A DNA stretch of 47,338 bases from Rhodobacter sp. (GTDB lineage: Bacteria > Pseudomonadota > Alphaproteobacteria > Rhodobacterales > Rhodobacteraceae). Position numbers and translations under genes: made by a program. Below, piece by piece: positions 1 through 47,338 of this stretch. How positions within the stretch are numbered: position 1 is the stretch's first letter; each line of letters opens with the position of its first letter. The stretch lies in assembly GCA_020251025.1 (NCBI GenBank), contig JADCDI010000090.1, forward strand, positions 1 through 47,338. The letters are read 5' to 3'. The notes under the pieces are model-generated. The model saw only the letters and a list, made by a program, of their open reading frames with translations, did not search any database and was not told the origin of the DNA.

Positions 1-5
1 GGGCG

Positions 6-2078
6 GTGGGGGGGGGTGACCCTGACAAGAGTTTTTTCGAGACAGCGGAATACAAGCGCAACGCGGGCCTCGGGCAGATCAATACATCAACCCGGTATGT
101 GGCGGGCGGGCGGGGTCAGAATGTGAAGGTTGCTGTTCTGGATGGCGGCATCGACCTGAACAACAGCGAATTTGCCGGGAAGATTGATCTGGCGAACAGC
201 AAGAGCTATTTTTCCGACCCGTCGGTGCAGGACAACGACGGGCATGGCACCCATGTTGCCGGAATCGTGGCGGCGGCCAGGGATGGTGTCGCCACCCATG
301 GCGTAGCCTTCGACTCACAGCTTGTGATCTTCAACGGCATACCGGGCAAGTTCGACGCGGGGGGGCCAAGCAAAGACTTCTATGCAGATTCGCTCAGGCG
401 GGCCGCAGATGCCGGTGCGCGTGTCATGAATCACAGTTGGACTTTGGGTAGTCTCGTTCGTGATGTTTCGATTTCAGACTTCGCTGATCGGGAGGAGCTT
501 GAAGCTGGTCTCGAATTTCGTTTCGGCCCGGAAATCTTTGCGGCGTTTGAAAAGGCGAAGGCTGCAAATCTGCTGTCCGTCTTTGCCGCAGGGAACAAGA
601 AGCAACCAGATGCATCCTTTCTTGGTGCAATTCCCGTCCTGATGCCGGAATATACCGGCTATTTCCTGAGCGTAATTGCCGTGAACGATGCCAACCTGCC
701 GGCCGACTTTACGAGCTATTGCGGTATCGCCAAGGATCATTGCCTTGCCGCCCCAGGGGTCAACATCGAAGCGACGAGGCTGGGAGGATCCGGCAGTAAC
801 AATGTTACTTCCCTGAGCGGCACATCGATGGCGGCGCCCCATGTGACCGGGGCGGCTGCGCTTCTTCTCAGCCAGTGGCCTGAACTGGATTCGCCGACGA
901 TTGCAAATCTTCTGCTGGATACCGCAACGGACCTTGGTGCGCCGGGGGTGGACAATATCTATGGCCACGGGCTGCTCAACGTGGCCAATGCGGTGAAACC
1001 TGCGGGCGCGCTGATGGTTTATGACGGCACCAGCGTGACCGGGCCGGCAACGCCGCTGGCCGAAACCGCAATCGTCACCAGCGGCGCGATGGAAGGGGCG
1101 CTGACGGCAGCCCTGTCTTCGCAGGAGATGATCGTGGGCGACCGGTACAATCGCGGCTACGCGATGGCGATGGACAGCCTGCTGGTTTCCGGCACGCAGG
1201 GCCCAAGCGCCAGTATGATCGTTGAAACCCTGAATGCGGCCACCGGCCTGAGGACGGCCGGTTTCGGGACCGGCGGCCGGGCTTTCGGCGTGGTCCGGGA
1301 TGATTTCCGGACCTGGTACGGCGATGCCAGGGCCGTTGCCACAACAGCCGGGATCCTGGATCATTCCACGCTGCTGGAAGACGGCACGACCGGCCAGTTC
1401 GGCGTCTCTCTGGGATCGGGCTGGGATGCCCGGATGACGGCGACCTTCTCTGACGAGGGGGCGGGCAGGGGGGATGCCTTTTCGGTCGGGCTTTACGGCA
1501 GCGGCCTGATCCGGGCGTCGTTCGGTGTCGGGCAGATGACGGAACGGGATCAGGTTCTGGGAACGGCATTTCAGGGTGCATCCGGGCGCGATGGACGCGC
1601 CCTGACCAACTTTGTCACCCTGGGGGCGGGGGCAACGCTGGGCGGGTCGCTGGATATCGACCTGCAGGCGGTTTTCGGGCAGACGGATTTTTCGCAGGGC
1701 GGCCTTGTTGCAGGCGGGCGGAACATGGCCTCGTCCGGGGGGCGATTGTCGATCTCTCAGCCCGTGCCGGGGCTGAGCGGCGGGCGGATCGGCTTCAACG
1801 TGTCGATGCCTATTGTCGTGACGGAAGGTACCCTGACAGTTGACGTGCCGGTGCAGCGTGCTGCCGCCGTCAACGGGGTTGCAAGTGCTGCCGTTCTGCG
1901 GACGCGCGAGGATATCGCGTTTCAGAACGATGTGCAGCCGGTGGATGTCGGCATGTCCTTTACCTTGCCGATTGACGGTTCCCGTGACTTCGGCCTGCAG
2001 ATGGACGGCGGCTACAGGATTGTCAGCGGGGCCGAGTCTCAGCCCTATGTCGGCATCGCCTTTACGCGGCGGTTCTGA
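6..2078 (+). CDS. S8 subtilisin-like serine protease autotransporter (5'-truncated by window edge)
   Basis: Surface or secreted subtilase. Counting from the first GTG in the window, the catalytic triad is Asp46 (VAVLDGGID), His80 (NDGHGTHVAG) and Ser274 (SGTSMAAPHV), with the oxyanion Asn near 197 (FAAGN). After a linker (about 335-440), the C-terminal 250 residues alternate polar and hydrophobic residues in beta-strand fashion and end in Phe (IAFTRRF), as outer-membrane beta-barrels do. This is the layout of subtilase autotransporters of the NalP/SphB1 type. No signal peptide is visible: the frame stays open to the left edge, so the real start lies outside the window. The Gly-rich N-terminus encoded by a G-tract resembles the Cys-Gly-rich linker after a lipobox in related proteins. 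It is the first gene left of the pilus locus, on the same strand as the regulator that follows. Protease assignment is firm; a role with the pilus is inference. Confidence 0.88.
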   Translation: MGGGDPDKSFFETAEYKRNAGLGQINTSTRYVAGGRGQNVKVAVLDGGIDLNNSEFAGKIDLANSKSYFSDPSVQDNDGHGTHVAGIVAAARDGVATHGVAFDSQLVIFNGIPGKFDAGGPSKDFYADSLRRAADAGARVMNHSWTLGSLVRDVSISDFADREELEAGLEFRFGPEIFAAFEKAKAANLLSVFAAGNKKQPDASFLGAIPVLMPEYTGYFLSVIAVNDANLPADFTSYCGIAKDHCLAAPGVNIEATRLGGSGSNNVTSLSGTSMAAPHVTGAAALLLSQWPELDSPTIANLLLDTATDLGAPGVDNIYGHGLLNVANAVKPAGALMVYDGTSVTGPATPLAETAIVTSGAMEGALTAALSSQEMIVGDRYNRGYAMAMDSLLVSGTQGPSASMIVETLNAATGLRTAGFGTGGRAFGVVRDDFRTWYGDARAVATTAGILDHSTLLEDGTTGQFGVSLGSGWDARMTATFSDEGAGRGDAFSVGLYGSGLIRASFGVGQMTERDQVLGTAFQGASGRDGRALTNFVTLGAGATLGGSLDIDLQAVFGQTDFSQGGLVAGGRNMASSGGRLSISQPVPGLSGGRIGFNVSMPIVVTEGTLTVDVPVQRAAAVNGVASAAVLRTREDIAFQNDVQPVDVGMSFTLPIDGSRDFGLQMDGGYRIVSGAESQPYVGIAFTRRF
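8..16 (+). repeat. poly-G tract (9 G) in the autotransporter N-terminus
   Basis: Nine consecutive G residues sit inside the start of the protease reading frame. The alternative frame through the preceding codons (GGC GGT GGG GGG GGG) runs straight into TGA, so changes of one or two G would switch the joined frame. This could be a slipped-strand phase-variation tract, an assembly slip, or simply a Gly linker. Confidence 0.5.
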
Positions 2079-2098
2079 AACGGGGACCCGCAGGGGAT

Positions 2099-2117
2099 CA
2101 GGGGGGATATCCCCCTG
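2099..2117 (+). terminator. GC-rich hairpin after the autotransporter gene
   Basis: CAGGGGG and CCCCCTG form a 7-bp perfect stem around a short A/T loop, 21 bases past the stop codon. No U-run follows, so it could be a weak terminator or an RNA-stability hairpin. Confidence 0.4.
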
Positions 2118-2518
2118 GCCCCGGGCAATGCGTTCCCGGACGACTGGCGGATCGAAGCTGCACCTATCCATAAGGATAAGCTGCTGCTGATTTTGAGTAT
2201 TTTTGCTAGGTATTCGGAAGGCCGCAACTGCCGGATATTTGTGCGGTAAGGGCCTTGCGTGACATCCCGCCGGGGCGCAGCGCGGCTTTTGAACAACTGT
2301 CGTTTGGTCTTGGGTGATCCCTGCGGCTTGAACAAAATTGGGGCCACGGTGCCTTGCAATAACCGCTGCTGCCTGCGGGCACAAAAGCAAGGGCTGCCAA
2401 ACCGGCGAAGACTGACGCGGCCTCTGGCTGGCAGTGGCGGTCTTGGTCGCCGCGGTTCTGATCCCGGGCCGGGGTCGACTGCGCAAAGAATGGTAACTTG
2501 GGTGTCAGGGATATCGCC
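2118..2518. other. intergenic stretch without a recognisable gene
   Basis: About 400 bases separate the autotransporter from the next regulator gene. I see no open frame with credible start and composition, no clear sigma-70 pair and no repeat. It presumably carries the promoter of the downstream receiver-like gene. Confidence 0.4.
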
Positions 2519-3034
2519 ATGAACGAACTGGCAGCACGGAACGGGTACCGCATGGACGGCGAGTTTGCCTGCGCAGCCGTTGGCTTTGCCACCGAACCTG
2601 TGCAGCGTGCGCATCTCATCTCCCGGGCACCGGCCTCCCGCCTGGGCCTGTTTGAAGGGGCATCTTTTGGCACCGTGATGGTCGAACAGACGGCAGATCT
2701 GGTGTCGGCGGTGCGTGTGCTTGCCTCGCGGCGCAGTGGTTGCAGCCTTGTCCTCGTCAACTTTGATGATTTTTCCGGGGATTCGATTGTCATCGATCTT
2801 CTGCGTCGGCTTCGGGTGCGCCTGCCGAATCTGCCGGTGATTCTTTTGTCCCGGTACTTTCGTGCCGACGACCTCAGCCAGGAAAGGCTGGCAATCGCCG
2901 ACGTAAGCCTTGTTGCGCCGGTCACTGACTTTGCCCGGATCGGAGCGGCGCTGGACGCTGCTTTGGCGAACAATGTGGCGTGGCGCAAACGCCGCCGCAG
3001 TCTGATGGCGGAGAAAGCAAGGCGGATGCATTGA
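2519..3034 (+). CDS. stand-alone receiver-like regulator without output domain
   Basis: A 171-residue protein. Residues about 45-155 have the alternating strand/helix pattern of a CheY-type receiver: LVLVNFDDFSGDSI (76-90) stands at strand 3, followed by LPNLPVILLS at strand 4. No DNA-binding domain follows; the C-terminus is a basic tail (WRKRRRSL). Canonical landmarks are weak: there is no acidic pair at strand 1, and the usual C-terminal Lys is replaced in SLVAPVTDF. ATG 2519 is used; an in-frame TTG at 2498 is possible. It lies ahead of a LuxR-type gene with a similarly atypical receiver, suggesting a shared regulatory circuit. This is a hypothetical regulator; exact function unknown. Confidence 0.6.
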   Translation: MNELAARNGYRMDGEFACAAVGFATEPVQRAHLISRAPASRLGLFEGASFGTVMVEQTADLVSAVRVLASRRSGCSLVLVNFDDFSGDSIVIDLLRRLRVRLPNLPVILLSRYFRADDLSQERLAIADVSLVAPVTDFARIGAALDAALANNVAWRKRRRSLMAEKARRMH

Positions 3035-3518
3035 GTCGCCGGGAACGTTTTCTTTAATTTTATCAGTGAGTTAGGAATATCTTGCGGCCGTGTCGCTTGC
3101 GCTGCGGGTCAAGAGTGCCGTCGTTGCAAGGTGTGACAAAGGCAGAAAAAGGGCAGACATCGGGCGCAGCGAAAGCTCCGTCCCGGCAGAGCATGCGCTC
3201 GTAGAACTTTTCCTGCAGATGGCATGACCCTATCCTAATTGATAGTTGGCCCTAACCTAAAGTTGACATCGGCGACGCAGTGTTCGATTATCGCTGCATG
3301 AGGCGCTGACGGGTCTGCACGCCGCCTGCTTGTGACTGGCATCAAGCCTTCACTTTGAGGTGTGGCTGTTTCGCCCGTATGGCCTGCATGCTGTTTGGGG
3401 TTGCCGCTGTGAGAAGTGATTTCGTTCGGTCTGAGGGGCCTGTGCCGCTGATCCGCTTTACGGTACGAAGGGAAGGTGCGTTCCGGCGTTTCCTTGCGAC
3501 GGATGCTTGCAAGCGGGT
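3035..3518. other. 0.48-kb leader region of the LuxR-type gene
   Basis: No credible gene is seen. It contains a near-tandem pair, CCTATCCTAATTGATAG and CCTAACCTAAAGTTGAC (about 3228-3267), which could be regulator half-sites. A sigma-70-like promoter overlaps its right end. The length suggests a regulated promoter with a long 5' leader. Confidence 0.4.
3263..3291 (+). promoter_or_regulatory. candidate sigma-70 promoter for the LuxR-type regulator
   Basis: A perfect -35 TTGACA (3263-3268) is followed after 17 bases by GATTAT (3286-3291), four of six matches to the -10 consensus. It would give a leader of about 220 bases. Read from sequence only. Confidence 0.35.
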
Positions 3519-4220
3519 ATGCCCATGTTTGCGGTGCATGAAATGACCCTGTACGGACGATCACCCGCCACGCTTCCAGCCGCAGATGCGCCCAAGGAAA
3601 TTGGCGTTGTCGCATCCACACCGCTTGTCGAAACGCTTTATGTGCAATTGCTGAACCAGTCTGATCTGTCTGGGGCGGTCGCACTGGGCCTGTCCGGACC
3701 AATCGGATCTGCGGACCGCATGGGATGCATTCTCATGGTACTGGACAGCAGTTCCATGCGGGATGACATCATCGCCCGCGCGGCAGAGCTGAAGGCAAGA
3801 AGCCTGGCGCGGATCATCTGCATCTACGAAGGCGATCTGTCAGATGTGATCCGCTGGGCGCAGAATCTGGATGTCTTTGTCTTTCTGAAGGCTTCGGCCC
3901 CTTTCAGCGTCATTGCATCGGCGGTGATCCTTGCCAGGTACGTGAATGACTATTCTGCAAGTGTCCCGGCAAAGGTGCAGGCGATGTCAGAGGCTGATGG
4001 CGCTTTGACAGAGACCGGCCATGCTGCATTGACCGCCCGACAGCTTGATGTTCTGCGCTTGCTTGCGAAGGGGTATTCAAACAAGGCAATGGCGCATTCG
4101 CTTCTGCTTTCTGAACCCACTGTAAAGCTTCATCTGGCATCGTTGCGAAAGATATTCAACGCCACCAACCGTACGGAAGTTCTGGTAAAGGCTTTGAAAC
4201 TGGGCGTGTTTCCTCTTTGA
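3519..4220 (+). CDS. LuxR/NarL-family regulator with atypical receiver
   Basis: A 233-residue protein with a receiver-like N-terminus (about 25-145) and a LuxR helix-turn-helix (about 165-228: LTARQLDVLRLLAKGYSNKA then SEPTVKLHLASLRK). Asp76 stands at the phospho-acceptor position (LMVLDSSSM) and Lys124 at the conserved Lys (VFLKAS), but the acidic pair of strand 1 is replaced by AST. Phosphorylation by a standard histidine kinase is therefore doubtful. Start: ATG 3519 is chosen over an in-frame TTG at 3507; neither has a strong ribosome-binding site. It converges on the PilT-like ATPase gene. Its HTH resembles that of the regulator at 19422-20099 on the other side of the pilus genes, so control of the pilus is a reasonable inference. 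Confidence 0.8.
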   Translation: MPMFAVHEMTLYGRSPATLPAADAPKEIGVVASTPLVETLYVQLLNQSDLSGAVALGLSGPIGSADRMGCILMVLDSSSMRDDIIARAAELKARSLARIICIYEGDLSDVIRWAQNLDVFVFLKASAPFSVIASAVILARYVNDYSASVPAKVQAMSEADGALTETGHAALTARQLDVLRLLAKGYSNKAMAHSLLLSEPTVKLHLASLRKIFNATNRTEVLVKALKLGVFPL

Positions 4221-4221
4221 G

Positions 4222-4241
4222 GCTTTTGCAAAGGCAAAAGC
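4222..4241. terminator. bidirectional hairpin between convergent genes
   Basis: GCTTTTGC-AAAG-GCAAAAGC is a perfect 8-bp inverted repeat with a 4-base loop, starting one base after the regulator's stop and ending just before the stop of the opposing ATPase gene. The A/T-rich stem suits termination on both strands. Confidence 0.6.
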
Positions 4242-4248
4242 GCCGGTT

Positions 4249-5277
4249 TCAGAAACTTTCCTCGATGCGTCCAAGGCTGCGCAGGTTGGCCTGATAGGCA
4301 AGGTCCTCCTTCAGCAGCCTGAATCGGCCCTCGCTGATCTTTGTCCGCATGGAGTCTGCATTTCGACCGCGGAACGACAGGTATTGAACATCCACAATTC
4401 CGCCACGAAGGCTTTGCCAGACGACGCCGATGATGCTTGCCGCAATCCTGTCATTGACGGACCGGGGATCGCCGGCACCTGTGGCGAACTTTGACAGCGC
4501 CATCAATGCCTCTACAGGGGCAGAGGCGTGAATCGTGGTGATAACCATAGGCCCGCCCAGAGCAATCTGCAGCAACTCTCCGGCTGAACTCTGGTCGCGA
4601 ACCTCGCCGAGGTAGAGGTATCGATAGGCCCAACGCCGCGATGCCTTGATTGCATCGCCGAAAGCCGCATCGCGTACAGAGATCTGATAGATCTGGCCGT
4701 TTTCGTAATAGCCTTCCAAGGCTTTTTCAGGCGGGTCTTCCAAAGTCACGCCAACGCCACCGTGCAGGGTGATCCAGTCCTTGAAACAGGCGGCTGAGGT
4801 TGTGGACTTACCGGACCCGAAGGATCCCGAGACCAGAAGCAGCCCGGATGAGGCACCGATGCGGCGAAGTTCCTCCCGCGCCCAGGCCGGATAGCCCAAT
4901 TGGTCCAGCGATACGCGCCCCGCGTCCACGCGGCGAAGACACCAGTTCCGCCGGGTCTGTGCCAGCGTGGATGCCCGGGGGATTTGAACTGCGGACTCTG
5001 GCGCAGCGATTTGCGAACAGCGGTAGACAAGATTGTCATAGACAAGGTTGAATTCAGGAGCGAAGCGTTCTGCGCTCCACTTCTGTTCGGTCGCTTTCAG
5101 AAGGTTCCGGGCGTCTGACACATAGATTTCCGGAAGAACCGATGGTCCGCGTGACTTTGACGGCCGGATACCTTCGCCCGACAGGTTCAACACCAGAATC
5201 GGGTCAGCGTCATCGGACGACAGGAAGATGTCCGAGAAGAGAATTGAAGAAAGCGGGTGTCCGACAAGTGTATCCAA
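4249..5277 (-). CDS. GspE/PilT-family ATPase, candidate BfpF-like pilus retraction motor
   Basis: A secretion/pilus ATPase of 342 residues. Walker A is GSFGSGKST (151-159), the Asp box TLEDPPE (178-184), the Walker B region LYLGEVRD (222-229) and the His box TTIHA (248-252). It lacks the long N-terminal extension and the tetra-cysteine motif of assembly ATPases such as the PilQ gene here, and its length is close to PilT/BfpF retraction ATPases. Sequence is divergent outside the motifs. The start is TTG 5277, preceded by GGGAA at 8 bases; no ATG exists in the first 60 codons. It is transcribed leftward, 53 bases downstream of the SPOR-domain gene and likely with it. R64 thin pili have no retraction ATPase while EPEC bundle-forming pili do. 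Retraction is inferred from family and context, not shown. Confidence 0.8.
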   Translation of the reverse strand: MDTLVGHPLSSILFSDIFLSSDDADPILVLNLSGEGIRPSKSRGPSVLPEIYVSDARNLLKATEQKWSAERFAPEFNLVYDNLVYRCSQIAAPESAVQIPRASTLAQTRRNWCLRRVDAGRVSLDQLGYPAWAREELRRIGASSGLLLVSGSFGSGKSTTSAACFKDWITLHGGVGVTLEDPPEKALEGYYENGQIYQISVRDAAFGDAIKASRRWAYRYLYLGEVRDQSSAGELLQIALGGPMVITTIHASAPVEALMALSKFATGAGDPRSVNDRIAASIIGVVWQSLRGGIVDVQYLSFRGRNADSMRTKISEGRFRLLKEDLAYQANLRSLGRIEESF

Positions 5278-5330
5278 GGTTCTATTCCCGTATCCGCCTG
5301 CAAGCCTGATGGATGATGCGCCCGATCCGC

Positions 5331-6668
5331 CTATCGGACAATGAATGCGTCTTTGAAGCCAAGCCGGGTCACACGGGCCAAGGCCTCTTTCATGTCCGCC
5401 GGATCGAAGGGGCCGGCCAGGACCATGTGATAGGATGACCCATTCATGAAGGTCTTGCGCAGCTCGCCAGTCATGCCGCCCGACACCAGCATCTCCTTGG
5501 CGATCTGGGCATTTTCGACCGATTTGAAGGTTGCAACCTGCACGTAATCCCCGTCATCCTGACCGCTTGATTTCAAGGGATCGTCAGAGACGGATTTGGT
5601 TGACGGTGTCTGCGCCACTTCAGCGGGTCCGCTTGAGGCAGGTCCGGCAACCGGTATGCCGGGCTTTTCGCCGTCCAAGGCGGCAAGGCCGGTTGCCAGC
5701 GGTTCTTCTGTGGCAGGCACTGCACTGCCAACTGTGCCGGATTCTGCCATGGCCACTTTATCCGACGACGCCATGGCCACGGCAGGGTCGAACGGAAGGT
5801 CGCTGCGCGGATCGGATGGAACTGGTGCCTCTGCCGTGATTATGGCATCGGGATCGCTTGGGATGATATCACCGCCGGAAAGGATAACCTTGGCGCCCCC
5901 CCCCTCCATACGGATTTCCGAGACCAGGCCCAGATTCCCCAACACCGTCCCGGGAGAGACGCGAACGGCACTGAGGGGGTCGTCGACGTTGCGGATCACG
6001 GCCTCATCTGCAGAGGCCTCGAAGACGTACCAACCCGCAAGCAGCTCATTCTGTACAGGCACTTCCGGGATGTCAGACCCTGCCTGTTCCGGATCCAGGT
6101 CCCCGGCAGTCCAATCGCCGACCCACGGCGCTTCCACGGCCAGGGCATCCGCCTGATCCCCGGAGGCGCCGGCAGCCTTCGGATCCTGCTGCGACAGCAG
6201 CAGGAATGTCAGCGCGTCGATCTGCTCCGGCGTCATCTGCGCCAGAATCCGCAGCATTTCCGTGGTCACCACAGGCGCATCCGCCTCTGCGCCGGCCATG
6301 CCAACAGCCGTCCCGGCTGCGGTCCCTTCAAGCCGTTCAACAAGTACCGGATCAAAGCTGCTTTGCACCACATTCAGCCGGTCATTGGCCCCCGGCAAGC
6401 CTGCCGCAGCAGGCTCAAGAAGATCGCCCACCTCCGGTGCGGTTCCTGCCGGTACGCCCGCACCGGGGTAAGACTGCACAGGCGGGGTAAAGGCAAGAAA
6501 ATAGGGCAAGGCCAAAGCCATACTGCCTGCAACAAGGACAATGCGAAACGCCGTTCGACCGAAGATCGGCCGCTTGCCTGCCCTGCCACCATACCCGGCC
6601 TTGCGGGACGATGTTCTGCGGCCATGCCGGGACCGGGCAGAGGTGGGTGAAAGGATTTTTTCCATCAT
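5331..6668 (-). CDS. membrane protein with GspC/PilP-like domain and C-terminal SPOR domain
   Basis: From ATG 6668, about 445 residues. A basic N-terminus precedes one membrane segment (IVLVAGSMALALPYFLAF), then a long Pro/Ala/Ser/Glu-rich periplasmic linker. In the middle, LLAGWYVFEASADEAVIRNV followed by SPGTVLGNLGLVSEI has the look of the small beta-barrel HR domain of GspC/PilP. The last 75 residues (GDYVQVATFKSVENAQIAKE onward) are a SPOR fold, which in known proteins binds denuded peptidoglycan. That suggests a protein tying a pilus or secretin to the cell wall. An ATG at 6773 would add 35 residues; neither start has a clear ribosome-binding site. The gene lies upstream of the PilT-like ATPase and divergent from the muramidase gene. 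Family-level call only. Confidence 0.68.
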   Translation of the reverse strand: MMEKILSPTSARSRHGRRTSSRKAGYGGRAGKRPIFGRTAFRIVLVAGSMALALPYFLAFTPPVQSYPGAGVPAGTAPEVGDLLEPAAAGLPGANDRLNVVQSSFDPVLVERLEGTAAGTAVGMAGAEADAPVVTTEMLRILAQMTPEQIDALTFLLLSQQDPKAAGASGDQADALAVEAPWVGDWTAGDLDPEQAGSDIPEVPVQNELLAGWYVFEASADEAVIRNVDDPLSAVRVSPGTVLGNLGLVSEIRMEGGGAKVILSGGDIIPSDPDAIITAEAPVPSDPRSDLPFDPAVAMASSDKVAMAESGTVGSAVPATEEPLATGLAALDGEKPGIPVAGPASSGPAEVAQTPSTKSVSDDPLKSSGQDDGDYVQVATFKSVENAQIAKEMLVSGGMTGELRKTFMNGSSYHMVLAGPFDPADMKEALARVTRLGFKDAFIVR

Positions 6669-7032
6669 CGTTACGTCTGTGGTTCGGGGGTCTGAACTGT
6701 CCGCAGGGGAGGCACGGCGATCCTGCCGAAATCGGATGGGCGGACCCGCAGCAACTCTAAACGAATCCGCCATCGAAGGAAAGGGTTATGCTTTGCCGCC
6801 CGTCTGCCACGATAGCCGATCATGGATGTTCACACGCCCCCGGGCCTTGAGTGTTTCAGATAGGCGGCTGCCGTCAAGTCCCATTCCCGCTGAATGCGCA
6901 TGATGGTGAGACTTTGGCTCCCTGTGAAAGACAAAGCTCTTGGATTCAGGCATGGAACTGATCTAGTCTTTGCGAAACCGTAAAGGGTAGACGCCGGTGT
7001 GCAAGGCGGGCCTGGGCGAGGGGGGCGGCAGA
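6669..7032. other. divergent control region between SPOR-protein and muramidase genes
   Basis: About 360 bases between two divergent genes (shorter if the ATG at 6773 is used). No clear promoter pair or inverted repeat stands out. It presumably carries promoters for both directions. Confidence 0.35.
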
Positions 7033-7941
7033 GTGCAGGAGCGGGTCTTGCGGGAGCCGTGTTTGACACCACGGCGATGGGCAAGCAAGGTGCGGCGTGC
7101 ATGTGCGGCAAGCCTTGCCTGCAGCTTTGCCGGCCTTCTGGTGCTGGCACCCCCCGCCCTTGCCGACCTGGACCGGCCTGACAAGTTGCGTGTGGCGCTT
7201 TCCGCCGAGGAGCGGCGCGACCAGATCATTTCCCTTCTGGTCCTGCGCGGTGTTAAATCGCCGCTGCTGGAACAGCGCCGCAAAGCGGCCACCCCCGCTG
7301 CGCAAAAGGCCGTGATCCGGCTTATCCCGCCCGGCCCCGCGCAGCCGGACCCGCAGCTTGACCGCCTGCTGTCCCTGATCGCTTCGGCCGAGGCCGGGCC
7401 CGCCGGGTACAATGCGATCCATCATCGCGCCTGGGTGCTGCCCGACAAGGCCCCGACAGAGATGACAATTCAGGAGATCATCGACTGGATCGATGCAACG
7501 CCGCGGCAAAACCATGCCATTGGCCGCTACCAGATCATCCCGATGACGCTCAGCTACCTTGTCGCGGCTGAAAATGTGCCGATGACGGCTGTCTTTTCAC
7601 CCGCGCTGCAGGACAGGCTGGCCGTGCGGCTGATCAACGACGCGGGCCTGCCCGAATTCCTGTCCGGGCAGATGGCCCCGGCAGACTTTCTGGACAGTCT
7701 GGCATTTGTCTGGGCCGGGCTGCCGCTGGGGTCCGGCCTGTCGGCCTATGAAGGGTTTGCGGGCAATTCCGCCACCATTTCACGGCAACACTACGAGACC
7801 CGGTTTGCAGAGATTTTCGGGTTGGGTGCTGCACCGTACGCATCATTGCCCGGCCCAACAGGCCAGAGGGCAACGCCGGTCATCAGGGCAGGGTTGCAAT
7901 CACCGGCGTTCCGTCCAGAACAGCCGGAGCAGGTGCCGTAG
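7033..7941 (+). CDS. secreted GH104 (phage lambda R-like) lytic transglycosylase, PilT position
   Basis: A peptidoglycan-cleaving enzyme, likely opening the wall for pilus assembly. After a signal peptide (ACAASLACSFAGLLVLAPPA, then ALA), the catalytic part matches the lambda endolysin R pattern: SAEAGPAGYN with the presumed catalytic Glu, AIGRYQIIPMT (lambda GAGRYQLL), FSPALQDRLAVRLI (lambda FSPKSQDAVAL), then FVWAGLPLGSGLSAYEG (lambda NIWASLPGAGYGQFE). R64-type systems carry a different, VirB1/Slt-like PilT; a lambda-R type is unusual. Start: GTG 7033 has GAGGGG at good spacing; GTG 6997 is also in frame. Its 3' end overlaps the convergent pilM-like gene by 59 bases. Enzyme family is well supported by motifs; the pilus role comes from context. 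Confidence 0.8.
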   Translation: MQERVLREPCLTPRRWASKVRRACAASLACSFAGLLVLAPPALADLDRPDKLRVALSAEERRDQIISLLVLRGVKSPLLEQRRKAATPAAQKAVIRLIPPGPAQPDPQLDRLLSLIASAEAGPAGYNAIHHRAWVLPDKAPTEMTIQEIIDWIDATPRQNHAIGRYQIIPMTLSYLVAAENVPMTAVFSPALQDRLAVRLINDAGLPEFLSGQMAPADFLDSLAFVWAGLPLGSGLSAYEGFAGNSATISRQHYETRFAEIFGLGAAPYASLPGPTGQRATPVIRAGLQSPAFRPEQPEQVP

Positions 7942-8356
7942 CAAAGGATATGGTACCAATGGTCGATACCAGATCAGTGCCATTCCATATCCCGTAGGTG
8001 CCGCCGCTGAAATCCATGCGCGCCAGTTCGCGGGGGATGGATGACATCGCGATGCTGCTGATCGTTGTTGGCAGCGCAGGTTGGGTGATTGGGATATAGG
8101 TGATGACCCATGCCTGCCCGGTACTGTCGATGGCTTCCCGGCTTTGCCAATCAAGGACCCTGGCAAAGGGGGCCATTTCCGGGTTCAGGACCGGGGCTGG
8201 TGTTGCCCTGTACTGCCCGACGGCAAGGGTGTGGTACCGCACCATGTTGTCGGCGGCATAGCGCCGTTCGTTCGCATCGGTCCGGTCGAAATTCGCCGTG
8301 GCGACGTAGCCTGCCACCAGAACAGAGGCCATAAGCGGGGGCAACAACAGGTTCAT
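7883..8356 (-). CDS. pilM: PilM-like type IVb pilus protein
   Basis: A 157-residue protein with one N-terminal membrane segment (LLLPPLMASVLVAGYVATAN), then a soluble domain including MVRYHTLAVGQYRATPA and a C-terminal beta-rich part (WVITYIPITQP, GGTYGIWNGTDLVSTIG). Size, topology and position beside pilV match PilM of R64-type pili, a small anchored protein of unclear role. It could instead be a minor pilin-like protein, but no prepilin peptidase site is visible. ATG 8356 has GAGGAG at 8 bases. It is translated 31 bases after pilV and is surely co-transcribed with it. Its last 59 bases are antisense to the end of the muramidase gene. Moderate confidence in the name. Confidence 0.6.
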   Translation of the reverse strand: MNLLLPPLMASVLVAGYVATANFDRTDANERRYAADNMVRYHTLAVGQYRATPAPVLNPEMAPFARVLDWQSREAIDSTGQAWVITYIPITQPALPTTISSIAMSSIPRELARMDFSGGTYGIWNGTDLVSTIGTISFATAPAPAVLDGTPVIATLP

Positions 8357-8387
8357 CGGTCGTGCTCCTCAGGCCGGCGCTCAAATC

Positions 8388-10001
8388 TCAACTGCACCAT
8401 GTCTGCACAAGAAGCTTTGCATTCACCGGATTGAGGACGGTATTCGTGGCACCGGTCAGATTGAACGGGGGTGATCCCACCGTCAGCTCAAGGTCGACGT
8501 TCCAAGAACCGGTCACAGGGGTGGAAACAACCTGCTGCTTGCGCACGTCGGTCGCTTCGTAAGACATCACTGAGGCCGCCATTTTTGCCGAATATCCGGT
8601 GGGGCAGACAGGTTTTGGAACGGTCACTGGGGCATTGCCGACGGGAAAAGTATAGACATCGCTGTTGGAGAGCCAACCTTCGATGTCTTCTCCCTTCAGC
8701 TTCAAGTTGCCAGCGACGTCTGCGCTTGCTGCAGTCATGGCACCGCCAACGGTCACGTTCTGGGCAAAGGATGCATTATCTGAAACGACAAGACCTTGCA
8801 ACTTCGTCGATGGACAGTCAACGTTGATCTCATTGGCTGCCGAAGCAGTCGCTGCGCCCGCCCCGCAGGCCAGCGAAAGAACGTTGCGTATCTGCGCGCC
8901 GGACCCTGCGACGGGGGCGGCAAGGCTGATGCTGTGGACATCCGCCAGACCAGGCCGCATGTCTGGTGTCCCGTTGCCATCGCTGTCCCAGGCGGCGAAC
9001 GTGATACCGGAAAACATAAGGCCACTTTGCCGGCACGCAAGGTGCTGGGGCGTGTTGGGTGTGACGTCCGCGCAGCGGAACGCACTGTCGCCCGCCCCCA
9101 CAAGGGCCGCGCCTTCGGACAGGGCCGGACGATCCTGCAGCGCGATGAGCGAGGCAAGCCGCCCCGCCTGCACGGCGGGTTGACCGCCAAGTTGCAGCCC
9201 AATGTAAGGTTGCAGCGGCAACGACCACGCCGCGAAGGGGCCGGTTGCCCTGAAGGGCCCAGTCCAGGCAGGGTCGTTCATGACCGGCGCAGGACATCCG
9301 ACGGGAAGGCCGCCTCCCGGCCCGGTGATGTAGCCGGCCGCAACGGTTTCTGCCTGCGACGCAATACGTGGCCCCTGCACGGCGGGGACGATCACGCAAG
9401 GATCAGGGCCTGTCGTCACCAAAAGCACCTCAAGGTCGATCTCGTCATCTGCGGGATCGCGGTTGATCAGTGCGGGTCTGAAAACCTCGGGGGGGCCAGG
9501 AAAGAAAACCGCCGCTGTCTTGTTTTGCGTGGCGGGAAAGCGATCGGCGACCGGCAGAGACAGGTTTCCGGCATCATTGCGAAGCACTGCGCGCATCACC
9601 AGCGAGTAATCCAGCGTGCCCACAAAACTTTTCGGGTTCGACGTGCCCGCGAATCCCTGGGGCAAGAAACCGGCGGCGACAACCTGGGCGATCGGAAGCA
9701 CGGCAATCATCGGATCGTTCGTTGCGGTGGTCGTAAGCAAGTTGTTGAGAAGGGCATCATAATTGGCGGCGACAAAGGCCTGGCTGGCCGAAGTCACCTG
9801 CCGCAGCTCTGCCGCGAAAGCGGTTCGTTCGCGGCGCACCTGTTCTTCGCGCAGAAGCCCGATGGAAAAGGTCATGACCAGAGACACGAGCGTGATGTAA
9901 AGCACCATTTCGATCAGCATGGTACCCCGCCTGCGGCGCAAGGTGCCGCGCCGCTTGCGCACCGCTGCGTCTGCCCGATTGCTGACCCCGGATATCAACA
10001 T
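8388..10001 (-). CDS. pilV: PilV-type minor pilin (shufflon-family N-terminus), candidate tip adhesin
   Basis: A prepilin of 537 residues. The leader is basic (RKRRGTLRRRRG) and cleavage is expected after Gly26, giving mature TMLIEMVLYITLV with Glu at position 5, as processed pilins need. The long body (PKSFVGTLDYSLVMRAV, GYITGPGGG) and the segment NASFAQNVTVGGAMTAASA fit the PilV N-terminal family of R64-type pili, where PilV selects recipient cells. The C-terminus is Cys-containing (PVCPTGYSAK, VQTWCS). No recombinase gene or inverted sfx-type repeats are nearby, so a single fixed C-terminus is expected. Start: ATG 10001 preceded by GGAAGG; upstream in-frame ATGs at 10040 and 10097 exist. 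It is divergent from pilS. Confidence 0.85.
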   Translation of the reverse strand: MLISGVSNRADAAVRKRRGTLRRRRGTMLIEMVLYITLVSLVMTFSIGLLREEQVRRERTAFAAELRQVTSASQAFVAANYDALLNNLLTTTATNDPMIAVLPIAQVVAAGFLPQGFAGTSNPKSFVGTLDYSLVMRAVLRNDAGNLSLPVADRFPATQNKTAAVFFPGPPEVFRPALINRDPADDEIDLEVLLVTTGPDPCVIVPAVQGPRIASQAETVAAGYITGPGGGLPVGCPAPVMNDPAWTGPFRATGPFAAWSLPLQPYIGLQLGGQPAVQAGRLASLIALQDRPALSEGAALVGAGDSAFRCADVTPNTPQHLACRQSGLMFSGITFAAWDSDGNGTPDMRPGLADVHSISLAAPVAGSGAQIRNVLSLACGAGAATASAANEINVDCPSTKLQGLVVSDNASFAQNVTVGGAMTAASADVAGNLKLKGEDIEGWLSNSDVYTFPVGNAPVTVPKPVCPTGYSAKMAASVMSYEATDVRKQQVVSTPVTGSWNVDLELTVGSPPFNLTGATNTVLNPVNAKLLVQTWCS

Positions 10002-10698
10002 TCCCGCACACCTTCCGTCCCGACGCCGTTCGCCTGCCATCCGCACCGCCCAGCCCTGATCGGCAGCCCGTTGAGCCTGCCCGCCAACATGGATCATGAA
10101 TCGCCCCGGAACGGAGCGGCTTCAGCAGAGCAAACCGGAATATGACAGAAAGCCTGAGCCTTCGCCACACCTTTGTTCACAGGGCATCCGGGCAACTGCA
10201 GCCCGTACCGCAATCCTGTGACCCGTCCAGAAGGGCAGAATACAATGTCCTGCCGTGAGGCATGAAGACCGGGTGAATGACATGCCGGGCGCTTTCACAC
10301 CCCCCAACGAAACCGGGCGAGGGGCAAGGACAGGGGCATGGCAAGGTCAAGGCAGAAACCTTTGCGGACGCAGCATCGCCCCGGCCGGCAAAGGGCGCAG
10401 GGCGCCGGCACCCGCACAGGTTGCAGGCGTGACGTCGGGCTCCAAAACAGGGCTTTCCTTTGCTGGTTGTTTGCAATATCATGACTTTGTGAAGTGCCTG
10501 TCTTGCCATCAGCCGCCTCCGTGCGGCCAGGTCGAAGGCGGGCATCTAACCAAAAGGACAGGGTGATACCGGCGGCGTTCTGGTATAAAAGAAAAGACGG
10601 CCCGATCAATGGCTTGGCTTAAGGCTGTAAAGGTTAAGCGCCGATTAACCTCAGGTTGTTGGATCGGGGTGACTCACATGGTAAAGAGGACAAAACCC
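10002..10698. promoter_or_regulatory. 0.7-kb divergent pilV-pilS control region
   Basis: The region separates the two pilin genes and contains no credible gene. It holds a TATAAA (10584-10589) lacking a good -35 partner, and a CtrA-type box near pilS. It probably carries promoters for both pilin transcripts. Confidence 0.55.
10632..10650 (+). promoter_or_regulatory. CtrA-type box upstream of pilS
   Basis: GGTTAA-N7-TTAACC is a perfect inverted repeat whose core, TTAA (10634-10637), seven bases, TTAA (10645-10648), equals the CtrA consensus of alphaproteobacteria. It ends 49 bases before the chosen pilS start. A promoter activated from here would start near 10675, in line with translation from ATG 10699. 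Confidence 0.6.
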
Positions 10699-11331
10699 AT
10701 GACATCTCTCTCTACTCTGGCACGGGCCGCCCGGCTTGGTGCCGCCCGCAAGCGCGGCGTGACGCTGATCGAAGCGGTTCTCTACATCTCTATCGCCCTG
10801 GCGCTGATCGTCGGCGGTCTGGTGTTCTTCCAGCAGGCCTCGCTGGCCCAGCGCACGAACTCTGCGGTCCGCAACATTTCGGCCATCGCCTCGGAAGCGC
10901 GCGGCCTGTATCAGGCGTCACAGAACTTCAACGGTTTGACGCAATCAACCCTCATCAACGCCGGCGCGGTTCCGACTTCGATTGTCAACGGGGCAAACCT
11001 TCAGAACGAATGGACCGGTGCCATTACGGTTGCGTCCAACGCAACGGGCGTCACAAGCGCCGACGACTCGTTCTTCGTCGTCTACGAAAACGTTCCCACA
11101 TCGGCCTGCACCCGTCTTGCGTCGGCTGATGGTTCTGGTGCCGGTCGGGTCGGGTCCGGTATCGTTTCCGTCGGTTTCCGCAATGGCGGAACCACCGGTA
11201 CCTACACCACCTATCTCGCTTCCGGAAGCTTGTTGACCCCGGGTCTGGTGTCAGGGTACTGCAACACGGCTGCGACAGCGACCGGGGGGACGGCGGGCAT
11301 TGTAGATATGCAGTTCCTGTTCGCGCGCTGA
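10699..11331 (+). CDS. pilS: PilS-type type IVb major prepilin
   Basis: Major pilin subunit. From ATG 10699 the leader has 20 residues ending in AARKRG; cleavage gives mature VTLIEAVLYISIALALIVGG with Glu5, the hallmark of pilins, and a longer leader than type IVa, as expected for type IVb. The globular part includes ARGLYQASQNFNGLTQSTLI and the PilS-family pattern FFVVYENVPTSACTRLA. Two Cys (in PTSACTR and in SGYCNT near the C-terminus) are placed to form the usual disulfide loop. Start: ATG 10699 has AGAGGA at 8 bases; ATG 10678 and 10609 are in frame but less likely. It heads the rightward pilus cluster, with a CtrA box upstream and a strong hairpin after the stop. Confidence 0.9.
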   Translation: MTSLSTLARAARLGAARKRGVTLIEAVLYISIALALIVGGLVFFQQASLAQRTNSAVRNISAIASEARGLYQASQNFNGLTQSTLINAGAVPTSIVNGANLQNEWTGAITVASNATGVTSADDSFFVVYENVPTSACTRLASADGSGAGRVGSGIVSVGFRNGGTTGTYTTYLASGSLLTPGLVSGYCNTAATATGGTAGIVDMQFLFAR

Positions 11332-11349
11332 TCCAAAGGCCTTATGGCT

Positions 11350-11373
11350 GGTCCCGTCCGTCCGGGCGGGACC
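11350..11373 (+). terminator. hairpin after pilS, likely attenuator or stability element
   Basis: GGTCCCGTCC-GTCC-GGGCGGGACC forms a 10-bp stem with one G-U pair and a 4-base loop, 18 bases after the pilS stop. No U-run follows. This would allow abundant pilS mRNA with partial read-through to the assembly genes. Confidence 0.6.
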
Positions 11374-11525
11374 GCTCGGCGCATTTACTCTGCGTCGAAG
11401 TTGCGGAACCAGCAAAGTAGAATCGCACCGGCAAGAACGATCACAGAATCAGCGGTGTGGCGGTGAGGATGAAGGCAGATCAAGGTCCCCGCTAAATTAG
11501 GTCGGCTTCGAGCAGGAGCATTTCG

Positions 11526-11966
11526 TTGAATACTTCAGGCGTTTCTCGGCTTTTGCTGTCTTGTTGCTGTGCCATATCAGCCACTGCGGCGCATCTGCGG
11601 TTCCTTGTGCCAGTGCTGTTGCTGACAACAGCTCTGTCCGGTCAAGCGGTCCCATCTTTCGCCGATGCCGGGGGCACTGGCAGCGGTGAACCCCCCGTGC
11701 GCACGGCGCGCGGCTGGGCCGCGATGTCCGGTAGCGACCTGAAGGGGACGCTGGACGGATGGGCGCGCGCCGCCGGGTGGACCCTGGTCTGGGACAGCCC
11801 CGTCAACTACCGTCTGCGCGCCTCGGCCCAGTTCGGGGGCGATTTTGAAACGGCCGTGGCCAGCCTTGTTGATACAATCCATCGTTCCAACCCCGAGGTG
11901 CTGGTTACGATGTACCGGGGCAATCGTGTCGTTCATGTCGAAACGACTTTGGTGGAGACAAGATGA
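11526..11966 (+). CDS. pilL: TcpQ/PilL-type periplasmic pilus protein
   Basis: A short exported protein (146 residues) with a signal peptide (LRFLVPVLLLTTALSGQAVP, then SFADAG) and one domain, GWAAMSGSDLKGTLDGWARA through ETTLVETR, matching the TcpQ C-terminal family: a small domain with the WxxAAGWxLxWD-like signature (GWTLVWDSPVNYRL). In TCP and R64 systems TcpQ/PilL helps place the secretin; R64 PilL is longer, so this is a minimal form. Start: TTG 11526 is supported by AGGAG seven bases upstream. The stop overlaps the pilN start (ATGA), so the two are translationally coupled. Confidence 0.75.
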   Translation: MNTSGVSRLLLSCCCAISATAAHLRFLVPVLLLTTALSGQAVPSFADAGGTGSGEPPVRTARGWAAMSGSDLKGTLDGWARAAGWTLVWDSPVNYRLRASAQFGGDFETAVASLVDTIHRSNPEVLVTMYRGNRVVHVETTLVETR

Positions 11967-13513
11967 TGCGTCCTTCCCGTGCTTTTCTGCGTGCCGCTGC
12001 GCCGCTTCTGTTGGCCTTTGCCCTGATCGGTTGCGACGGCACCCTCCAGCGGTCGCAGGATTCCGTCGCTTCTGCCAATGCGCGCACGGCGCAGCTGAAC
12101 AACCAGTTCTATTCGCGCCCGCCCGTGCGCGCCGGCGGGGCCCAAACCTCGGGTGCCAATTTTGTCGCGCCTGAGATTGTGGAGCTGAAATCATCCGACC
12201 GGCTGCCTGCCAGCGCCGAGACGTCAACCTCTGTGGTCCTGATCTCCCGCGATCCGTTGAGGCTGGCGGATATCGCCGCCCGCCTGTCCGAGATCACCAA
12301 GATCCAGCACAGCGTGGAGCTGGGCCCGCGCGGAACCGAGGTTCAGGCCGGCGCTGATGCAGGCGCTGATGCCGGTGCCGGTGCCGCTTCCGGTTCGGCT
12401 TCCGGCACCTCGCGCGCCGGGTCGCTTGCCATCCGCCCCAGCCTGCGCGGATCGCTGTCTTCCGTGCTTGACAAGGTGGCATCTGCCTTTGATGTCGAAT
12501 GGACATACAAGGACGGCCGCGTGGTTTTCCGCGACTATGTCACCCGGCAATATCAGCTTTCGGCATTGCCGGTAACGTCGTCCATGGGTTTCGGTGCGGT
12601 CGGGACATCGTCATCCTCCAGCCTTGACATGTGGGAAGAGTTGGATCGAGGCTTGAGGAACGTCGCAGGGCCGGATGCGGATGTTGCCATCGGGCAGGGC
12701 ACCGGGATACTGACGGTCACAGCGCTGCTTTCGGACCAGGAACGCATCCGCGATTATGTCTCCACCATGAACCAGACACTGGGCCAGCAGATTGCATTTG
12801 ACGTGAATGTGCTGACGGTGACAGCCCAGGACGCGGAAGGCTACGGCGTGGATTTGCAGAATCTTTCCTTCGCAAACAACGACGGCAGCGTGGAGTGGAT
12901 CGGCGGGCGTGACGTTGCCGGTTCTGTCGGAACGGTCAACGTGGGAATCGTGAGTGGCGACTTCAATCTGGATGCCGCGATCACTGCCCTGTCGACGCGC
13001 GACAATGTCTCGGTCGAAACCCGTGCCGGTGCAACAACGACCAATTTCCAGATGATCCCGGTCGAGGTTGTTGAGGAAACGGCCTATGTATCAGAAGTCT
13101 CGGTCACGATAGATGAAAACGGAAACCCCGTTCAGTCGCTGTCAACCGACACGATCACGACCGGTTTCCAGATGCAGTTGCTGCCCCGCGTCCTCAACAG
13201 CAAGGAAATCCTGCTGCGCTATTCCCTTGACCTGTCGGACCTTTTGTCCATTGAGACCTTCGAATCCGGCGACTCGGTCGTCCAGTTGCCCGAGGTGACG
13301 CGTTCGAAGTTCGAACAGCAGGTCATTCTCAAGAACGGGCAAACCCTGGTCCTCTCCGGGTTTGAGCGCCAGCGGACCGAGACCAACAGGGAAGGGGTTG
13401 GGTCGCCCACATTCCTGGGTCTGGGTGGCGTCGCCGAAGGGAACATCCGGCGGGCATCGAACATCGTCTTCATCACGCCGCGAATCCTGTCCCGAGATTT
13501 GACGACCAATTAG
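11963..13513 (+). CDS. pilN: PilN lipoprotein secretin, outer-membrane pore of the type IVb pilus
   Basis: Outer-membrane secretin (516 residues). A lipoprotein signal ends LIGC with Cys24 as the lipidation site. The N-terminal half carries the periplasmic domains; a small-residue-rich stretch (GADAGADAGAGAASGSASG) sits at about 132-150. The C-terminal half is the secretin core: VETRAGATTTNFQMIPVEVV, then TTGFQMQLLPRVLNSKEILL, then LPEVTRSKFEQQVILKNGQT and NIVFITPRIL. The lipobox and length fit the PilN/BfpB family. It overlaps the upstream tcpQ-like gene by four bases and lies 13 bases before pilO. Confidence 0.93.
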   Translation: MMRPSRAFLRAAAPLLLAFALIGCDGTLQRSQDSVASANARTAQLNNQFYSRPPVRAGGAQTSGANFVAPEIVELKSSDRLPASAETSTSVVLISRDPLRLADIAARLSEITKIQHSVELGPRGTEVQAGADAGADAGAGAASGSASGTSRAGSLAIRPSLRGSLSSVLDKVASAFDVEWTYKDGRVVFRDYVTRQYQLSALPVTSSMGFGAVGTSSSSSLDMWEELDRGLRNVAGPDADVAIGQGTGILTVTALLSDQERIRDYVSTMNQTLGQQIAFDVNVLTVTAQDAEGYGVDLQNLSFANNDGSVEWIGGRDVAGSVGTVNVGIVSGDFNLDAAITALSTRDNVSVETRAGATTTNFQMIPVEVVEETAYVSEVSVTIDENGNPVQSLSTDTITTGFQMQLLPRVLNSKEILLRYSLDLSDLLSIETFESGDSVVQLPEVTRSKFEQQVILKNGQTLVLSGFERQRTETNREGVGSPTFLGLGGVAEGNIRRASNIVFITPRILSRDLTTN

Positions 13514-13526
13514 GGAATGGGCCGAA

Positions 13527-15068
13527 ATGTCTGGTTTCCTTGACAGGCTGAAGATCAAGAGAACGCCCAAAGCCAAAGCTCCGAAGTCCGAGAGTTCCGG
13601 GAAGGGGCCTTTCTGGGCACGAAAGAAGGCACTGGCAGAGTCGAAGGCGGGGGATGACACCTCTGGTGAACCTGTTCCGCCAAGAAAGCCGGCCAAAGGT
13701 TTGACCTGGCGCAGGGCCACGAAAAAACTTGCCCCGGTAGACCCGAAGCTGCCAGGCACCTCCGGTCCCGCACCCGTGATCTACGATCTGGATGCGGACA
13801 GTCTTCTTTCCGGGGGCCGTCGCAAGATGGCGATTGGCCTGTTGTGGCAGCCCCGTTCCAGCGGTCAGGCGCTGCATGTGCAGGCGAATGCTGCTTCGGT
13901 TGGTGATACGGTCCTTGACCTCAGCGTATTGAACGCCGGTGGGGCGCAGGTTGGCTTCGCGTCAAAGATGGACGCCCATAAAGACGGGATGGTGGCCGCC
14001 GCCACGGCAATTTCCCGGGACTATGTCGGGGATACCTGGCTTGCTGCCTTCGTGCTGCCTGTTGCCGGGGATCAGCTGCAGTTGGCATGGTGGATCGTCG
14101 CCCGTCGCGATGGCATGATTTACGAAGACCGGGTGGTGCGCAACGAAATCGAGGCGCGCGAAAGCTTTATCGATCTGTATGACGCCCCCGGCTGGCAGAC
14201 GGTGATCTGCCCGTCGAACTGGCAGATCAGCGGATCATATGACATCGCCTTGGGCTATCTGATCCCACCCGGCGCAAAGGGTGCGGCGCTGAGATCGCAC
14301 AATCCCGTCATGATCTGGGCGCCGCGGGCGATTGCGGCGACCGTCGTCATTGGCGGGTTGCTTTTTGGATATAACTATTGGCGGAACATTCAGGAGCAGA
14401 TTGCCCTGGAAGAACAGGCCAGGTTGGCGCAATTGGAACTCGAAAGGCTTGAAGCACTTCAAGTCCCGCCGTGGGATGGGATGCCCGGCCTGATGGATTC
14501 TGTCATGGCCTGTGCGGCCCTGATCAATGAACTCCAGGTCAATCCGCCGGGCTGGATCCTGGATCCCTTGACTTGTACGGTTTCGAAAGGGTCCGTTTCG
14601 GCCAGTGCCACGTGGAAGCGACAGGAAGGGACAAGGGCAAAGTATCTGTACAGCGCGCTGGATTTGCGGGGGCTGCCGGTGCCGCAGTTTGATGTGACTC
14701 TGGGTGTGGGGTCCCTCACGCGCAGTGCGGCGATTGCGGCGAATGACTGGGGCGAAAACCTTGAGCCGCTTGACCAGAACGAGATGTTTACCCGGCTTGT
14801 GCACCGCTTCGACACCTTGGCGCTGCCACTGGTTCTGACCGCCCAGGTTGCCCAACCGCCCGCGCCGGACGCTTCGGGTCTACCGAATCGCAAGATTTGG
14901 AACTATCATTCGATTGAACTTGAATCCTCGGTCTTTCCTGTGGAGCTTATCTCTCTGATCGGCGATATCCCTGCGGTCGTACCGAACACGCTTGTCTACA
15001 CTCCGAGTACTCAGACATGGAAGCTGACTGCTTTCATCTATCATCCGCCCATTATCCAGACGAGTTGA
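13527..15068 (+). CDS. pilO: PilO-type inner-membrane pilus assembly protein
   Basis: About 513 residues. A basic N-terminal cytoplasmic tail (KIKRTPKAKAPKSES) leads to a cytoplasmic actin-like-looking half (residues about 85-265). A single membrane segment follows (AIAATVVIGGLLFGYN, about 269-285), then a coiled stretch (EEQARLAQLELERLEAL) and a periplasmic half with scattered Cys (VMACAALIN, DPLTCTVSKG). This architecture and the place between secretin and PilP match R64 PilO (BfpL/TcpL-like), which connects ATPase and secretin. Sequence is divergent, so the call rests on topology and gene order. It ends two bases before pilP. Confidence 0.75.
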   Translation: MSGFLDRLKIKRTPKAKAPKSESSGKGPFWARKKALAESKAGDDTSGEPVPPRKPAKGLTWRRATKKLAPVDPKLPGTSGPAPVIYDLDADSLLSGGRRKMAIGLLWQPRSSGQALHVQANAASVGDTVLDLSVLNAGGAQVGFASKMDAHKDGMVAAATAISRDYVGDTWLAAFVLPVAGDQLQLAWWIVARRDGMIYEDRVVRNEIEARESFIDLYDAPGWQTVICPSNWQISGSYDIALGYLIPPGAKGAALRSHNPVMIWAPRAIAATVVIGGLLFGYNYWRNIQEQIALEEQARLAQLELERLEALQVPPWDGMPGLMDSVMACAALINELQVNPPGWILDPLTCTVSKGSVSASATWKRQEGTRAKYLYSALDLRGLPVPQFDVTLGVGSLTRSAAIAANDWGENLEPLDQNEMFTRLVHRFDTLALPLVLTAQVAQPPAPDASGLPNRKIWNYHSIELESSVFPVELISLIGDIPAVVPNTLVYTPSTQTWKLTAFIYHPPIIQTS

Positions 15069-15070
15069 TC

Positions 15071-15760
15071 ATGGTATCAAGCAAAGCTCAGAGTCGTTTC
15101 GTTCCGGGAAGGGCTTTCCTGCGCCGGCGTCGTCTGGCTTACGGCATTTGTGCGGGTGTGGCAGCGGCGTTTTGGGTTGCTTCCGTCATGCCCTCTGCCG
15201 GTCCGGCATCGGCCCAGGATGCAACGCAGCCCGGACAGGTGCAGCCGCCGGGCGCTCCGGCGCAGGCGGCACAGCCGACTACGGATCCCATCACCAATGC
15301 GCAGATCGAACTGCTGAAGGAAAGCGGGCTGATCGACCAGCAAAGCAGGTTGAGCGAAGGACTTCTGTTGATGGAACGCCAGCTTCGGCAGGCGCAACTT
15401 GTCGGACAGCTTATTGCCGTGCTTGGGCCTGACGCCCAGATCGAGGTGACGCCCGGCGAATTCAAAAGCTTCGCCGACACCCCCGCAGGATTGCAGCAGC
15501 GGATCGAATACCTCAGGCTGCAGAAGGAGCTTCAAGCGGCGAAGGCGGAAACCGGCGTGGCGCAGGAATCCCCGACCGAGATCAGTGAGATTTACGGTAA
15601 ATCGGATGATCTTGTTGCCGTGATAACAGTTGACGGTCGCCGCAGGGCCGTATCACTTGGCGATCAGCTTGAAGACGGAACAGAAGTTCTGAGCATTTCA
15701 GCAGAAAGGGTCGAACTGCAGAGTTCTGATGGAACCCTGCAAGTGCTCAAGGCACCTTAA
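15071..15760 (+). CDS. pilP: PilP-type periplasmic pilus assembly protein
   Basis: A 229-residue exported protein: signal-anchor (LAYGICAGVAAAFWVASVMP), a Pro/Gln-rich linker, a helical region (ITNAQIELLKESGLIDQQSR and LLMERQLRQAQLVGQLIAVL), and a C-terminal PilP/GspC-like mini-barrel (SEIYGKSDDLVAVITVDGRR through VELQSSDGTLQVL). PilP in R64-type systems links the inner-membrane complex to the secretin. ATG 15071 is preferred; an in-frame ATG at 15017 lies inside pilO and would spoil the signal peptide. It sits 44 bases before pilQ. Confidence 0.85.
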   Translation: MVSSKAQSRFVPGRAFLRRRRLAYGICAGVAAAFWVASVMPSAGPASAQDATQPGQVQPPGAPAQAAQPTTDPITNAQIELLKESGLIDQQSRLSEGLLLMERQLRQAQLVGQLIAVLGPDAQIEVTPGEFKSFADTPAGLQQRIEYLRLQKELQAAKAETGVAQESPTEISEIYGKSDDLVAVITVDGRRRAVSLGDQLEDGTEVLSISAERVELQSSDGTLQVLKAP

Positions 15761-15804
15761 GCGCGGGGTGCTGAGGCGGCGATGGAAGATGCGGGGCAAT
15801 TCTG

Positions 15805-17427
15805 GTGCAGATTACCGCTGAAAACATAGCAGACCTGGCGTCGGACTGGGGCCTTGCATCTGGCCCGGGTACGTCGATCGAACTTGGACCCGACCAGCGA
15901 AGGACGATAGCCGTGTTCAAGAACGGCATCGTACTTGTCGCAGAAGGTCAGCGCCACGCGGCGGAGGCAAAGGTGGTGATGGACAAGGCCCGGCGCCTTG
16001 GAATCCGTCTCACCGAGGTGAGAGAGCTGAAGACCACCGTCATTGAGCAGGTCTATTCCGGTGCCGAACCCAGGAAGGCTTCGGTCAACTGGAAAAACCT
16101 CGACCTTGACCGTCAGAAATCCCTCGCGCGGATTGTCAGCGAGGCAAGCCAGCTTGGCGCGTCGGATGTTCATATCCGTGTGCTGGAATCGCATACCGAA
16201 GTGAAGGTCCGTGTCAACGGCCGCATGCGGGAGTTGGGAAACGAACCCGCATCGGACGGCCAGGAGATGATCCGCGCAGCTTTCGCGGTGTCGTCCGGAC
16301 AGGGTGCCAGCGGAACGGACTCCACGTTCCAGCAGGGGGCCATGTTCCAGAAGTCGGGGCTGCTTCCCGACAATGTCGAAATGCTCCGTCTGCAATACAC
16401 GCCGACATCGGATCAGCGCGGCGCGCTGGTTATGCGTCTGAAATATGTGGGCAAGAACATCGACACCGATGTCGACTCGCTGGGCTATTCGCAGCAGCAG
16501 TCGATGGACCTGAAGAACATGCGGCTGAAGACCAACGGCATGTATATCTTTGCCGGAAAGGTGTCATCGGGCAAGACGACCACGCTGCAACGCTGCCTGA
16601 ATGCGATGTATCTCGACAAGAAGAAAGAGATCAGCATTTACGCCGCCGAAGACCCGAAAGAGCTGGAGCTTCTTGGCGCGATCCAGGCGCAGATCACAGC
16701 GGGGCAAAATGCGAACGACGCCTTCAAGATGGCAATGAAGGCTGCCTTGCGTTCCGACCCGAACGTGATCGTTCTCGGCGAAATCCGGTCAGAGGAATTG
16801 ACTTCAATGGCCGTCGAGGCGGCAAAGACCGGTCACGCGCTGTGGTCAACGGTTCACGCGGGATCGGCACTTGGCATCCTCAACCGTCTTATCAACCTGG
16901 GCGCAGACCGCGAGGATCTGAAGGACCCCCGAACAGTGGGCGGGCTGATCTATCAGCGCCTTATCGGCGTGCTGTGCCCCAACTGCAAGGTGGCGCTGCC
17001 CGAGGCCGTAAGGACCAACCTTGTCGAGGAAGATCTGGCCCTGCGTCTGGTGAAGCTGACCGGGCAGAACCCGAACGAGGTCTTCTGCCGCGGGCCTGGG
17101 TGCTCGTCTTGTTTCATGGGCCTTGCCGGCCGGACGGTGGTTGCCGAAACGATCCGTCCTGATGCGCGTTTGCTGGAAACCTATATGGATTCGTCGCGCA
17201 TCGAGGCGGAACGCTATTGGATCAAGCCAAAGGAAGACGGTGGACTGGGCGGGGCACCCGTCATGCACCACGCCTTGGTAAAGGTGGGGGCAGGTATCGT
17301 CGATATCAACGAAGTGCAGGAAGAAGTCGATCTTCTTGAAAGCTATGAGCGCGACCTTTCTTATCTCACGGATCGGCTTCGCTCGGAAATTGCCGCCTTC
17401 CGACAACAACAAGGCAGGAAACGCTGA
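15805..17427 (+). CDS. pilQ: PilQ assembly ATPase of the type IVb pilus
   Basis: Hexameric GspE-superfamily ATPase powering pilus extension (540 residues). Walker A is AGKVSSGKT (250-258), the Asp box YAAEDPKE, Walker B VIVLGEIRSEE (about 320-330) and the His box STVHAGS. A zinc-type tetra-cysteine motif follows, CPNC at about 391 and CRGPGCSSC at about 428, typical of assembly rather than retraction ATPases. The N-terminal 150 residues are family-specific, with ASQLGASDVHIRVLESHTEV beginning the conserved N2 domain. The start is GTG 15805 with GCGGGG upstream; no in-frame ATG occurs nearby. It is coupled to pilR through TGATG. Confidence 0.93.
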   Translation: MQITAENIADLASDWGLASGPGTSIELGPDQRRTIAVFKNGIVLVAEGQRHAAEAKVVMDKARRLGIRLTEVRELKTTVIEQVYSGAEPRKASVNWKNLDLDRQKSLARIVSEASQLGASDVHIRVLESHTEVKVRVNGRMRELGNEPASDGQEMIRAAFAVSSGQGASGTDSTFQQGAMFQKSGLLPDNVEMLRLQYTPTSDQRGALVMRLKYVGKNIDTDVDSLGYSQQQSMDLKNMRLKTNGMYIFAGKVSSGKTTTLQRCLNAMYLDKKKEISIYAAEDPKELELLGAIQAQITAGQNANDAFKMAMKAALRSDPNVIVLGEIRSEELTSMAVEAAKTGHALWSTVHAGSALGILNRLINLGADREDLKDPRTVGGLIYQRLIGVLCPNCKVALPEAVRTNLVEEDLALRLVKLTGQNPNEVFCRGPGCSSCFMGLAGRTVVAETIRPDARLLETYMDSSRIEAERYWIKPKEDGGLGGAPVMHHALVKVGAGIVDINEVQEEVDLLESYERDLSYLTDRLRSEIAAFRQQQGRKR

Positions 17428-18500
17428 TGGAATTCAATGCGTTCGAACGCTGGTTCGCAAAGGCGCAGTTCGGCTTTGAGGCCCGTACGAAATTCTACCA
17501 GGAGCTTTCCGCCCTGCTGCGGTCCGGTATGTCCAAGCCGGATGCCGTCAGCCTGTTGCAGGTTGTTGCAAGCGATGAGGGCAGGAAGAAGAAGGACGCG
17601 ATGTCGATCGTCCTCTCGTCCATACTGCGCGACATGCGCAATGGTAAATCCTTTGGGGAAGCGGTCCGCAGATGGGTGCCGTCTGATGACCGGATGGTCC
17701 TCGAGGCTACAGAAAACTCGGATGATTTTCCCGGTCAGCTGGAAGAGTATTGCCGAACCCTCAAGCAGAAGCGCAAGATCGTAGGCACCATTGTCGGCGG
17801 CCTGTCCTATCCGGTTTTTCTTGTTCTGATGGTCACGGGCCTGCTGATTTATTTCGGGCTTTACATCGTTCCGGATATCGGAAAACTTCTGCCGCCTGAA
17901 AAGTGGACCGGGGCGGCCAGGTTCCTTGCTTTTCTGGGTGATTTCGCCACGAATTACGCCGTTCCGACGATCATTTCCGTCACCGTTGTTCTGACCATCG
18001 TGATGATTACCTTGCCGCGCTGGACAGGGCGCGTGCGGCGTTTTTTTGACTATCTTCCCATATATGCGCTTTACCGCGTCTATACCGGGATCTCTTTCAT
18101 TCTGGCCATCTCAAGTCTGATGCGCGGCGGCATGGCACCGATCAATGCTGTCGAACGGATTCTGCCTTTGGCAACGCCCTATGTGAAGGAAAAGCTGTTT
18201 GCCATCCGCCGTGGCATGCTGAACGGACAGGACTTTGGTGAAGCGCTGCACAGCAACGGGCGAACCTGGCCCGACTATAACATGAATCTTTCCGTCAAGA
18301 TTTTTGCGCGCACCCAGGACCTGTCGCGTCAGCTTGCCCGGCTTGCGCAGGACTGGCTTAACCTGAACCAGGAAAAGATCGAACAGCGCATGGCGACGGC
18401 GCGAAACGTGTCACTGGTTCTTGTGTTTCTCGTCATCATCGCCATCGTCGCCGGCATGTATTCGGTTCAGGGACAGATCAGTGAAGCCGTCCAGCGATGA
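17427..18500 (+). CDS. pilR: PilR (GspF-family) inner-membrane platform protein
   Basis: Integral membrane platform on which the PilQ ATPase acts (357 residues). Two GspF repeats are seen: FYQELSALLRSGMSKPDAVS (about 24-43) and the second, GISFILAISSLMRGGMAPIN. Membrane segments are SYPVFLVLMVTGLLIYFGLY, VPTIISVTVVLTIVMITL and VSLVLVFLVIIAIVAGMYSV. Length and repeat layout match PilR/BfpE. Start TGATG overlaps the pilQ stop, and its own stop overlaps the next gene (ATGA), so it is a tight operon member. Confidence 0.92.
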   Translation: MEFNAFERWFAKAQFGFEARTKFYQELSALLRSGMSKPDAVSLLQVVASDEGRKKKDAMSIVLSSILRDMRNGKSFGEAVRRWVPSDDRMVLEATENSDDFPGQLEEYCRTLKQKRKIVGTIVGGLSYPVFLVLMVTGLLIYFGLYIVPDIGKLLPPEKWTGAARFLAFLGDFATNYAVPTIISVTVVLTIVMITLPRWTGRVRRFFDYLPIYALYRVYTGISFILAISSLMRGGMAPINAVERILPLATPYVKEKLFAIRRGMLNGQDFGEALHSNGRTWPDYNMNLSVKIFARTQDLSRQLARLAQDWLNLNQEKIEQRMATARNVSLVLVFLVIIAIVAGMYSVQGQISEAVQR

Positions 18501-19339
18501 GCAGCATACCGCCGTCAGTCTGGCTGTTCTGCGCCTGTGCGGTTTTTGCCCTGGTGGCACGCATCAGTGTGGAAGGCCTGGAAAGCGGCAACGCTGCCCT
18601 TGATCGCCTTCCGTTTGTCAGTCTGGTTTTGGTGTCTTGCCTTGCATCGGCGGCTGCCCTTTACTTCGGCAGGTCTGATGAGCAGCAAGTTGGGCCGCAG
18701 ATGGTCCACGCCTTCCTGGTCGGTCAGCTTGCCATGGCAGGATGGATTGACCGTCAGACGACCTGGGTTCCCGACAGCGTTCTGCTGATGGTCCTTACGG
18801 TTTCCTCGGCCTTTGTGTTCACGCATGGCACTGAGCCGATCACTGTGCTGCGCCTTTTCGAGGGCCTCGGCGGACAGGGTGTGGCTGACTTTCTGCGTCA
18901 GCGTCCCACCATATTGCTGATTGTGCTGAGTCTTGCCGCCGGGTTCGCCATCTGGCTGGTTTTGCTGCTGCTTTGGGGCCTGCAGACAGCAATACGAAAG
19001 GAGCTGCTCACCCCGCCCGATATGGTGGCCCTTGGCCTGCCGATCTATCTGCTGGGGATCGCGCCGGAAACCGGCCTTGTCTATCTGGCGGCCGTCTGTC
19101 TGGCCCTGACAGCGCAAAGAAGCGATTTTGTCCGTTCTGTTTTCAGCAATCCGGAAGCCGTGAAGGAAGGAAAGGAGCATCTGGGCCTTGATGCGAACAG
19201 CCCCGCCATTGCAGTGTTGTCGCTGATGTTTTCAATTCTGGCAGTTGTCATCGTGGCCCTGGTGCCGTTGCAAGCTGCACTCGGAAAGTTCTTCAGTTGC
19301 ACAGACCCCGGATTCGCGGGGTCTTTCATCTGTCCTTAA
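18497..19339 (+). CDS. pilU: divergent A24 prepilin peptidase-like protein (PilU)
   Basis: A 280-residue protein with seven or eight hydrophobic segments. Two membrane-proximal Asp residues stand where type IV prepilin peptidases have theirs: Asp85 in GWIDRQTTWVPD (family: D-x-R-T-x-x-I-P-N) and Asp175 in LLTPPDMVALG (family: G-x-G-D-x-K). In the second motif both Gly and the Lys are lost, so the enzyme is divergent. The position after pilR matches pilU of R64. It could be active as the PilS/PilV leader peptidase, or be a degenerate homologue with the housekeeping PilD/CpaA doing the work. It overlaps pilR by four bases, and its last codons contain a terminator-like hairpin. Confidence 0.7.
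   Translation: MSSIPPSVWLFCACAVFALVARISVEGLESGNAALDRLPFVSLVLVSCLASAAALYFGRSDEQQVGPQMVHAFLVGQLAMAGWIDRQTTWVPDSVLLMVLTVSSAFVFTHGTEPITVLRLFEGLGGQGVADFLRQRPTILLIVLSLAAGFAIWLVLLLLWGLQTAIRKELLTPPDMVALGLPIYLLGIAPETGLVYLAAVCLALTAQRSDFVRSVFSNPEAVKEGKEHLGLDANSPAIAVLSLMFSILAVVIVALVPLQAALGKFFSCTDPGFAGSFICP
19303..19324 (+). terminator. terminator-like hairpin inside the 3' end of pilU
   Basis: AGACCCCG and CGGGGTCT form an 8-bp perfect stem with a 6-base loop, followed by TTC. It overlaps the last codons of pilU and likely ends the pilus operon. Confidence 0.5.
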
Positions 19340-19421
19340 TGGTATGGCACTACGCGTGGGTTTACGGGGTCGGTTCTCTTCATCATTTGTCGGGGTTCAG
19401 ACGAAAGAATAAGGTGCTGTC

Positions 19422-20099
19422 ATGGACCAGCCGAATTTGCCTGCGGCAGAAGACCTTAAGATCGTTCTTGTTACGGACAACAGGCTTCTTGGTGCCCTTC
19501 TGTCCGGTCAATTCCGGAAGGACAGCGGCCTTTCAATTCAGATCACTGCGCCCGGCTTGATGGATGAGCGTGGTCTTGAGAAAATCGAACGTGGAACGGC
19601 GCTTCTTCTTGACCCGAACGCGTTCAATCGTCTTTACCGCAGGCTTTCCGATATCGCTGCGCGTAACGCCGTCATAGTGATTGCAGAACAGATCACCCTT
19701 GTCCTTGTCCGGAAAGTTCTGGAGATCGGCGGGCGCGGGATCATCCCGACCGACTTTGACGCGGACCTGTTCAGAATGGCCCTTTTCATGGCCCTGCGGG
19801 GGGAGACGTTCTTTCCAAGTTCCGCCTGGCTTCCGACGCTTCGGATCTGTGCCGACTGTGAACCGATCAGTGCCCCGGGCACCGGGGACAGACCCTTGAT
19901 CACGTGGCGGGAGCGGGAGATTCTGAATCAGCTCTTTCAGGGCATCGGCAACAAGCTTATTGCCTATAACCTTGGCATCACCGAAGCGACCGTCAAGATG
20001 CATATGTCAAACCTGTCGCGCAAACTGGAAGCGCAGAACAGGACGCAGCTTCTTGTCAATGCAATGAAGCGCGGTTTCGTTCCGCCCCTGGTCCAGTGA
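19422..20099 (+). CDS. LuxR/NarL-family response regulator, right flank of pilus locus
   Basis: A 225-residue regulator. The receiver (about 12-130) has Asp19 at strand 1 (VTDN) and Asp64 at the phospho-acceptor place (LLLDPNAF), but the conserved Lys is replaced by Thr110 (GIIPTDF). The LuxR helix-turn-helix spans about 160-222 (TWREREILNQLFQGIGNKLI then TEATVKMHMSNLSRKLEAQN). The C-terminus resembles that of the regulator at 3519-4220 (NRTxxLVxAxKxGxxP), pointing to related genes at both ends of the pilus cluster. ATG 19422 has AAGG seven bases upstream. It lies 82 bases after pilU and may have its own promoter. Confidence 0.83.
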   Translation: MDQPNLPAAEDLKIVLVTDNRLLGALLSGQFRKDSGLSIQITAPGLMDERGLEKIERGTALLLDPNAFNRLYRRLSDIAARNAVIVIAEQITLVLVRKVLEIGGRGIIPTDFDADLFRMALFMALRGETFFPSSAWLPTLRICADCEPISAPGTGDRPLITWREREILNQLFQGIGNKLIAYNLGITEATVKMHMSNLSRKLEAQNRTQLLVNAMKRGFVPPLVQ

Positions 20100-20436
20100 A
20101 GGCTTTGTGGCGGCACAGAACGGTTCTGCCAGGGGTTGCAGCGCTGAAGGGCCACGACCATTTTCGGTAAGAGTTTTTTCTTGAGTGGCTGAAAGAACAG
20201 TCATATCATTCCCGTGAGTTGGCAGTACGGACTGCGCTTTTCCTTGGGTGAATGCTCTGCACGGCTGTTGTTGCGGCTTTGTTGTGAGCCTGTGGTGATG
20301 GGGCGTCTTCCATAGTGTCAAACGCTTTGGCAGGAACTGAATCGTCTCGACCTTGTGTCTTGGGCTGGCCGGGCCGCTGGCCTTTCCAGGATTGCATCCC
20401 GTCCCCGGTGCGGCATCCCCATGCGGTGACCCGCTG
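20100..20436. other. intergenic stretch
   Basis: About 340 bases with no credible gene, repeat or clear promoter. It separates the LuxR-type gene from a small membrane-protein gene. Confidence 0.35.
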
Positions 20437-20766
20437 ATGCAAAGCAGTTTTGGGTTGGCGCGCGGCGTGCTCAGGATGTTCACGGTCATGGGCTGGCTCA
20501 TGATCGTTGGGGCCATAGCGGCGATGGTGCTGACATGGGATAACAACGACGTCGCCGTTCTTTCGATGGCACTGGTTCTTTTGGTCTATGGTGTTGTAAT
20601 GACATTTGTTTCTGAAATGGCGACGGCTCAGTTACGGACAGCAGAGAACACCGCCATGCTTGTCGCCGATATGCAGTCCCTGATGGAAAAGATCGGAACG
20701 CAACCAAACATCCCGATGGAAAGCCTTGGCGACTTCCAAGAGAGGGCGGGCCGCGCCCGGGAGTAA
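20437..20766 (+). CDS. small two-helix membrane protein of unknown function
   Basis: A 109-residue protein from ATG 20437 with two membrane segments (MFTVMGWLMIVGAIAAMVLT and VLSMALVLLVYGVVMTFVSE), followed by a helical tail (ATAQLRTAENTAMLVADMQS). I do not recognise a family. An in-frame ATG at 20353 would add a Pro-rich extension and looks less likely; the ribosome-binding site is weak. It ends 24 bases from the convergent Lrp gene. It could belong with the pilus locus by position only. Confidence 0.6.
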   Translation: MQSSFGLARGVLRMFTVMGWLMIVGAIAAMVLTWDNNDVAVLSMALVLLVYGVVMTFVSEMATAQLRTAENTAMLVADMQSLMEKIGTQPNIPMESLGDFQERAGRARE

Positions 20767-20790
20767 AGGCGGCCGGTCCGGATTTTCGGT

Positions 20791-21327
20791 TCAACGGTCT
20801 GAGGTGTTGATCGGAAAGGCGGTTGTTGTCTTGATTGTTTCCATCGTGAATTTCGAGGTGACTGATTTCAGGCCAATCTCTGACGTGAGATGCTTGTAGA
20901 AGGCATCGTAGCGGCCCATGTCCTCGACAACAACGCGAAGCAGGTAATCCACCTCTCCTGCCATGCGAAAGACGTCGACCACCTCGGGAAGCGAAGACAC
21001 GACCTCTGCAAAGCGGTCGCGCCAGGCCGGACTGTGGTCCATCGCGGCCACTTCGACAAAGACCATCAGACCAAGGCCGATCTTTGAAGGGTCCACAAGC
21101 GCGACCCGGCCCAGAATGACGCCGGTCTGTTCCAGCTTCTGGACCCGCTTCCAGCACGGGGTCTGCGAAAGCCCCACGCGTTCGGCCAGCTGCGCGATGG
21201 GGATCGTGGCGTTGCGCTGCAGTTCGAACAGGATCTTGCGGTCGATGCGGTCCAGACTCTCTGCGCTGCGCGGCGTCTGCCTGCTGTCCGGAATGACGGG
21301 GTTCATGATCTGCGGGGACCGGGTCAT
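20791..21327 (-). CDS. Lrp/AsnC-family transcriptional regulator
   Basis: A 178-residue regulator: AsnC-type helix-turn-helix at about 25-75 (LDRIDRKILFELQRNATIPI, LAERVGLSQTPCWKRVQKLE), then the RAM ligand-binding domain (about 85-165: GLGLMVFVEV, VVDVFRMAGEVDYLLRVVVE). It begins 9 bases after cysA, with GAGG before ATG 21327, and is the last gene of the sulfate operon. Lrp/AsnC proteins often sense amino acids; control by cysteine or a sulfur metabolite is an inference from its place. Confidence 0.88.
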   Translation of the reverse strand: MTRSPQIMNPVIPDSRQTPRSAESLDRIDRKILFELQRNATIPIAQLAERVGLSQTPCWKRVQKLEQTGVILGRVALVDPSKIGLGLMVFVEVAAMDHSPAWRDRFAEVVSSLPEVVDVFRMAGEVDYLLRVVVEDMGRYDAFYKHLTSEIGLKSVTSKFTMETIKTTTAFPINTSDR

Positions 21328-21336
21328 CGGGCGGCC

Positions 21337-22056
21337 TCAGACAGTCAGGAAATCGCGGACGAAGTCGGACTTGGGCCGCGCGCGGATGTCGGTTGGCCTG
21401 CCGGTCTGTTCAATACGGCCCATCGACATCACCACGACCAGATCGGCCAGTTCCATCGCCTCTTCCTGATCATGGGTGACGAAGACTGTTGTCAGGCCGG
21501 TGGTATCATGAATCTCGCGCAGCCCCTGACGCAGCTCCTTTCGCACCCGGGCATCCAGCGCGCCGAAGGGTTCGTCCAGCAGCAGCATGCGCGGTTCAAT
21601 CGCCAGGGCCCGCGCCAGGGCCACACGCTGGCGCTGGCCGCCGGACAGTTGGCTGGGGTAACGATCACCGATGTCGGGCAGCTGGATCAACTCCAGAAGT
21701 TTTGTCACACGCCGGGCGATCTCGGCACCGCTGGGCCTTGTCTTGCGCGGTCGCGCCCGCAGGCCGTAGGCGATGTTTTCGAACACCGTCATGTGCCGGA
21801 ACAGGGCATAGGACTGGAACACAAAGCCCGCCCGTCGTTCCTGCACCGTCAGGCCGGTGGCATCCGTTCCATCAAAGAACACGCGCCCTGATGTTGGAAA
21901 TTCAAGCCCGCCCAGGATACGCAGCAGCGTGGTCTTCCCCGAACCCGACGGACCCAGCAGCGCAACAAGAGCGCCCGAGGGGATTGCCAGACTGACAGGA
22001 TGCAGCGCAGCCGTTGTTCCGAATTCCTTGGATATCTCGTCGATCTTGATATGCAT
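21337..22056 (-). CDS. cysA: CysA sulfate/thiosulfate ABC transporter ATPase, short form
   Basis: Nucleotide-binding subunit of the sulfate importer (239 residues). Walker A is [12 protein letters not shown], the Q-loop FVFQSYALF, the signature [15 protein letters not shown], Walker [13 protein letters not shown] and the switch His [10 protein letters not shown]. It ends soon after [20 protein letters not shown], so the regulatory C-terminal domain of the about 350-residue CysA proteins (E. coli CysA 365) is missing. ATG 22056 is used; frames upstream lie inside cysW. It is fourth in the leftward operon, 10 bases after cysW. Confidence 0.92.
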
Positions 22057-22066
22057 CTTCAGTCCC

Positions 22067-22939
22067 TCAAGGCCGGTGATTGGCGGCACGCTGGTCGGCA
22101 TAACGCCATTCCAGCACCGTCTTAAGCAGCAGCGTGACAAGCGCCAGCAGCGCCAGCACTGCCGCCATGGAAAAAGCGGCAACAGACAGATATTCGTTAT
22201 ACAGCATCTCGATGGTGATCGGCATCGTCGCTGTCTGACCCCGGATCTTGCCCGAAACCACGGCAACCGCCCCGAATTCCCCCATCGCCCGCGCGTTGCA
22301 CAACAAGACACCATAGAGCAAGGCCCAGCGGATGTTGGGAAGCGTCACCGTAAAGAACACGCGCCAGCCGCCTGCGCCCAGGGTCAGCGCGGCCTCTTCC
22401 CCGGCCCGTCCCTGTTCGATCATCACAGGGATCAATTCACGCGCGACAAAGGGAAAGGTCACGAACATGGTGGCAAGAACGATGCCCGGCAAGGCAAAGA
22501 TGATCGGATACCCCTGCGCCACAAGCCAGCCCCCGATCAGGCTGTTTGCGCCAAACAGCAGCACCAGGCACAATCCGGCCACAACCGGCGAAACCGAAAA
22601 GGGCAGATCGATCAGTGTGATCAGAAAGGCTTTTCCGCGGAAGTCGAACTTTGTGATTGCCCAGGCGGCGGCTATTCCGAAAGCGGCGTTCAGCGGCATG
22701 GCAATGCCCGCCACCAGGATGGTCAGCCAGATTGCCGACCTGGCATCGGCATTTCCCAGCGAAGCTGCCGCAGCACTGGCCCCGTCTGCCAGTGCCTGGG
22801 CAAAAACGGCCACAAGGGGCGCAATCACCAGCAGGCCCAGCCCCGCCACCGCAATGCCTGTCAGAAACCATCTGACCAGGGGCGGTTCTTCCGTTGTGGC
22901 CCTGAAGCGGGGCCGCAGGCTTGATGGGGTGTCAGACAA
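22067..22939 (-). CDS. cysW: CysW sulfate ABC transporter permease
   Basis: Inner-membrane permease of 290 residues with six membrane segments and the EAA loop ([21 protein letters not shown]). [20 protein letters not shown] and [16 protein letters not shown] are typical CysW signatures. The start is TTG 22939, backed by GGAGG seven bases upstream; no ATG exists in the N-terminal segment. It overlaps the end of cysT by 8 bases, implying coupled translation. Confidence 0.93.
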
Positions 22940-23792
22940 AGCCGATCCTCCGCCGTGACCAGATCTGAACCAGATTGATCGCCAGAAGCATGGCGAAGGA
23001 AATCACCAGCATGGCAATCCCGATGGCGGCCGCCCCATCGTAATCGAATTCCTCCAGCCGGATCACGATCAGCAGCGGGGCAATCTCGGTCAGCAGCGGG
23101 ATATTGCCTGCAATGAAGATCACCGATCCGTATTCGCCAACAGACCGCGCCAGCGCCAAGGCAAATCCGGTCAGCGCCGCCGGCATCAGCATGGGCAGGA
23201 TCACGCGGCGCAGCGTATAAAGCCGGTCCGCCCCCAGTGTCGCCGATGCCTCCTCGGCCTCGCGCTCGATCTCTTCGATCACAGGTTGTACGGTGCGGGT
23301 GACGAAGGGCAGTCCCACGAAGATCAGCGCGATCAGAATCCCAAGTTGCGTATAGGCGATCTGCACGCCGAACTCCCTGGCAAAAGATCCAAACACCCCG
23401 TTGGGTGCATAAAGGGCAGTCAGCGCAATGCCCGCCACCGCCGTCGGCAGCGCAAAAGGCAGATCGACTGCCGCGTTCAGCAGGCTGCGCCCGGGAAAGC
23501 GGTAGCGCACCAGCACCCAGGCCAGAAGCACACCGAAGACCAGGTTGAACAGGGCGGCAAGCAGCGACAGGCGGAACGAAAGCGACAGCGCGGCCCAGGT
23601 CCGTTCTGTATTCACCACCCGCCAGACCTCGCCCGGTCCAAAGGCGGCCCCCTTCAACAGCAGGGCCGCGATGGGCAGGATCACGACCAGCGACAGCATG
23701 GTCATGGTGATCCCCATGCTCAGACCGAAGCCTGGCATGGGGGACGGCTGGATCAACCTGCGTGCGGTCACGGCGCCGTCACTTCGCGACAT
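22932..23792 (-). CDS. cysT: CysT (CysU) sulfate ABC transporter permease
   Basis: Partner permease of 286 residues from ATG 23792 ([18 protein letters not shown]). Six membrane segments are seen. Signatures are [20 protein letters not shown] and the EAA loop [20 protein letters not shown], then [16 protein letters not shown], characteristic of CysT. Its start lies 14 bases inside the 3' end of cysP. A longer reading from 23924 would be out of keeping with the family. Confidence 0.93.
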
Positions 23793-24858
23793 AGATCTGG
23801 TCAAAGATGCCGCCATCGCCGAAATGTTCCGGCTGCACCTTGCCCCAGCCGCCGAAGGCATCGATGCCCACAAGATCAAGCTTCGGGAACCGCGCCACAT
23901 CCTCGGGGTTTGCCGCCGAGGCATCCCAGGCCCGGTAAAAGTTCCTGAAGGCCAGGGCCTGCCCCTTGGGACTGTAAAGGAAGTTCAGATAGGCCGTGGC
24001 CAGCGCCCGCTGTTCTTCGGTTTTCAGGTTGGATTCCACAATCGCCACCGGCGGTTCGGCCAGGATCGACAGGCTTGGCACGACGATGTCGAACTGATCC
24101 TCGCCCAACTCCTTCAAAGCCAGGAAAGCCTCGTTTTCCCAGGCCAGCAGCACATCGCCGATTCCGCGCTGGGCAAAGGTTGTTGTCGATCCGCGTGCGC
24201 CGCTGTCCAGCACCGGCACATTCCTGTAAAGCTTGCCGACGAACTCTTTCGGGTCCTGGCCGTTCTTTTCGGCCCAGGCCCAGGCGGCCAGATAGTTCCA
24301 CCGCGCCCCGCCTGAGGTCCTCGGGTTCGGCGTGATCACCTGAACGCCATCTGCCACCAGATCGCCCCAGTCCTTCAGGCCCCTGGGATTGCCCTCGCGC
24401 ACCAGAAACACGATGGTCGAGGTATAGGGCGAAGAGTTGTGCGGCAGTTTCGACTGCCAGTCTGCGGGAAGCTTTCCGGCCTCGGCGATCTTGTTGATGT
24501 CCGATGCCAGCGCCAGTGTCACGACCTGCGCCTCCAGGCCATCGATCACGGCGCGGGCCTGGCTGCCCGACCCGCCGTGGCTGGTTTCGATTTTCGGCAC
24601 CGCGTTGCCCTGGGCGACCCATTCCTCGATGAAGGCCTCGTTCACCTCGCGGTACAATTCGCGCGTCGGATCATAGCTGACGTTCAGCAGAGTGGTCTGT
24701 GCCAGGGCGGGGGCGATGCTTGCCACACCTGCAAGAACGGACAGACCGGCCGCAGCGGCCAAGGCCCGCAGCCGCGATGCCCGGCGGGAAGGCCCCGTCG
24801 CGTCCTGCCCCGTCACGGTGGTCCGGGCCGGGTTGAAGGCAAAGATCGCATAGGTCAT
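23779..24858 (-). CDS. cysP: periplasmic sulfate-binding protein (CysP/Sbp)
   Basis: Solute-binding protein delivering sulfate to CysTWA (359 residues). The signal peptide is long and internal: [20 protein letters not shown] followed by LAQ, starting near residue 31, so translation may begin later than ATG 24858. The mature protein opens [20 protein letters not shown], the sulfate-binding family signature. [20 protein letters not shown] and [20 protein letters not shown] are ligand-cleft motifs. It is the first gene of the leftward operon, with GGAG before the start. Confidence 0.93.
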
Positions 24859-25188
24859 GTGACGCTCCTTTTCCGAAACTCTCTGCGGGCCGTCTGCCCG
24901 GGCGACCGGCCTCTTGCGGCCGGACCGTCACCCCGACGTTCCCTTGTGTCGTAAATATCGACCAAGTTTGTCGTGTTTCGCAAGAAAGAATCACGCACCT
25001 TTTTTGCGGGTGAAAGAGAATGCTGTTCCCTTCGGGCAGGCAATCCGATGCTTGCGACACATTTCCGGCAGAAAGGGCAGCGCAATCGGCGCCGTAGCTT
25101 TTGGGCCTGTTCCGGTCCGGCCCATGGGCGACGGAGCCAGACCACGGCATTTCCAGAGGGCGCTGCCGTTCTTCGCTGCAGGAAAAAC
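24859..25188 (-). promoter_or_regulatory. cys operon promoter/leader region
   Basis: About 330 bases upstream of cysP with no gene. Nearest the gene is a perfect hairpin (CCGGCC-TCTTGC-GGCCGG, 24906-24923). Further up is an interrupted palindrome GTCG-N7-CGAC with an A/T centre (24948-24962), a shape acceptable to an Lrp/AsnC regulator. I do not recognise a riboswitch class here. Confidence 0.45.
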
Positions 25189-25236
25189 TGGAGGCGGGTA
25201 CCGGAATCGAACCGGTCTTCACGGATTTGCAATCCG
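25189..25236 (-). other. 3' half of a tRNA-Cys(GCA) gene, candidate attachment-site remnant
   Basis: Read leftward, the segment gives the anticodon arm (CGGATTGCAAATCCG, anticodon GCA), variable loop, a perfect T arm (ACCGG-TTCGATT-CCGGT), the acceptor 3' strand ACCCGCC, discriminator T (usual in tRNA-Cys) and CCA. The 5' half is absent: the bases before it are A/T-rich with no D arm and no GGCGGGT acceptor strand. Breakage at the anticodon arm with identity running to CCA is how islands using tRNA genes leave a partial copy. It marks the step from the cys operon to IS debris and accessory genes. Confidence 0.75.
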
Positions 25237-25319
25237 GATTTTTGTTTATTTTAATCAATATGTTAAGGTGAAATTTCGGGCGGGACGAAGGGGGAACGTC
25301 TCGGGAATCACGGAAGCGT

Positions 25320-25566
25320 GCTTTATCAGTTGGTGTGATAGGTGCCGTCGGCTGGTCACCGTACCGATCACTTCGCCTTCGGCGAACTGGTCCGGCACGT
25401 CCGGCATCACGGGAGTGTAACCATCGCTGTTGGGGATGAATTCCACCACCCGGATGTCTGAAGTGGCAGTGTCCATAGCCACACGGACCTTGCGCCATTG
25501 ACGACAGCGCTGCAGCCCATGCTTTCGGGCCTCCCATTCGCCATCCCGAGGAACTTGAGGCCCCTC
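25320..25566 (-). pseudogene. IS5-family transposase fragment, frameshifted
   Basis: The leftward translation DGEWEARKHG...WRKVRVAMDTATSDIRVVEF then GEVIGTVTS follows the IS5/IS903-type transposase core (GEWNARKHG, WRKVHLAMDTATSDIRAVEF, IGTVTADGAYDTR). A frameshift after GTVT moves the match (ADGTYHTN) to another frame, which then stops. Both ends of the gene are missing. A dead remnant next to the tRNA scar. Confidence 0.7.
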
Positions 25567-25652
25567 ACAAGTCTCGCGCGAACGATGCTGTCCCGTGGAA
25601 TGGTGTAGCTGGCGCTGATCGTCACCGTGATGTTCGGCGCGGGCCTGCTTGA

Positions 25653-25857
25653 TCAGGATGTTAGGGCGGGCAGGCTGATGACGGCATCTTCGCCCATCGG
25701 CGCGATGGTTTCCAGCGTCATGTATCGTGCGCGCTGGACGGCCCATTCATCGTTTTGTTCCAGCAGCAAAGCGCCTACCAGCCGCACGATGGCCTCATCG
25801 TTCGGAAAGATGCCGACGACGTCGGTGCGGCGCTTGATCTCGCCGTTCAGGGACTTT
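25653..25857 (-). pseudogene. IS256-family transposase C-terminal fragment
   Basis: The leftward frame reads LNGEIKRRTDVVGIFPNDEA then IVRLVGALLLEQNDEWAVQR and ISLPALTS before a stop. This is the conserved C-terminus of IS256 (mutator) transposases (normally NPIERLNGEIKRRT). Upstream of SLNGE the sequence no longer matches the family and has no start, so only the last 67 codons remain. Confidence 0.75.
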
Positions 25858-26179
25858 CCGGGGGGCAGGTCACCATCGTCATGCTCCCGGCAGTCCCCGG
25901 CGCTTGACCAGCCCGGACATCTCCGGGATCATGGTCGGCACCAGAAGCTGCACCACCTCATGAGACACAATCCATCGACCAAGGCCGCTCATAGACCCAG
26001 AAAAAGGCCATCGTGGGCTTCAGAACCGACCGCAGCCCCTCTCGGAAAGGGGTTCCATGAATACCGCAGGCCGACAGCACTCACTATCGCCTTCGGAACT
26101 CCCTTCTGTTACGCGTGTCTCGGCTGCAATGTTGTTGTTAGGGGGAATGAATCATGAAAAGGCTTCGTCGGAGGCAAGC
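25858..26179. other. IS debris and leader of the glycan locus
   Basis: About 320 bases without an intact gene. The left part probably belongs to further, unrecognised transposon scraps. The right part leads into the Gfo/Idh/MocA gene and may hold its promoter, but no clear pair is seen. Confidence 0.35.
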
Positions 26180-27262
26180 ATGAGTATCCCCATCCGTTTT
26201 CTTGTCTCGGGGCCAGGCCTGATCGGAAAGAAGCACTGCGCGCTAATCCGCGATAGAGAGGGTTGCGAATTGGCGGCTGTTGTCGCTCCAGATACGCCCG
26301 AGAACCGGGCTACAGCTGCCGGTTTCGGCGCGGCGTTCCATACCTCACTAGAGGAGGCGCTAGGCAAGACCGGTGATTCGGGCACCCGAATTGACGCGGT
26401 CATCATCAGCTCGCCCAATGCCGTCCACTTTGATCAGGCTCTTGCATGTATTGAACGCAAGATACCGGTCTTGGTCGAAAAGCCAGTCACCAATACGCTT
26501 GTCAGCGCACGTGAACTCGCTCGCCGGGCCGCGCTGGCCAAGGTGCCCGTGCTGGTCGGGCATCATCGCACGTATAGCACCCTGCTGTCCGTCGCGGATG
26601 ATTTCCTGCGGTCGGAGCACTTTGGGCGACTTGTCTCGGTCATGGGATCGGCTCAGTTCTACAAGCCAACACAATACTTCGCCGATGGTGCTTGGCGGAC
26701 ACGAATTGGTGGGGGACCGATCCTCATCAACCTGATTCACGAGATCGGGCTGATGCGGCACTTTTGCGGCGAGATATTCTCGGTGGTCGCCTTGGCCAGC
26801 AGTTCTGTCCGGAATTTCGAAGTTGAGGACAGCGTGTCGATCAGCTTTCGGTTCACCAATGGAGCACTGGGTACCTTCATGCTGTCTGATACGGCCGCAA
26901 GTTCGAAGAGTTGGGAGATGACTGCAGGCGAGAACCCCGCCTACCCAAACTTCCCGGACGAAGACTGCTACCATTTCGCCGGCACACGAGGATCGCTCGA
27001 CTTCCCCAGCATGCGTGTCCGCAGCTACTCCAGCGAAGCGGATCAATCTTGGTGGGTTCCATTCGTCTCACGACGACTGGCGACCGTGCGTAAGGACCCG
27101 CTTGCGGCGCAACTTGATCACTTCATCGCCGTTGTAAAGGGCGAAGAGGAACCAATCGTCACGGCACATCACGGTTACAGAAACATGCTCGTCATCGAAG
27201 CGATCACCCGTTCCATTCGTGAGGCGAGAATCGTAGAACTGGCCGAACTGGAAACCGAGTAG
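26180..27262 (+). CDS. Gfo/Idh/MocA-family NAD(P)-dependent sugar dehydrogenase
   Basis: A 360-residue oxidoreductase: Rossmann domain at the N-terminus (IRFLVSGPGLIGKKHCALIR, with the expected GxGxxG altered to GPGLIG), IDAVIISSPNAVHFDQALAC, then VPVLVEKPVTNT carrying the family's EKP motif. The C-terminal domain has GGGPILINLIHEIGLMRHFC with the family's conserved catalytic His region. The substrate is unknown; relatives oxidise NDP-sugars. ATG 26180 is chosen for GGAGG six bases upstream; in-frame ATGs at 26147 and 26057 are weaker. First of three closely spaced genes (12 bases before the ATP-grasp gene), probably one operon for a modified surface sugar. Confidence 0.88.
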   Translation: MSIPIRFLVSGPGLIGKKHCALIRDREGCELAAVVAPDTPENRATAAGFGAAFHTSLEEALGKTGDSGTRIDAVIISSPNAVHFDQALACIERKIPVLVEKPVTNTLVSARELARRAALAKVPVLVGHHRTYSTLLSVADDFLRSEHFGRLVSVMGSAQFYKPTQYFADGAWRTRIGGGPILINLIHEIGLMRHFCGEIFSVVALASSSVRNFEVEDSVSISFRFTNGALGTFMLSDTAASSKSWEMTAGENPAYPNFPDEDCYHFAGTRGSLDFPSMRVRSYSSEADQSWWVPFVSRRLATVRKDPLAAQLDHFIAVVKGEEEPIVTAHHGYRNMLVIEAITRSIREARIVELAELETE

Positions 27263-27274
27263 GATAGACTGCGG

Positions 27275-28414
27275 ATGAAAGTTCTGCTGCTCGATACGGC
27301 CTTCGCCGCAGCGCCCATATACGACGCTCTCGTTGCAGCCGATTATGAGGTCTGGGTCATGGGCAACCGACCCCAAGATCTGTTAGCACAGCGCGCCCGG
27401 GGGCGCTGGATCGAACAGGACTATAGCGATGCCGTCGCAGTCGAGACTAAAGTTCTTGCAGGCGGGTTCGCACGGGTAATCCCAGGGTGTACGGATGTCT
27501 CCATCACGACATGTGCCCATCTTTCCGTGATGCAGGGGCACATGGATGCGGGCGATATCAACACGGCCATAAGCGACAAGGCCCGCTTTCGAGAGATCAG
27601 TGCTCGCATCGGGATGCGCGCCCCAAGGGTCGTTAAGCCCGAGGCGCTCCCCGCCGCGGGTCGCTTGATCTGCAAGCCAGTCGATGCCTTCAGCGGTCGC
27701 GGCATTTCCGTCTTTGAGGCGTCTGAGCCGGGGGCACTGCGCAGGGCGCTGGATATCGCAAGTGCTGCAAGCCCGTCCGGACGATCCGTGATCGAGACTT
27801 TCGTTGAGGGGCAGTTGTACAGCTGCTCCGGTTTCCTCGAAAGAGGACATCTGGTCGATACCTTCTACGTCATCGAGGGTTCATCTGCCAATCCGTTCGC
27901 CGTGGACACAAGCTATGTTACGGACGAGGTTTCGCCAACCTATCGCGCAGAACTTGAGAAAAGCCTGGAAACGCTGGCCGCCGAATTGAAGCTGGCAGAT
28001 GGGCTTTTGCACACCCAGTTCATTCTTGCCGAGGATGGTGCCTATGTCGTCGAAGTTTCGCGCCGCTGTCCCGGCGACCTTTATTCTCTGCTCATCGAGT
28101 TTTCGACCGGCTATCCCTATGCCGCCCGTTACGCCTCGTACTTCGTGGGAGGGCGGATGGCCGCCTCACCCGGCAGCCGCCGACATATCTTGCGCCACAC
28201 CGTGACATCGGGTGCCGACAGTGTCTATGGCGGGCTGAAGCTGGATCGCTCCCTGCCGACTCATTCGTTCTTCCCGTTATTGTCTATGGGCCAGAGACTG
28301 CTCGCGCGGCAAGGCAACCGTGCAGGAATCCTCTTCTGCGAAGCACCGGATCGCCAGGAGTTGATCAAGATGTATCGCCGGTTTATCGAGCGACAAGCCT
28401 ATAGGGTTGATTAA
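27275..28414 (+). CDS. ATP-grasp domain ligase
   Basis: A 379-residue protein. The N-terminal part (MKVLLLDTAFAAAPIYDALV) is a pre-ATP-grasp Rossmann-like domain. The ATP-grasp core includes GRLICKPVDAFSGRGISVFE (ATP-binding Lys), VIETFVEGQLYSCSGFLERG and HTQFILAEDGAYVVEVSRRC, the metal-binding strand. Enzymes of this type join a carboxylate to an amine, often an amino acid. Between a sugar dehydrogenase and an aminotransferase it may acylate an amino sugar or add an amino acid to a glycan. The exact substrate cannot be read from sequence. AGGA lies 10 bases upstream of ATG 27275. Confidence 0.85.
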   Translation: MKVLLLDTAFAAAPIYDALVAADYEVWVMGNRPQDLLAQRARGRWIEQDYSDAVAVETKVLAGGFARVIPGCTDVSITTCAHLSVMQGHMDAGDINTAISDKARFREISARIGMRAPRVVKPEALPAAGRLICKPVDAFSGRGISVFEASEPGALRRALDIASAASPSGRSVIETFVEGQLYSCSGFLERGHLVDTFYVIEGSSANPFAVDTSYVTDEVSPTYRAELEKSLETLAAELKLADGLLHTQFILAEDGAYVVEVSRRCPGDLYSLLIEFSTGYPYAARYASYFVGGRMAASPGSRRHILRHTVTSGADSVYGGLKLDRSLPTHSFFPLLSMGQRLLARQGNRAGILFCEAPDRQELIKMYRRFIERQAYRVD

Positions 28415-28500
28415 GAATTGGTCGCCAGTACCATGCCAGTTTCTGTTGGCCACGTTAGCCGTTCCAAGCCTGTGTCCGACCAAACCGCTAAAGGGTAATC

Positions 28501-29616
28501 ATGTCCAGACCTCTTTATGTAACCCGGCCTCTGCTGCCCGATCTCGGTGACGTAAACGCGATGCTTGGTGAGATATGGCGGACACAGTTCGTAACGAACG
28601 GGGGGCCCTTTCACGAAAAACTCGAAAGCGCCCTGAAAGAGACCCTTGGCGTGCCGACTGTGGAACTCTTCAACAATGGTACGATCGCCCTGCTTGTGGC
28701 CCTGAAGCTCTTCGGTCTGCCGCCGGGAAGCGAGGTGATCACGACCCCCCTCACCTTCGCTGCGACCGCTCACTCTATTCACTGGAACGGGTTGCGGCCC
28801 GTCTTCGCTGACGTATCTCCCGACACGCTGACCATCGATCCTGCATCGGTCGAAAAGGCGATCACCCCCATGACGTCGGCCATTCTCGGGGTGCATGTGT
28901 ATGGCACGGTCTGTGACGTCGATGCGCTGCAGAACATCGCCGACCGTCATGGACTGAGGCTGATCTATGATGCAGCCCATGCTTTCGGCACGACCATCAA
29001 CGGGCAGCCGGTTGCCGTGTTCGGAGATGCATCGGTCTTTTCCTTTCATGCGACCAAGCTCTTCACAACGCTTGAGGGTGGAGCGATCGCAACGCCCCGC
29101 TCCGCCGACCATGAGATGATTTATTTCCTGCGGAATTTTGGCATCAAGAGCGAGGAAGAAGTCGTTTCGATCGGCATCAACGGAAAGATGAACGAGGTCC
29201 AGGCCGCGATTGGTCTTCTGAACCTTCCGAAAGCCCCGGTTGAACGGGAAGCCAGGACGCGTCTGCGTGCAAAGCTGGACGCAGCACTCTCGGGCCTTCC
29301 GGGCATAGGACTGCAACCGGTGCAGTCAGGCGTAGGTCAGTCGGAACAGTATTATCCCGTTGTGATCAACGCGGATATCTTTGGGCGGAGCCGCGACGCG
29401 ATCTATACTGCGCTGAAGGAGCGCGGCATCCTGTCACGGAAGTACTTTCACCCCATCTGCACGGACTTCGCCCCCTACCGCGGCTTCCCGATTGTTTCAA
29501 CGCGCAACACACCTTACGTTTCCGAGGTTAAGTCTCAGGTCCTTTGCCTGCCGTTCTTCAGCGGAGTGAAGGACGAGGATGTTGAGGATATCCGGGCTGT
29601 GTTTCATGGCACGTGA
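28501..29616 (+). CDS. DegT/DnrJ/EryC1/StrS-family PLP aminotransferase
   Basis: A 371-residue sugar aminotransferase. The PLP lysine is Lys186 in VFSFHATKLFTTLEGGAI; the cofactor Asp is in LIYDAAHAFG; the N-terminal substrate region reads WRTQFVTNGGPFHEKLE. It transfers an amino group to a keto-sugar nucleotide. It follows the ATP-grasp gene by 86 bases, with AAAGGG upstream of ATG 28501. With the dehydrogenase and ligase it forms a plausible oxidise-aminate-acylate route for an amino sugar of the cell surface. Confidence 0.92.
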   Translation: MSRPLYVTRPLLPDLGDVNAMLGEIWRTQFVTNGGPFHEKLESALKETLGVPTVELFNNGTIALLVALKLFGLPPGSEVITTPLTFAATAHSIHWNGLRPVFADVSPDTLTIDPASVEKAITPMTSAILGVHVYGTVCDVDALQNIADRHGLRLIYDAAHAFGTTINGQPVAVFGDASVFSFHATKLFTTLEGGAIATPRSADHEMIYFLRNFGIKSEEEVVSIGINGKMNEVQAAIGLLNLPKAPVEREARTRLRAKLDAALSGLPGIGLQPVQSGVGQSEQYYPVVINADIFGRSRDAIYTALKERGILSRKYFHPICTDFAPYRGFPIVSTRNTPYVSEVKSQVLCLPFFSGVKDEDVEDIRAVFHGT

Positions 29617-29732
29617 GAATATCCGAACACAGCTGCGTGTTCCGTGCCCTCAGCGTTTGCAGAGCCACGCAGCCAAGGCGTACCCAAGATGTTTCAATGG
29701 ATAACGGCGCGCACCGTCCCGATCCGAGACTG

Positions 29733-29755
29733 CCTCTGCACGAGCAGCGCAGAGG
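29733..29755. terminator. hairpin between convergent aminotransferase and FkbM genes
   Basis: CCTCTGC and GCAGAGG form a perfect 7-bp stem with a 9-base loop, in the gap between two convergent genes. No U-run; weak support as a terminator. Confidence 0.35.
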
Positions 29756-29827
29756 ACGTCTCTATCCGACAATGCCGCCAAAAGCGCTGCGCGATCCCCG
29801 TCCCGTTCAGTCAGGTCGAGAGGCGCT

Positions 29828-30652
29828 CTAACCGATGCCCCAGGTCAACGCGGGATGGTCGGCCGGGACGAAGAACTTGTCCACTCCGGAGATCTGCATG
29901 GGAACCGGCCGCCCTGCTTCCCTGGCGACGATGACCCGGTAGCCGGCCTGCTCGAGCAGTGGCTGGACGCTTTTCTCCGACGTCACGCCTTCGTGCTCTT
30001 CGACGGTGATGAAGCCAAACTTATACTTGCTGAAATCGAAGGCCTCCAGAATTTCCTTCTCCGACCCTTCGGTGTCGATGGAAATGTAATCAATGTGCCC
30101 CGGCGCGGAATGGTAGTCCAGTAAATCCATAAGGCTTATCGTGTCCACATCATAGGAGGCTCTGACGCTTCCGAGGTACGTATGGTCTTCCTGCGACGAA
30201 GAATTGCCGGGCCTGTCGGACTCGAAGAAGCCGACCTGCTGCCCGGTTTTGCCGGCGACGCACCTGAAATCGATGGCGGCCCTCCGGTTGCGCGGCAGGC
30301 TCTCCCGCCAGTACCTTGAGGGCTCTGCGAGGATGCCCGTCCAACCGAAGCGCTGCTCGAGGGACAGGGTGTTGCTAATGGCCATTCCGTCGCAGGCGCC
30401 GAATTCGACGAAAAAACCCTCTCGCTTGCAACCGCTGAAGATGTAGGCGAATACATCCTGCGCATGTTCGGCCGGTGTCTTCAGGATCATGTCGATGATC
30501 TCCGACGCGTTTGCGGAGGGATAGATATCAACCGCGCGACCCGCTATCTGCAGGAGCTTCTTCAAGCGCTCTCGCTGGGCAATCGTGTACTGAAGAGCAA
30601 GCACAAGCTCCTCGTACTTCTGGTTTGCTTCTTCGAGCGTTGATGCGATCAT
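29828..30652 (-). CDS. FkbM-family methyltransferase
   Basis: A SAM-dependent methyltransferase of 274 residues: FFVEFGACDGMAISNTLSLE is motif I, followed by TGILAEPSRYW. IDYISIDTEGSEKEILEAFD is the FkbM signature (D-x-E-G-x-E). KFGFITVEEHEG follows. An N-terminal coiled stretch (STLEEANQKYEELVLALQYT) precedes the domain. Likely O-methylates a glycan or its precursor. ATG 30652 is chosen for AGAGGA seven bases upstream; upstream in-frame ATGs (30676, 30757) run into IS30 sequence. It converges on the aminotransferase gene. Confidence 0.85.
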   Translation of the reverse strand: MIASTLEEANQKYEELVLALQYTIAQRERLKKLLQIAGRAVDIYPSANASEIIDMILKTPAEHAQDVFAYIFSGCKREGFFVEFGACDGMAISNTLSLEQRFGWTGILAEPSRYWRESLPRNRRAAIDFRCVAGKTGQQVGFFESDRPGNSSSQEDHTYLGSVRASYDVDTISLMDLLDYHSAPGHIDYISIDTEGSEKEILEAFDFSKYKFGFITVEEHEGVTSEKSVQPLLEQAGYRVIVAREAGRPVPMQISGVDKFFVPADHPALTWGIG

Positions 30653-30713
30653 GTTCGGATCCTCTGCGTGCCGCATTAAATCGGGCTCTGCACTGAAATG
30701 GCACAGCTTGGTC

Positions 30714-31150
30714 TCAAGTTTCAAGTGCAACGGTTGATCTGAAGGCCGCGATTTCATCGGCCATAGCTTCGGCGGGTGTTCTTCAGCCCAGTGTCCTTCT
30801 CGGGCGGTTGTTCATCAATGCGGCGACATCATTGAGCCAGGTCTGGCTGACGTCGCTCAGATCGGTGCCCTTGGCCATGAACTGGTGAAGCAGGCCGTTG
30901 GTGTTTTCGTTGCTGCCACGTTGCCAGGGGGCGTGCGGATTGCAAAACCAGATGTCGATCTTCAGGCGGCGCGCCAGTTCCGGATGGCAGGCCATCTCGG
31001 ATCCGCGGTCATAGGTCATGCTCTTGAGCAGTGCGTCGGGCAGTCGTTTCATCTGGCGCGTGAAACTGCCCAGAACGGCGTCGGCACCGTTGCCGTTCAT
31101 CTTGCACAGAACGGCGAAGCGGGTCCTGCGCTCTGTCACATCCCGCGACC
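30714..31150 (-). pseudogene. IS30-family transposase, 5'-truncated and with a nonsense codon
   Basis: The leftward frame reads ERRTRFAVLCKMNGNGADAV, MTYDRGSEMACHPELARRLK, HAPWQRGSNENTNGLLHQFM and LMNNRPRRTLG, the catalytic DDE region of IS30 transposases. TGA at 30783-30785 replaces the Trp expected in LGWKTPAEAMA; the frame then continues RTPAEAMADEIAAFRSTVAL to a natural stop at 30714. The N-terminal HTH region is gone, replaced from about 31184 by an unrelated repeat. The element is dead. Confidence 0.82.
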
Positions 31151-31183
31151 GGAGCCACTCAGGTGCTTGATCCCTTGAGCGCA

Positions 31184-31324
31184 GGGCCATTGCGTTTGGG
31201 ATTTTGGTGCTTCCAAACGTGAACATACGTGGAACAATGGGGCGTTTCTGGTCGAGTTCTACAGCGAATTTCACCAGATCTCTTCATGAACACGGCCTGA
31301 TAGTTTCAAAAGTGATTCCTCTGC
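31184..31324 (+). repeat. 141-bp direct repeat, copy A
   Basis: It aligns without gaps to 31610-31750 at roughly 84% identity by eye, sharing for example CGTGAACATAC, TTCTGGTCGAGT and CACCAGATCTCTTCATGAA. Copy A abuts the IS30 fragment. No gene is seen in the following 31325-31609 stretch. Confidence 0.7.
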
Positions 31325-31609
31325 CCTGAGCATGGTTTGGGCAATCGCCTGGCGCGCCTGCCTAACCCGAAACCTACCAGTATCAGCCACAGCGACTCTC
31401 GTCATGACCAAGGGACGAACGGGGGGGGCAGGTCACGCATACTGTCCTTCAGAGGGCTATTGCGAAGCGCTCCTGATTACGTTAAATAAGGAAGGCTTGG
31501 GCATAGCTTCCAAAGAGAGGAAACGTTCCCACAAACATGTACTAGGCGCAAGAGTACAGGCAAGGCAGGTGCTATGCGCACACTGAATGCGGGCCTCCGT
31601 CCTCCCTCA

Positions 31610-31750
31610 GGGCCATCGTTTTTGAGATTTCGGTGTTTCCAGACGTGAACATACATAGAACAATGGCGCGCTTCTGGTCGAGTGATCCAACGGATTTCAC
31701 CAGATCTCTTCATGAAGACGCCCTGACAGTTTCAAACGCGATTCCCCTGC
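31610..31750 (+). repeat. 141-bp direct repeat, copy B
   Basis: Second copy, 426 bases from copy A and ending 62 bases before the glycosyltransferase-like gene. Its position suggests a promoter/leader unit that was duplicated, perhaps with a now-lost paralogous gene behind copy A. Confidence 0.65.
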
Positions 31751-31812
31751 GTCGTCCCTCGGTAGGCTTCGCTCATCGAGCGCGCACAAATCAAGGTTGA
31801 AGAGCAATTTCT

Positions 31813-33102
31813 ATGCCCAGCAAGCCCATGAAGTTCTTCGCCAACATCGCGGCCTTCTTCGGGCCGACGAAAGATGCACGCCGCAGGATCAGGCGTAGAA
31901 TCCTGGGAGAGACCAAAGAGCACGTCAGGAAGGAGTCGAATGCGCTCGCGACATTCAGCGAGGTTGCAGTCCTGACACGCGCACAGGACTTCCTGTTTCC
32001 AGTGAGCGCTATGAAGTCGAGGCGCCTCATGGTCATGGTCGTGCCCGAGCACAACGACATGAGTGGCGGAATCTATTCCTTCTTCTCGATTGCCAACCAG
32101 ATGCATGCCATGAGGCGCATCCATGGCTATGACGTGCTTGTCATGACACGACCGAACGAGACGGGACATACTTACGTGAGGCTGAAGGCCTTTCGTAACG
32201 CTGAGACAGTCTACAGGTTTGAGCAGATCTTGCTCTGCGACAAGGTCGAGGAGCTATACCTCCATATTCCGGAATATGCGGCGCGATACTTCTACGATCT
32301 TCTGTCTCCCGAACTTCTGAAGTATCTGAAAACCCGGAAGAAGCTCTACATCAACATCATGAACCAGAATATCAAGCTGATGCCTGAGGCGTCGGTGTTT
32401 AGGAATCTGAGGGGGCTTGCAACGGAAATTTCACAATCTGTTGCCCATCACGCCTATTTCGGGCAGGATTTTGCTGATCGCTATAATCTTCCAACGCTGC
32501 TCCTGCCCGCCTACACTGATTTAAGCCCATACCCTGGATCAACTTTCGAGGAGAAACGGAAGCTCATCATTTATTCCCAGGATGAGGCTCCTCACCGCAG
32601 GGCATGTCTCGCCATTCTCGAACGGGAGTTCAGCGACTACGAACTGGTCGAAATCCGGGGCATGTCCTTTGATCGATACATGCAGCTTGCGACGGACTGC
32701 CAGTTCTCGATTTCATTTGGCGAAGGCTTTGACGGATACGTCGCCCAGCCTATTCAGCAGGGAGGTATCGGGTTGACGGTGTATCGCGAAGAGTTTTTTC
32801 CGTCAGACGAGTTCTTGAAGTATTACAACATATTCGCATCAGAAGAAGAGATGGTTTCGGAACTTGCGTTGAGAATGCGACGCCTTTCTGCTGATCCCGA
32901 ACTCTACAAGTCTTTGAACAGGGCATTCAAGGAAGAACATGACAAACTCTACAGCTTTGGGGACTATGTCGGGTGTATTCGGAAACTCGTTTTGCGCGAC
33001 TTCGATCTTTTTCCTACTCAGAATGCTGCAGTATCCGTCATCACCCTCGAGGATCAAGAATCTCTGAACCGCCCCGGGTTTGCCGGAGGCTCCAACTCTT
33101 GA
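31813..33102 (+). CDS. glycosyltransferase-like protein of a surface glycan locus
   Basis: A 429-residue cytosolic protein. SRRLMVMVVPEHNDMSGGIY followed by SFFSIANQMH resembles the start of a GT-B glycosyltransferase. A Rossmann-like second half has KLIIYSQDEAPHRRACLAIL, YELVEIRGMSFDRYMQLATD and QFSISFGEGFDGYVAQPIQQ-GG, the usual acceptor/nucleotide region with Glu. The C-terminus is helical. GC is visibly lower than in neighbouring genes (A/T-rich third positions), a sign of transfer. I cannot name donor or linkage; a family-level call. It stands alone after copy B of the 141-bp repeat. Confidence 0.6.
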   Translation: MPSKPMKFFANIAAFFGPTKDARRRIRRRILGETKEHVRKESNALATFSEVAVLTRAQDFLFPVSAMKSRRLMVMVVPEHNDMSGGIYSFFSIANQMHAMRRIHGYDVLVMTRPNETGHTYVRLKAFRNAETVYRFEQILLCDKVEELYLHIPEYAARYFYDLLSPELLKYLKTRKKLYINIMNQNIKLMPEASVFRNLRGLATEISQSVAHHAYFGQDFADRYNLPTLLLPAYTDLSPYPGSTFEEKRKLIIYSQDEAPHRRACLAILEREFSDYELVEIRGMSFDRYMQLATDCQFSISFGEGFDGYVAQPIQQGGIGLTVYREEFFPSDEFLKYYNIFASEEEMVSELALRMRRLSADPELYKSLNRAFKEEHDKLYSFGDYVGCIRKLVLRDFDLFPTQNAAVSVITLEDQESLNRPGFAGGSNS

Positions 33103-33117
33103 GTAGGATCGAGCATC

Positions 33118-33196
33118 ATGAGCAAGACCACGAACAAGTTTTCCCCTGAGGTGCGCGAGTGGGCGGTGCGGCCGGTTTTCGAGACAGAGGGTCAGT
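33118..33196 (+). pseudogene. IS3-family OrfA 5' fragment
   Basis: The frame opens MSKTTNKFSPEVREWAVRPV, matching the N-terminus of IS3-type OrfA proteins (MSKTTNKFSPEVRERAVRMV), and loses the match after about 27 codons where IS110 sequence begins. Confidence 0.7.
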
Positions 33197-33406
33197 GGCG
33201 GAAGGGCAACCGTCAGGACCGCCCTCTATCTCGTCGCCCTGCATGCCTCCCGTCACTCGGCGATGTTCAGAGCGTTCCGGCAGAAGCTGCAGGAGGCCGG
33301 AAAACAGGTGAAAGCCGCTTTGACTGCGACGGCCAGGAAGCTGCTCAGCGTGCTCAACAGCATGGTCGCGGAAGGCACCTACTTCCGGGAGGTTCAGTCA
33401 ACCTGA
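33197..33406 (+). pseudogene. IS110-family transposase C-terminal fragment
   Basis: In a different frame from the IS3 piece, the sequence reads GGRATVRTALYLVALHASRH then SAMFRAFRQKLQEAGKQVKA and TARKLLSVLNSMVAEGTYF, the C-terminus of IS110/IS116 transposases, ending at a stop at 33404. The junction with the IS3 fragment is sharp. The end overlaps the 3' end of the opposing dcm fragment. Confidence 0.75.
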
Positions 33407-33780
33407 ATATAGTTGCCGTCAAACCCGGCGCAGTTCACGTCTTCGACCCGTACGATCCTTTCCCCCAGCCACCCCATCACATTGACCGCCATGCTGTTTC
33501 CCAGCGCTTTGTAGCGCGGCCCGTCCGGTGTCGAGTTCCGGCGGCGCCAGGGCACGTCGGTATAGTCGTCTGGGAACCCCTGCAGCCGCTCGCATTCGCG
33601 CGGGGTGAGCCGCCGGACGGCCCAGACCAGTTCCTCGGCCTCTTGCGCCACATAGGTGCGGGATGACCCACCGGACGCCGCGCGCATGCTGGCCGTGTCG
33701 TGCGGCGCTTCCGGCATGGCACCGCCGTCGCGCCCGCGCAGATCGAACGCGACTGCCTGCGGCACTGTCCGCGCCTCGAG
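33394..33780 (-). pseudogene. dcm: DNA cytosine methyltransferase, 3' part (split by IS)
   Basis: The leftward frame starts at the IS target (YTLEARTVPQAVAFDLRGRD) and contains AVRRLTPRECERLQGFPDDY (motif IX region) and YKALGNSMAVNVMGWLGERI (motif X). It is the missing C-terminus of the fragment at 35279-36460. Removing the IS and one copy of the 6-bp repeat rejoins them in frame. Confidence 0.85.
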
Positions 33781-33786
33781 TGTGTA

Positions 33787-35272
33787 GTTCACTCTGAACA
33801 AAGCTGTCACGCGGCTTTTGCGATCAGATAGCGGCGGTTTGGCGGGATTTCCGGGGTCCATATCACGGCGACAATCCAGGCAAGCCAAGCCCTGAGGTGG
33901 GCCAGGATCTTGCGGATGTTGTGGCCGCAGGCGTTCAGGACGGCGAAGACCGTGTCGCCGATGGTGCCTTTCAGGGGGCATCGGGACAGGCGACCATCGG
34001 TCTTCATGTGGCCGATCTCTGCCTCAATCGCGCTTCGGCGGCGCAGGTCGGCGATCAGTTTGGGCGTCAGGCCGCGCCTTGTGCCGCTGATCAGGACGCG
34101 GGTCGCCTCAATGCCGTGGCCGCGGTATCCACGGTCGACGACGGCCAGATCGGGGCGCTGGTCGGTCAGGATCGCCACCTGTTCGAGGGCTTGCCGAAGG
34201 GTGTGGCCGTCGTAGGGGTTGCCTGGAAAGCTGCGCATGCCGACCACGAAGCCCTCATCCAGCGTGGTGGTGACGCTGACCTTGCAGCCAAATTCATAGC
34301 GCACCCGGGCCTTACCCTTGGAGATGCAGTCGACCTCGGGCTCGTGCAGGGCGTAAATCTTGTCGGCCCCCTTGGGCGGCTGATGCAGCAGGTGTGACAC
34401 CAGGGCGAGCCTGGCGATGATCCGGTCTCGCAGGCCGCCCTCGGGGATGTCCGCGAGCTGGCGGCGCAGATCGCGCATGACCCGGCCCGTGTAGCCCTTC
34501 AGCCGTTTCAATGCCTTGCGCATCCGCTTGAACTGTTTGGCGTGGGCGTAGCGGCCCACGTGCAGCGCAAGCCTCGGGGCAAGCCGGGCGTAGGATTGCC
34601 GCACCTCCACCCCGGCCTCCTGCGCCAGCGCCGCCAGTTGATCGCGCGCACGTTCATAAAGCCGGGCGTCCGTGGGATAGGCGATATTCTTCTCCATCAC
34701 GGTCGTATCCACCGCCACGCGCTTCACGCTGTCCTCGCCGATGGCACCGGATTTCTGCCCGGCCCGGATCGTCTGGGTCAGCAGCCATTCAACACCTTCC
34801 TCGCCGATCCGACCCCGCCATCGGGTCAGCGACGATGGGTCAATCGGCGGACGATGCTGGAAAAAGGTCTCGCCGGTGAGGTGCTGGTAATACGGGTTCT
34901 CGACCCAGCGGGCGACCACCGCCTCGTCCGACAGCCGACAGGCATGCTGCAGATACAGCAGCCCCGCCACCAGCCGCGGCGGCGTCGCCGGCCGCCCCTT
35001 GCCGGACGGAAAGAACCCCGCCCACTCCCGTTCGAACACCTCCCAATCGATCAGGCCTGCCAGCTTCACCAGCTCGTGCCGCGGGTCGATCATATCAACC
35101 AGACGCGGACGCAGCAGATCATCCTGTTCCTCAGCGCGCGGGCGGTGCTTCATGGGCGGGACCAAAATTGCAGGGTTTCGACCGAAATCATACAGAACCC
35201 TGCAGTCAGAGGCGAGAAAAACCGTCCCGTTTCAACGCGAAATCAATGGCATGGGGATTGTTCAGGGTGAAC
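33787..35272 (-). mobile_element. complete IS5/IS1182-like insertion sequence inside dcm
   Basis: 1,486 bp bounded by 15-bp terminal inverted repeats (GTTCACTCTGAACAA at left; GTTCACCCTGAACAA read from the right end, one mismatch) and flanked by identical TGTGTA at 33781-33786 and 35273-35278. It carries one intact transposase gene. The near-perfect ends and open frame point to a recent insertion. Confidence 0.9.
33807..35153 (-). CDS. IS5/IS1182-like DDE transposase
   Basis: A 448-residue transposase from ATG 35153 (MKHRPRAEEQDDLLRPRLVD). The N-terminal region reads LVKLAGLIDWEVFEREWAGF and GRPATPPRLVAGLLYLQHAC; the DDE core has VKRVAVDTTVMEKNIAYPTD (first Asp), LAVVDRGYRGHGIEATRVLI (second Asp) and RSAIEAEIGHMKTDGRLSRC (Glu). 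The frame is intact. A TTG at 35165 could add four residues. The exact IS subgroup is uncertain; the 6-bp target duplication is not the usual 4 bp of the IS5 group. Confidence 0.9.
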   Translation of the reverse strand: MKHRPRAEEQDDLLRPRLVDMIDPRHELVKLAGLIDWEVFEREWAGFFPSGKGRPATPPRLVAGLLYLQHACRLSDEAVVARWVENPYYQHLTGETFFQHRPPIDPSSLTRWRGRIGEEGVEWLLTQTIRAGQKSGAIGEDSVKRVAVDTTVMEKNIAYPTDARLYERARDQLAALAQEAGVEVRQSYARLAPRLALHVGRYAHAKQFKRMRKALKRLKGYTGRVMRDLRRQLADIPEGGLRDRIIARLALVSHLLHQPPKGADKIYALHEPEVDCISKGKARVRYEFGCKVSVTTTLDEGFVVGMRSFPGNPYDGHTLRQALEQVAILTDQRPDLAVVDRGYRGHGIEATRVLISGTRRGLTPKLIADLRRRSAIEAEIGHMKTDGRLSRCPLKGTIGDTVFAVLNACGHNIRKILAHLRAWLAWIVAVIWTPEIPPNRRYLIAKAA

Positions 35273-35278
35273 TGTGTA

Positions 35279-36460
35279 GGCCGCGCCGTCCTGCCGGAAC
35301 CCGGCCCCGTCTACGCCGGCGGAAGGGTTTTCGCTGACGGCGCGTTCCTGAATGGCGATGGCGATCTGGCCGCCGCCGTTGGCGTGGCTCGCGGCGTGGC
35401 CCATGGCCCGGAGGGTTGGGGCGGTGTCGCCCGCATCGGCGCCGTAGTCTTTGGCGGAGAAGGCAATCGGCACCAGCGGCGTGCCGCGCCCTGTGCCGTC
35501 TTCGTTCGTCGGGCAATCGGTCCCCCGGACCGATTGCTGGTCCTCCTCACCATCAAACCCGCCGGCGCGCAGCGCATGCGCGACCGGGATGATCCCGACA
35601 TTGTCCTCGGCCCTCGGCAGCTTCGCATCCCGCGCCGCCAGCGCGCTCGACACCGCCGGGATCAGCCCGCCGTCGAGATCGAAGTCGGTGCCGAGCCCGC
35701 CACCGCCTGAAGGGCGCGCTGCAAGGGTGGGGGCAGCGCTTTGCCGCGCCCGGCGGCCCGGCGGAGGATTCCCGCGCAGGCTTTCGGCGTCAAAAAGAAC
35801 CGCTGCGGCAGGTCGCCAGTCTCCAAGATATCCGACAACGAACACACGTCGTCGCCGTTGGGGAACGGCTCCGGGAAAGCGGCATGTTCGCACGTATTGA
35901 GCATCCAGCACTCGGTAGGCCCAGCCATACCCGAGTTCGCCCAGACCCCCGAGGAAGGCACCAAAATCCCGTCCCTTGCCCGATGACAGGACACCGGGCA
36001 CGTTCTCCCACACCAGCCAACGGGGCCGATATCGGTCAGCCACGCCCAGATAGACGAGGGCCAGGTTGCCGCGCGGATCGTCCAGTCCCTGTCGCAGGCC
36101 TGCGACGCTGAAGGACTGGCAGGGGGTTCCACCAACGAGAAGATCGAAAGCTGCATCGGGCCAGGTCCTGTAAGCTTCGAGATCGCCGAAGTTCGGGGTG
36201 TGGTTGGGCGTGCCCGGATCTGGGAGTCCGGCGACGGCCTTGATCGCGGCCATCCGCTTGCGCCGGTCGACAAAGCCGGGTGCGGCCCCCGGCGCGGGCA
36301 TGAACATCGGCCGCGTCGCGCGCTGCCGATGCGCCAGCACATGGCAGGCGAAGGGATCGATCTCGGCAAAGGCTGCCGGCCGCCAGCCGAGGGGTTTCCA
36401 GGCGACCGAGGCCGCCTCGATCCCGCTGCAGACGCTGAGATAGGTGAAGGGCTTGGTCAT
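35279..36460 (-). pseudogene. dcm: prophage DNA cytosine-5 methyltransferase, 5' part (split by IS)
   Basis: Starts at ATG 36460 with GAGG upstream. Motif I is FTYLSVCSGIEAASVAWKPL, the catalytic motif IV GGTPCQSFSVAGL (nucleophile Cys), motif VI WLVWENVPGVL and motif VIII VPQRRRRVFVVGYLG. A long variable target-recognition region follows until the IS at 35272. The gene would have encoded a C5-cytosine methyltransferase of over 500 residues, common in prophages as protection against host restriction. Cut before motifs IX and X, it should be inactive unless the IS excises precisely. Confidence 0.88.
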
Positions 36461-36557
36461 CCCGGGCCTCGATTCTGGGGGGCACCGCATGCGCAAACGC
36501 CCCCTCGGCGGAACCGAGGGGGCGTTGCAGCGCGGAGCGGAGTTGCCCTGGGGTCGG

Positions 36558-36746
36558 TCAAAGCCCGCTTTTCTGGATGCCGTGGCGCAGGGTGCCGAGG
36601 CCGATGGCATTCATCACCACCAGCATCCAGTCTTGGCCGAGAGCCACGCCGGGCACGTCGAGGCCGAAGCCCTTTTCCAGTACGACCACCGCCAGAAGGG
36701 CGGCCATCACGAGGTAGGTCTTGTATCCGTCGATCGTGGACAGCAT
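36558..36746 (-). CDS. small prophage membrane protein
   Basis: A 62-residue protein with one or two membrane segments (YLVMAALLAVVVLEKGFGLD and WMLVVMNAIGLGTLRHG). AAGGAG lies six bases before ATG 36746. It lies after the endolysin gene in the lysis region. A holin or spanin-like accessory role is possible; I do not recognise the family. Confidence 0.7.
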   Translation of the reverse strand: MLSTIDGYKTYLVMAALLAVVVLEKGFGLDVPGVALGQDWMLVVMNAIGLGTLRHGIQKSGL

Positions 36747-36841
36747 CGAAGTCTCCTTTCGGGGCGCGCTCGCGCCAGTCCCGACGGCACAGCGCCGCGG
36801 GTTCGGGTTGGATTGGGGAAAGGCGGGGCTTGCAGGCGGAC

Positions 36842-37303
36842 CTAAATCCAGCCCTCAACGCGGAAGCCCGGGCAGGCTTTCGCGGCATAGGTGTTGTGGC
36901 CGGTGACGCGTTCGATCTGGGTCCGGCTGCGGATATCGGCGATCAGGGCGCGCAGGGTCCGCGCCTGCGCAGGGGTGAAGTGATCGCCGAACGTGTCATC
37001 GGCATCGGCGCCATGCCCACCGATCAGGCAGATGCCGATGGTGCCGCGGTTGTGGTCCACGACATGCGCGCCGATGTCGGTCTCGGGGCGTCCTGCGGCG
37101 CGCTGGCCGTCGAAGTCGATCAGCCAGTGATAGCCGATGGTGCGCCAGCCGCGATCCTGCATGTGCCAGCGCCGGATTTCGGCGCGCTTGGCGGCGAGGG
37201 AAGAGGCGCCCATCCACTCCGGCCGGGTCGCGCTGCAATGCAGGATGATCTCGCGCACGGGGTAGCGGGCGGCGCCCTGAAGGATCATCGGGGGTCCGGT
37301 CAT
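36842..37303 (-). CDS. N-acetylmuramoyl-L-alanine amidase endolysin
   Basis: A PGRP/Amidase_2-type zinc amidase of 153 residues that cuts peptidoglycan stem peptides at lysis. Zinc ligands: His in EIILHCSAT, His and Cys in VTGHNTYAAKACPGF. Core motifs are GWRTIGYHWLIDFDGQ and HVVDHNRGTIGICLIGGHG. It has no signal peptide, so it needs a holin. ATG 37303 has GGAG seven bases upstream; the in-frame ATGs at 37309 and 37354 are less likely. It lies downstream of the holin-like gene. Confidence 0.9.
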   Translation of the reverse strand: MTGPPMILQGAARYPVREIILHCSATRPEWMGASSLAAKRAEIRRWHMQDRGWRTIGYHWLIDFDGQRAAGRPETDIGAHVVDHNRGTIGICLIGGHGADADDTFGDHFTPAQARTLRALIADIRSRTQIERVTGHNTYAAKACPGFRVEGWI

Positions 37304-37366
37304 TGGCATTCTCCATGAGAAAAGCCCGCTGAAGGGCGGGCGGGTTGATCGCAAGGCGGGTACAGT

Positions 37367-37462
37367 TCAGAGGATCAGGAACAGGACCACGCCGCAGGCG
37401 AGGGCGACGAGCCAGACCCGGCCCTCGCGGCGAATGAGGGCGGGCAAGTCACGGCTGCGCAT
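37367..37462 (-). CDS. 31-residue single-span membrane protein in the lysis cassette
   Basis: The frame reads a basic N-terminus (MRSRDLPALIRREGR) and one membrane segment (VWLVALACGVVLFLIL) to a stop at 37367. Its start overlaps the end of the holin-like gene by 14 bases. The size and place suit a small lysis accessory protein, but such a short frame could be chance. Confidence 0.4.
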   Translation of the reverse strand: MRSRDLPALIRREGRVWLVALACGVVLFLIL

Positions 37463-37808
37463 CGTCATCCTTCCATTTGGTGCCAACCTTGGCCGTATCG
37501 GCCCGTCGGGCGCGGAAGATGTCGATGATCAGACCGGAGATCGACATGCCGCCGATGCCGACGACGAAGCTCGAGAACCCGGCGCTGTCGCCACCCGGGG
37601 CCAGCTTGCCGATCACCGGCTCGAGGATCGGGGCGACGAGCGGGCCGAGATAGACGGCGCAGATGGACCCGACGAGCAGGGAGAGAACGCCATCGCGCCA
37701 GTGCTCGCGCAGGGTGACCCAGCGGACGATGCCGCCGAGGGCCCCAGCGAGGGCTGCCTTGCCCGGCTCGGTCCAGAGCCAGTTGATCAGATCGGGGCGT
37801 TCGGTCAT
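37449..37808 (-). CDS. holin-like phage membrane protein
   Basis: A 119-residue protein from ATG 37808 (AAGGAG at 7 bases) with about three hydrophobic segments: KAALAGALGGIVRWVTL, VLSLLVGSICAVYLGPLVAP and FSSFVVGIGGMSISGLIIDI, and a charged C-tail (RRADTAKVGTKWKDDD). The layout and position next to the amidase fit a holin. No sequence signature is certain. Confidence 0.72.
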   Translation of the reverse strand: MTERPDLINWLWTEPGKAALAGALGGIVRWVTLREHWRDGVLSLLVGSICAVYLGPLVAPILEPVIGKLAPGGDSAGFSSFVVGIGGMSISGLIIDIFRARRADTAKVGTKWKDDDAQP

Positions 37809-37842
37809 GGGCGTCTCCTTCGGGAAGGGACTTGGGAAACTT

Positions 37843-39219
37843 TCATGCGGCACGCAGCCAGACGGCTGTTGCAGGTCCTGCGTTGATCTCGCTTGAGACG
37901 AAGGCCCAGCTGGCGGGCGCGGCACTCGCATAGGTCAGCGTCCGGCGCAGCACCTTGCGGGCTGTTGTTGCGATGGCCCCGCCATTGATGTCCGGGGTCG
38001 CGGTCGCGGCCCAGGCGGAGAGTGTGGCGGTCGAGTTATGCCGGACGCCGATCCAGTAGACCGTGCCCCGCCGCAGGGTCAGCGACACCGTCGCGAGTTT
38101 GGTTCCGGTGGTGGAACAGTCGAGATCGCCCGTCTCGGTCAGGCGCTGGTCGGGGCGGCCGTTCGCGTCCGACGTGTAGACCGCGATCTTTGCCAGGGCC
38201 GAAGCGACTGCCGCCGTGACGTTGATCCCGAGGCGGTCGACCGTGACGTCGGCGCGCGGGCTGAAGGGGAACAGGTCGAATTGGTTCGCCGCGCCCGCAA
38301 GCGTGCCGGGTGCCGCCCCACCCGCGCCGGTCGTGGTGAGCAGGAAGTCGCCCGCGATCGGCGAAAGCCAGGGGATATCCTCGTCCGCCAGGGACCGGGT
38401 GATCCCGCCCAGTCGGGCGCGCATCTGGCCAGAGGCACTGTTGAACCAGAGCCAGCCGTCCAAGGGCGTGCCAGGATCAGCCGCCAGCGGGTCGAGCGCC
38501 ACGCCCACCGGGAAGCGCACCCGGCCCGAATTGCGATCCGCGATCATTGCGTCGTAGAAGGTCGATCCGTCCGGGCTGACCTTGATCTGCCAGTTGTCGG
38601 TGCCGAGCAGACCTTCCAGCGCGCGGGTGCTGAACCCGGTCTGCCAGGCGAGCGCGGCATCGTCAGCCGCAGCCGCCTTGTTGATCGTGGCGCGCATCGA
38701 CGCGCCTGCGTTGTTCAGCAGCACGGCGGGGCTGTTCACCGACAACCGGTTGGTCGCATCCGGGGTTGCCCCGCCCACGCCCACCCGGTTGACCACGATG
38801 TTCGCCGCCGGGTCCAGCGTCCAGACCGATCCGCCACCCGACACGACGATGTCGCCCTTGTCGCCGTCGGACATGCCGCCGCCGATTGGCGTCCAGGCCG
38901 TGCCGTTCCAGACGTAGAGCGCGGCGTCCGCCACGCTCCAGGCCACCCAGCCGCGCCGGGGCACAAGGCGCAGCCAGGCCCCGTCGGTCCAGAAGGCGAC
39001 GTTCAGGTCCCAGCCCGCCCAGAGGCCCGTCGCCCCGCTGGCCACGATGTAGCGGTCGCCCTCCGCCGGAGATCCCGGCGGCGCGGTCAGAACCCGGCTC
39101 AGGACACCGATCTGCACCATCCCGTCGAGCAGGCGCAGGGCGTCGTTGTGCGTGACGTGCTTCTGCGCCTGCGCCGACAGGATTTGCGGCAGCGCGAGGT
39201 TGCTGGTCGGGTTTGGCAT
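37843..39219 (-). CDS. DUF2793 tail fibre/host-attachment protein
   Basis: A 458-residue protein from ATG 39219. Its N-terminal DUF2793 domain (MPNPTSNLALPQILSAQAQK, HVTHNDALRLLDGMVQIGV, DRYIVASGATGLWAGWDLNV) is found in Rhodobacterales phages and in the tail-fibre gene outside the main GTA cluster. The rest is beta-rich: GDKGDIVVSGGGSVWTLDPA, a tail-fibre repeat with VNRVGVGGATPDATNRLSV, and a C-terminal beta-sandwich. It lies 10 bases after gp15, as adhesion genes often do. Confidence 0.82.
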   Translation of the reverse strand: MPNPTSNLALPQILSAQAQKHVTHNDALRLLDGMVQIGVLSRVLTAPPGSPAEGDRYIVASGATGLWAGWDLNVAFWTDGAWLRLVPRRGWVAWSVADAALYVWNGTAWTPIGGGMSDGDKGDIVVSGGGSVWTLDPAANIVVNRVGVGGATPDATNRLSVNSPAVLLNNAGASMRATINKAAAADDAALAWQTGFSTRALEGLLGTDNWQIKVSPDGSTFYDAMIADRNSGRVRFPVGVALDPLAADPGTPLDGWLWFNSASGQMRARLGGITRSLADEDIPWLSPIAGDFLLTTTGAGGAAPGTLAGAANQFDLFPFSPRADVTVDRLGINVTAAVASALAKIAVYTSDANGRPDQRLTETGDLDCSTTGTKLATVSLTLRRGTVYWIGVRHNSTATLSAWAATATPDINGGAIATTARKVLRRTLTYASAAPASWAFVSSEINAGPATAVWLRAA

Positions 39220-39229
39220 CGGAGTCCCT

Positions 39230-42200
39230 TCAGGTGAACAGGGTGACGATTGCAGGCGTGCCCCGCGCGAGCCGGGCGGAAACCTGGAAGATGCGGACGG
39301 TGAAGGACTGGCCGGGGCCAAGAAGTGCGCCGAAGTCGGCGGTCTGCGCGGCGGCGCTGTAGAGGGCGGAGGTGCTGCTCGACGACAAGGTGCGCTTCAG
39401 CGTCGCGCCGTGCCAGATTTCCACCTCCCAGGCTTCCGACGTCTCGCCAAGCGGCGGCTCGCCGATTTCCCAAGCGTCCGCCGAGAGATCGCGCGAGCGG
39501 CGGACCCAGCGGATCGTCAGATCACCCGGCACCCGCCCGGTCCGCCACGGCTGCTCGACGTTGACCGGGGAGAAGGGCAGCAGGCCCCGGCCCGAAGGCG
39601 TGAACGCTTTCCCCGTGAAGGTCGGATCGCTGACGCCGCGCGAGGCCGGGCCAACGCGCCAGTTCCAGGCCAGCCCAATCTCCGCCTCGGCGATGGGCAG
39701 CGGGACGATCAGATCGTCCAGCGCCACGATCCGCGCGCCGACGGGGGCGGGGTTGCCCATCGCGTATTCCGTGCCGCGCTGCCCGCGCAGGAGGCGCGAG
39801 AGCCTGTAGCGCCCCGGCGCGACCAGCTCGGCGGTCGCCGCCTGCAGGATTTCCCAGGTGCCGGGCGCGCTTTCGATCGCGAAGGCGTTCGCGCCGCCCA
39901 GCACATCGAGATCCGTGACGCTGGCAAGCGTGCCATAGGCCAGGTCGACCAGCACCGAATTGCCCAGATCGAAGATGCTTACGGGGCCGGGAAAGAGCCC
40001 CGAGGCGAGCCGGCCCATCCGCGCGCGTCCGTCGACGCCGGTCAGAAAGGCGAAGCTGTCGAGCGCCGGACTGCGATACACGCCGAGCGCCCCCGGCCAG
40101 GGGGCGGCATCGGCGGCGAGCCAGGGCCGATGGGCCGGCACGTCCTCGCGCAGCTGCGGCAGGTCCATGAACGCGATGTCAGGCTGGCCGAAGACCACCG
40201 GGCGCGCGATGGACGCGAGGCGCGGCTCGCCCGGCGGAAGATCATAGGCCTCGCGGTCCTGCCGGACCGTTTCCAGCGTCCGCGCATCCGCATCCGCCGT
40301 CTGCGCGATCCGCATCTGCAGCGTCCGCCCGTCGATCCCGAGGCCGACCACATCGCAGGGGTCCAGCGCCAGCCGCGAGGGCGGCAGCCGGAAGGTCGCC
40401 GTCTCGCGCCCCACCCAGGCCTCGACCAGCGCGCGGCGGCAGCGGCGTTCGGCCTCCTCGGGCGGCACGGCAATCGCAAAGGCCTCGGCGGCGATCCGGG
40501 TGCTGTCGACCGTGATCCGGCGCGCCTCGACGATGGCGGCGTCATAGTCCTCGTCGGCCCGCGCGATGGTCCATTTCAGCGCCTGCGGCAGTTCGGATTC
40601 CTGCGCGCGGACGATTTCCAGTGGCTCGCCTGTCCCCTCGTTTCCCGGGCCCCCGCCGCCCGCGACCATGCCGTCCGGCGTGACCGACAGGACCGGCGCG
40701 CGGCCCCGCTTGACGAAGCGAAGCTTGCCCTCGCTCTCGACCGCGTCGAAGCCGAAGTGCCGCGCCAGCACATCGATCGAGGTGCGCGGGCTTTCCAGCG
40801 CGGAGATCACATAGCCCTCGACCGCGCCCCAGAGGCCCGAGACGTCGATGTTCGCCGCGGACAGGCCCGCCCTGGTGCAAAGGGCCCGGACCAGTGCGGC
40901 CAGCGAAACGGCACCGAGCCGTCCGGTCAGCCAGTGACCGAGCCGCCAGTTCGGTCCGTCGGTCCAGACGTCGGCGCGTTCGGGAAAGAACGGATAGGGC
41001 CGGGCGTCCCAGGTCCAGGCGGCGCATTCGGCAAGGTTCACCATCGGCGCGCCGTAAACGCCCGAGGTCGGGTTGTTCGCGGCCCCGCCCCAAAACGCCC
41101 AGGTCGCCTCGAGATAGGCCCGCTGGATCGCGTCGTCGCGCCAGCCCCGCGAGAAATACGGCACGAAGCTTTCCGACGACTTCGGATCGACAAAGACGTT
41201 CGGCTGGTTGCTGCCCCGGTCCACCGCTGGGCAGCCGACTTCCGTGAACCAGAAGGGCTTCGATTGCGGAACCCATGCCGTCGGCGTGCCGCTTTCCACC
41301 CCGCCCGACCGGTCGAAATGCGGGTTGCTCCACCAGCCGCGGAGATCCTTGGGGCGGAAGACCCAGGGCTTGCCGATTCCGGCGTCGGTGATCGCGGTGC
41401 GAACCTGTGCAGCGCGGTCGGCGTCGGAGGCATAGAACCAGTCGAAGCCTTCGCCGCCCGCGACATTCGCCATGAGATAGGCGCGGTCGTACACATCCGG
41501 CCAGATCGCGGCGTCCAGATGCTCGGTGCCGTCGCGCCAGTCCGACAGGGGCATGTAATTGTCGATGCCGACGAAGTTGATGTTCGCGTCGGCCCAGAGC
41601 GGGTCGAGGTGGAAATACACGTCACCCGTGCCGTCCTGCGGCTGGTGGCCGAAGTATTCCGACCAGTCGGCGGCATAGCTGATGCGGGTAGCGGGCCCGA
41701 GGATCGCGCGCACATCCGCCGCCAGCGCCTGAAAGGCGGCGACCGCCGGATAGGTGCCTGCAGCACTCCTGATCTGGGTCAGGCCGCGCATCTCGGTGCC
41801 GATCAGGAAGGCATCGACCCCGCCCGCCGCCGCGCAGAGGTGGGCATAGTGCAGGATCATCCGCCGCAGGCCCCAGTCGCTGGCCGTGCCGGTGAAGGTA
41901 ACGGTCGTGCCGCTGATCGAATACTGCGTCCGCAGCGCCGCCCCGAAGAAGGCCGCGACCTGCGTCGCTGCCGCTGCTGTCTTGTCCGGCGATCCCGCGT
42001 AACCGGCGGCGGGCGAGCAGGTGATCCGCCCGCGCCAGGGAAACACACTCTGGCCGACACCGGCGGCGTTGGTGCTGTAGGGGTTGGGCTTCGTGTTCCC
42101 GGGCGGGATATCCATCATCACGAACGGGTAGAAGGTCACCCGCTTGCCCCGTGCGCGAAGCTCCTGAATGGCCTCTACGATGCTCGCGTCCGACGGCGTG

Positions 42201-43207
42201 CCGCCATAGACGGGCCGCCCGTCGATCTGGCTCACAACCCCATAGGACGCGCGCGGCAGCCCACCGACCGACCAGGCGGGCGTGGTGGTCTTTGCCGCCA
42301 CCTCGACCTTCGGTTTCACCGTGCAGACGCCCGCCCGAAGATCGTCGCCGAACCAGGCCGAGACCAGCGAGACGCTCTGCACCGCCGGTGCCAGCGCGGA
42401 GAGGCGATCAAGCGAGACGTCAAGGTCCGGCACATCGGCCAGCGCATTGCAGTTCTCCGCACCCGCTCCGTCCCGCCGGATCAGGCTTGTCGCATAGGCA
42501 GCCTCGCCCGAGGCCGGGATCAGCGTGACGGCACCGACCAGCCCCTCGGCGGTATCGGCCCCGGCCAGCGGGCGGAACACCTCGAAGGACAGCTGCGGCA
42601 GGCGGTTGCCGTAGCGCGCGAGCGGAAGCTCCTCGAAGACGACATAGGCGGTGCCGCGATAGGCGGGCGTGACGGAGGCTCCCATCCGGGCCGCGATCAG
42701 CGGGTCAGCACCCTGGCTTTCGCTGCCGGGATACCAGCGCCAGACCACGCCGGCCATATCCATCGGCGCGCCGTCGGCCCAGATGCGCCCGATCCCTGTG
42801 ATCGGGCCTTCACACAAGGCAACCGCGAAGGACGACGAATAGAGATACTCTGTCGTCGTGACCGTCGGCCCGCGCCGCCCGCCCTTGCCACCCCCGGCCC
42901 GCGTCTCGGTCGTGACCACCTCCTCGCGGAAATCGGTGGCCCAGATGATGTTGCCCCCCAGCCGCATCCGCCCGAAGAGGCGCGGCAGGACCGTGCCCTC
43001 GGTCGCCGACGTGATCCGCAGCCCGTCCAGCCGCGCGCCCTCGATGCGCTGGCCGGGTGTCAGCGGGGCCAGCAGATAGCTGTCGATCACTGAGCCGATC
43101 GAGGAACCGACCAGCCCGCCGATGGCGGAACCGGACAGCCCGAGGATCGTGCCGCCAAAGGCCCCGCCGATGGCCGAGCCGACAGCGCCGAGAACCAGCG
43201 TCGCCAT
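39230..43207 (-). CDS. GTA gp15-like baseplate/host-specificity tail protein with TIM-barrel-like domain
   Basis: A very large tail protein (1,325 residues from ATG 43207), the usual size of GTA gp15. The N-terminal Gly/Ala-rich segment (GAVGSAIGGAFGGTILGLSG) leads to the tail hub part (RLFGRMRLGGNIIWATDFRE). A TIM-barrel-like region is in the middle (YAHLCAAAGGVDAFLIGTEM, YAADWSEYFGHQPQDGTGDV, WFTEVGCPAVD), resembling a glycoside hydrolase fold. The C-terminal part includes YVISALESPRTSIDVLARHF, as in phage tail proteins, and ends in a fibronectin-like domain. It probably contacts the cell envelope. One base separates it from gp14's stop. Confidence 0.92.
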   Translation of the reverse strand: MATLVLGAVGSAIGGAFGGTILGLSGSAIGGLVGSSIGSVIDSYLLAPLTPGQRIEGARLDGLRITSATEGTVLPRLFGRMRLGGNIIWATDFREEVVTTETRAGGGKGGRRGPTVTTTEYLYSSSFAVALCEGPITGIGRIWADGAPMDMAGVVWRWYPGSESQGADPLIAARMGASVTPAYRGTAYVVFEELPLARYGNRLPQLSFEVFRPLAGADTAEGLVGAVTLIPASGEAAYATSLIRRDGAGAENCNALADVPDLDVSLDRLSALAPAVQSVSLVSAWFGDDLRAGVCTVKPKVEVAAKTTTPAWSVGGLPRASYGVVSQIDGRPVYGGTPSDASIVEAIQELRARGKRVTFYPFVMMDIPPGNTKPNPYSTNAAGVGQSVFPWRGRITCSPAAGYAGSPDKTAAAATQVAAFFGAALRTQYSISGTTVTFTGTASDWGLRRMILHYAHLCAAAGGVDAFLIGTEMRGLTQIRSAAGTYPAVAAFQALAADVRAILGPATRISYAADWSEYFGHQPQDGTGDVYFHLDPLWADANINFVGIDNYMPLSDWRDGTEHLDAAIWPDVYDRAYLMANVAGGEGFDWFYASDADRAAQVRTAITDAGIGKPWVFRPKDLRGWWSNPHFDRSGGVESGTPTAWVPQSKPFWFTEVGCPAVDRGSNQPNVFVDPKSSESFVPYFSRGWRDDAIQRAYLEATWAFWGGAANNPTSGVYGAPMVNLAECAAWTWDARPYPFFPERADVWTDGPNWRLGHWLTGRLGAVSLAALVRALCTRAGLSAANIDVSGLWGAVEGYVISALESPRTSIDVLARHFGFDAVESEGKLRFVKRGRAPVLSVTPDGMVAGGGGPGNEGTGEPLEIVRAQESELPQALKWTIARADEDYDAAIVEARRITVDSTRIAAEAFAIAVPPEEAERRCRRALVEAWVGRETATFRLPPSRLALDPCDVVGLGIDGRTLQMRIAQTADADARTLETVRQDREAYDLPPGEPRLASIARPVVFGQPDIAFMDLPQLREDVPAHRPWLAADAAPWPGALGVYRSPALDSFAFLTGVDGRARMGRLASGLFPGPVSIFDLGNSVLVDLAYGTLASVTDLDVLGGANAFAIESAPGTWEILQAATAELVAPGRYRLSRLLRGQRGTEYAMGNPAPVGARIVALDDLIVPLPIAEAEIGLAWNWRVGPASRGVSDPTFTGKAFTPSGRGLLPFSPVNVEQPWRTGRVPGDLTIRWVRRSRDLSADAWEIGEPPLGETSEAWEVEIWHGATLKRTLSSSSTSALYSAAAQTADFGALLGPGQSFTVRIFQVSARLARGTPAIVTLFT

Positions 43208-43208
43208 G

Positions 43209-43664
43209 TCAGCGGGCCTCCGAAGTCGCAGGAAAGAGGAAGGCCAGCGCGATCCGCCGGGCCCAGGCGGGGGTGAGCGGTTCCTCGACCACGCCCAGCC
43301 CCTCATAGGAATGTAGGAACGTGGCGGGTCCATGGGCGGGGCCGGTCAGGATGCCGATGTGCTTGGCGATGGCCCCGCGCCGCATCCGGAACAGGACCAG
43401 CGCGCCGGGCCCGGCCTCGGCCACCGGCACCATCAGCATCCAGCGGCCCGCGCCGTCGGCCAGCACCTCGACGGGCCCGGCCTCACCCCAGTCGCGGCTG
43501 TAGGCGGGCACCGGCAAAGGCTCAGGCCCGACCACCTCGCGCCAGACGCCGCGCGCCAGCCCGAGGCAGTCGCAGCCTGCACCCTTGACGCTGGCCTGAT
43601 CGTGGTAGGGCGTGCCAAGCCAGCCGCGCGCGGCGGCGATCACGCGGGCCGGATCGGCGGGCAT
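43209..43664 (-). CDS. GTA gp14-like NlpC/P60 peptidase of the tail tip
   Basis: A 151-residue cell-wall peptidase. The catalytic Cys lies in GAGCDCLGLARG (Cys33 by family pattern), His in AIAKHIGILTG, then the third polar residue in FLHSYEGLGVVE. GWLGTPYHDQASVKG opens the domain as in NlpC/P60 phage proteins. It likely opens peptidoglycan during DNA entry. Its ATG overlaps the gp13 stop (TGATG) and gp15 follows at once. Confidence 0.92.
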   Translation of the reverse strand: MPADPARVIAAARGWLGTPYHDQASVKGAGCDCLGLARGVWREVVGPEPLPVPAYSRDWGEAGPVEVLADGAGRWMLMVPVAEAGPGALVLFRMRRGAIAKHIGILTGPAHGPATFLHSYEGLGVVEEPLTPAWARRIALAFLFPATSEAR

Positions 43665-44548
43665 CAGAGCACGCTACCGTCGTGACCGGCGTCGCGGACC
43701 GCATAGCGCAGGACCGAATCCTGCCCCGGGATCGTCGGAAAGCCCCGGAAGTTGACCGCGTTCGCGAACTTCGCCGCGCAGGTGGCGATCCGCTTGTCGC
43801 ACCCGGCCCGGATGGTGAAAGCGTGCCCGGCGGCGATGGCACGGACCGGCTCGCCCAGAAGCGTAATCATCACGTCGCTGCCTGCCTTCTCGTGGATCAT
43901 GACCTCCGTCCGCCGCCCGGCGTTCGGCCCGCTGGTCCATTCGACCGTGCCGAAACTGAAGAGGGTGTCGGCGAAGCTGCCGAGGCCGGAGGCAAGGAAG
44001 GCCCGGTCGCGCAGCAGCGTGGCGACCGCGCCGGTGCCCTTGTAACCCGCCGCCTCCAGGTTCACGCCGCAGCGCGCATCCCCGAGCGCCGCGTCGCAGG
44101 CCGTCTGAAACGTCCGGCCCACGGTCTGCCCGAGCGCGTGCGCCATGCTGCGCACCTCGGCCACGAAGGCCAGCCGCCCGCGCCTGATCTGACCGACATT
44201 GCCCTGCCGCATCAGCACCCGCTGCGGCGTGTCCGCCCAGTTCACCCGCCAGGCCTCGACCGTGGCATTGTCCCACCGCCCGTCGATGATGTCGGTTTCG
44301 GTGATCCGGCCCGACATCAGCACGCCTTCGGCATCCTGCGCGTCGACGGACAGGTCCGAGCCCGAGCGGACTTCCGAGGCGATCAGCCCGCTGTCGGGAT
44401 CGAAGCTGGTGCCGAGGAAGGCCAGCGTGCGGTCATGATCGGTGAAGCCCATGACAACGCCGTCCGCCCGCGAGATCCGCCAGCACCACGCAAGCGTGGT
44501 CGTGCCGTCGTCCAGATGCGCCTGCAGGGCGAGAGGGAGGGATTTCAC
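43664..44548 (-). CDS. GTA gp13-like DUF2163 tail protein
   Basis: A 294-residue tail hub protein of the DUF2163/phage_BR0599 family: LALQAHLDDGTTTLAWCWRI, VVMGFTDHDRTLAFLGTSFD, then QTACDAALGDARCGVNLEAA, with further Cys near the end (RAGCDKRIATCAAKFANAVN) that bind an iron-sulfur cluster in GTA-type hubs. The start is GTG 44548 with AAAGG upstream. The toxin-antitoxin pair lies between it and gp12 in opposite orientation. Confidence 0.92.
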   Translation of the reverse strand: MKSLPLALQAHLDDGTTTLAWCWRISRADGVVMGFTDHDRTLAFLGTSFDPDSGLIASEVRSGSDLSVDAQDAEGVLMSGRITETDIIDGRWDNATVEAWRVNWADTPQRVLMRQGNVGQIRRGRLAFVAEVRSMAHALGQTVGRTFQTACDAALGDARCGVNLEAAGYKGTGAVATLLRDRAFLASGLGSFADTLFSFGTVEWTSGPNAGRRTEVMIHEKAGSDVMITLLGEPVRAIAAGHAFTIRAGCDKRIATCAAKFANAVNFRGFPTIPGQDSVLRYAVRDAGHDGSVL

Positions 44549-44600
44549 AGGAACGGACCTTTTCCTTTCGGCCCCATCTTTCCGATGGTCCGGGATTGAT

Positions 44601-44623
44601 TTGTAAAGCGTTCGTCTTTACAA
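44601..44623 (+). promoter_or_regulatory. palindromic operator of the toxin-antitoxin operon
   Basis: TTGTAAAG-N7-CTTTACAA is a perfect 8-bp inverted repeat 31 bases before the antitoxin start and 52 bases from the opposing gp13 start. Ribbon-helix-helix antitoxins of this class repress their own promoter through such sites. Confidence 0.7.
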
Positions 44624-44654
44624 TCGGAATCAACGTCAGACAGGAGGTGCCATC

Positions 44655-44948
44655 ATGGTTGCCGCACATCGCAAGGATGAGGCCGCGCGCCGGTCGCTGA
44701 TCAATCTGCGGGTCCCCCCAAGGGACCGCGATCTGATCGACCGTGCCGCCGAGTCTCTCGGGAAGAACCGCTCGGAATTCATGCTGGATGCCTCGCGGCA
44801 GGCCGCCGAAGACACGCTTCTGGATCGGTCGCACTTCCGCCTCGACGCGGACCGCTTCGGGGCGTTCCTTGCGCAGCTGGATGCCCCTCTCGCGCCAAAC
44901 GCCCGGCTGCGCGCGCTTCTTGCGACGCCCGCGCCTTGGGAGACGTGA
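44655..44948 (+). CDS. DUF1778 (TacA/AtaR-type) ribbon-helix-helix antitoxin
   Basis: A 97-residue antitoxin. ARRSLINLRVPPRDRDLIDR then AAESLGKNRSEFMLDASRQA is the ribbon-helix-helix DNA-binding part with the family motif NRSEFM. The C-terminal half (TLLDRSHFRLDADRFGAFLA) is the toxin-neutralising tail (the F-x-L-D-x-x-x-F-x-x-F/L motif typical of TacA). AGGAGG lies six bases before ATG 44655. Its stop overlaps the toxin start (GTGA). Transcribed opposite to the surrounding tail genes. Confidence 0.92.
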   Translation: MVAAHRKDEAARRSLINLRVPPRDRDLIDRAAESLGKNRSEFMLDASRQAAEDTLLDRSHFRLDADRFGAFLAQLDAPLAPNARLRALLATPAPWET

Positions 44949-45457
44949 CCGGCTCCGAGCCGCTCAGGCCACCGGAACTTCTGGCGGACCGCCACCGGCT
45001 TGACGGCTTCACCTCGGGAGCCTCCACTCTTGATGCCTGGCTGGTGCGTAAGGCGCGCACCAATCAGGTCTCGGGGGCGTCGCGGACCTACGTGCTCTGC
45101 CGGGGCGACCGGGTGGTGGGCTTTTACGCACTTGCCGCCGGATCGGTCGGCCATGACCTTGTGCCGCGCAAGCTCAGGCAGAACATGCCCGATCCGATCC
45201 CGGTCATCGTCCTCGGACGTCTGGCCGTCGACGTCACCGAACAGGGTTCCGGGCTCGGACGCGCGCTCTTGCGCGATGCACTTCTTCGCATCTCTGCGGC
45301 CGCGCGAGAGGTCGGGATCGCCGCCGTTCTTGTCCATGCCTTGAACGACAGGGCGCGCGACTTCTATCTTGCCTGCGGTTTCACCGGGTCCGTTGTCGCG
45401 CCGATGACGCTCACGGCCCGGATCGCAGAGATTGAGGCACTTCTCGGCACAAACTGA
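44945..45457 (+). CDS. GNAT-family acetyltransferase toxin (TacT/AtaT type)
   Basis: A 170-residue toxin from GTG 44945, which overlaps the antitoxin stop as GTGA; TTG 44936 is also possible. It has the acetyl-CoA site VLGRLAVDVTEQGSGLGRAL (Q-G-x-G-x-G), the N-terminal HRLDGFTSGASTLDAWLVRK, and the catalytic Tyr in ARDFYLACGF. Known homologues acetylate the amino group of charged tRNAs and stop translation. It ends five bases from the convergent gp12 stop. Confidence 0.9.
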   Translation: MTGSEPLRPPELLADRHRLDGFTSGASTLDAWLVRKARTNQVSGASRTYVLCRGDRVVGFYALAAGSVGHDLVPRKLRQNMPDPIPVIVLGRLAVDVTEQGSGLGRALLRDALLRISAAAREVGIAAVLVHALNDRARDFYLACGFTGSVVAPMTLTARIAEIEALLGTN

Positions 45458-45462
45458 AGCCT

Positions 45463-46089
45463 TCATCGTCTGATCTCCATCAGCGGAATCGAGGTGATCG
45501 ATCCGAGCCGTTCGATGTCGAGGTTTACGTCCATGGAGTCGCTGTCGAAGCGGACCGGCACGTCGAAGTCGAAGCCCGCCGCCACCGCCACGCCCGATCC
45601 CGGTGCCGTGGTGAAGCTCACGATCCCGGTCGTGGTGTCGACGGTCCAGCCGGTCAGCTGCTCGACGCCGCCCAGCGCCACGCGGACGGTTCCGGCCACC
45701 GGCTTGACGATGGCCCGCGTCCAGGACTGCGCGCCGGAGGTGTAGGTCTTGACCAGCTGGAAGAAGCGGTTCGCCCCACTGCCGCTGCCGATGGCCTGGT
45801 CGGCGAAGCCCCGCGCCATGGACGGCAGGCTGGACTTGAAATCCGACCAGTCCTTGAAGCGGAAACCGTGCAAGCGGCCATTGCGGGCCTCGAAGAAGGC
45901 GACGACCGCAGCCAGATCGTCGGCGCGGCGGATGCCGTAGGCGACGTCGTAGCGCCGCCGGGAATTCGCCCACGACGCATTCCGCTCCTCGTCGCCCGAG
46001 GACAGCGCCACGATCTGGGTCCGCCGTTCCGGCCCGCCGCGCGCGCCGCGGCTGATCGTGTCCGGGAACCGGACCTCGTGAAACGCCAT
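45463..46089 (-). CDS. GTA gp12-like DUF2460 tail protein
   Basis: A 208-residue distal-tail protein of the DUF2460 family: MAFHEVRFPDTISRGARGGP, IVALSSGDEERNASWANSRR, then VVAFFEARNGRLHGFRFKDW, all family signatures, ending FDVPVRFDSDSMDVNLDIER. In the GTA cluster gp12 follows the tape measure, as here. Its ATG overlaps (TGATG) the stop of a 53-codon frame derived from the tape-measure end. Confidence 0.93.
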   Translation of the reverse strand: MAFHEVRFPDTISRGARGGPERRTQIVALSSGDEERNASWANSRRRYDVAYGIRRADDLAAVVAFFEARNGRLHGFRFKDWSDFKSSLPSMARGFADQAIGSGSGANRFFQLVKTYTSGAQSWTRAIVKPVAGTVRVALGGVEQLTGWTVDTTTGIVSFTTAPGSGVAVAAGFDFDVPVRFDSDSMDVNLDIERLGSITSIPLMEIRR

Positions 46090-46250
46090 CAGAGGTTCCT
46101 CCGCCCGGCCTGCACCGCACGCGCGATATCCGCGTTCGGCCGACGGAACGTCCCCCGGACGTTCCGCTCTTCGGCCTCACCCTGACTGCGCGATTGCCGG
46201 AAGCTTTGCGCGCCGCGGCGGCGGCCATTTGAAAGTACACGCCTATTCAT
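46089..46250 (-). CDS. 53-codon ORF formed by duplication of the tape-measure 3' end
   Basis: The frame reads RGAQSFRQSRSQ, then a 15-16-residue insert, then ADIARAVQAGRRNL. The neighbouring tape measure ends DAQSFRQSRSQVAADIARAV then QAGRRGL. So the last 30 codons were copied and interrupted by an insert that contains a perfect palindrome (46145-46165). It keeps translation coupled into gp12 (TGATG). It may be translated only as a spacer peptide; a protein function is doubtful. Confidence 0.6.
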   Translation of the reverse strand: MNRRVLSNGRRRGAQSFRQSRSQGEAEERNVRGTFRRPNADIARAVQAGRRNL

Positions 46251-46259
46251 GGTTATCGC

Positions 46260-47199
46260 TCACAGTCCTCTCCGCCCGGCCTGGACGGCGCGCGCGATAT
46301 CTGCCGCGACTTGGCTGCGCGACTGCCGGAAGCTTTGCGCATCACGGGCCTGGATGGTGACGTTGACCGACGCCTGGCCGTAGCCCCGGGCCTCGTCGCG
46401 CGACAGCACCCGCTCGCCGCGCTGCAGGATTGCCGGAACCTCGTCGGCGGCAAGGCCCGCCCAGCCGCCCGAATGCAGGCGCGGCGCGCCGAGGAAGGCG
46501 GCGGTCGGGACGGCCCGGCTCACCCCGCCCGCGCCGACCATCCCGCCCTGATGGAAGACGCCCGCCAGCGCCTGGCCGACCGCGCCACTGCCCAGCGCCC
46601 CCGACAGGACATTGGCCAGCGGACCGAGAATGAACCGGCGCGCGCCAAGTTTTGCGAGATCGGTGATCATGCTGGTGACAAGGCTGCCGAAATCCAGCTT
46701 GCCGGTCTTCACGAAGTTGCCGATCGCGTCCTCGGCGGAGCGGAAGGCCCCGACAAGGCTCGCGCCGATGTCCTTGCCGATGTCGCGCGCGCTGGCCGCG
46801 TACTGATCAAGGGCCTCGACGGCGAGCGCCCAGCCCGCTGTCGCCGCCTTGCCGCCGTCCGCCGCGTCCTGCCCGGCCTGCCGGGCCGCGCCACCGGCGC
46901 GCGCGACGGCGGGCACGGCCGCCTCGGCCCCGGCGGCGACCTGCTCGAACGTCGTGGTCATCAGCTCTTCGGCATTGCTTATGGCAAGGTCGGCCAGCGT
47001 ATTCTCGGCATCGAGCTTTTGCAGCGCGAGCCGGTCCAGCTTGGTGCCCTCGCGGTAGGCCTCCACCATGTCCGGGGTCACGCCGGACTCGGCAACCGTG
47101 CGCGGGCCGATGTTGACGTAGTCAGAGAGGGTGCCGCCCGCGCGGTCGGTGCCGGTGAAGCGGATGTCGTTCTGCATGCCGCCGATGATCCGCGACAAC
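46260..47199 (-). pseudogene. phage tail tape measure protein, C-terminal remnant cut by an IS
   Basis: About 313 codons of the tape measure (GTA gp11/lambda-type) C-terminus: an alpha-helical, Ala-rich part (ISNAEELMTTTFEQVAAGAE), the conserved segment SLVGAFRSAEDAIGNFVKTG and KLDFGSLVTSMITDLAKLGA, then GGWAGLAADEVPAILQRGER-VL, a typical tail-end motif. The 5' part is replaced at 47199/47200 by IS sequence. The open frame extends by chance to GTG 47219 inside the IS. Without its N-terminus it should not make working tails. Confidence 0.85.
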
Positions 47200-47338
47200 G
47201 GCTCTGTTGCGCAAATCACCTGACGACCGAGGTACCCCTTTCCCCGGACAGACTTATCCCACGGCCTCTGTGACGGGGATGCCGAGCGCGGTGTAGCCGT
47301 TGAGGACGCCTATGCGGACCTGGAGTTCGGCAACCTGA
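47200..47338 (-). mobile_element. IS5-type insertion sequence, left end and transposase C-terminus (runs off the window)
   Basis: Begins GGCTCTGTTGCGCAAAT, a terminal inverted repeat common to alphaproteobacterial IS5-type elements. Read leftward, the last codons of a transposase are visible (QVAELQVRIGVLNGYTALGI then PVTEAVG), stopping at 47254-47256. The rest lies beyond the window. Confidence 0.7.

Follow-up and report, generated by a model that had tools for sequence, protein, structure and literature searches.

Does a pilus locus of the R64 type that stands without transfer genes still serve DNA transfer, or has it passed to the cell that carries it? We addressed this question for a locus of a Rhodobacter-like bacterium, within a window of 47,338 nucleotides (the whole stretch of DNA analysed, which is an entire contig, 47,338 of 47,338 bases), described in a first-pass annotation as an R64/BFP-class type IVb pilus, domesticated and located on a chromosome. 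Our main reading, to which we assign a probability of roughly 0.6, is that the locus encodes a self-contained type IVb pilus that derives from an I-type (IncI/Dot-like) conjugation pilus and today helps the cell itself to attach and aggregate.

Composition of the pilus locus

Pfam and NCBIfam models, together with profile comparison, delimited a full type IVb pilus locus at positions 3507-20099. It comprises PilS, TcpQ/PilL, PilN, PilO2, PilP, PilQ, PilR, PilU, PilV and a PilM-like protein. Also part of it are a SPOR protein, a muramidase resembling endolysins, a pair of LuxR regulators, and a second ATPase that the first-pass annotation had not listed (Table 1). As first described, the genes lie in divergent blocks and not in one operon: four blocks on alternating strands were found, at 10609-20099 (plus; pilS onward), 10097-7883 (minus; pilV and the pilM-like gene), 6997-7941 (plus; muramidase) and 6773-4249 (minus; SPOR protein and second ATPase). 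This gene order is conserved in the relative L015.

Table 1. Genes of the pilus locus, with positions in the window and supporting matches
Feature	Position	Strand	Evidence
LuxR-family regulator 1	3507..4220	+	Pfam GerE 1.5e-14; L015 ortholog at equivalent place
Second motor ATPase, 342 aa, PilT-side	4249..5277	-	T2SSE 1.7e-18
Protein with C-terminal SPOR (peptidoglycan-binding) domain	5331..6773	-	Pfam SPOR 3.6e-5, over cut-off
Muramidase, endolysin-like, standing in for R64 PilT	6997..7941	+	phrog_90 endolysin 6.9e-14
PilM-like protein	7883..8356	-	hhalign to R64 PilM family 91.9%, E 7e-7
PilV-like minor pilin/tip adhesin	8388..10097	-	hhalign to R64 PilV family 99.3%, E 3e-20
PilS major pilin	10609..11331	+	Pfam PilS 7.5e-18, Bundlin 8.9e-14, both over cut-off
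TcpQ/PilL-type secretin partner	11526..11966	+	Pfam TcpQ 8.1e-22, over cut-off
PilN secretin lipoprotein	11963..13513	+	Secretin 1e-10; TIGR02520 1e-61
PilO2	13527..15068	+	PAP_PilO 6.6e-22, over cut-off
PilP	15017..15760	+	TIGR03021 2.7e-5, under cut-off; hhalign to R64 PilP family 98.3%
PilQ assembly ATPase	15805..17427	+	T2SSE 2e-57
PilR inner-membrane platform	17427..18500	+	T2SSF 9.4e-21
PilU, probable divergent prepilin peptidase	18497..19339	+	Candidate catalytic Asp pair D85, D175
LuxR-family regulator 2	19422..20099	+	GerE 2.2e-17; ortholog in L015, relative in L017

The assignment to the R64/BFP class was borne out by family models, profile comparison and the tree, and the core R64 pilus parts are recognisable, PilU being named by evidence outside Pfam. 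PilS, TcpQ and PAP_PilO scored over their Pfam cut-offs, and PilP scored below that of TIGR03021. No Pfam match names PilP, PilV or PilM; the corresponding R64 families align with them as profiles (pairwise hhalign, in which four control pairs gave 0.1-0.3%). The best family for PilN was TIGR02520, at 209 bits and under its cut-off of 287.65. PilS, with a probable start at 10699, has a class III leader of 20 residues ending RKRG^VTLIE, a length that hinges on the inferred start, and its first mature residue is not Phe; PilV, probably starting near 10001, has the class III leader RRRRG^TMLIE. Against the PDB, the PilS profile matched bundlin (1zwt, 5e-4) and PilS (1q5f, 0.015). The best NCBIfam score of PilQ was to the type IVa PilB model, far under cut-off (158 of 675.65 bits). 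However, PilQ groups with R64 PilQ and other type IVb PilQ proteins in the ATPase tree (18 PilQ rows, fork 91/94), within the PilB/GspE/PilQ side (100/99). Apart from that sub-threshold PilB score, neither the best matches nor the tree placed the locus in the type II secretion, type IVa or Tad families.

The locus and the R64 (IncI1) thin pilus correspond in PilL/TcpQ, PilN, PilO, PilP, PilQ, PilR, PilS, PilV and the PilM-like protein and, as in R64, PilU adjoins PilV in six distant PilU homologs. In contrast to R64, the window is without tra genes, shufflon/Rci and an SLT-type PilT, and adds a PilT-side ATPase, a SPOR protein and a LuxR pair, with blocks on both strands. The set of parts departs from that of R64: the muramidase is a different one, a motor is added and the shufflon is lacking. 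In particular, the muramidase had been counted among the R64 core parts, but it shows no homology to the SLT-type PilT lytic transglycosylase (hhalign 1.1%), and resembles phage endolysins instead; its relatives were detected in L015 and L017 only, whereas relatives of the SPOR protein occur in L015, L016, L017, L018 (weak) and L020. BFP has a second motor, BfpF, to which the PilT-side second ATPase of the window, a predicted retraction motor, can be likened by description, and the Bundlin model matches the major pilin of the window; TcpQ, PilO2 and PilV, by contrast, follow the R64 pattern.

The candidate prepilin peptidase and the second motor

PilU matched no Pfam family at E values up to 1, and the genome contains no Pfam-detectable prepilin peptidase. 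D85 and D175 are the only Asp residues identical across all 11 aligned PilU homologs, and PilU is present in one copy in eight of eight pilus genomes and in none of 20 controls. Based on these two invariant residues and on this distribution, PilU is predicted to be, very probably, a divergent prepilin peptidase. The link to the A24 family runs through the homolog of L121: an A24-only profile reached it significantly, at 4.8e-5, and the L015 homolog only at 0.12, the window PilU not being significant. A Pfam scan of the five PilU proteins of alignment A2 at E values up to 10 gave an A24 match in one (0.022). By hhalign against the A24 alignment, five PilU rows gave 4.8%, with a match around the first Asp only; with 11 rows the probability was 71.3% across 38 columns at the same residue, but 6.5% in global mode. 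Values of 99.5-99.8% obtained with an enlarged A24 profile were discounted as circular, this profile having absorbed PilU homologs. The AlphaFold2 model of PilU built on five sequences had a mean pLDDT of 45.7. The likely pilin-processing enzyme of this pilus is too divergent for standard searches.

In the ATPase tree, the second ATPase falls on the PilT side, where it joins the second ATPase of Marinobacter (100/99) and those of four other type IVb loci, from two Pseudomonas, Stutzerimonas and Glomeribacter (99/84); one of the six second ATPases from other type IVb loci, that of L056 (which runs off the end of its contig), clusters with TraJ of R64 and not with that of the window. This scoring used alignment A3 and not the ATPase2 family profile, which had absorbed PilQ rows and whose scores merely located T2SSE ORFs. 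The top PDB profile matches were to PilT, with GspE close behind. From its position on the PilT side with other type IVb second ATPases, the protein is likely a retraction motor. The idea that it replaced the T4SS was dropped, as the L018 locus carries the second ATPase and T4SS genes together; the motor is thus not specific to the conjugation-free state. Although the second ATPases of the Pseudomonas, Stutzerimonas and Glomeribacter loci join that of the window, the PilN/PilQ/PilR tree sets 13 Paracoccaceae pili on their own long branch (100/100).

Transfer genes in the genome and its relatives

Open reading frames of R64 of at least 100 aa, from a 50-kb query in which the relaxase gene nikB is represented by its final 90 bases only, were compared with the 419 ORFs of the window at E 1e-3: only pil proteins and TraJ (via its ATPase domain) matched. 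No homolog of Rci was found in this set, nor was there a shufflon-like repeat set at 7700-10700, and none of R64 PilI, PilJ and PilK had a recognisable match. The earlier observation that the window holds no transfer genes or shufflon recombinase stands as such, but is uninformative alone: because the window is the whole contig, their absence from it tells little, and a genome-wide test was needed.

The genome, a 131-contig assembly from which a mobile element could be missing, encodes two T2SSE ATPases only, both in the pilus locus. No DotB-like ATPase and no TadA was detectable among its T2SSE matches, and neither of the two coupling-protein families searched, PF02534 and TrbC, gave a match; no I-type transfer system was thus recovered by these searches. 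Tad pili are described as type IV filaments of the same order, Rhodobacterales (PMC8383342); they differ in that this genome, with no T2SSE ATPase beyond the pilus pair, has no detectable TadA.

Relatives were searched through 10 of the 14 Rhodobacteraceae loci, the four on contigs of at most 8.1 kb (L021, L023, L027, L028) and a more distant locus of the same family (L011, G109) lying outside the genome searches; one scoring round took seven candidates per genome at E 1e-30. TrbC, the I-type coupling protein, was matched in seven of seven searched sister genomes outside the window's clade (best 1.7e-64, all under the curated cut-off of the model, with one weaker control match in Sulfolobus), and in none of the four distinct genomes inside it, one of which was searched under two handles. 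DotB or DotD was present in the sister loci scanned, and in Defluviimonas (L018, G298) TrbC and DotB flank the pilus on either side on one contig. The window's clade is supported at 100/100 in the PilN/PilQ/PilR tree, which has 28 rows (L038 fell out), long-branch and composition warnings, and an unsure root and L018 position (70/49). As TrbC is found in all searched sisters outside the clade and in none inside, the simplest history is that the transfer machine was lost in the window's clade. This distribution and the lack of a further T2SSE ATPase support the domestication first proposed from the window. Of that interpretation, then, the class and, by comparison, the domestication are supported. 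The statement that the locus is chromosomal finds no support for the window contig itself, only for two relatives: in L017 (G024/G297) the pilus locus and a CTP synthase share one contig of 252,848 bases (locus L012), and the record of the L022 locus is titled chromosome 1.

Role of the pilus

A likely retraction motor would also suit a DNA-uptake pilus that brings DNA to the outer membrane for import by ComEC, which is matched in the same genome. However, ComEC also occurs in three of three tested family members without PAP_PilO and is absent from six of the seven TrbC-positive pilus genomes; it therefore does not track the pilus and is an uninformative marker, and we regard DNA uptake as unlikely. 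Marginally less probable is that the locus still makes a pilus for DNA transfer, like that of R64, which would join mating pairs for a conjugative element that is intermittent or was missed by the assembly. While the I-type T4SS genes of the sister genomes and the arrangement in Defluviimonas speak for this, it is opposed by the lack of TrbC in all four distinct clade genomes searched, by the lack of PF02534 and of an additional T2SSE ATPase in the genome itself, and by the contig that the L017 locus shares with CTP synthase.

TCP secretes TcpF (PMC9565799), and export of a passenger protein by the type IVb machine could be suspected from a subtilase gene (6-2078) left of the locus and a subtilase-like ORF (79 bits) near the L019 pilus. 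We nevertheless consider it improbable: the examined DNA of L016, L017 and L018 gave no subtilase match, L015 ends where one is expected, and no passenger gene was recognised among the locus genes as annotated. That the locus is a functionless, decaying remnant of a conjugative island would agree with the apparent departure of the transfer genes, but is very improbable given that 15 of 15 locus genes have open reading frames and, with dN/dS of 0.03-0.38 against L015, evolve under purifying selection.

Attachment and aggregation appear the likeliest role. In such a pilus, the PilS and PilV prepilins would most probably be cleaved by PilU acting as a two-aspartate peptidase. Going by family roles, assembly would take place on the PilR platform powered by PilQ, and the outer-membrane channel would be formed by PilN and TcpQ, aligned by PilO2, PilP and PilM. 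The muramidase and the SPOR protein may open the cell wall and anchor the machine. PilV is an adhesin in TP114/R64 (PMC9045228), and by analogy would cap the pilus as such. The second ATPase, judging from its tree position, would depolymerise the pilus and draw cells in, and the two LuxR proteins, by their location, may govern expression. The tree suggests that the transfer genes were lost within the window's clade.

It is an even question whether the type IVb pili of Paracoccaceae form an alphaproteobacterial lineage in which a former conjugation pilus lost the transfer machine once, kept a retraction motor, uses a prepilin peptidase family invisible to standard models, and switched from mobile element to cell, being the sole type IV filament in the species of the window. 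Among the papers listed by a literature search that left subscription journals largely uncovered, none was seen to describe an R64-type pilus from Rhodobacterales. In the portion of a type IV filament survey available to us, Acidithiobacillia and Nitrospirae are named as groups added to Gammaproteobacteria, and other classes may appear elsewhere in it; its type IVb model makes the prepilin peptidase mandatory (PMC6668835). Since Pfam misses the PilU family, systems like this locus may be under-counted. The locus would provide a tree-anchored case of a conjugation-system pilus that was seemingly retained after the transfer machine had gone.

Pilus locus and its relatives

The window spans an entire contig (C122; 47,338 bases) from a genome that comprises 3.32 Mb in 131 contigs and is rated 99.99% complete; its pilus locus comprises 15 genes. 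PilS/Bundlin, TcpQ, the PilN-type secretin, PilO2, PilQ and PilR were placed by family models, and pairwise profile comparison linked PilP, PilV and PilM to their R64 families (98.3%, 99.3% and 91.9% respectively; 0.1–0.3% in four control pairs), bearing out the first-pass annotation, which had recognised the core R64 thin-pilus parts. Both prepilins, PilS (RKRG^VTLIE) and PilV (RRRRG^TMLIE), have class III leaders. Compared to R64, the locus additionally contains a second ATPase, a SPOR protein and two LuxR genes. The muramidase, also assigned to the R64 set, is present; however, it is endolysin-like (phrog_90, 6.9e-14), and profile comparison showed no relationship to R64 PilT.

Features of the window and of one relative
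Feature	Position	Strand	Observation
Pilus locus	3507-20099
Second ATPase	4249-5277	-
SPOR protein	5331-6773
pilS	10609-11331
PilQ	15805-17427	+
PilU	18497-19339	+
Transposase-like ORFs	30783-35165		one with Pfam DDE transposase
133-base piece	33063-33195		recurs in L015 beyond the pilus locus
Prophage or gene-transfer-agent-like cluster	35243-47338		cut by contig end; GC near 0.70 across much of it; phage tail, amidase, methyltransferase, tape-measure matches
Three tandem pilV-like genes (relative L016)	887-7430	-	possibly tip-adhesin diversity through gene duplication, an alternative to a shufflon

Scanning genome contigs with a PilN alignment identified 112 encoding relatives, 80 of which were kept, including 14 from Rhodobacteraceae/Paracoccaceae (L015–L028). 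The gene order is identical in L015, whereas three other loci (L016, L017, L018) share the accessory core, consisting of the second ATPase, PilU, PilM-like and PilV, in a rearranged form. In a 27-row PilN+PilQ+PilR tree, which gave long-branch and composition warnings and whose root is not firm, 13 Paracoccaceae pili form one clade (100/100) on a long stem; within it, the window, L015, L016 and L017 group together (100/100), the position of L018 being weakly supported (70/49). The locus is rare within the family: 5 of 198 genomes have PAP_PilO and 4 of 295 have the second ATPase (threshold E 1e-30), the window's own genome being counted in both. Relative to L015, dN/dS ranges from 0.03 (PilQ) to 0.38 (PilM-like) over all 15 genes. 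pilS is the most diverged (62% identity; dS 1.06, versus 0.31–0.71 for the other 14), and allelic exchange of the pilin is possible.

A survey (PMC6668835) states that T4b pili were formerly described as such in Gammaproteobacteria only, reports them abundant in Proteobacteria, adds Acidithiobacillia and Nitrospirae, and makes pilD mandatory in its T4b model. PilN-like secretins are plasmid-borne in Bosea, where one carries a PilN family annotation, and in Azospirillum and Methylorubrum, accompanied by PilQ-like matches in Bosea and Methylorubrum; related pili therefore occur on alphaproteobacterial plasmids, and as a class they are no novelty in Alphaproteobacteria.

PilU and the second ATPase

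Peptidase_A24 had no match in the window's genome or in 8 of 10 relatives; in the remaining two it lies on contigs other than the pilus contig. A PilU profile built from the window and L015–L018 found one copy in each of eight pilus genomes (E 8.9e-108 to 9.3e-6; two of them, the window's own and G298, being profile members), whereas 20 family genomes lacking a PAP_PilO match gave no hit with E up to 1. As in R64, PilU adjoins PilV in six genomes (G299–G304). Prepilin peptidases belong to the two-aspartate enzymes and carry a GXGD motif. In an 11-row PilU alignment, only two aspartates are invariant, D85 (WIDRQTTWVPD) and D175 (TPPD) of the window protein. An A24 profile built from known peptidases, with PilU rows excluded, matched the L121 PilU homolog at 4.8e-5, and several next-ranked, non-significant matches were also PilU homologs; the L121 protein is itself linked to the window PilU profile at 7.9e-17. 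We conclude that PilU is a putative divergent A24 peptidase, in which PPD would replace the second motif.

The ATPase tree (57 rows, midpoint root, PilT labels from TIGR01420) has two sides, separated at 100/99: PilB/GspE/PilQ, with 27 rows, and PilT/DotB/Tad, with 30. On the PilT side, all five second ATPases from Paracoccaceae cluster together (100/99); they are joined by those of T4b loci in two Pseudomonas, Stutzerimonas and Glomeribacter (99/84) and, on a long branch, by that of Marinobacter (100/99). A sixth such ATPase from another T4b locus, that of Yersinia similis (L056, open at its contig end), groups with R64 TraJ and not with these proteins. As PilT ranks first among the PDB profile matches (4.1e-19) with GspE not far behind (8.4e-18), the PilT-type assignment rests on the tree; from it, we infer a retraction-like motor.

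Transfer machine and role of the pilus

No shufflon repeat set was found at the locus and no Rci homolog among 419 window ORFs, in agreement with the reported lack of a shufflon recombinase. Transfer genes were likewise said to be missing, and the tra ORFs of an R64 stretch, which leaves the relaxase gene almost wholly outside, have no homolog among these ORFs except for the ATPase domain shared with TraJ. Genome-wide, T2SSE occurs twice, both times within the pilus locus, and the coupling-protein family PF02534 has no match. Seven stretches around further T2SSE ATPases were taken from sister genomes; with scores below curated cut-offs, the scanned proteins included DotB, DotD and TrbC in L106, DotD and TrbC in L108, and DotB in L112. 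Among 12 genome handles, the I-type coupling protein TrbC was matched in 7/7 of G298–G304 (best 1.7e-64; all below the model's cut-off) and in none of G000, G274, G295, G296 and G297, five handles for four distinct genomes, G274 and G295 being apparently one; 1 of 14 control genomes gave a match, below cut-off. Absence of TrbC coincides with the window's clade, which makes a single loss of the transfer machine the simplest history, although the root is not firm. The machine is apparently gone in this clade, the searches having covered TrbC in its four genomes and T2SSE and PF02534 in the window's own. The proposal of a domesticated pilus thus gains from the contrast between clade and sister genomes but is tempered by the sub-threshold TrbC scores.

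In Defluviimonas salinarum (L018/G298), TrbC and DotB flank the pilus, one on each side, on the same contig. In L017 (G024/G297), CTP synthase is encoded on the 252,848-base contig that carries the locus; the pilus is therefore very likely chromosomal in this relative. In G301 (L022, L106, L124), a 3.64-Mb record titled chromosome 1 carries the pilus core at ~2.90 Mb, the TrbC/DotB genes at ~2.97 Mb and pilU-pilV at ~2.71 Mb: one machine dispersed over the chromosome.

According to PMC9045228, R64-class pili stabilise mating pairs via PilV adhesins. DNA uptake is a less likely role for the window pilus: ComEC is present in its genome, but ComEC distribution does not track the pilus. ComEC had no match in G299–G304, six genomes with both pilus and TrbC, and was present in 8/8 others tested. 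Given the apparent absence of the transfer machine and the retention of a retraction-like motor, the most economical role for this pilus would be in attachment and aggregation.
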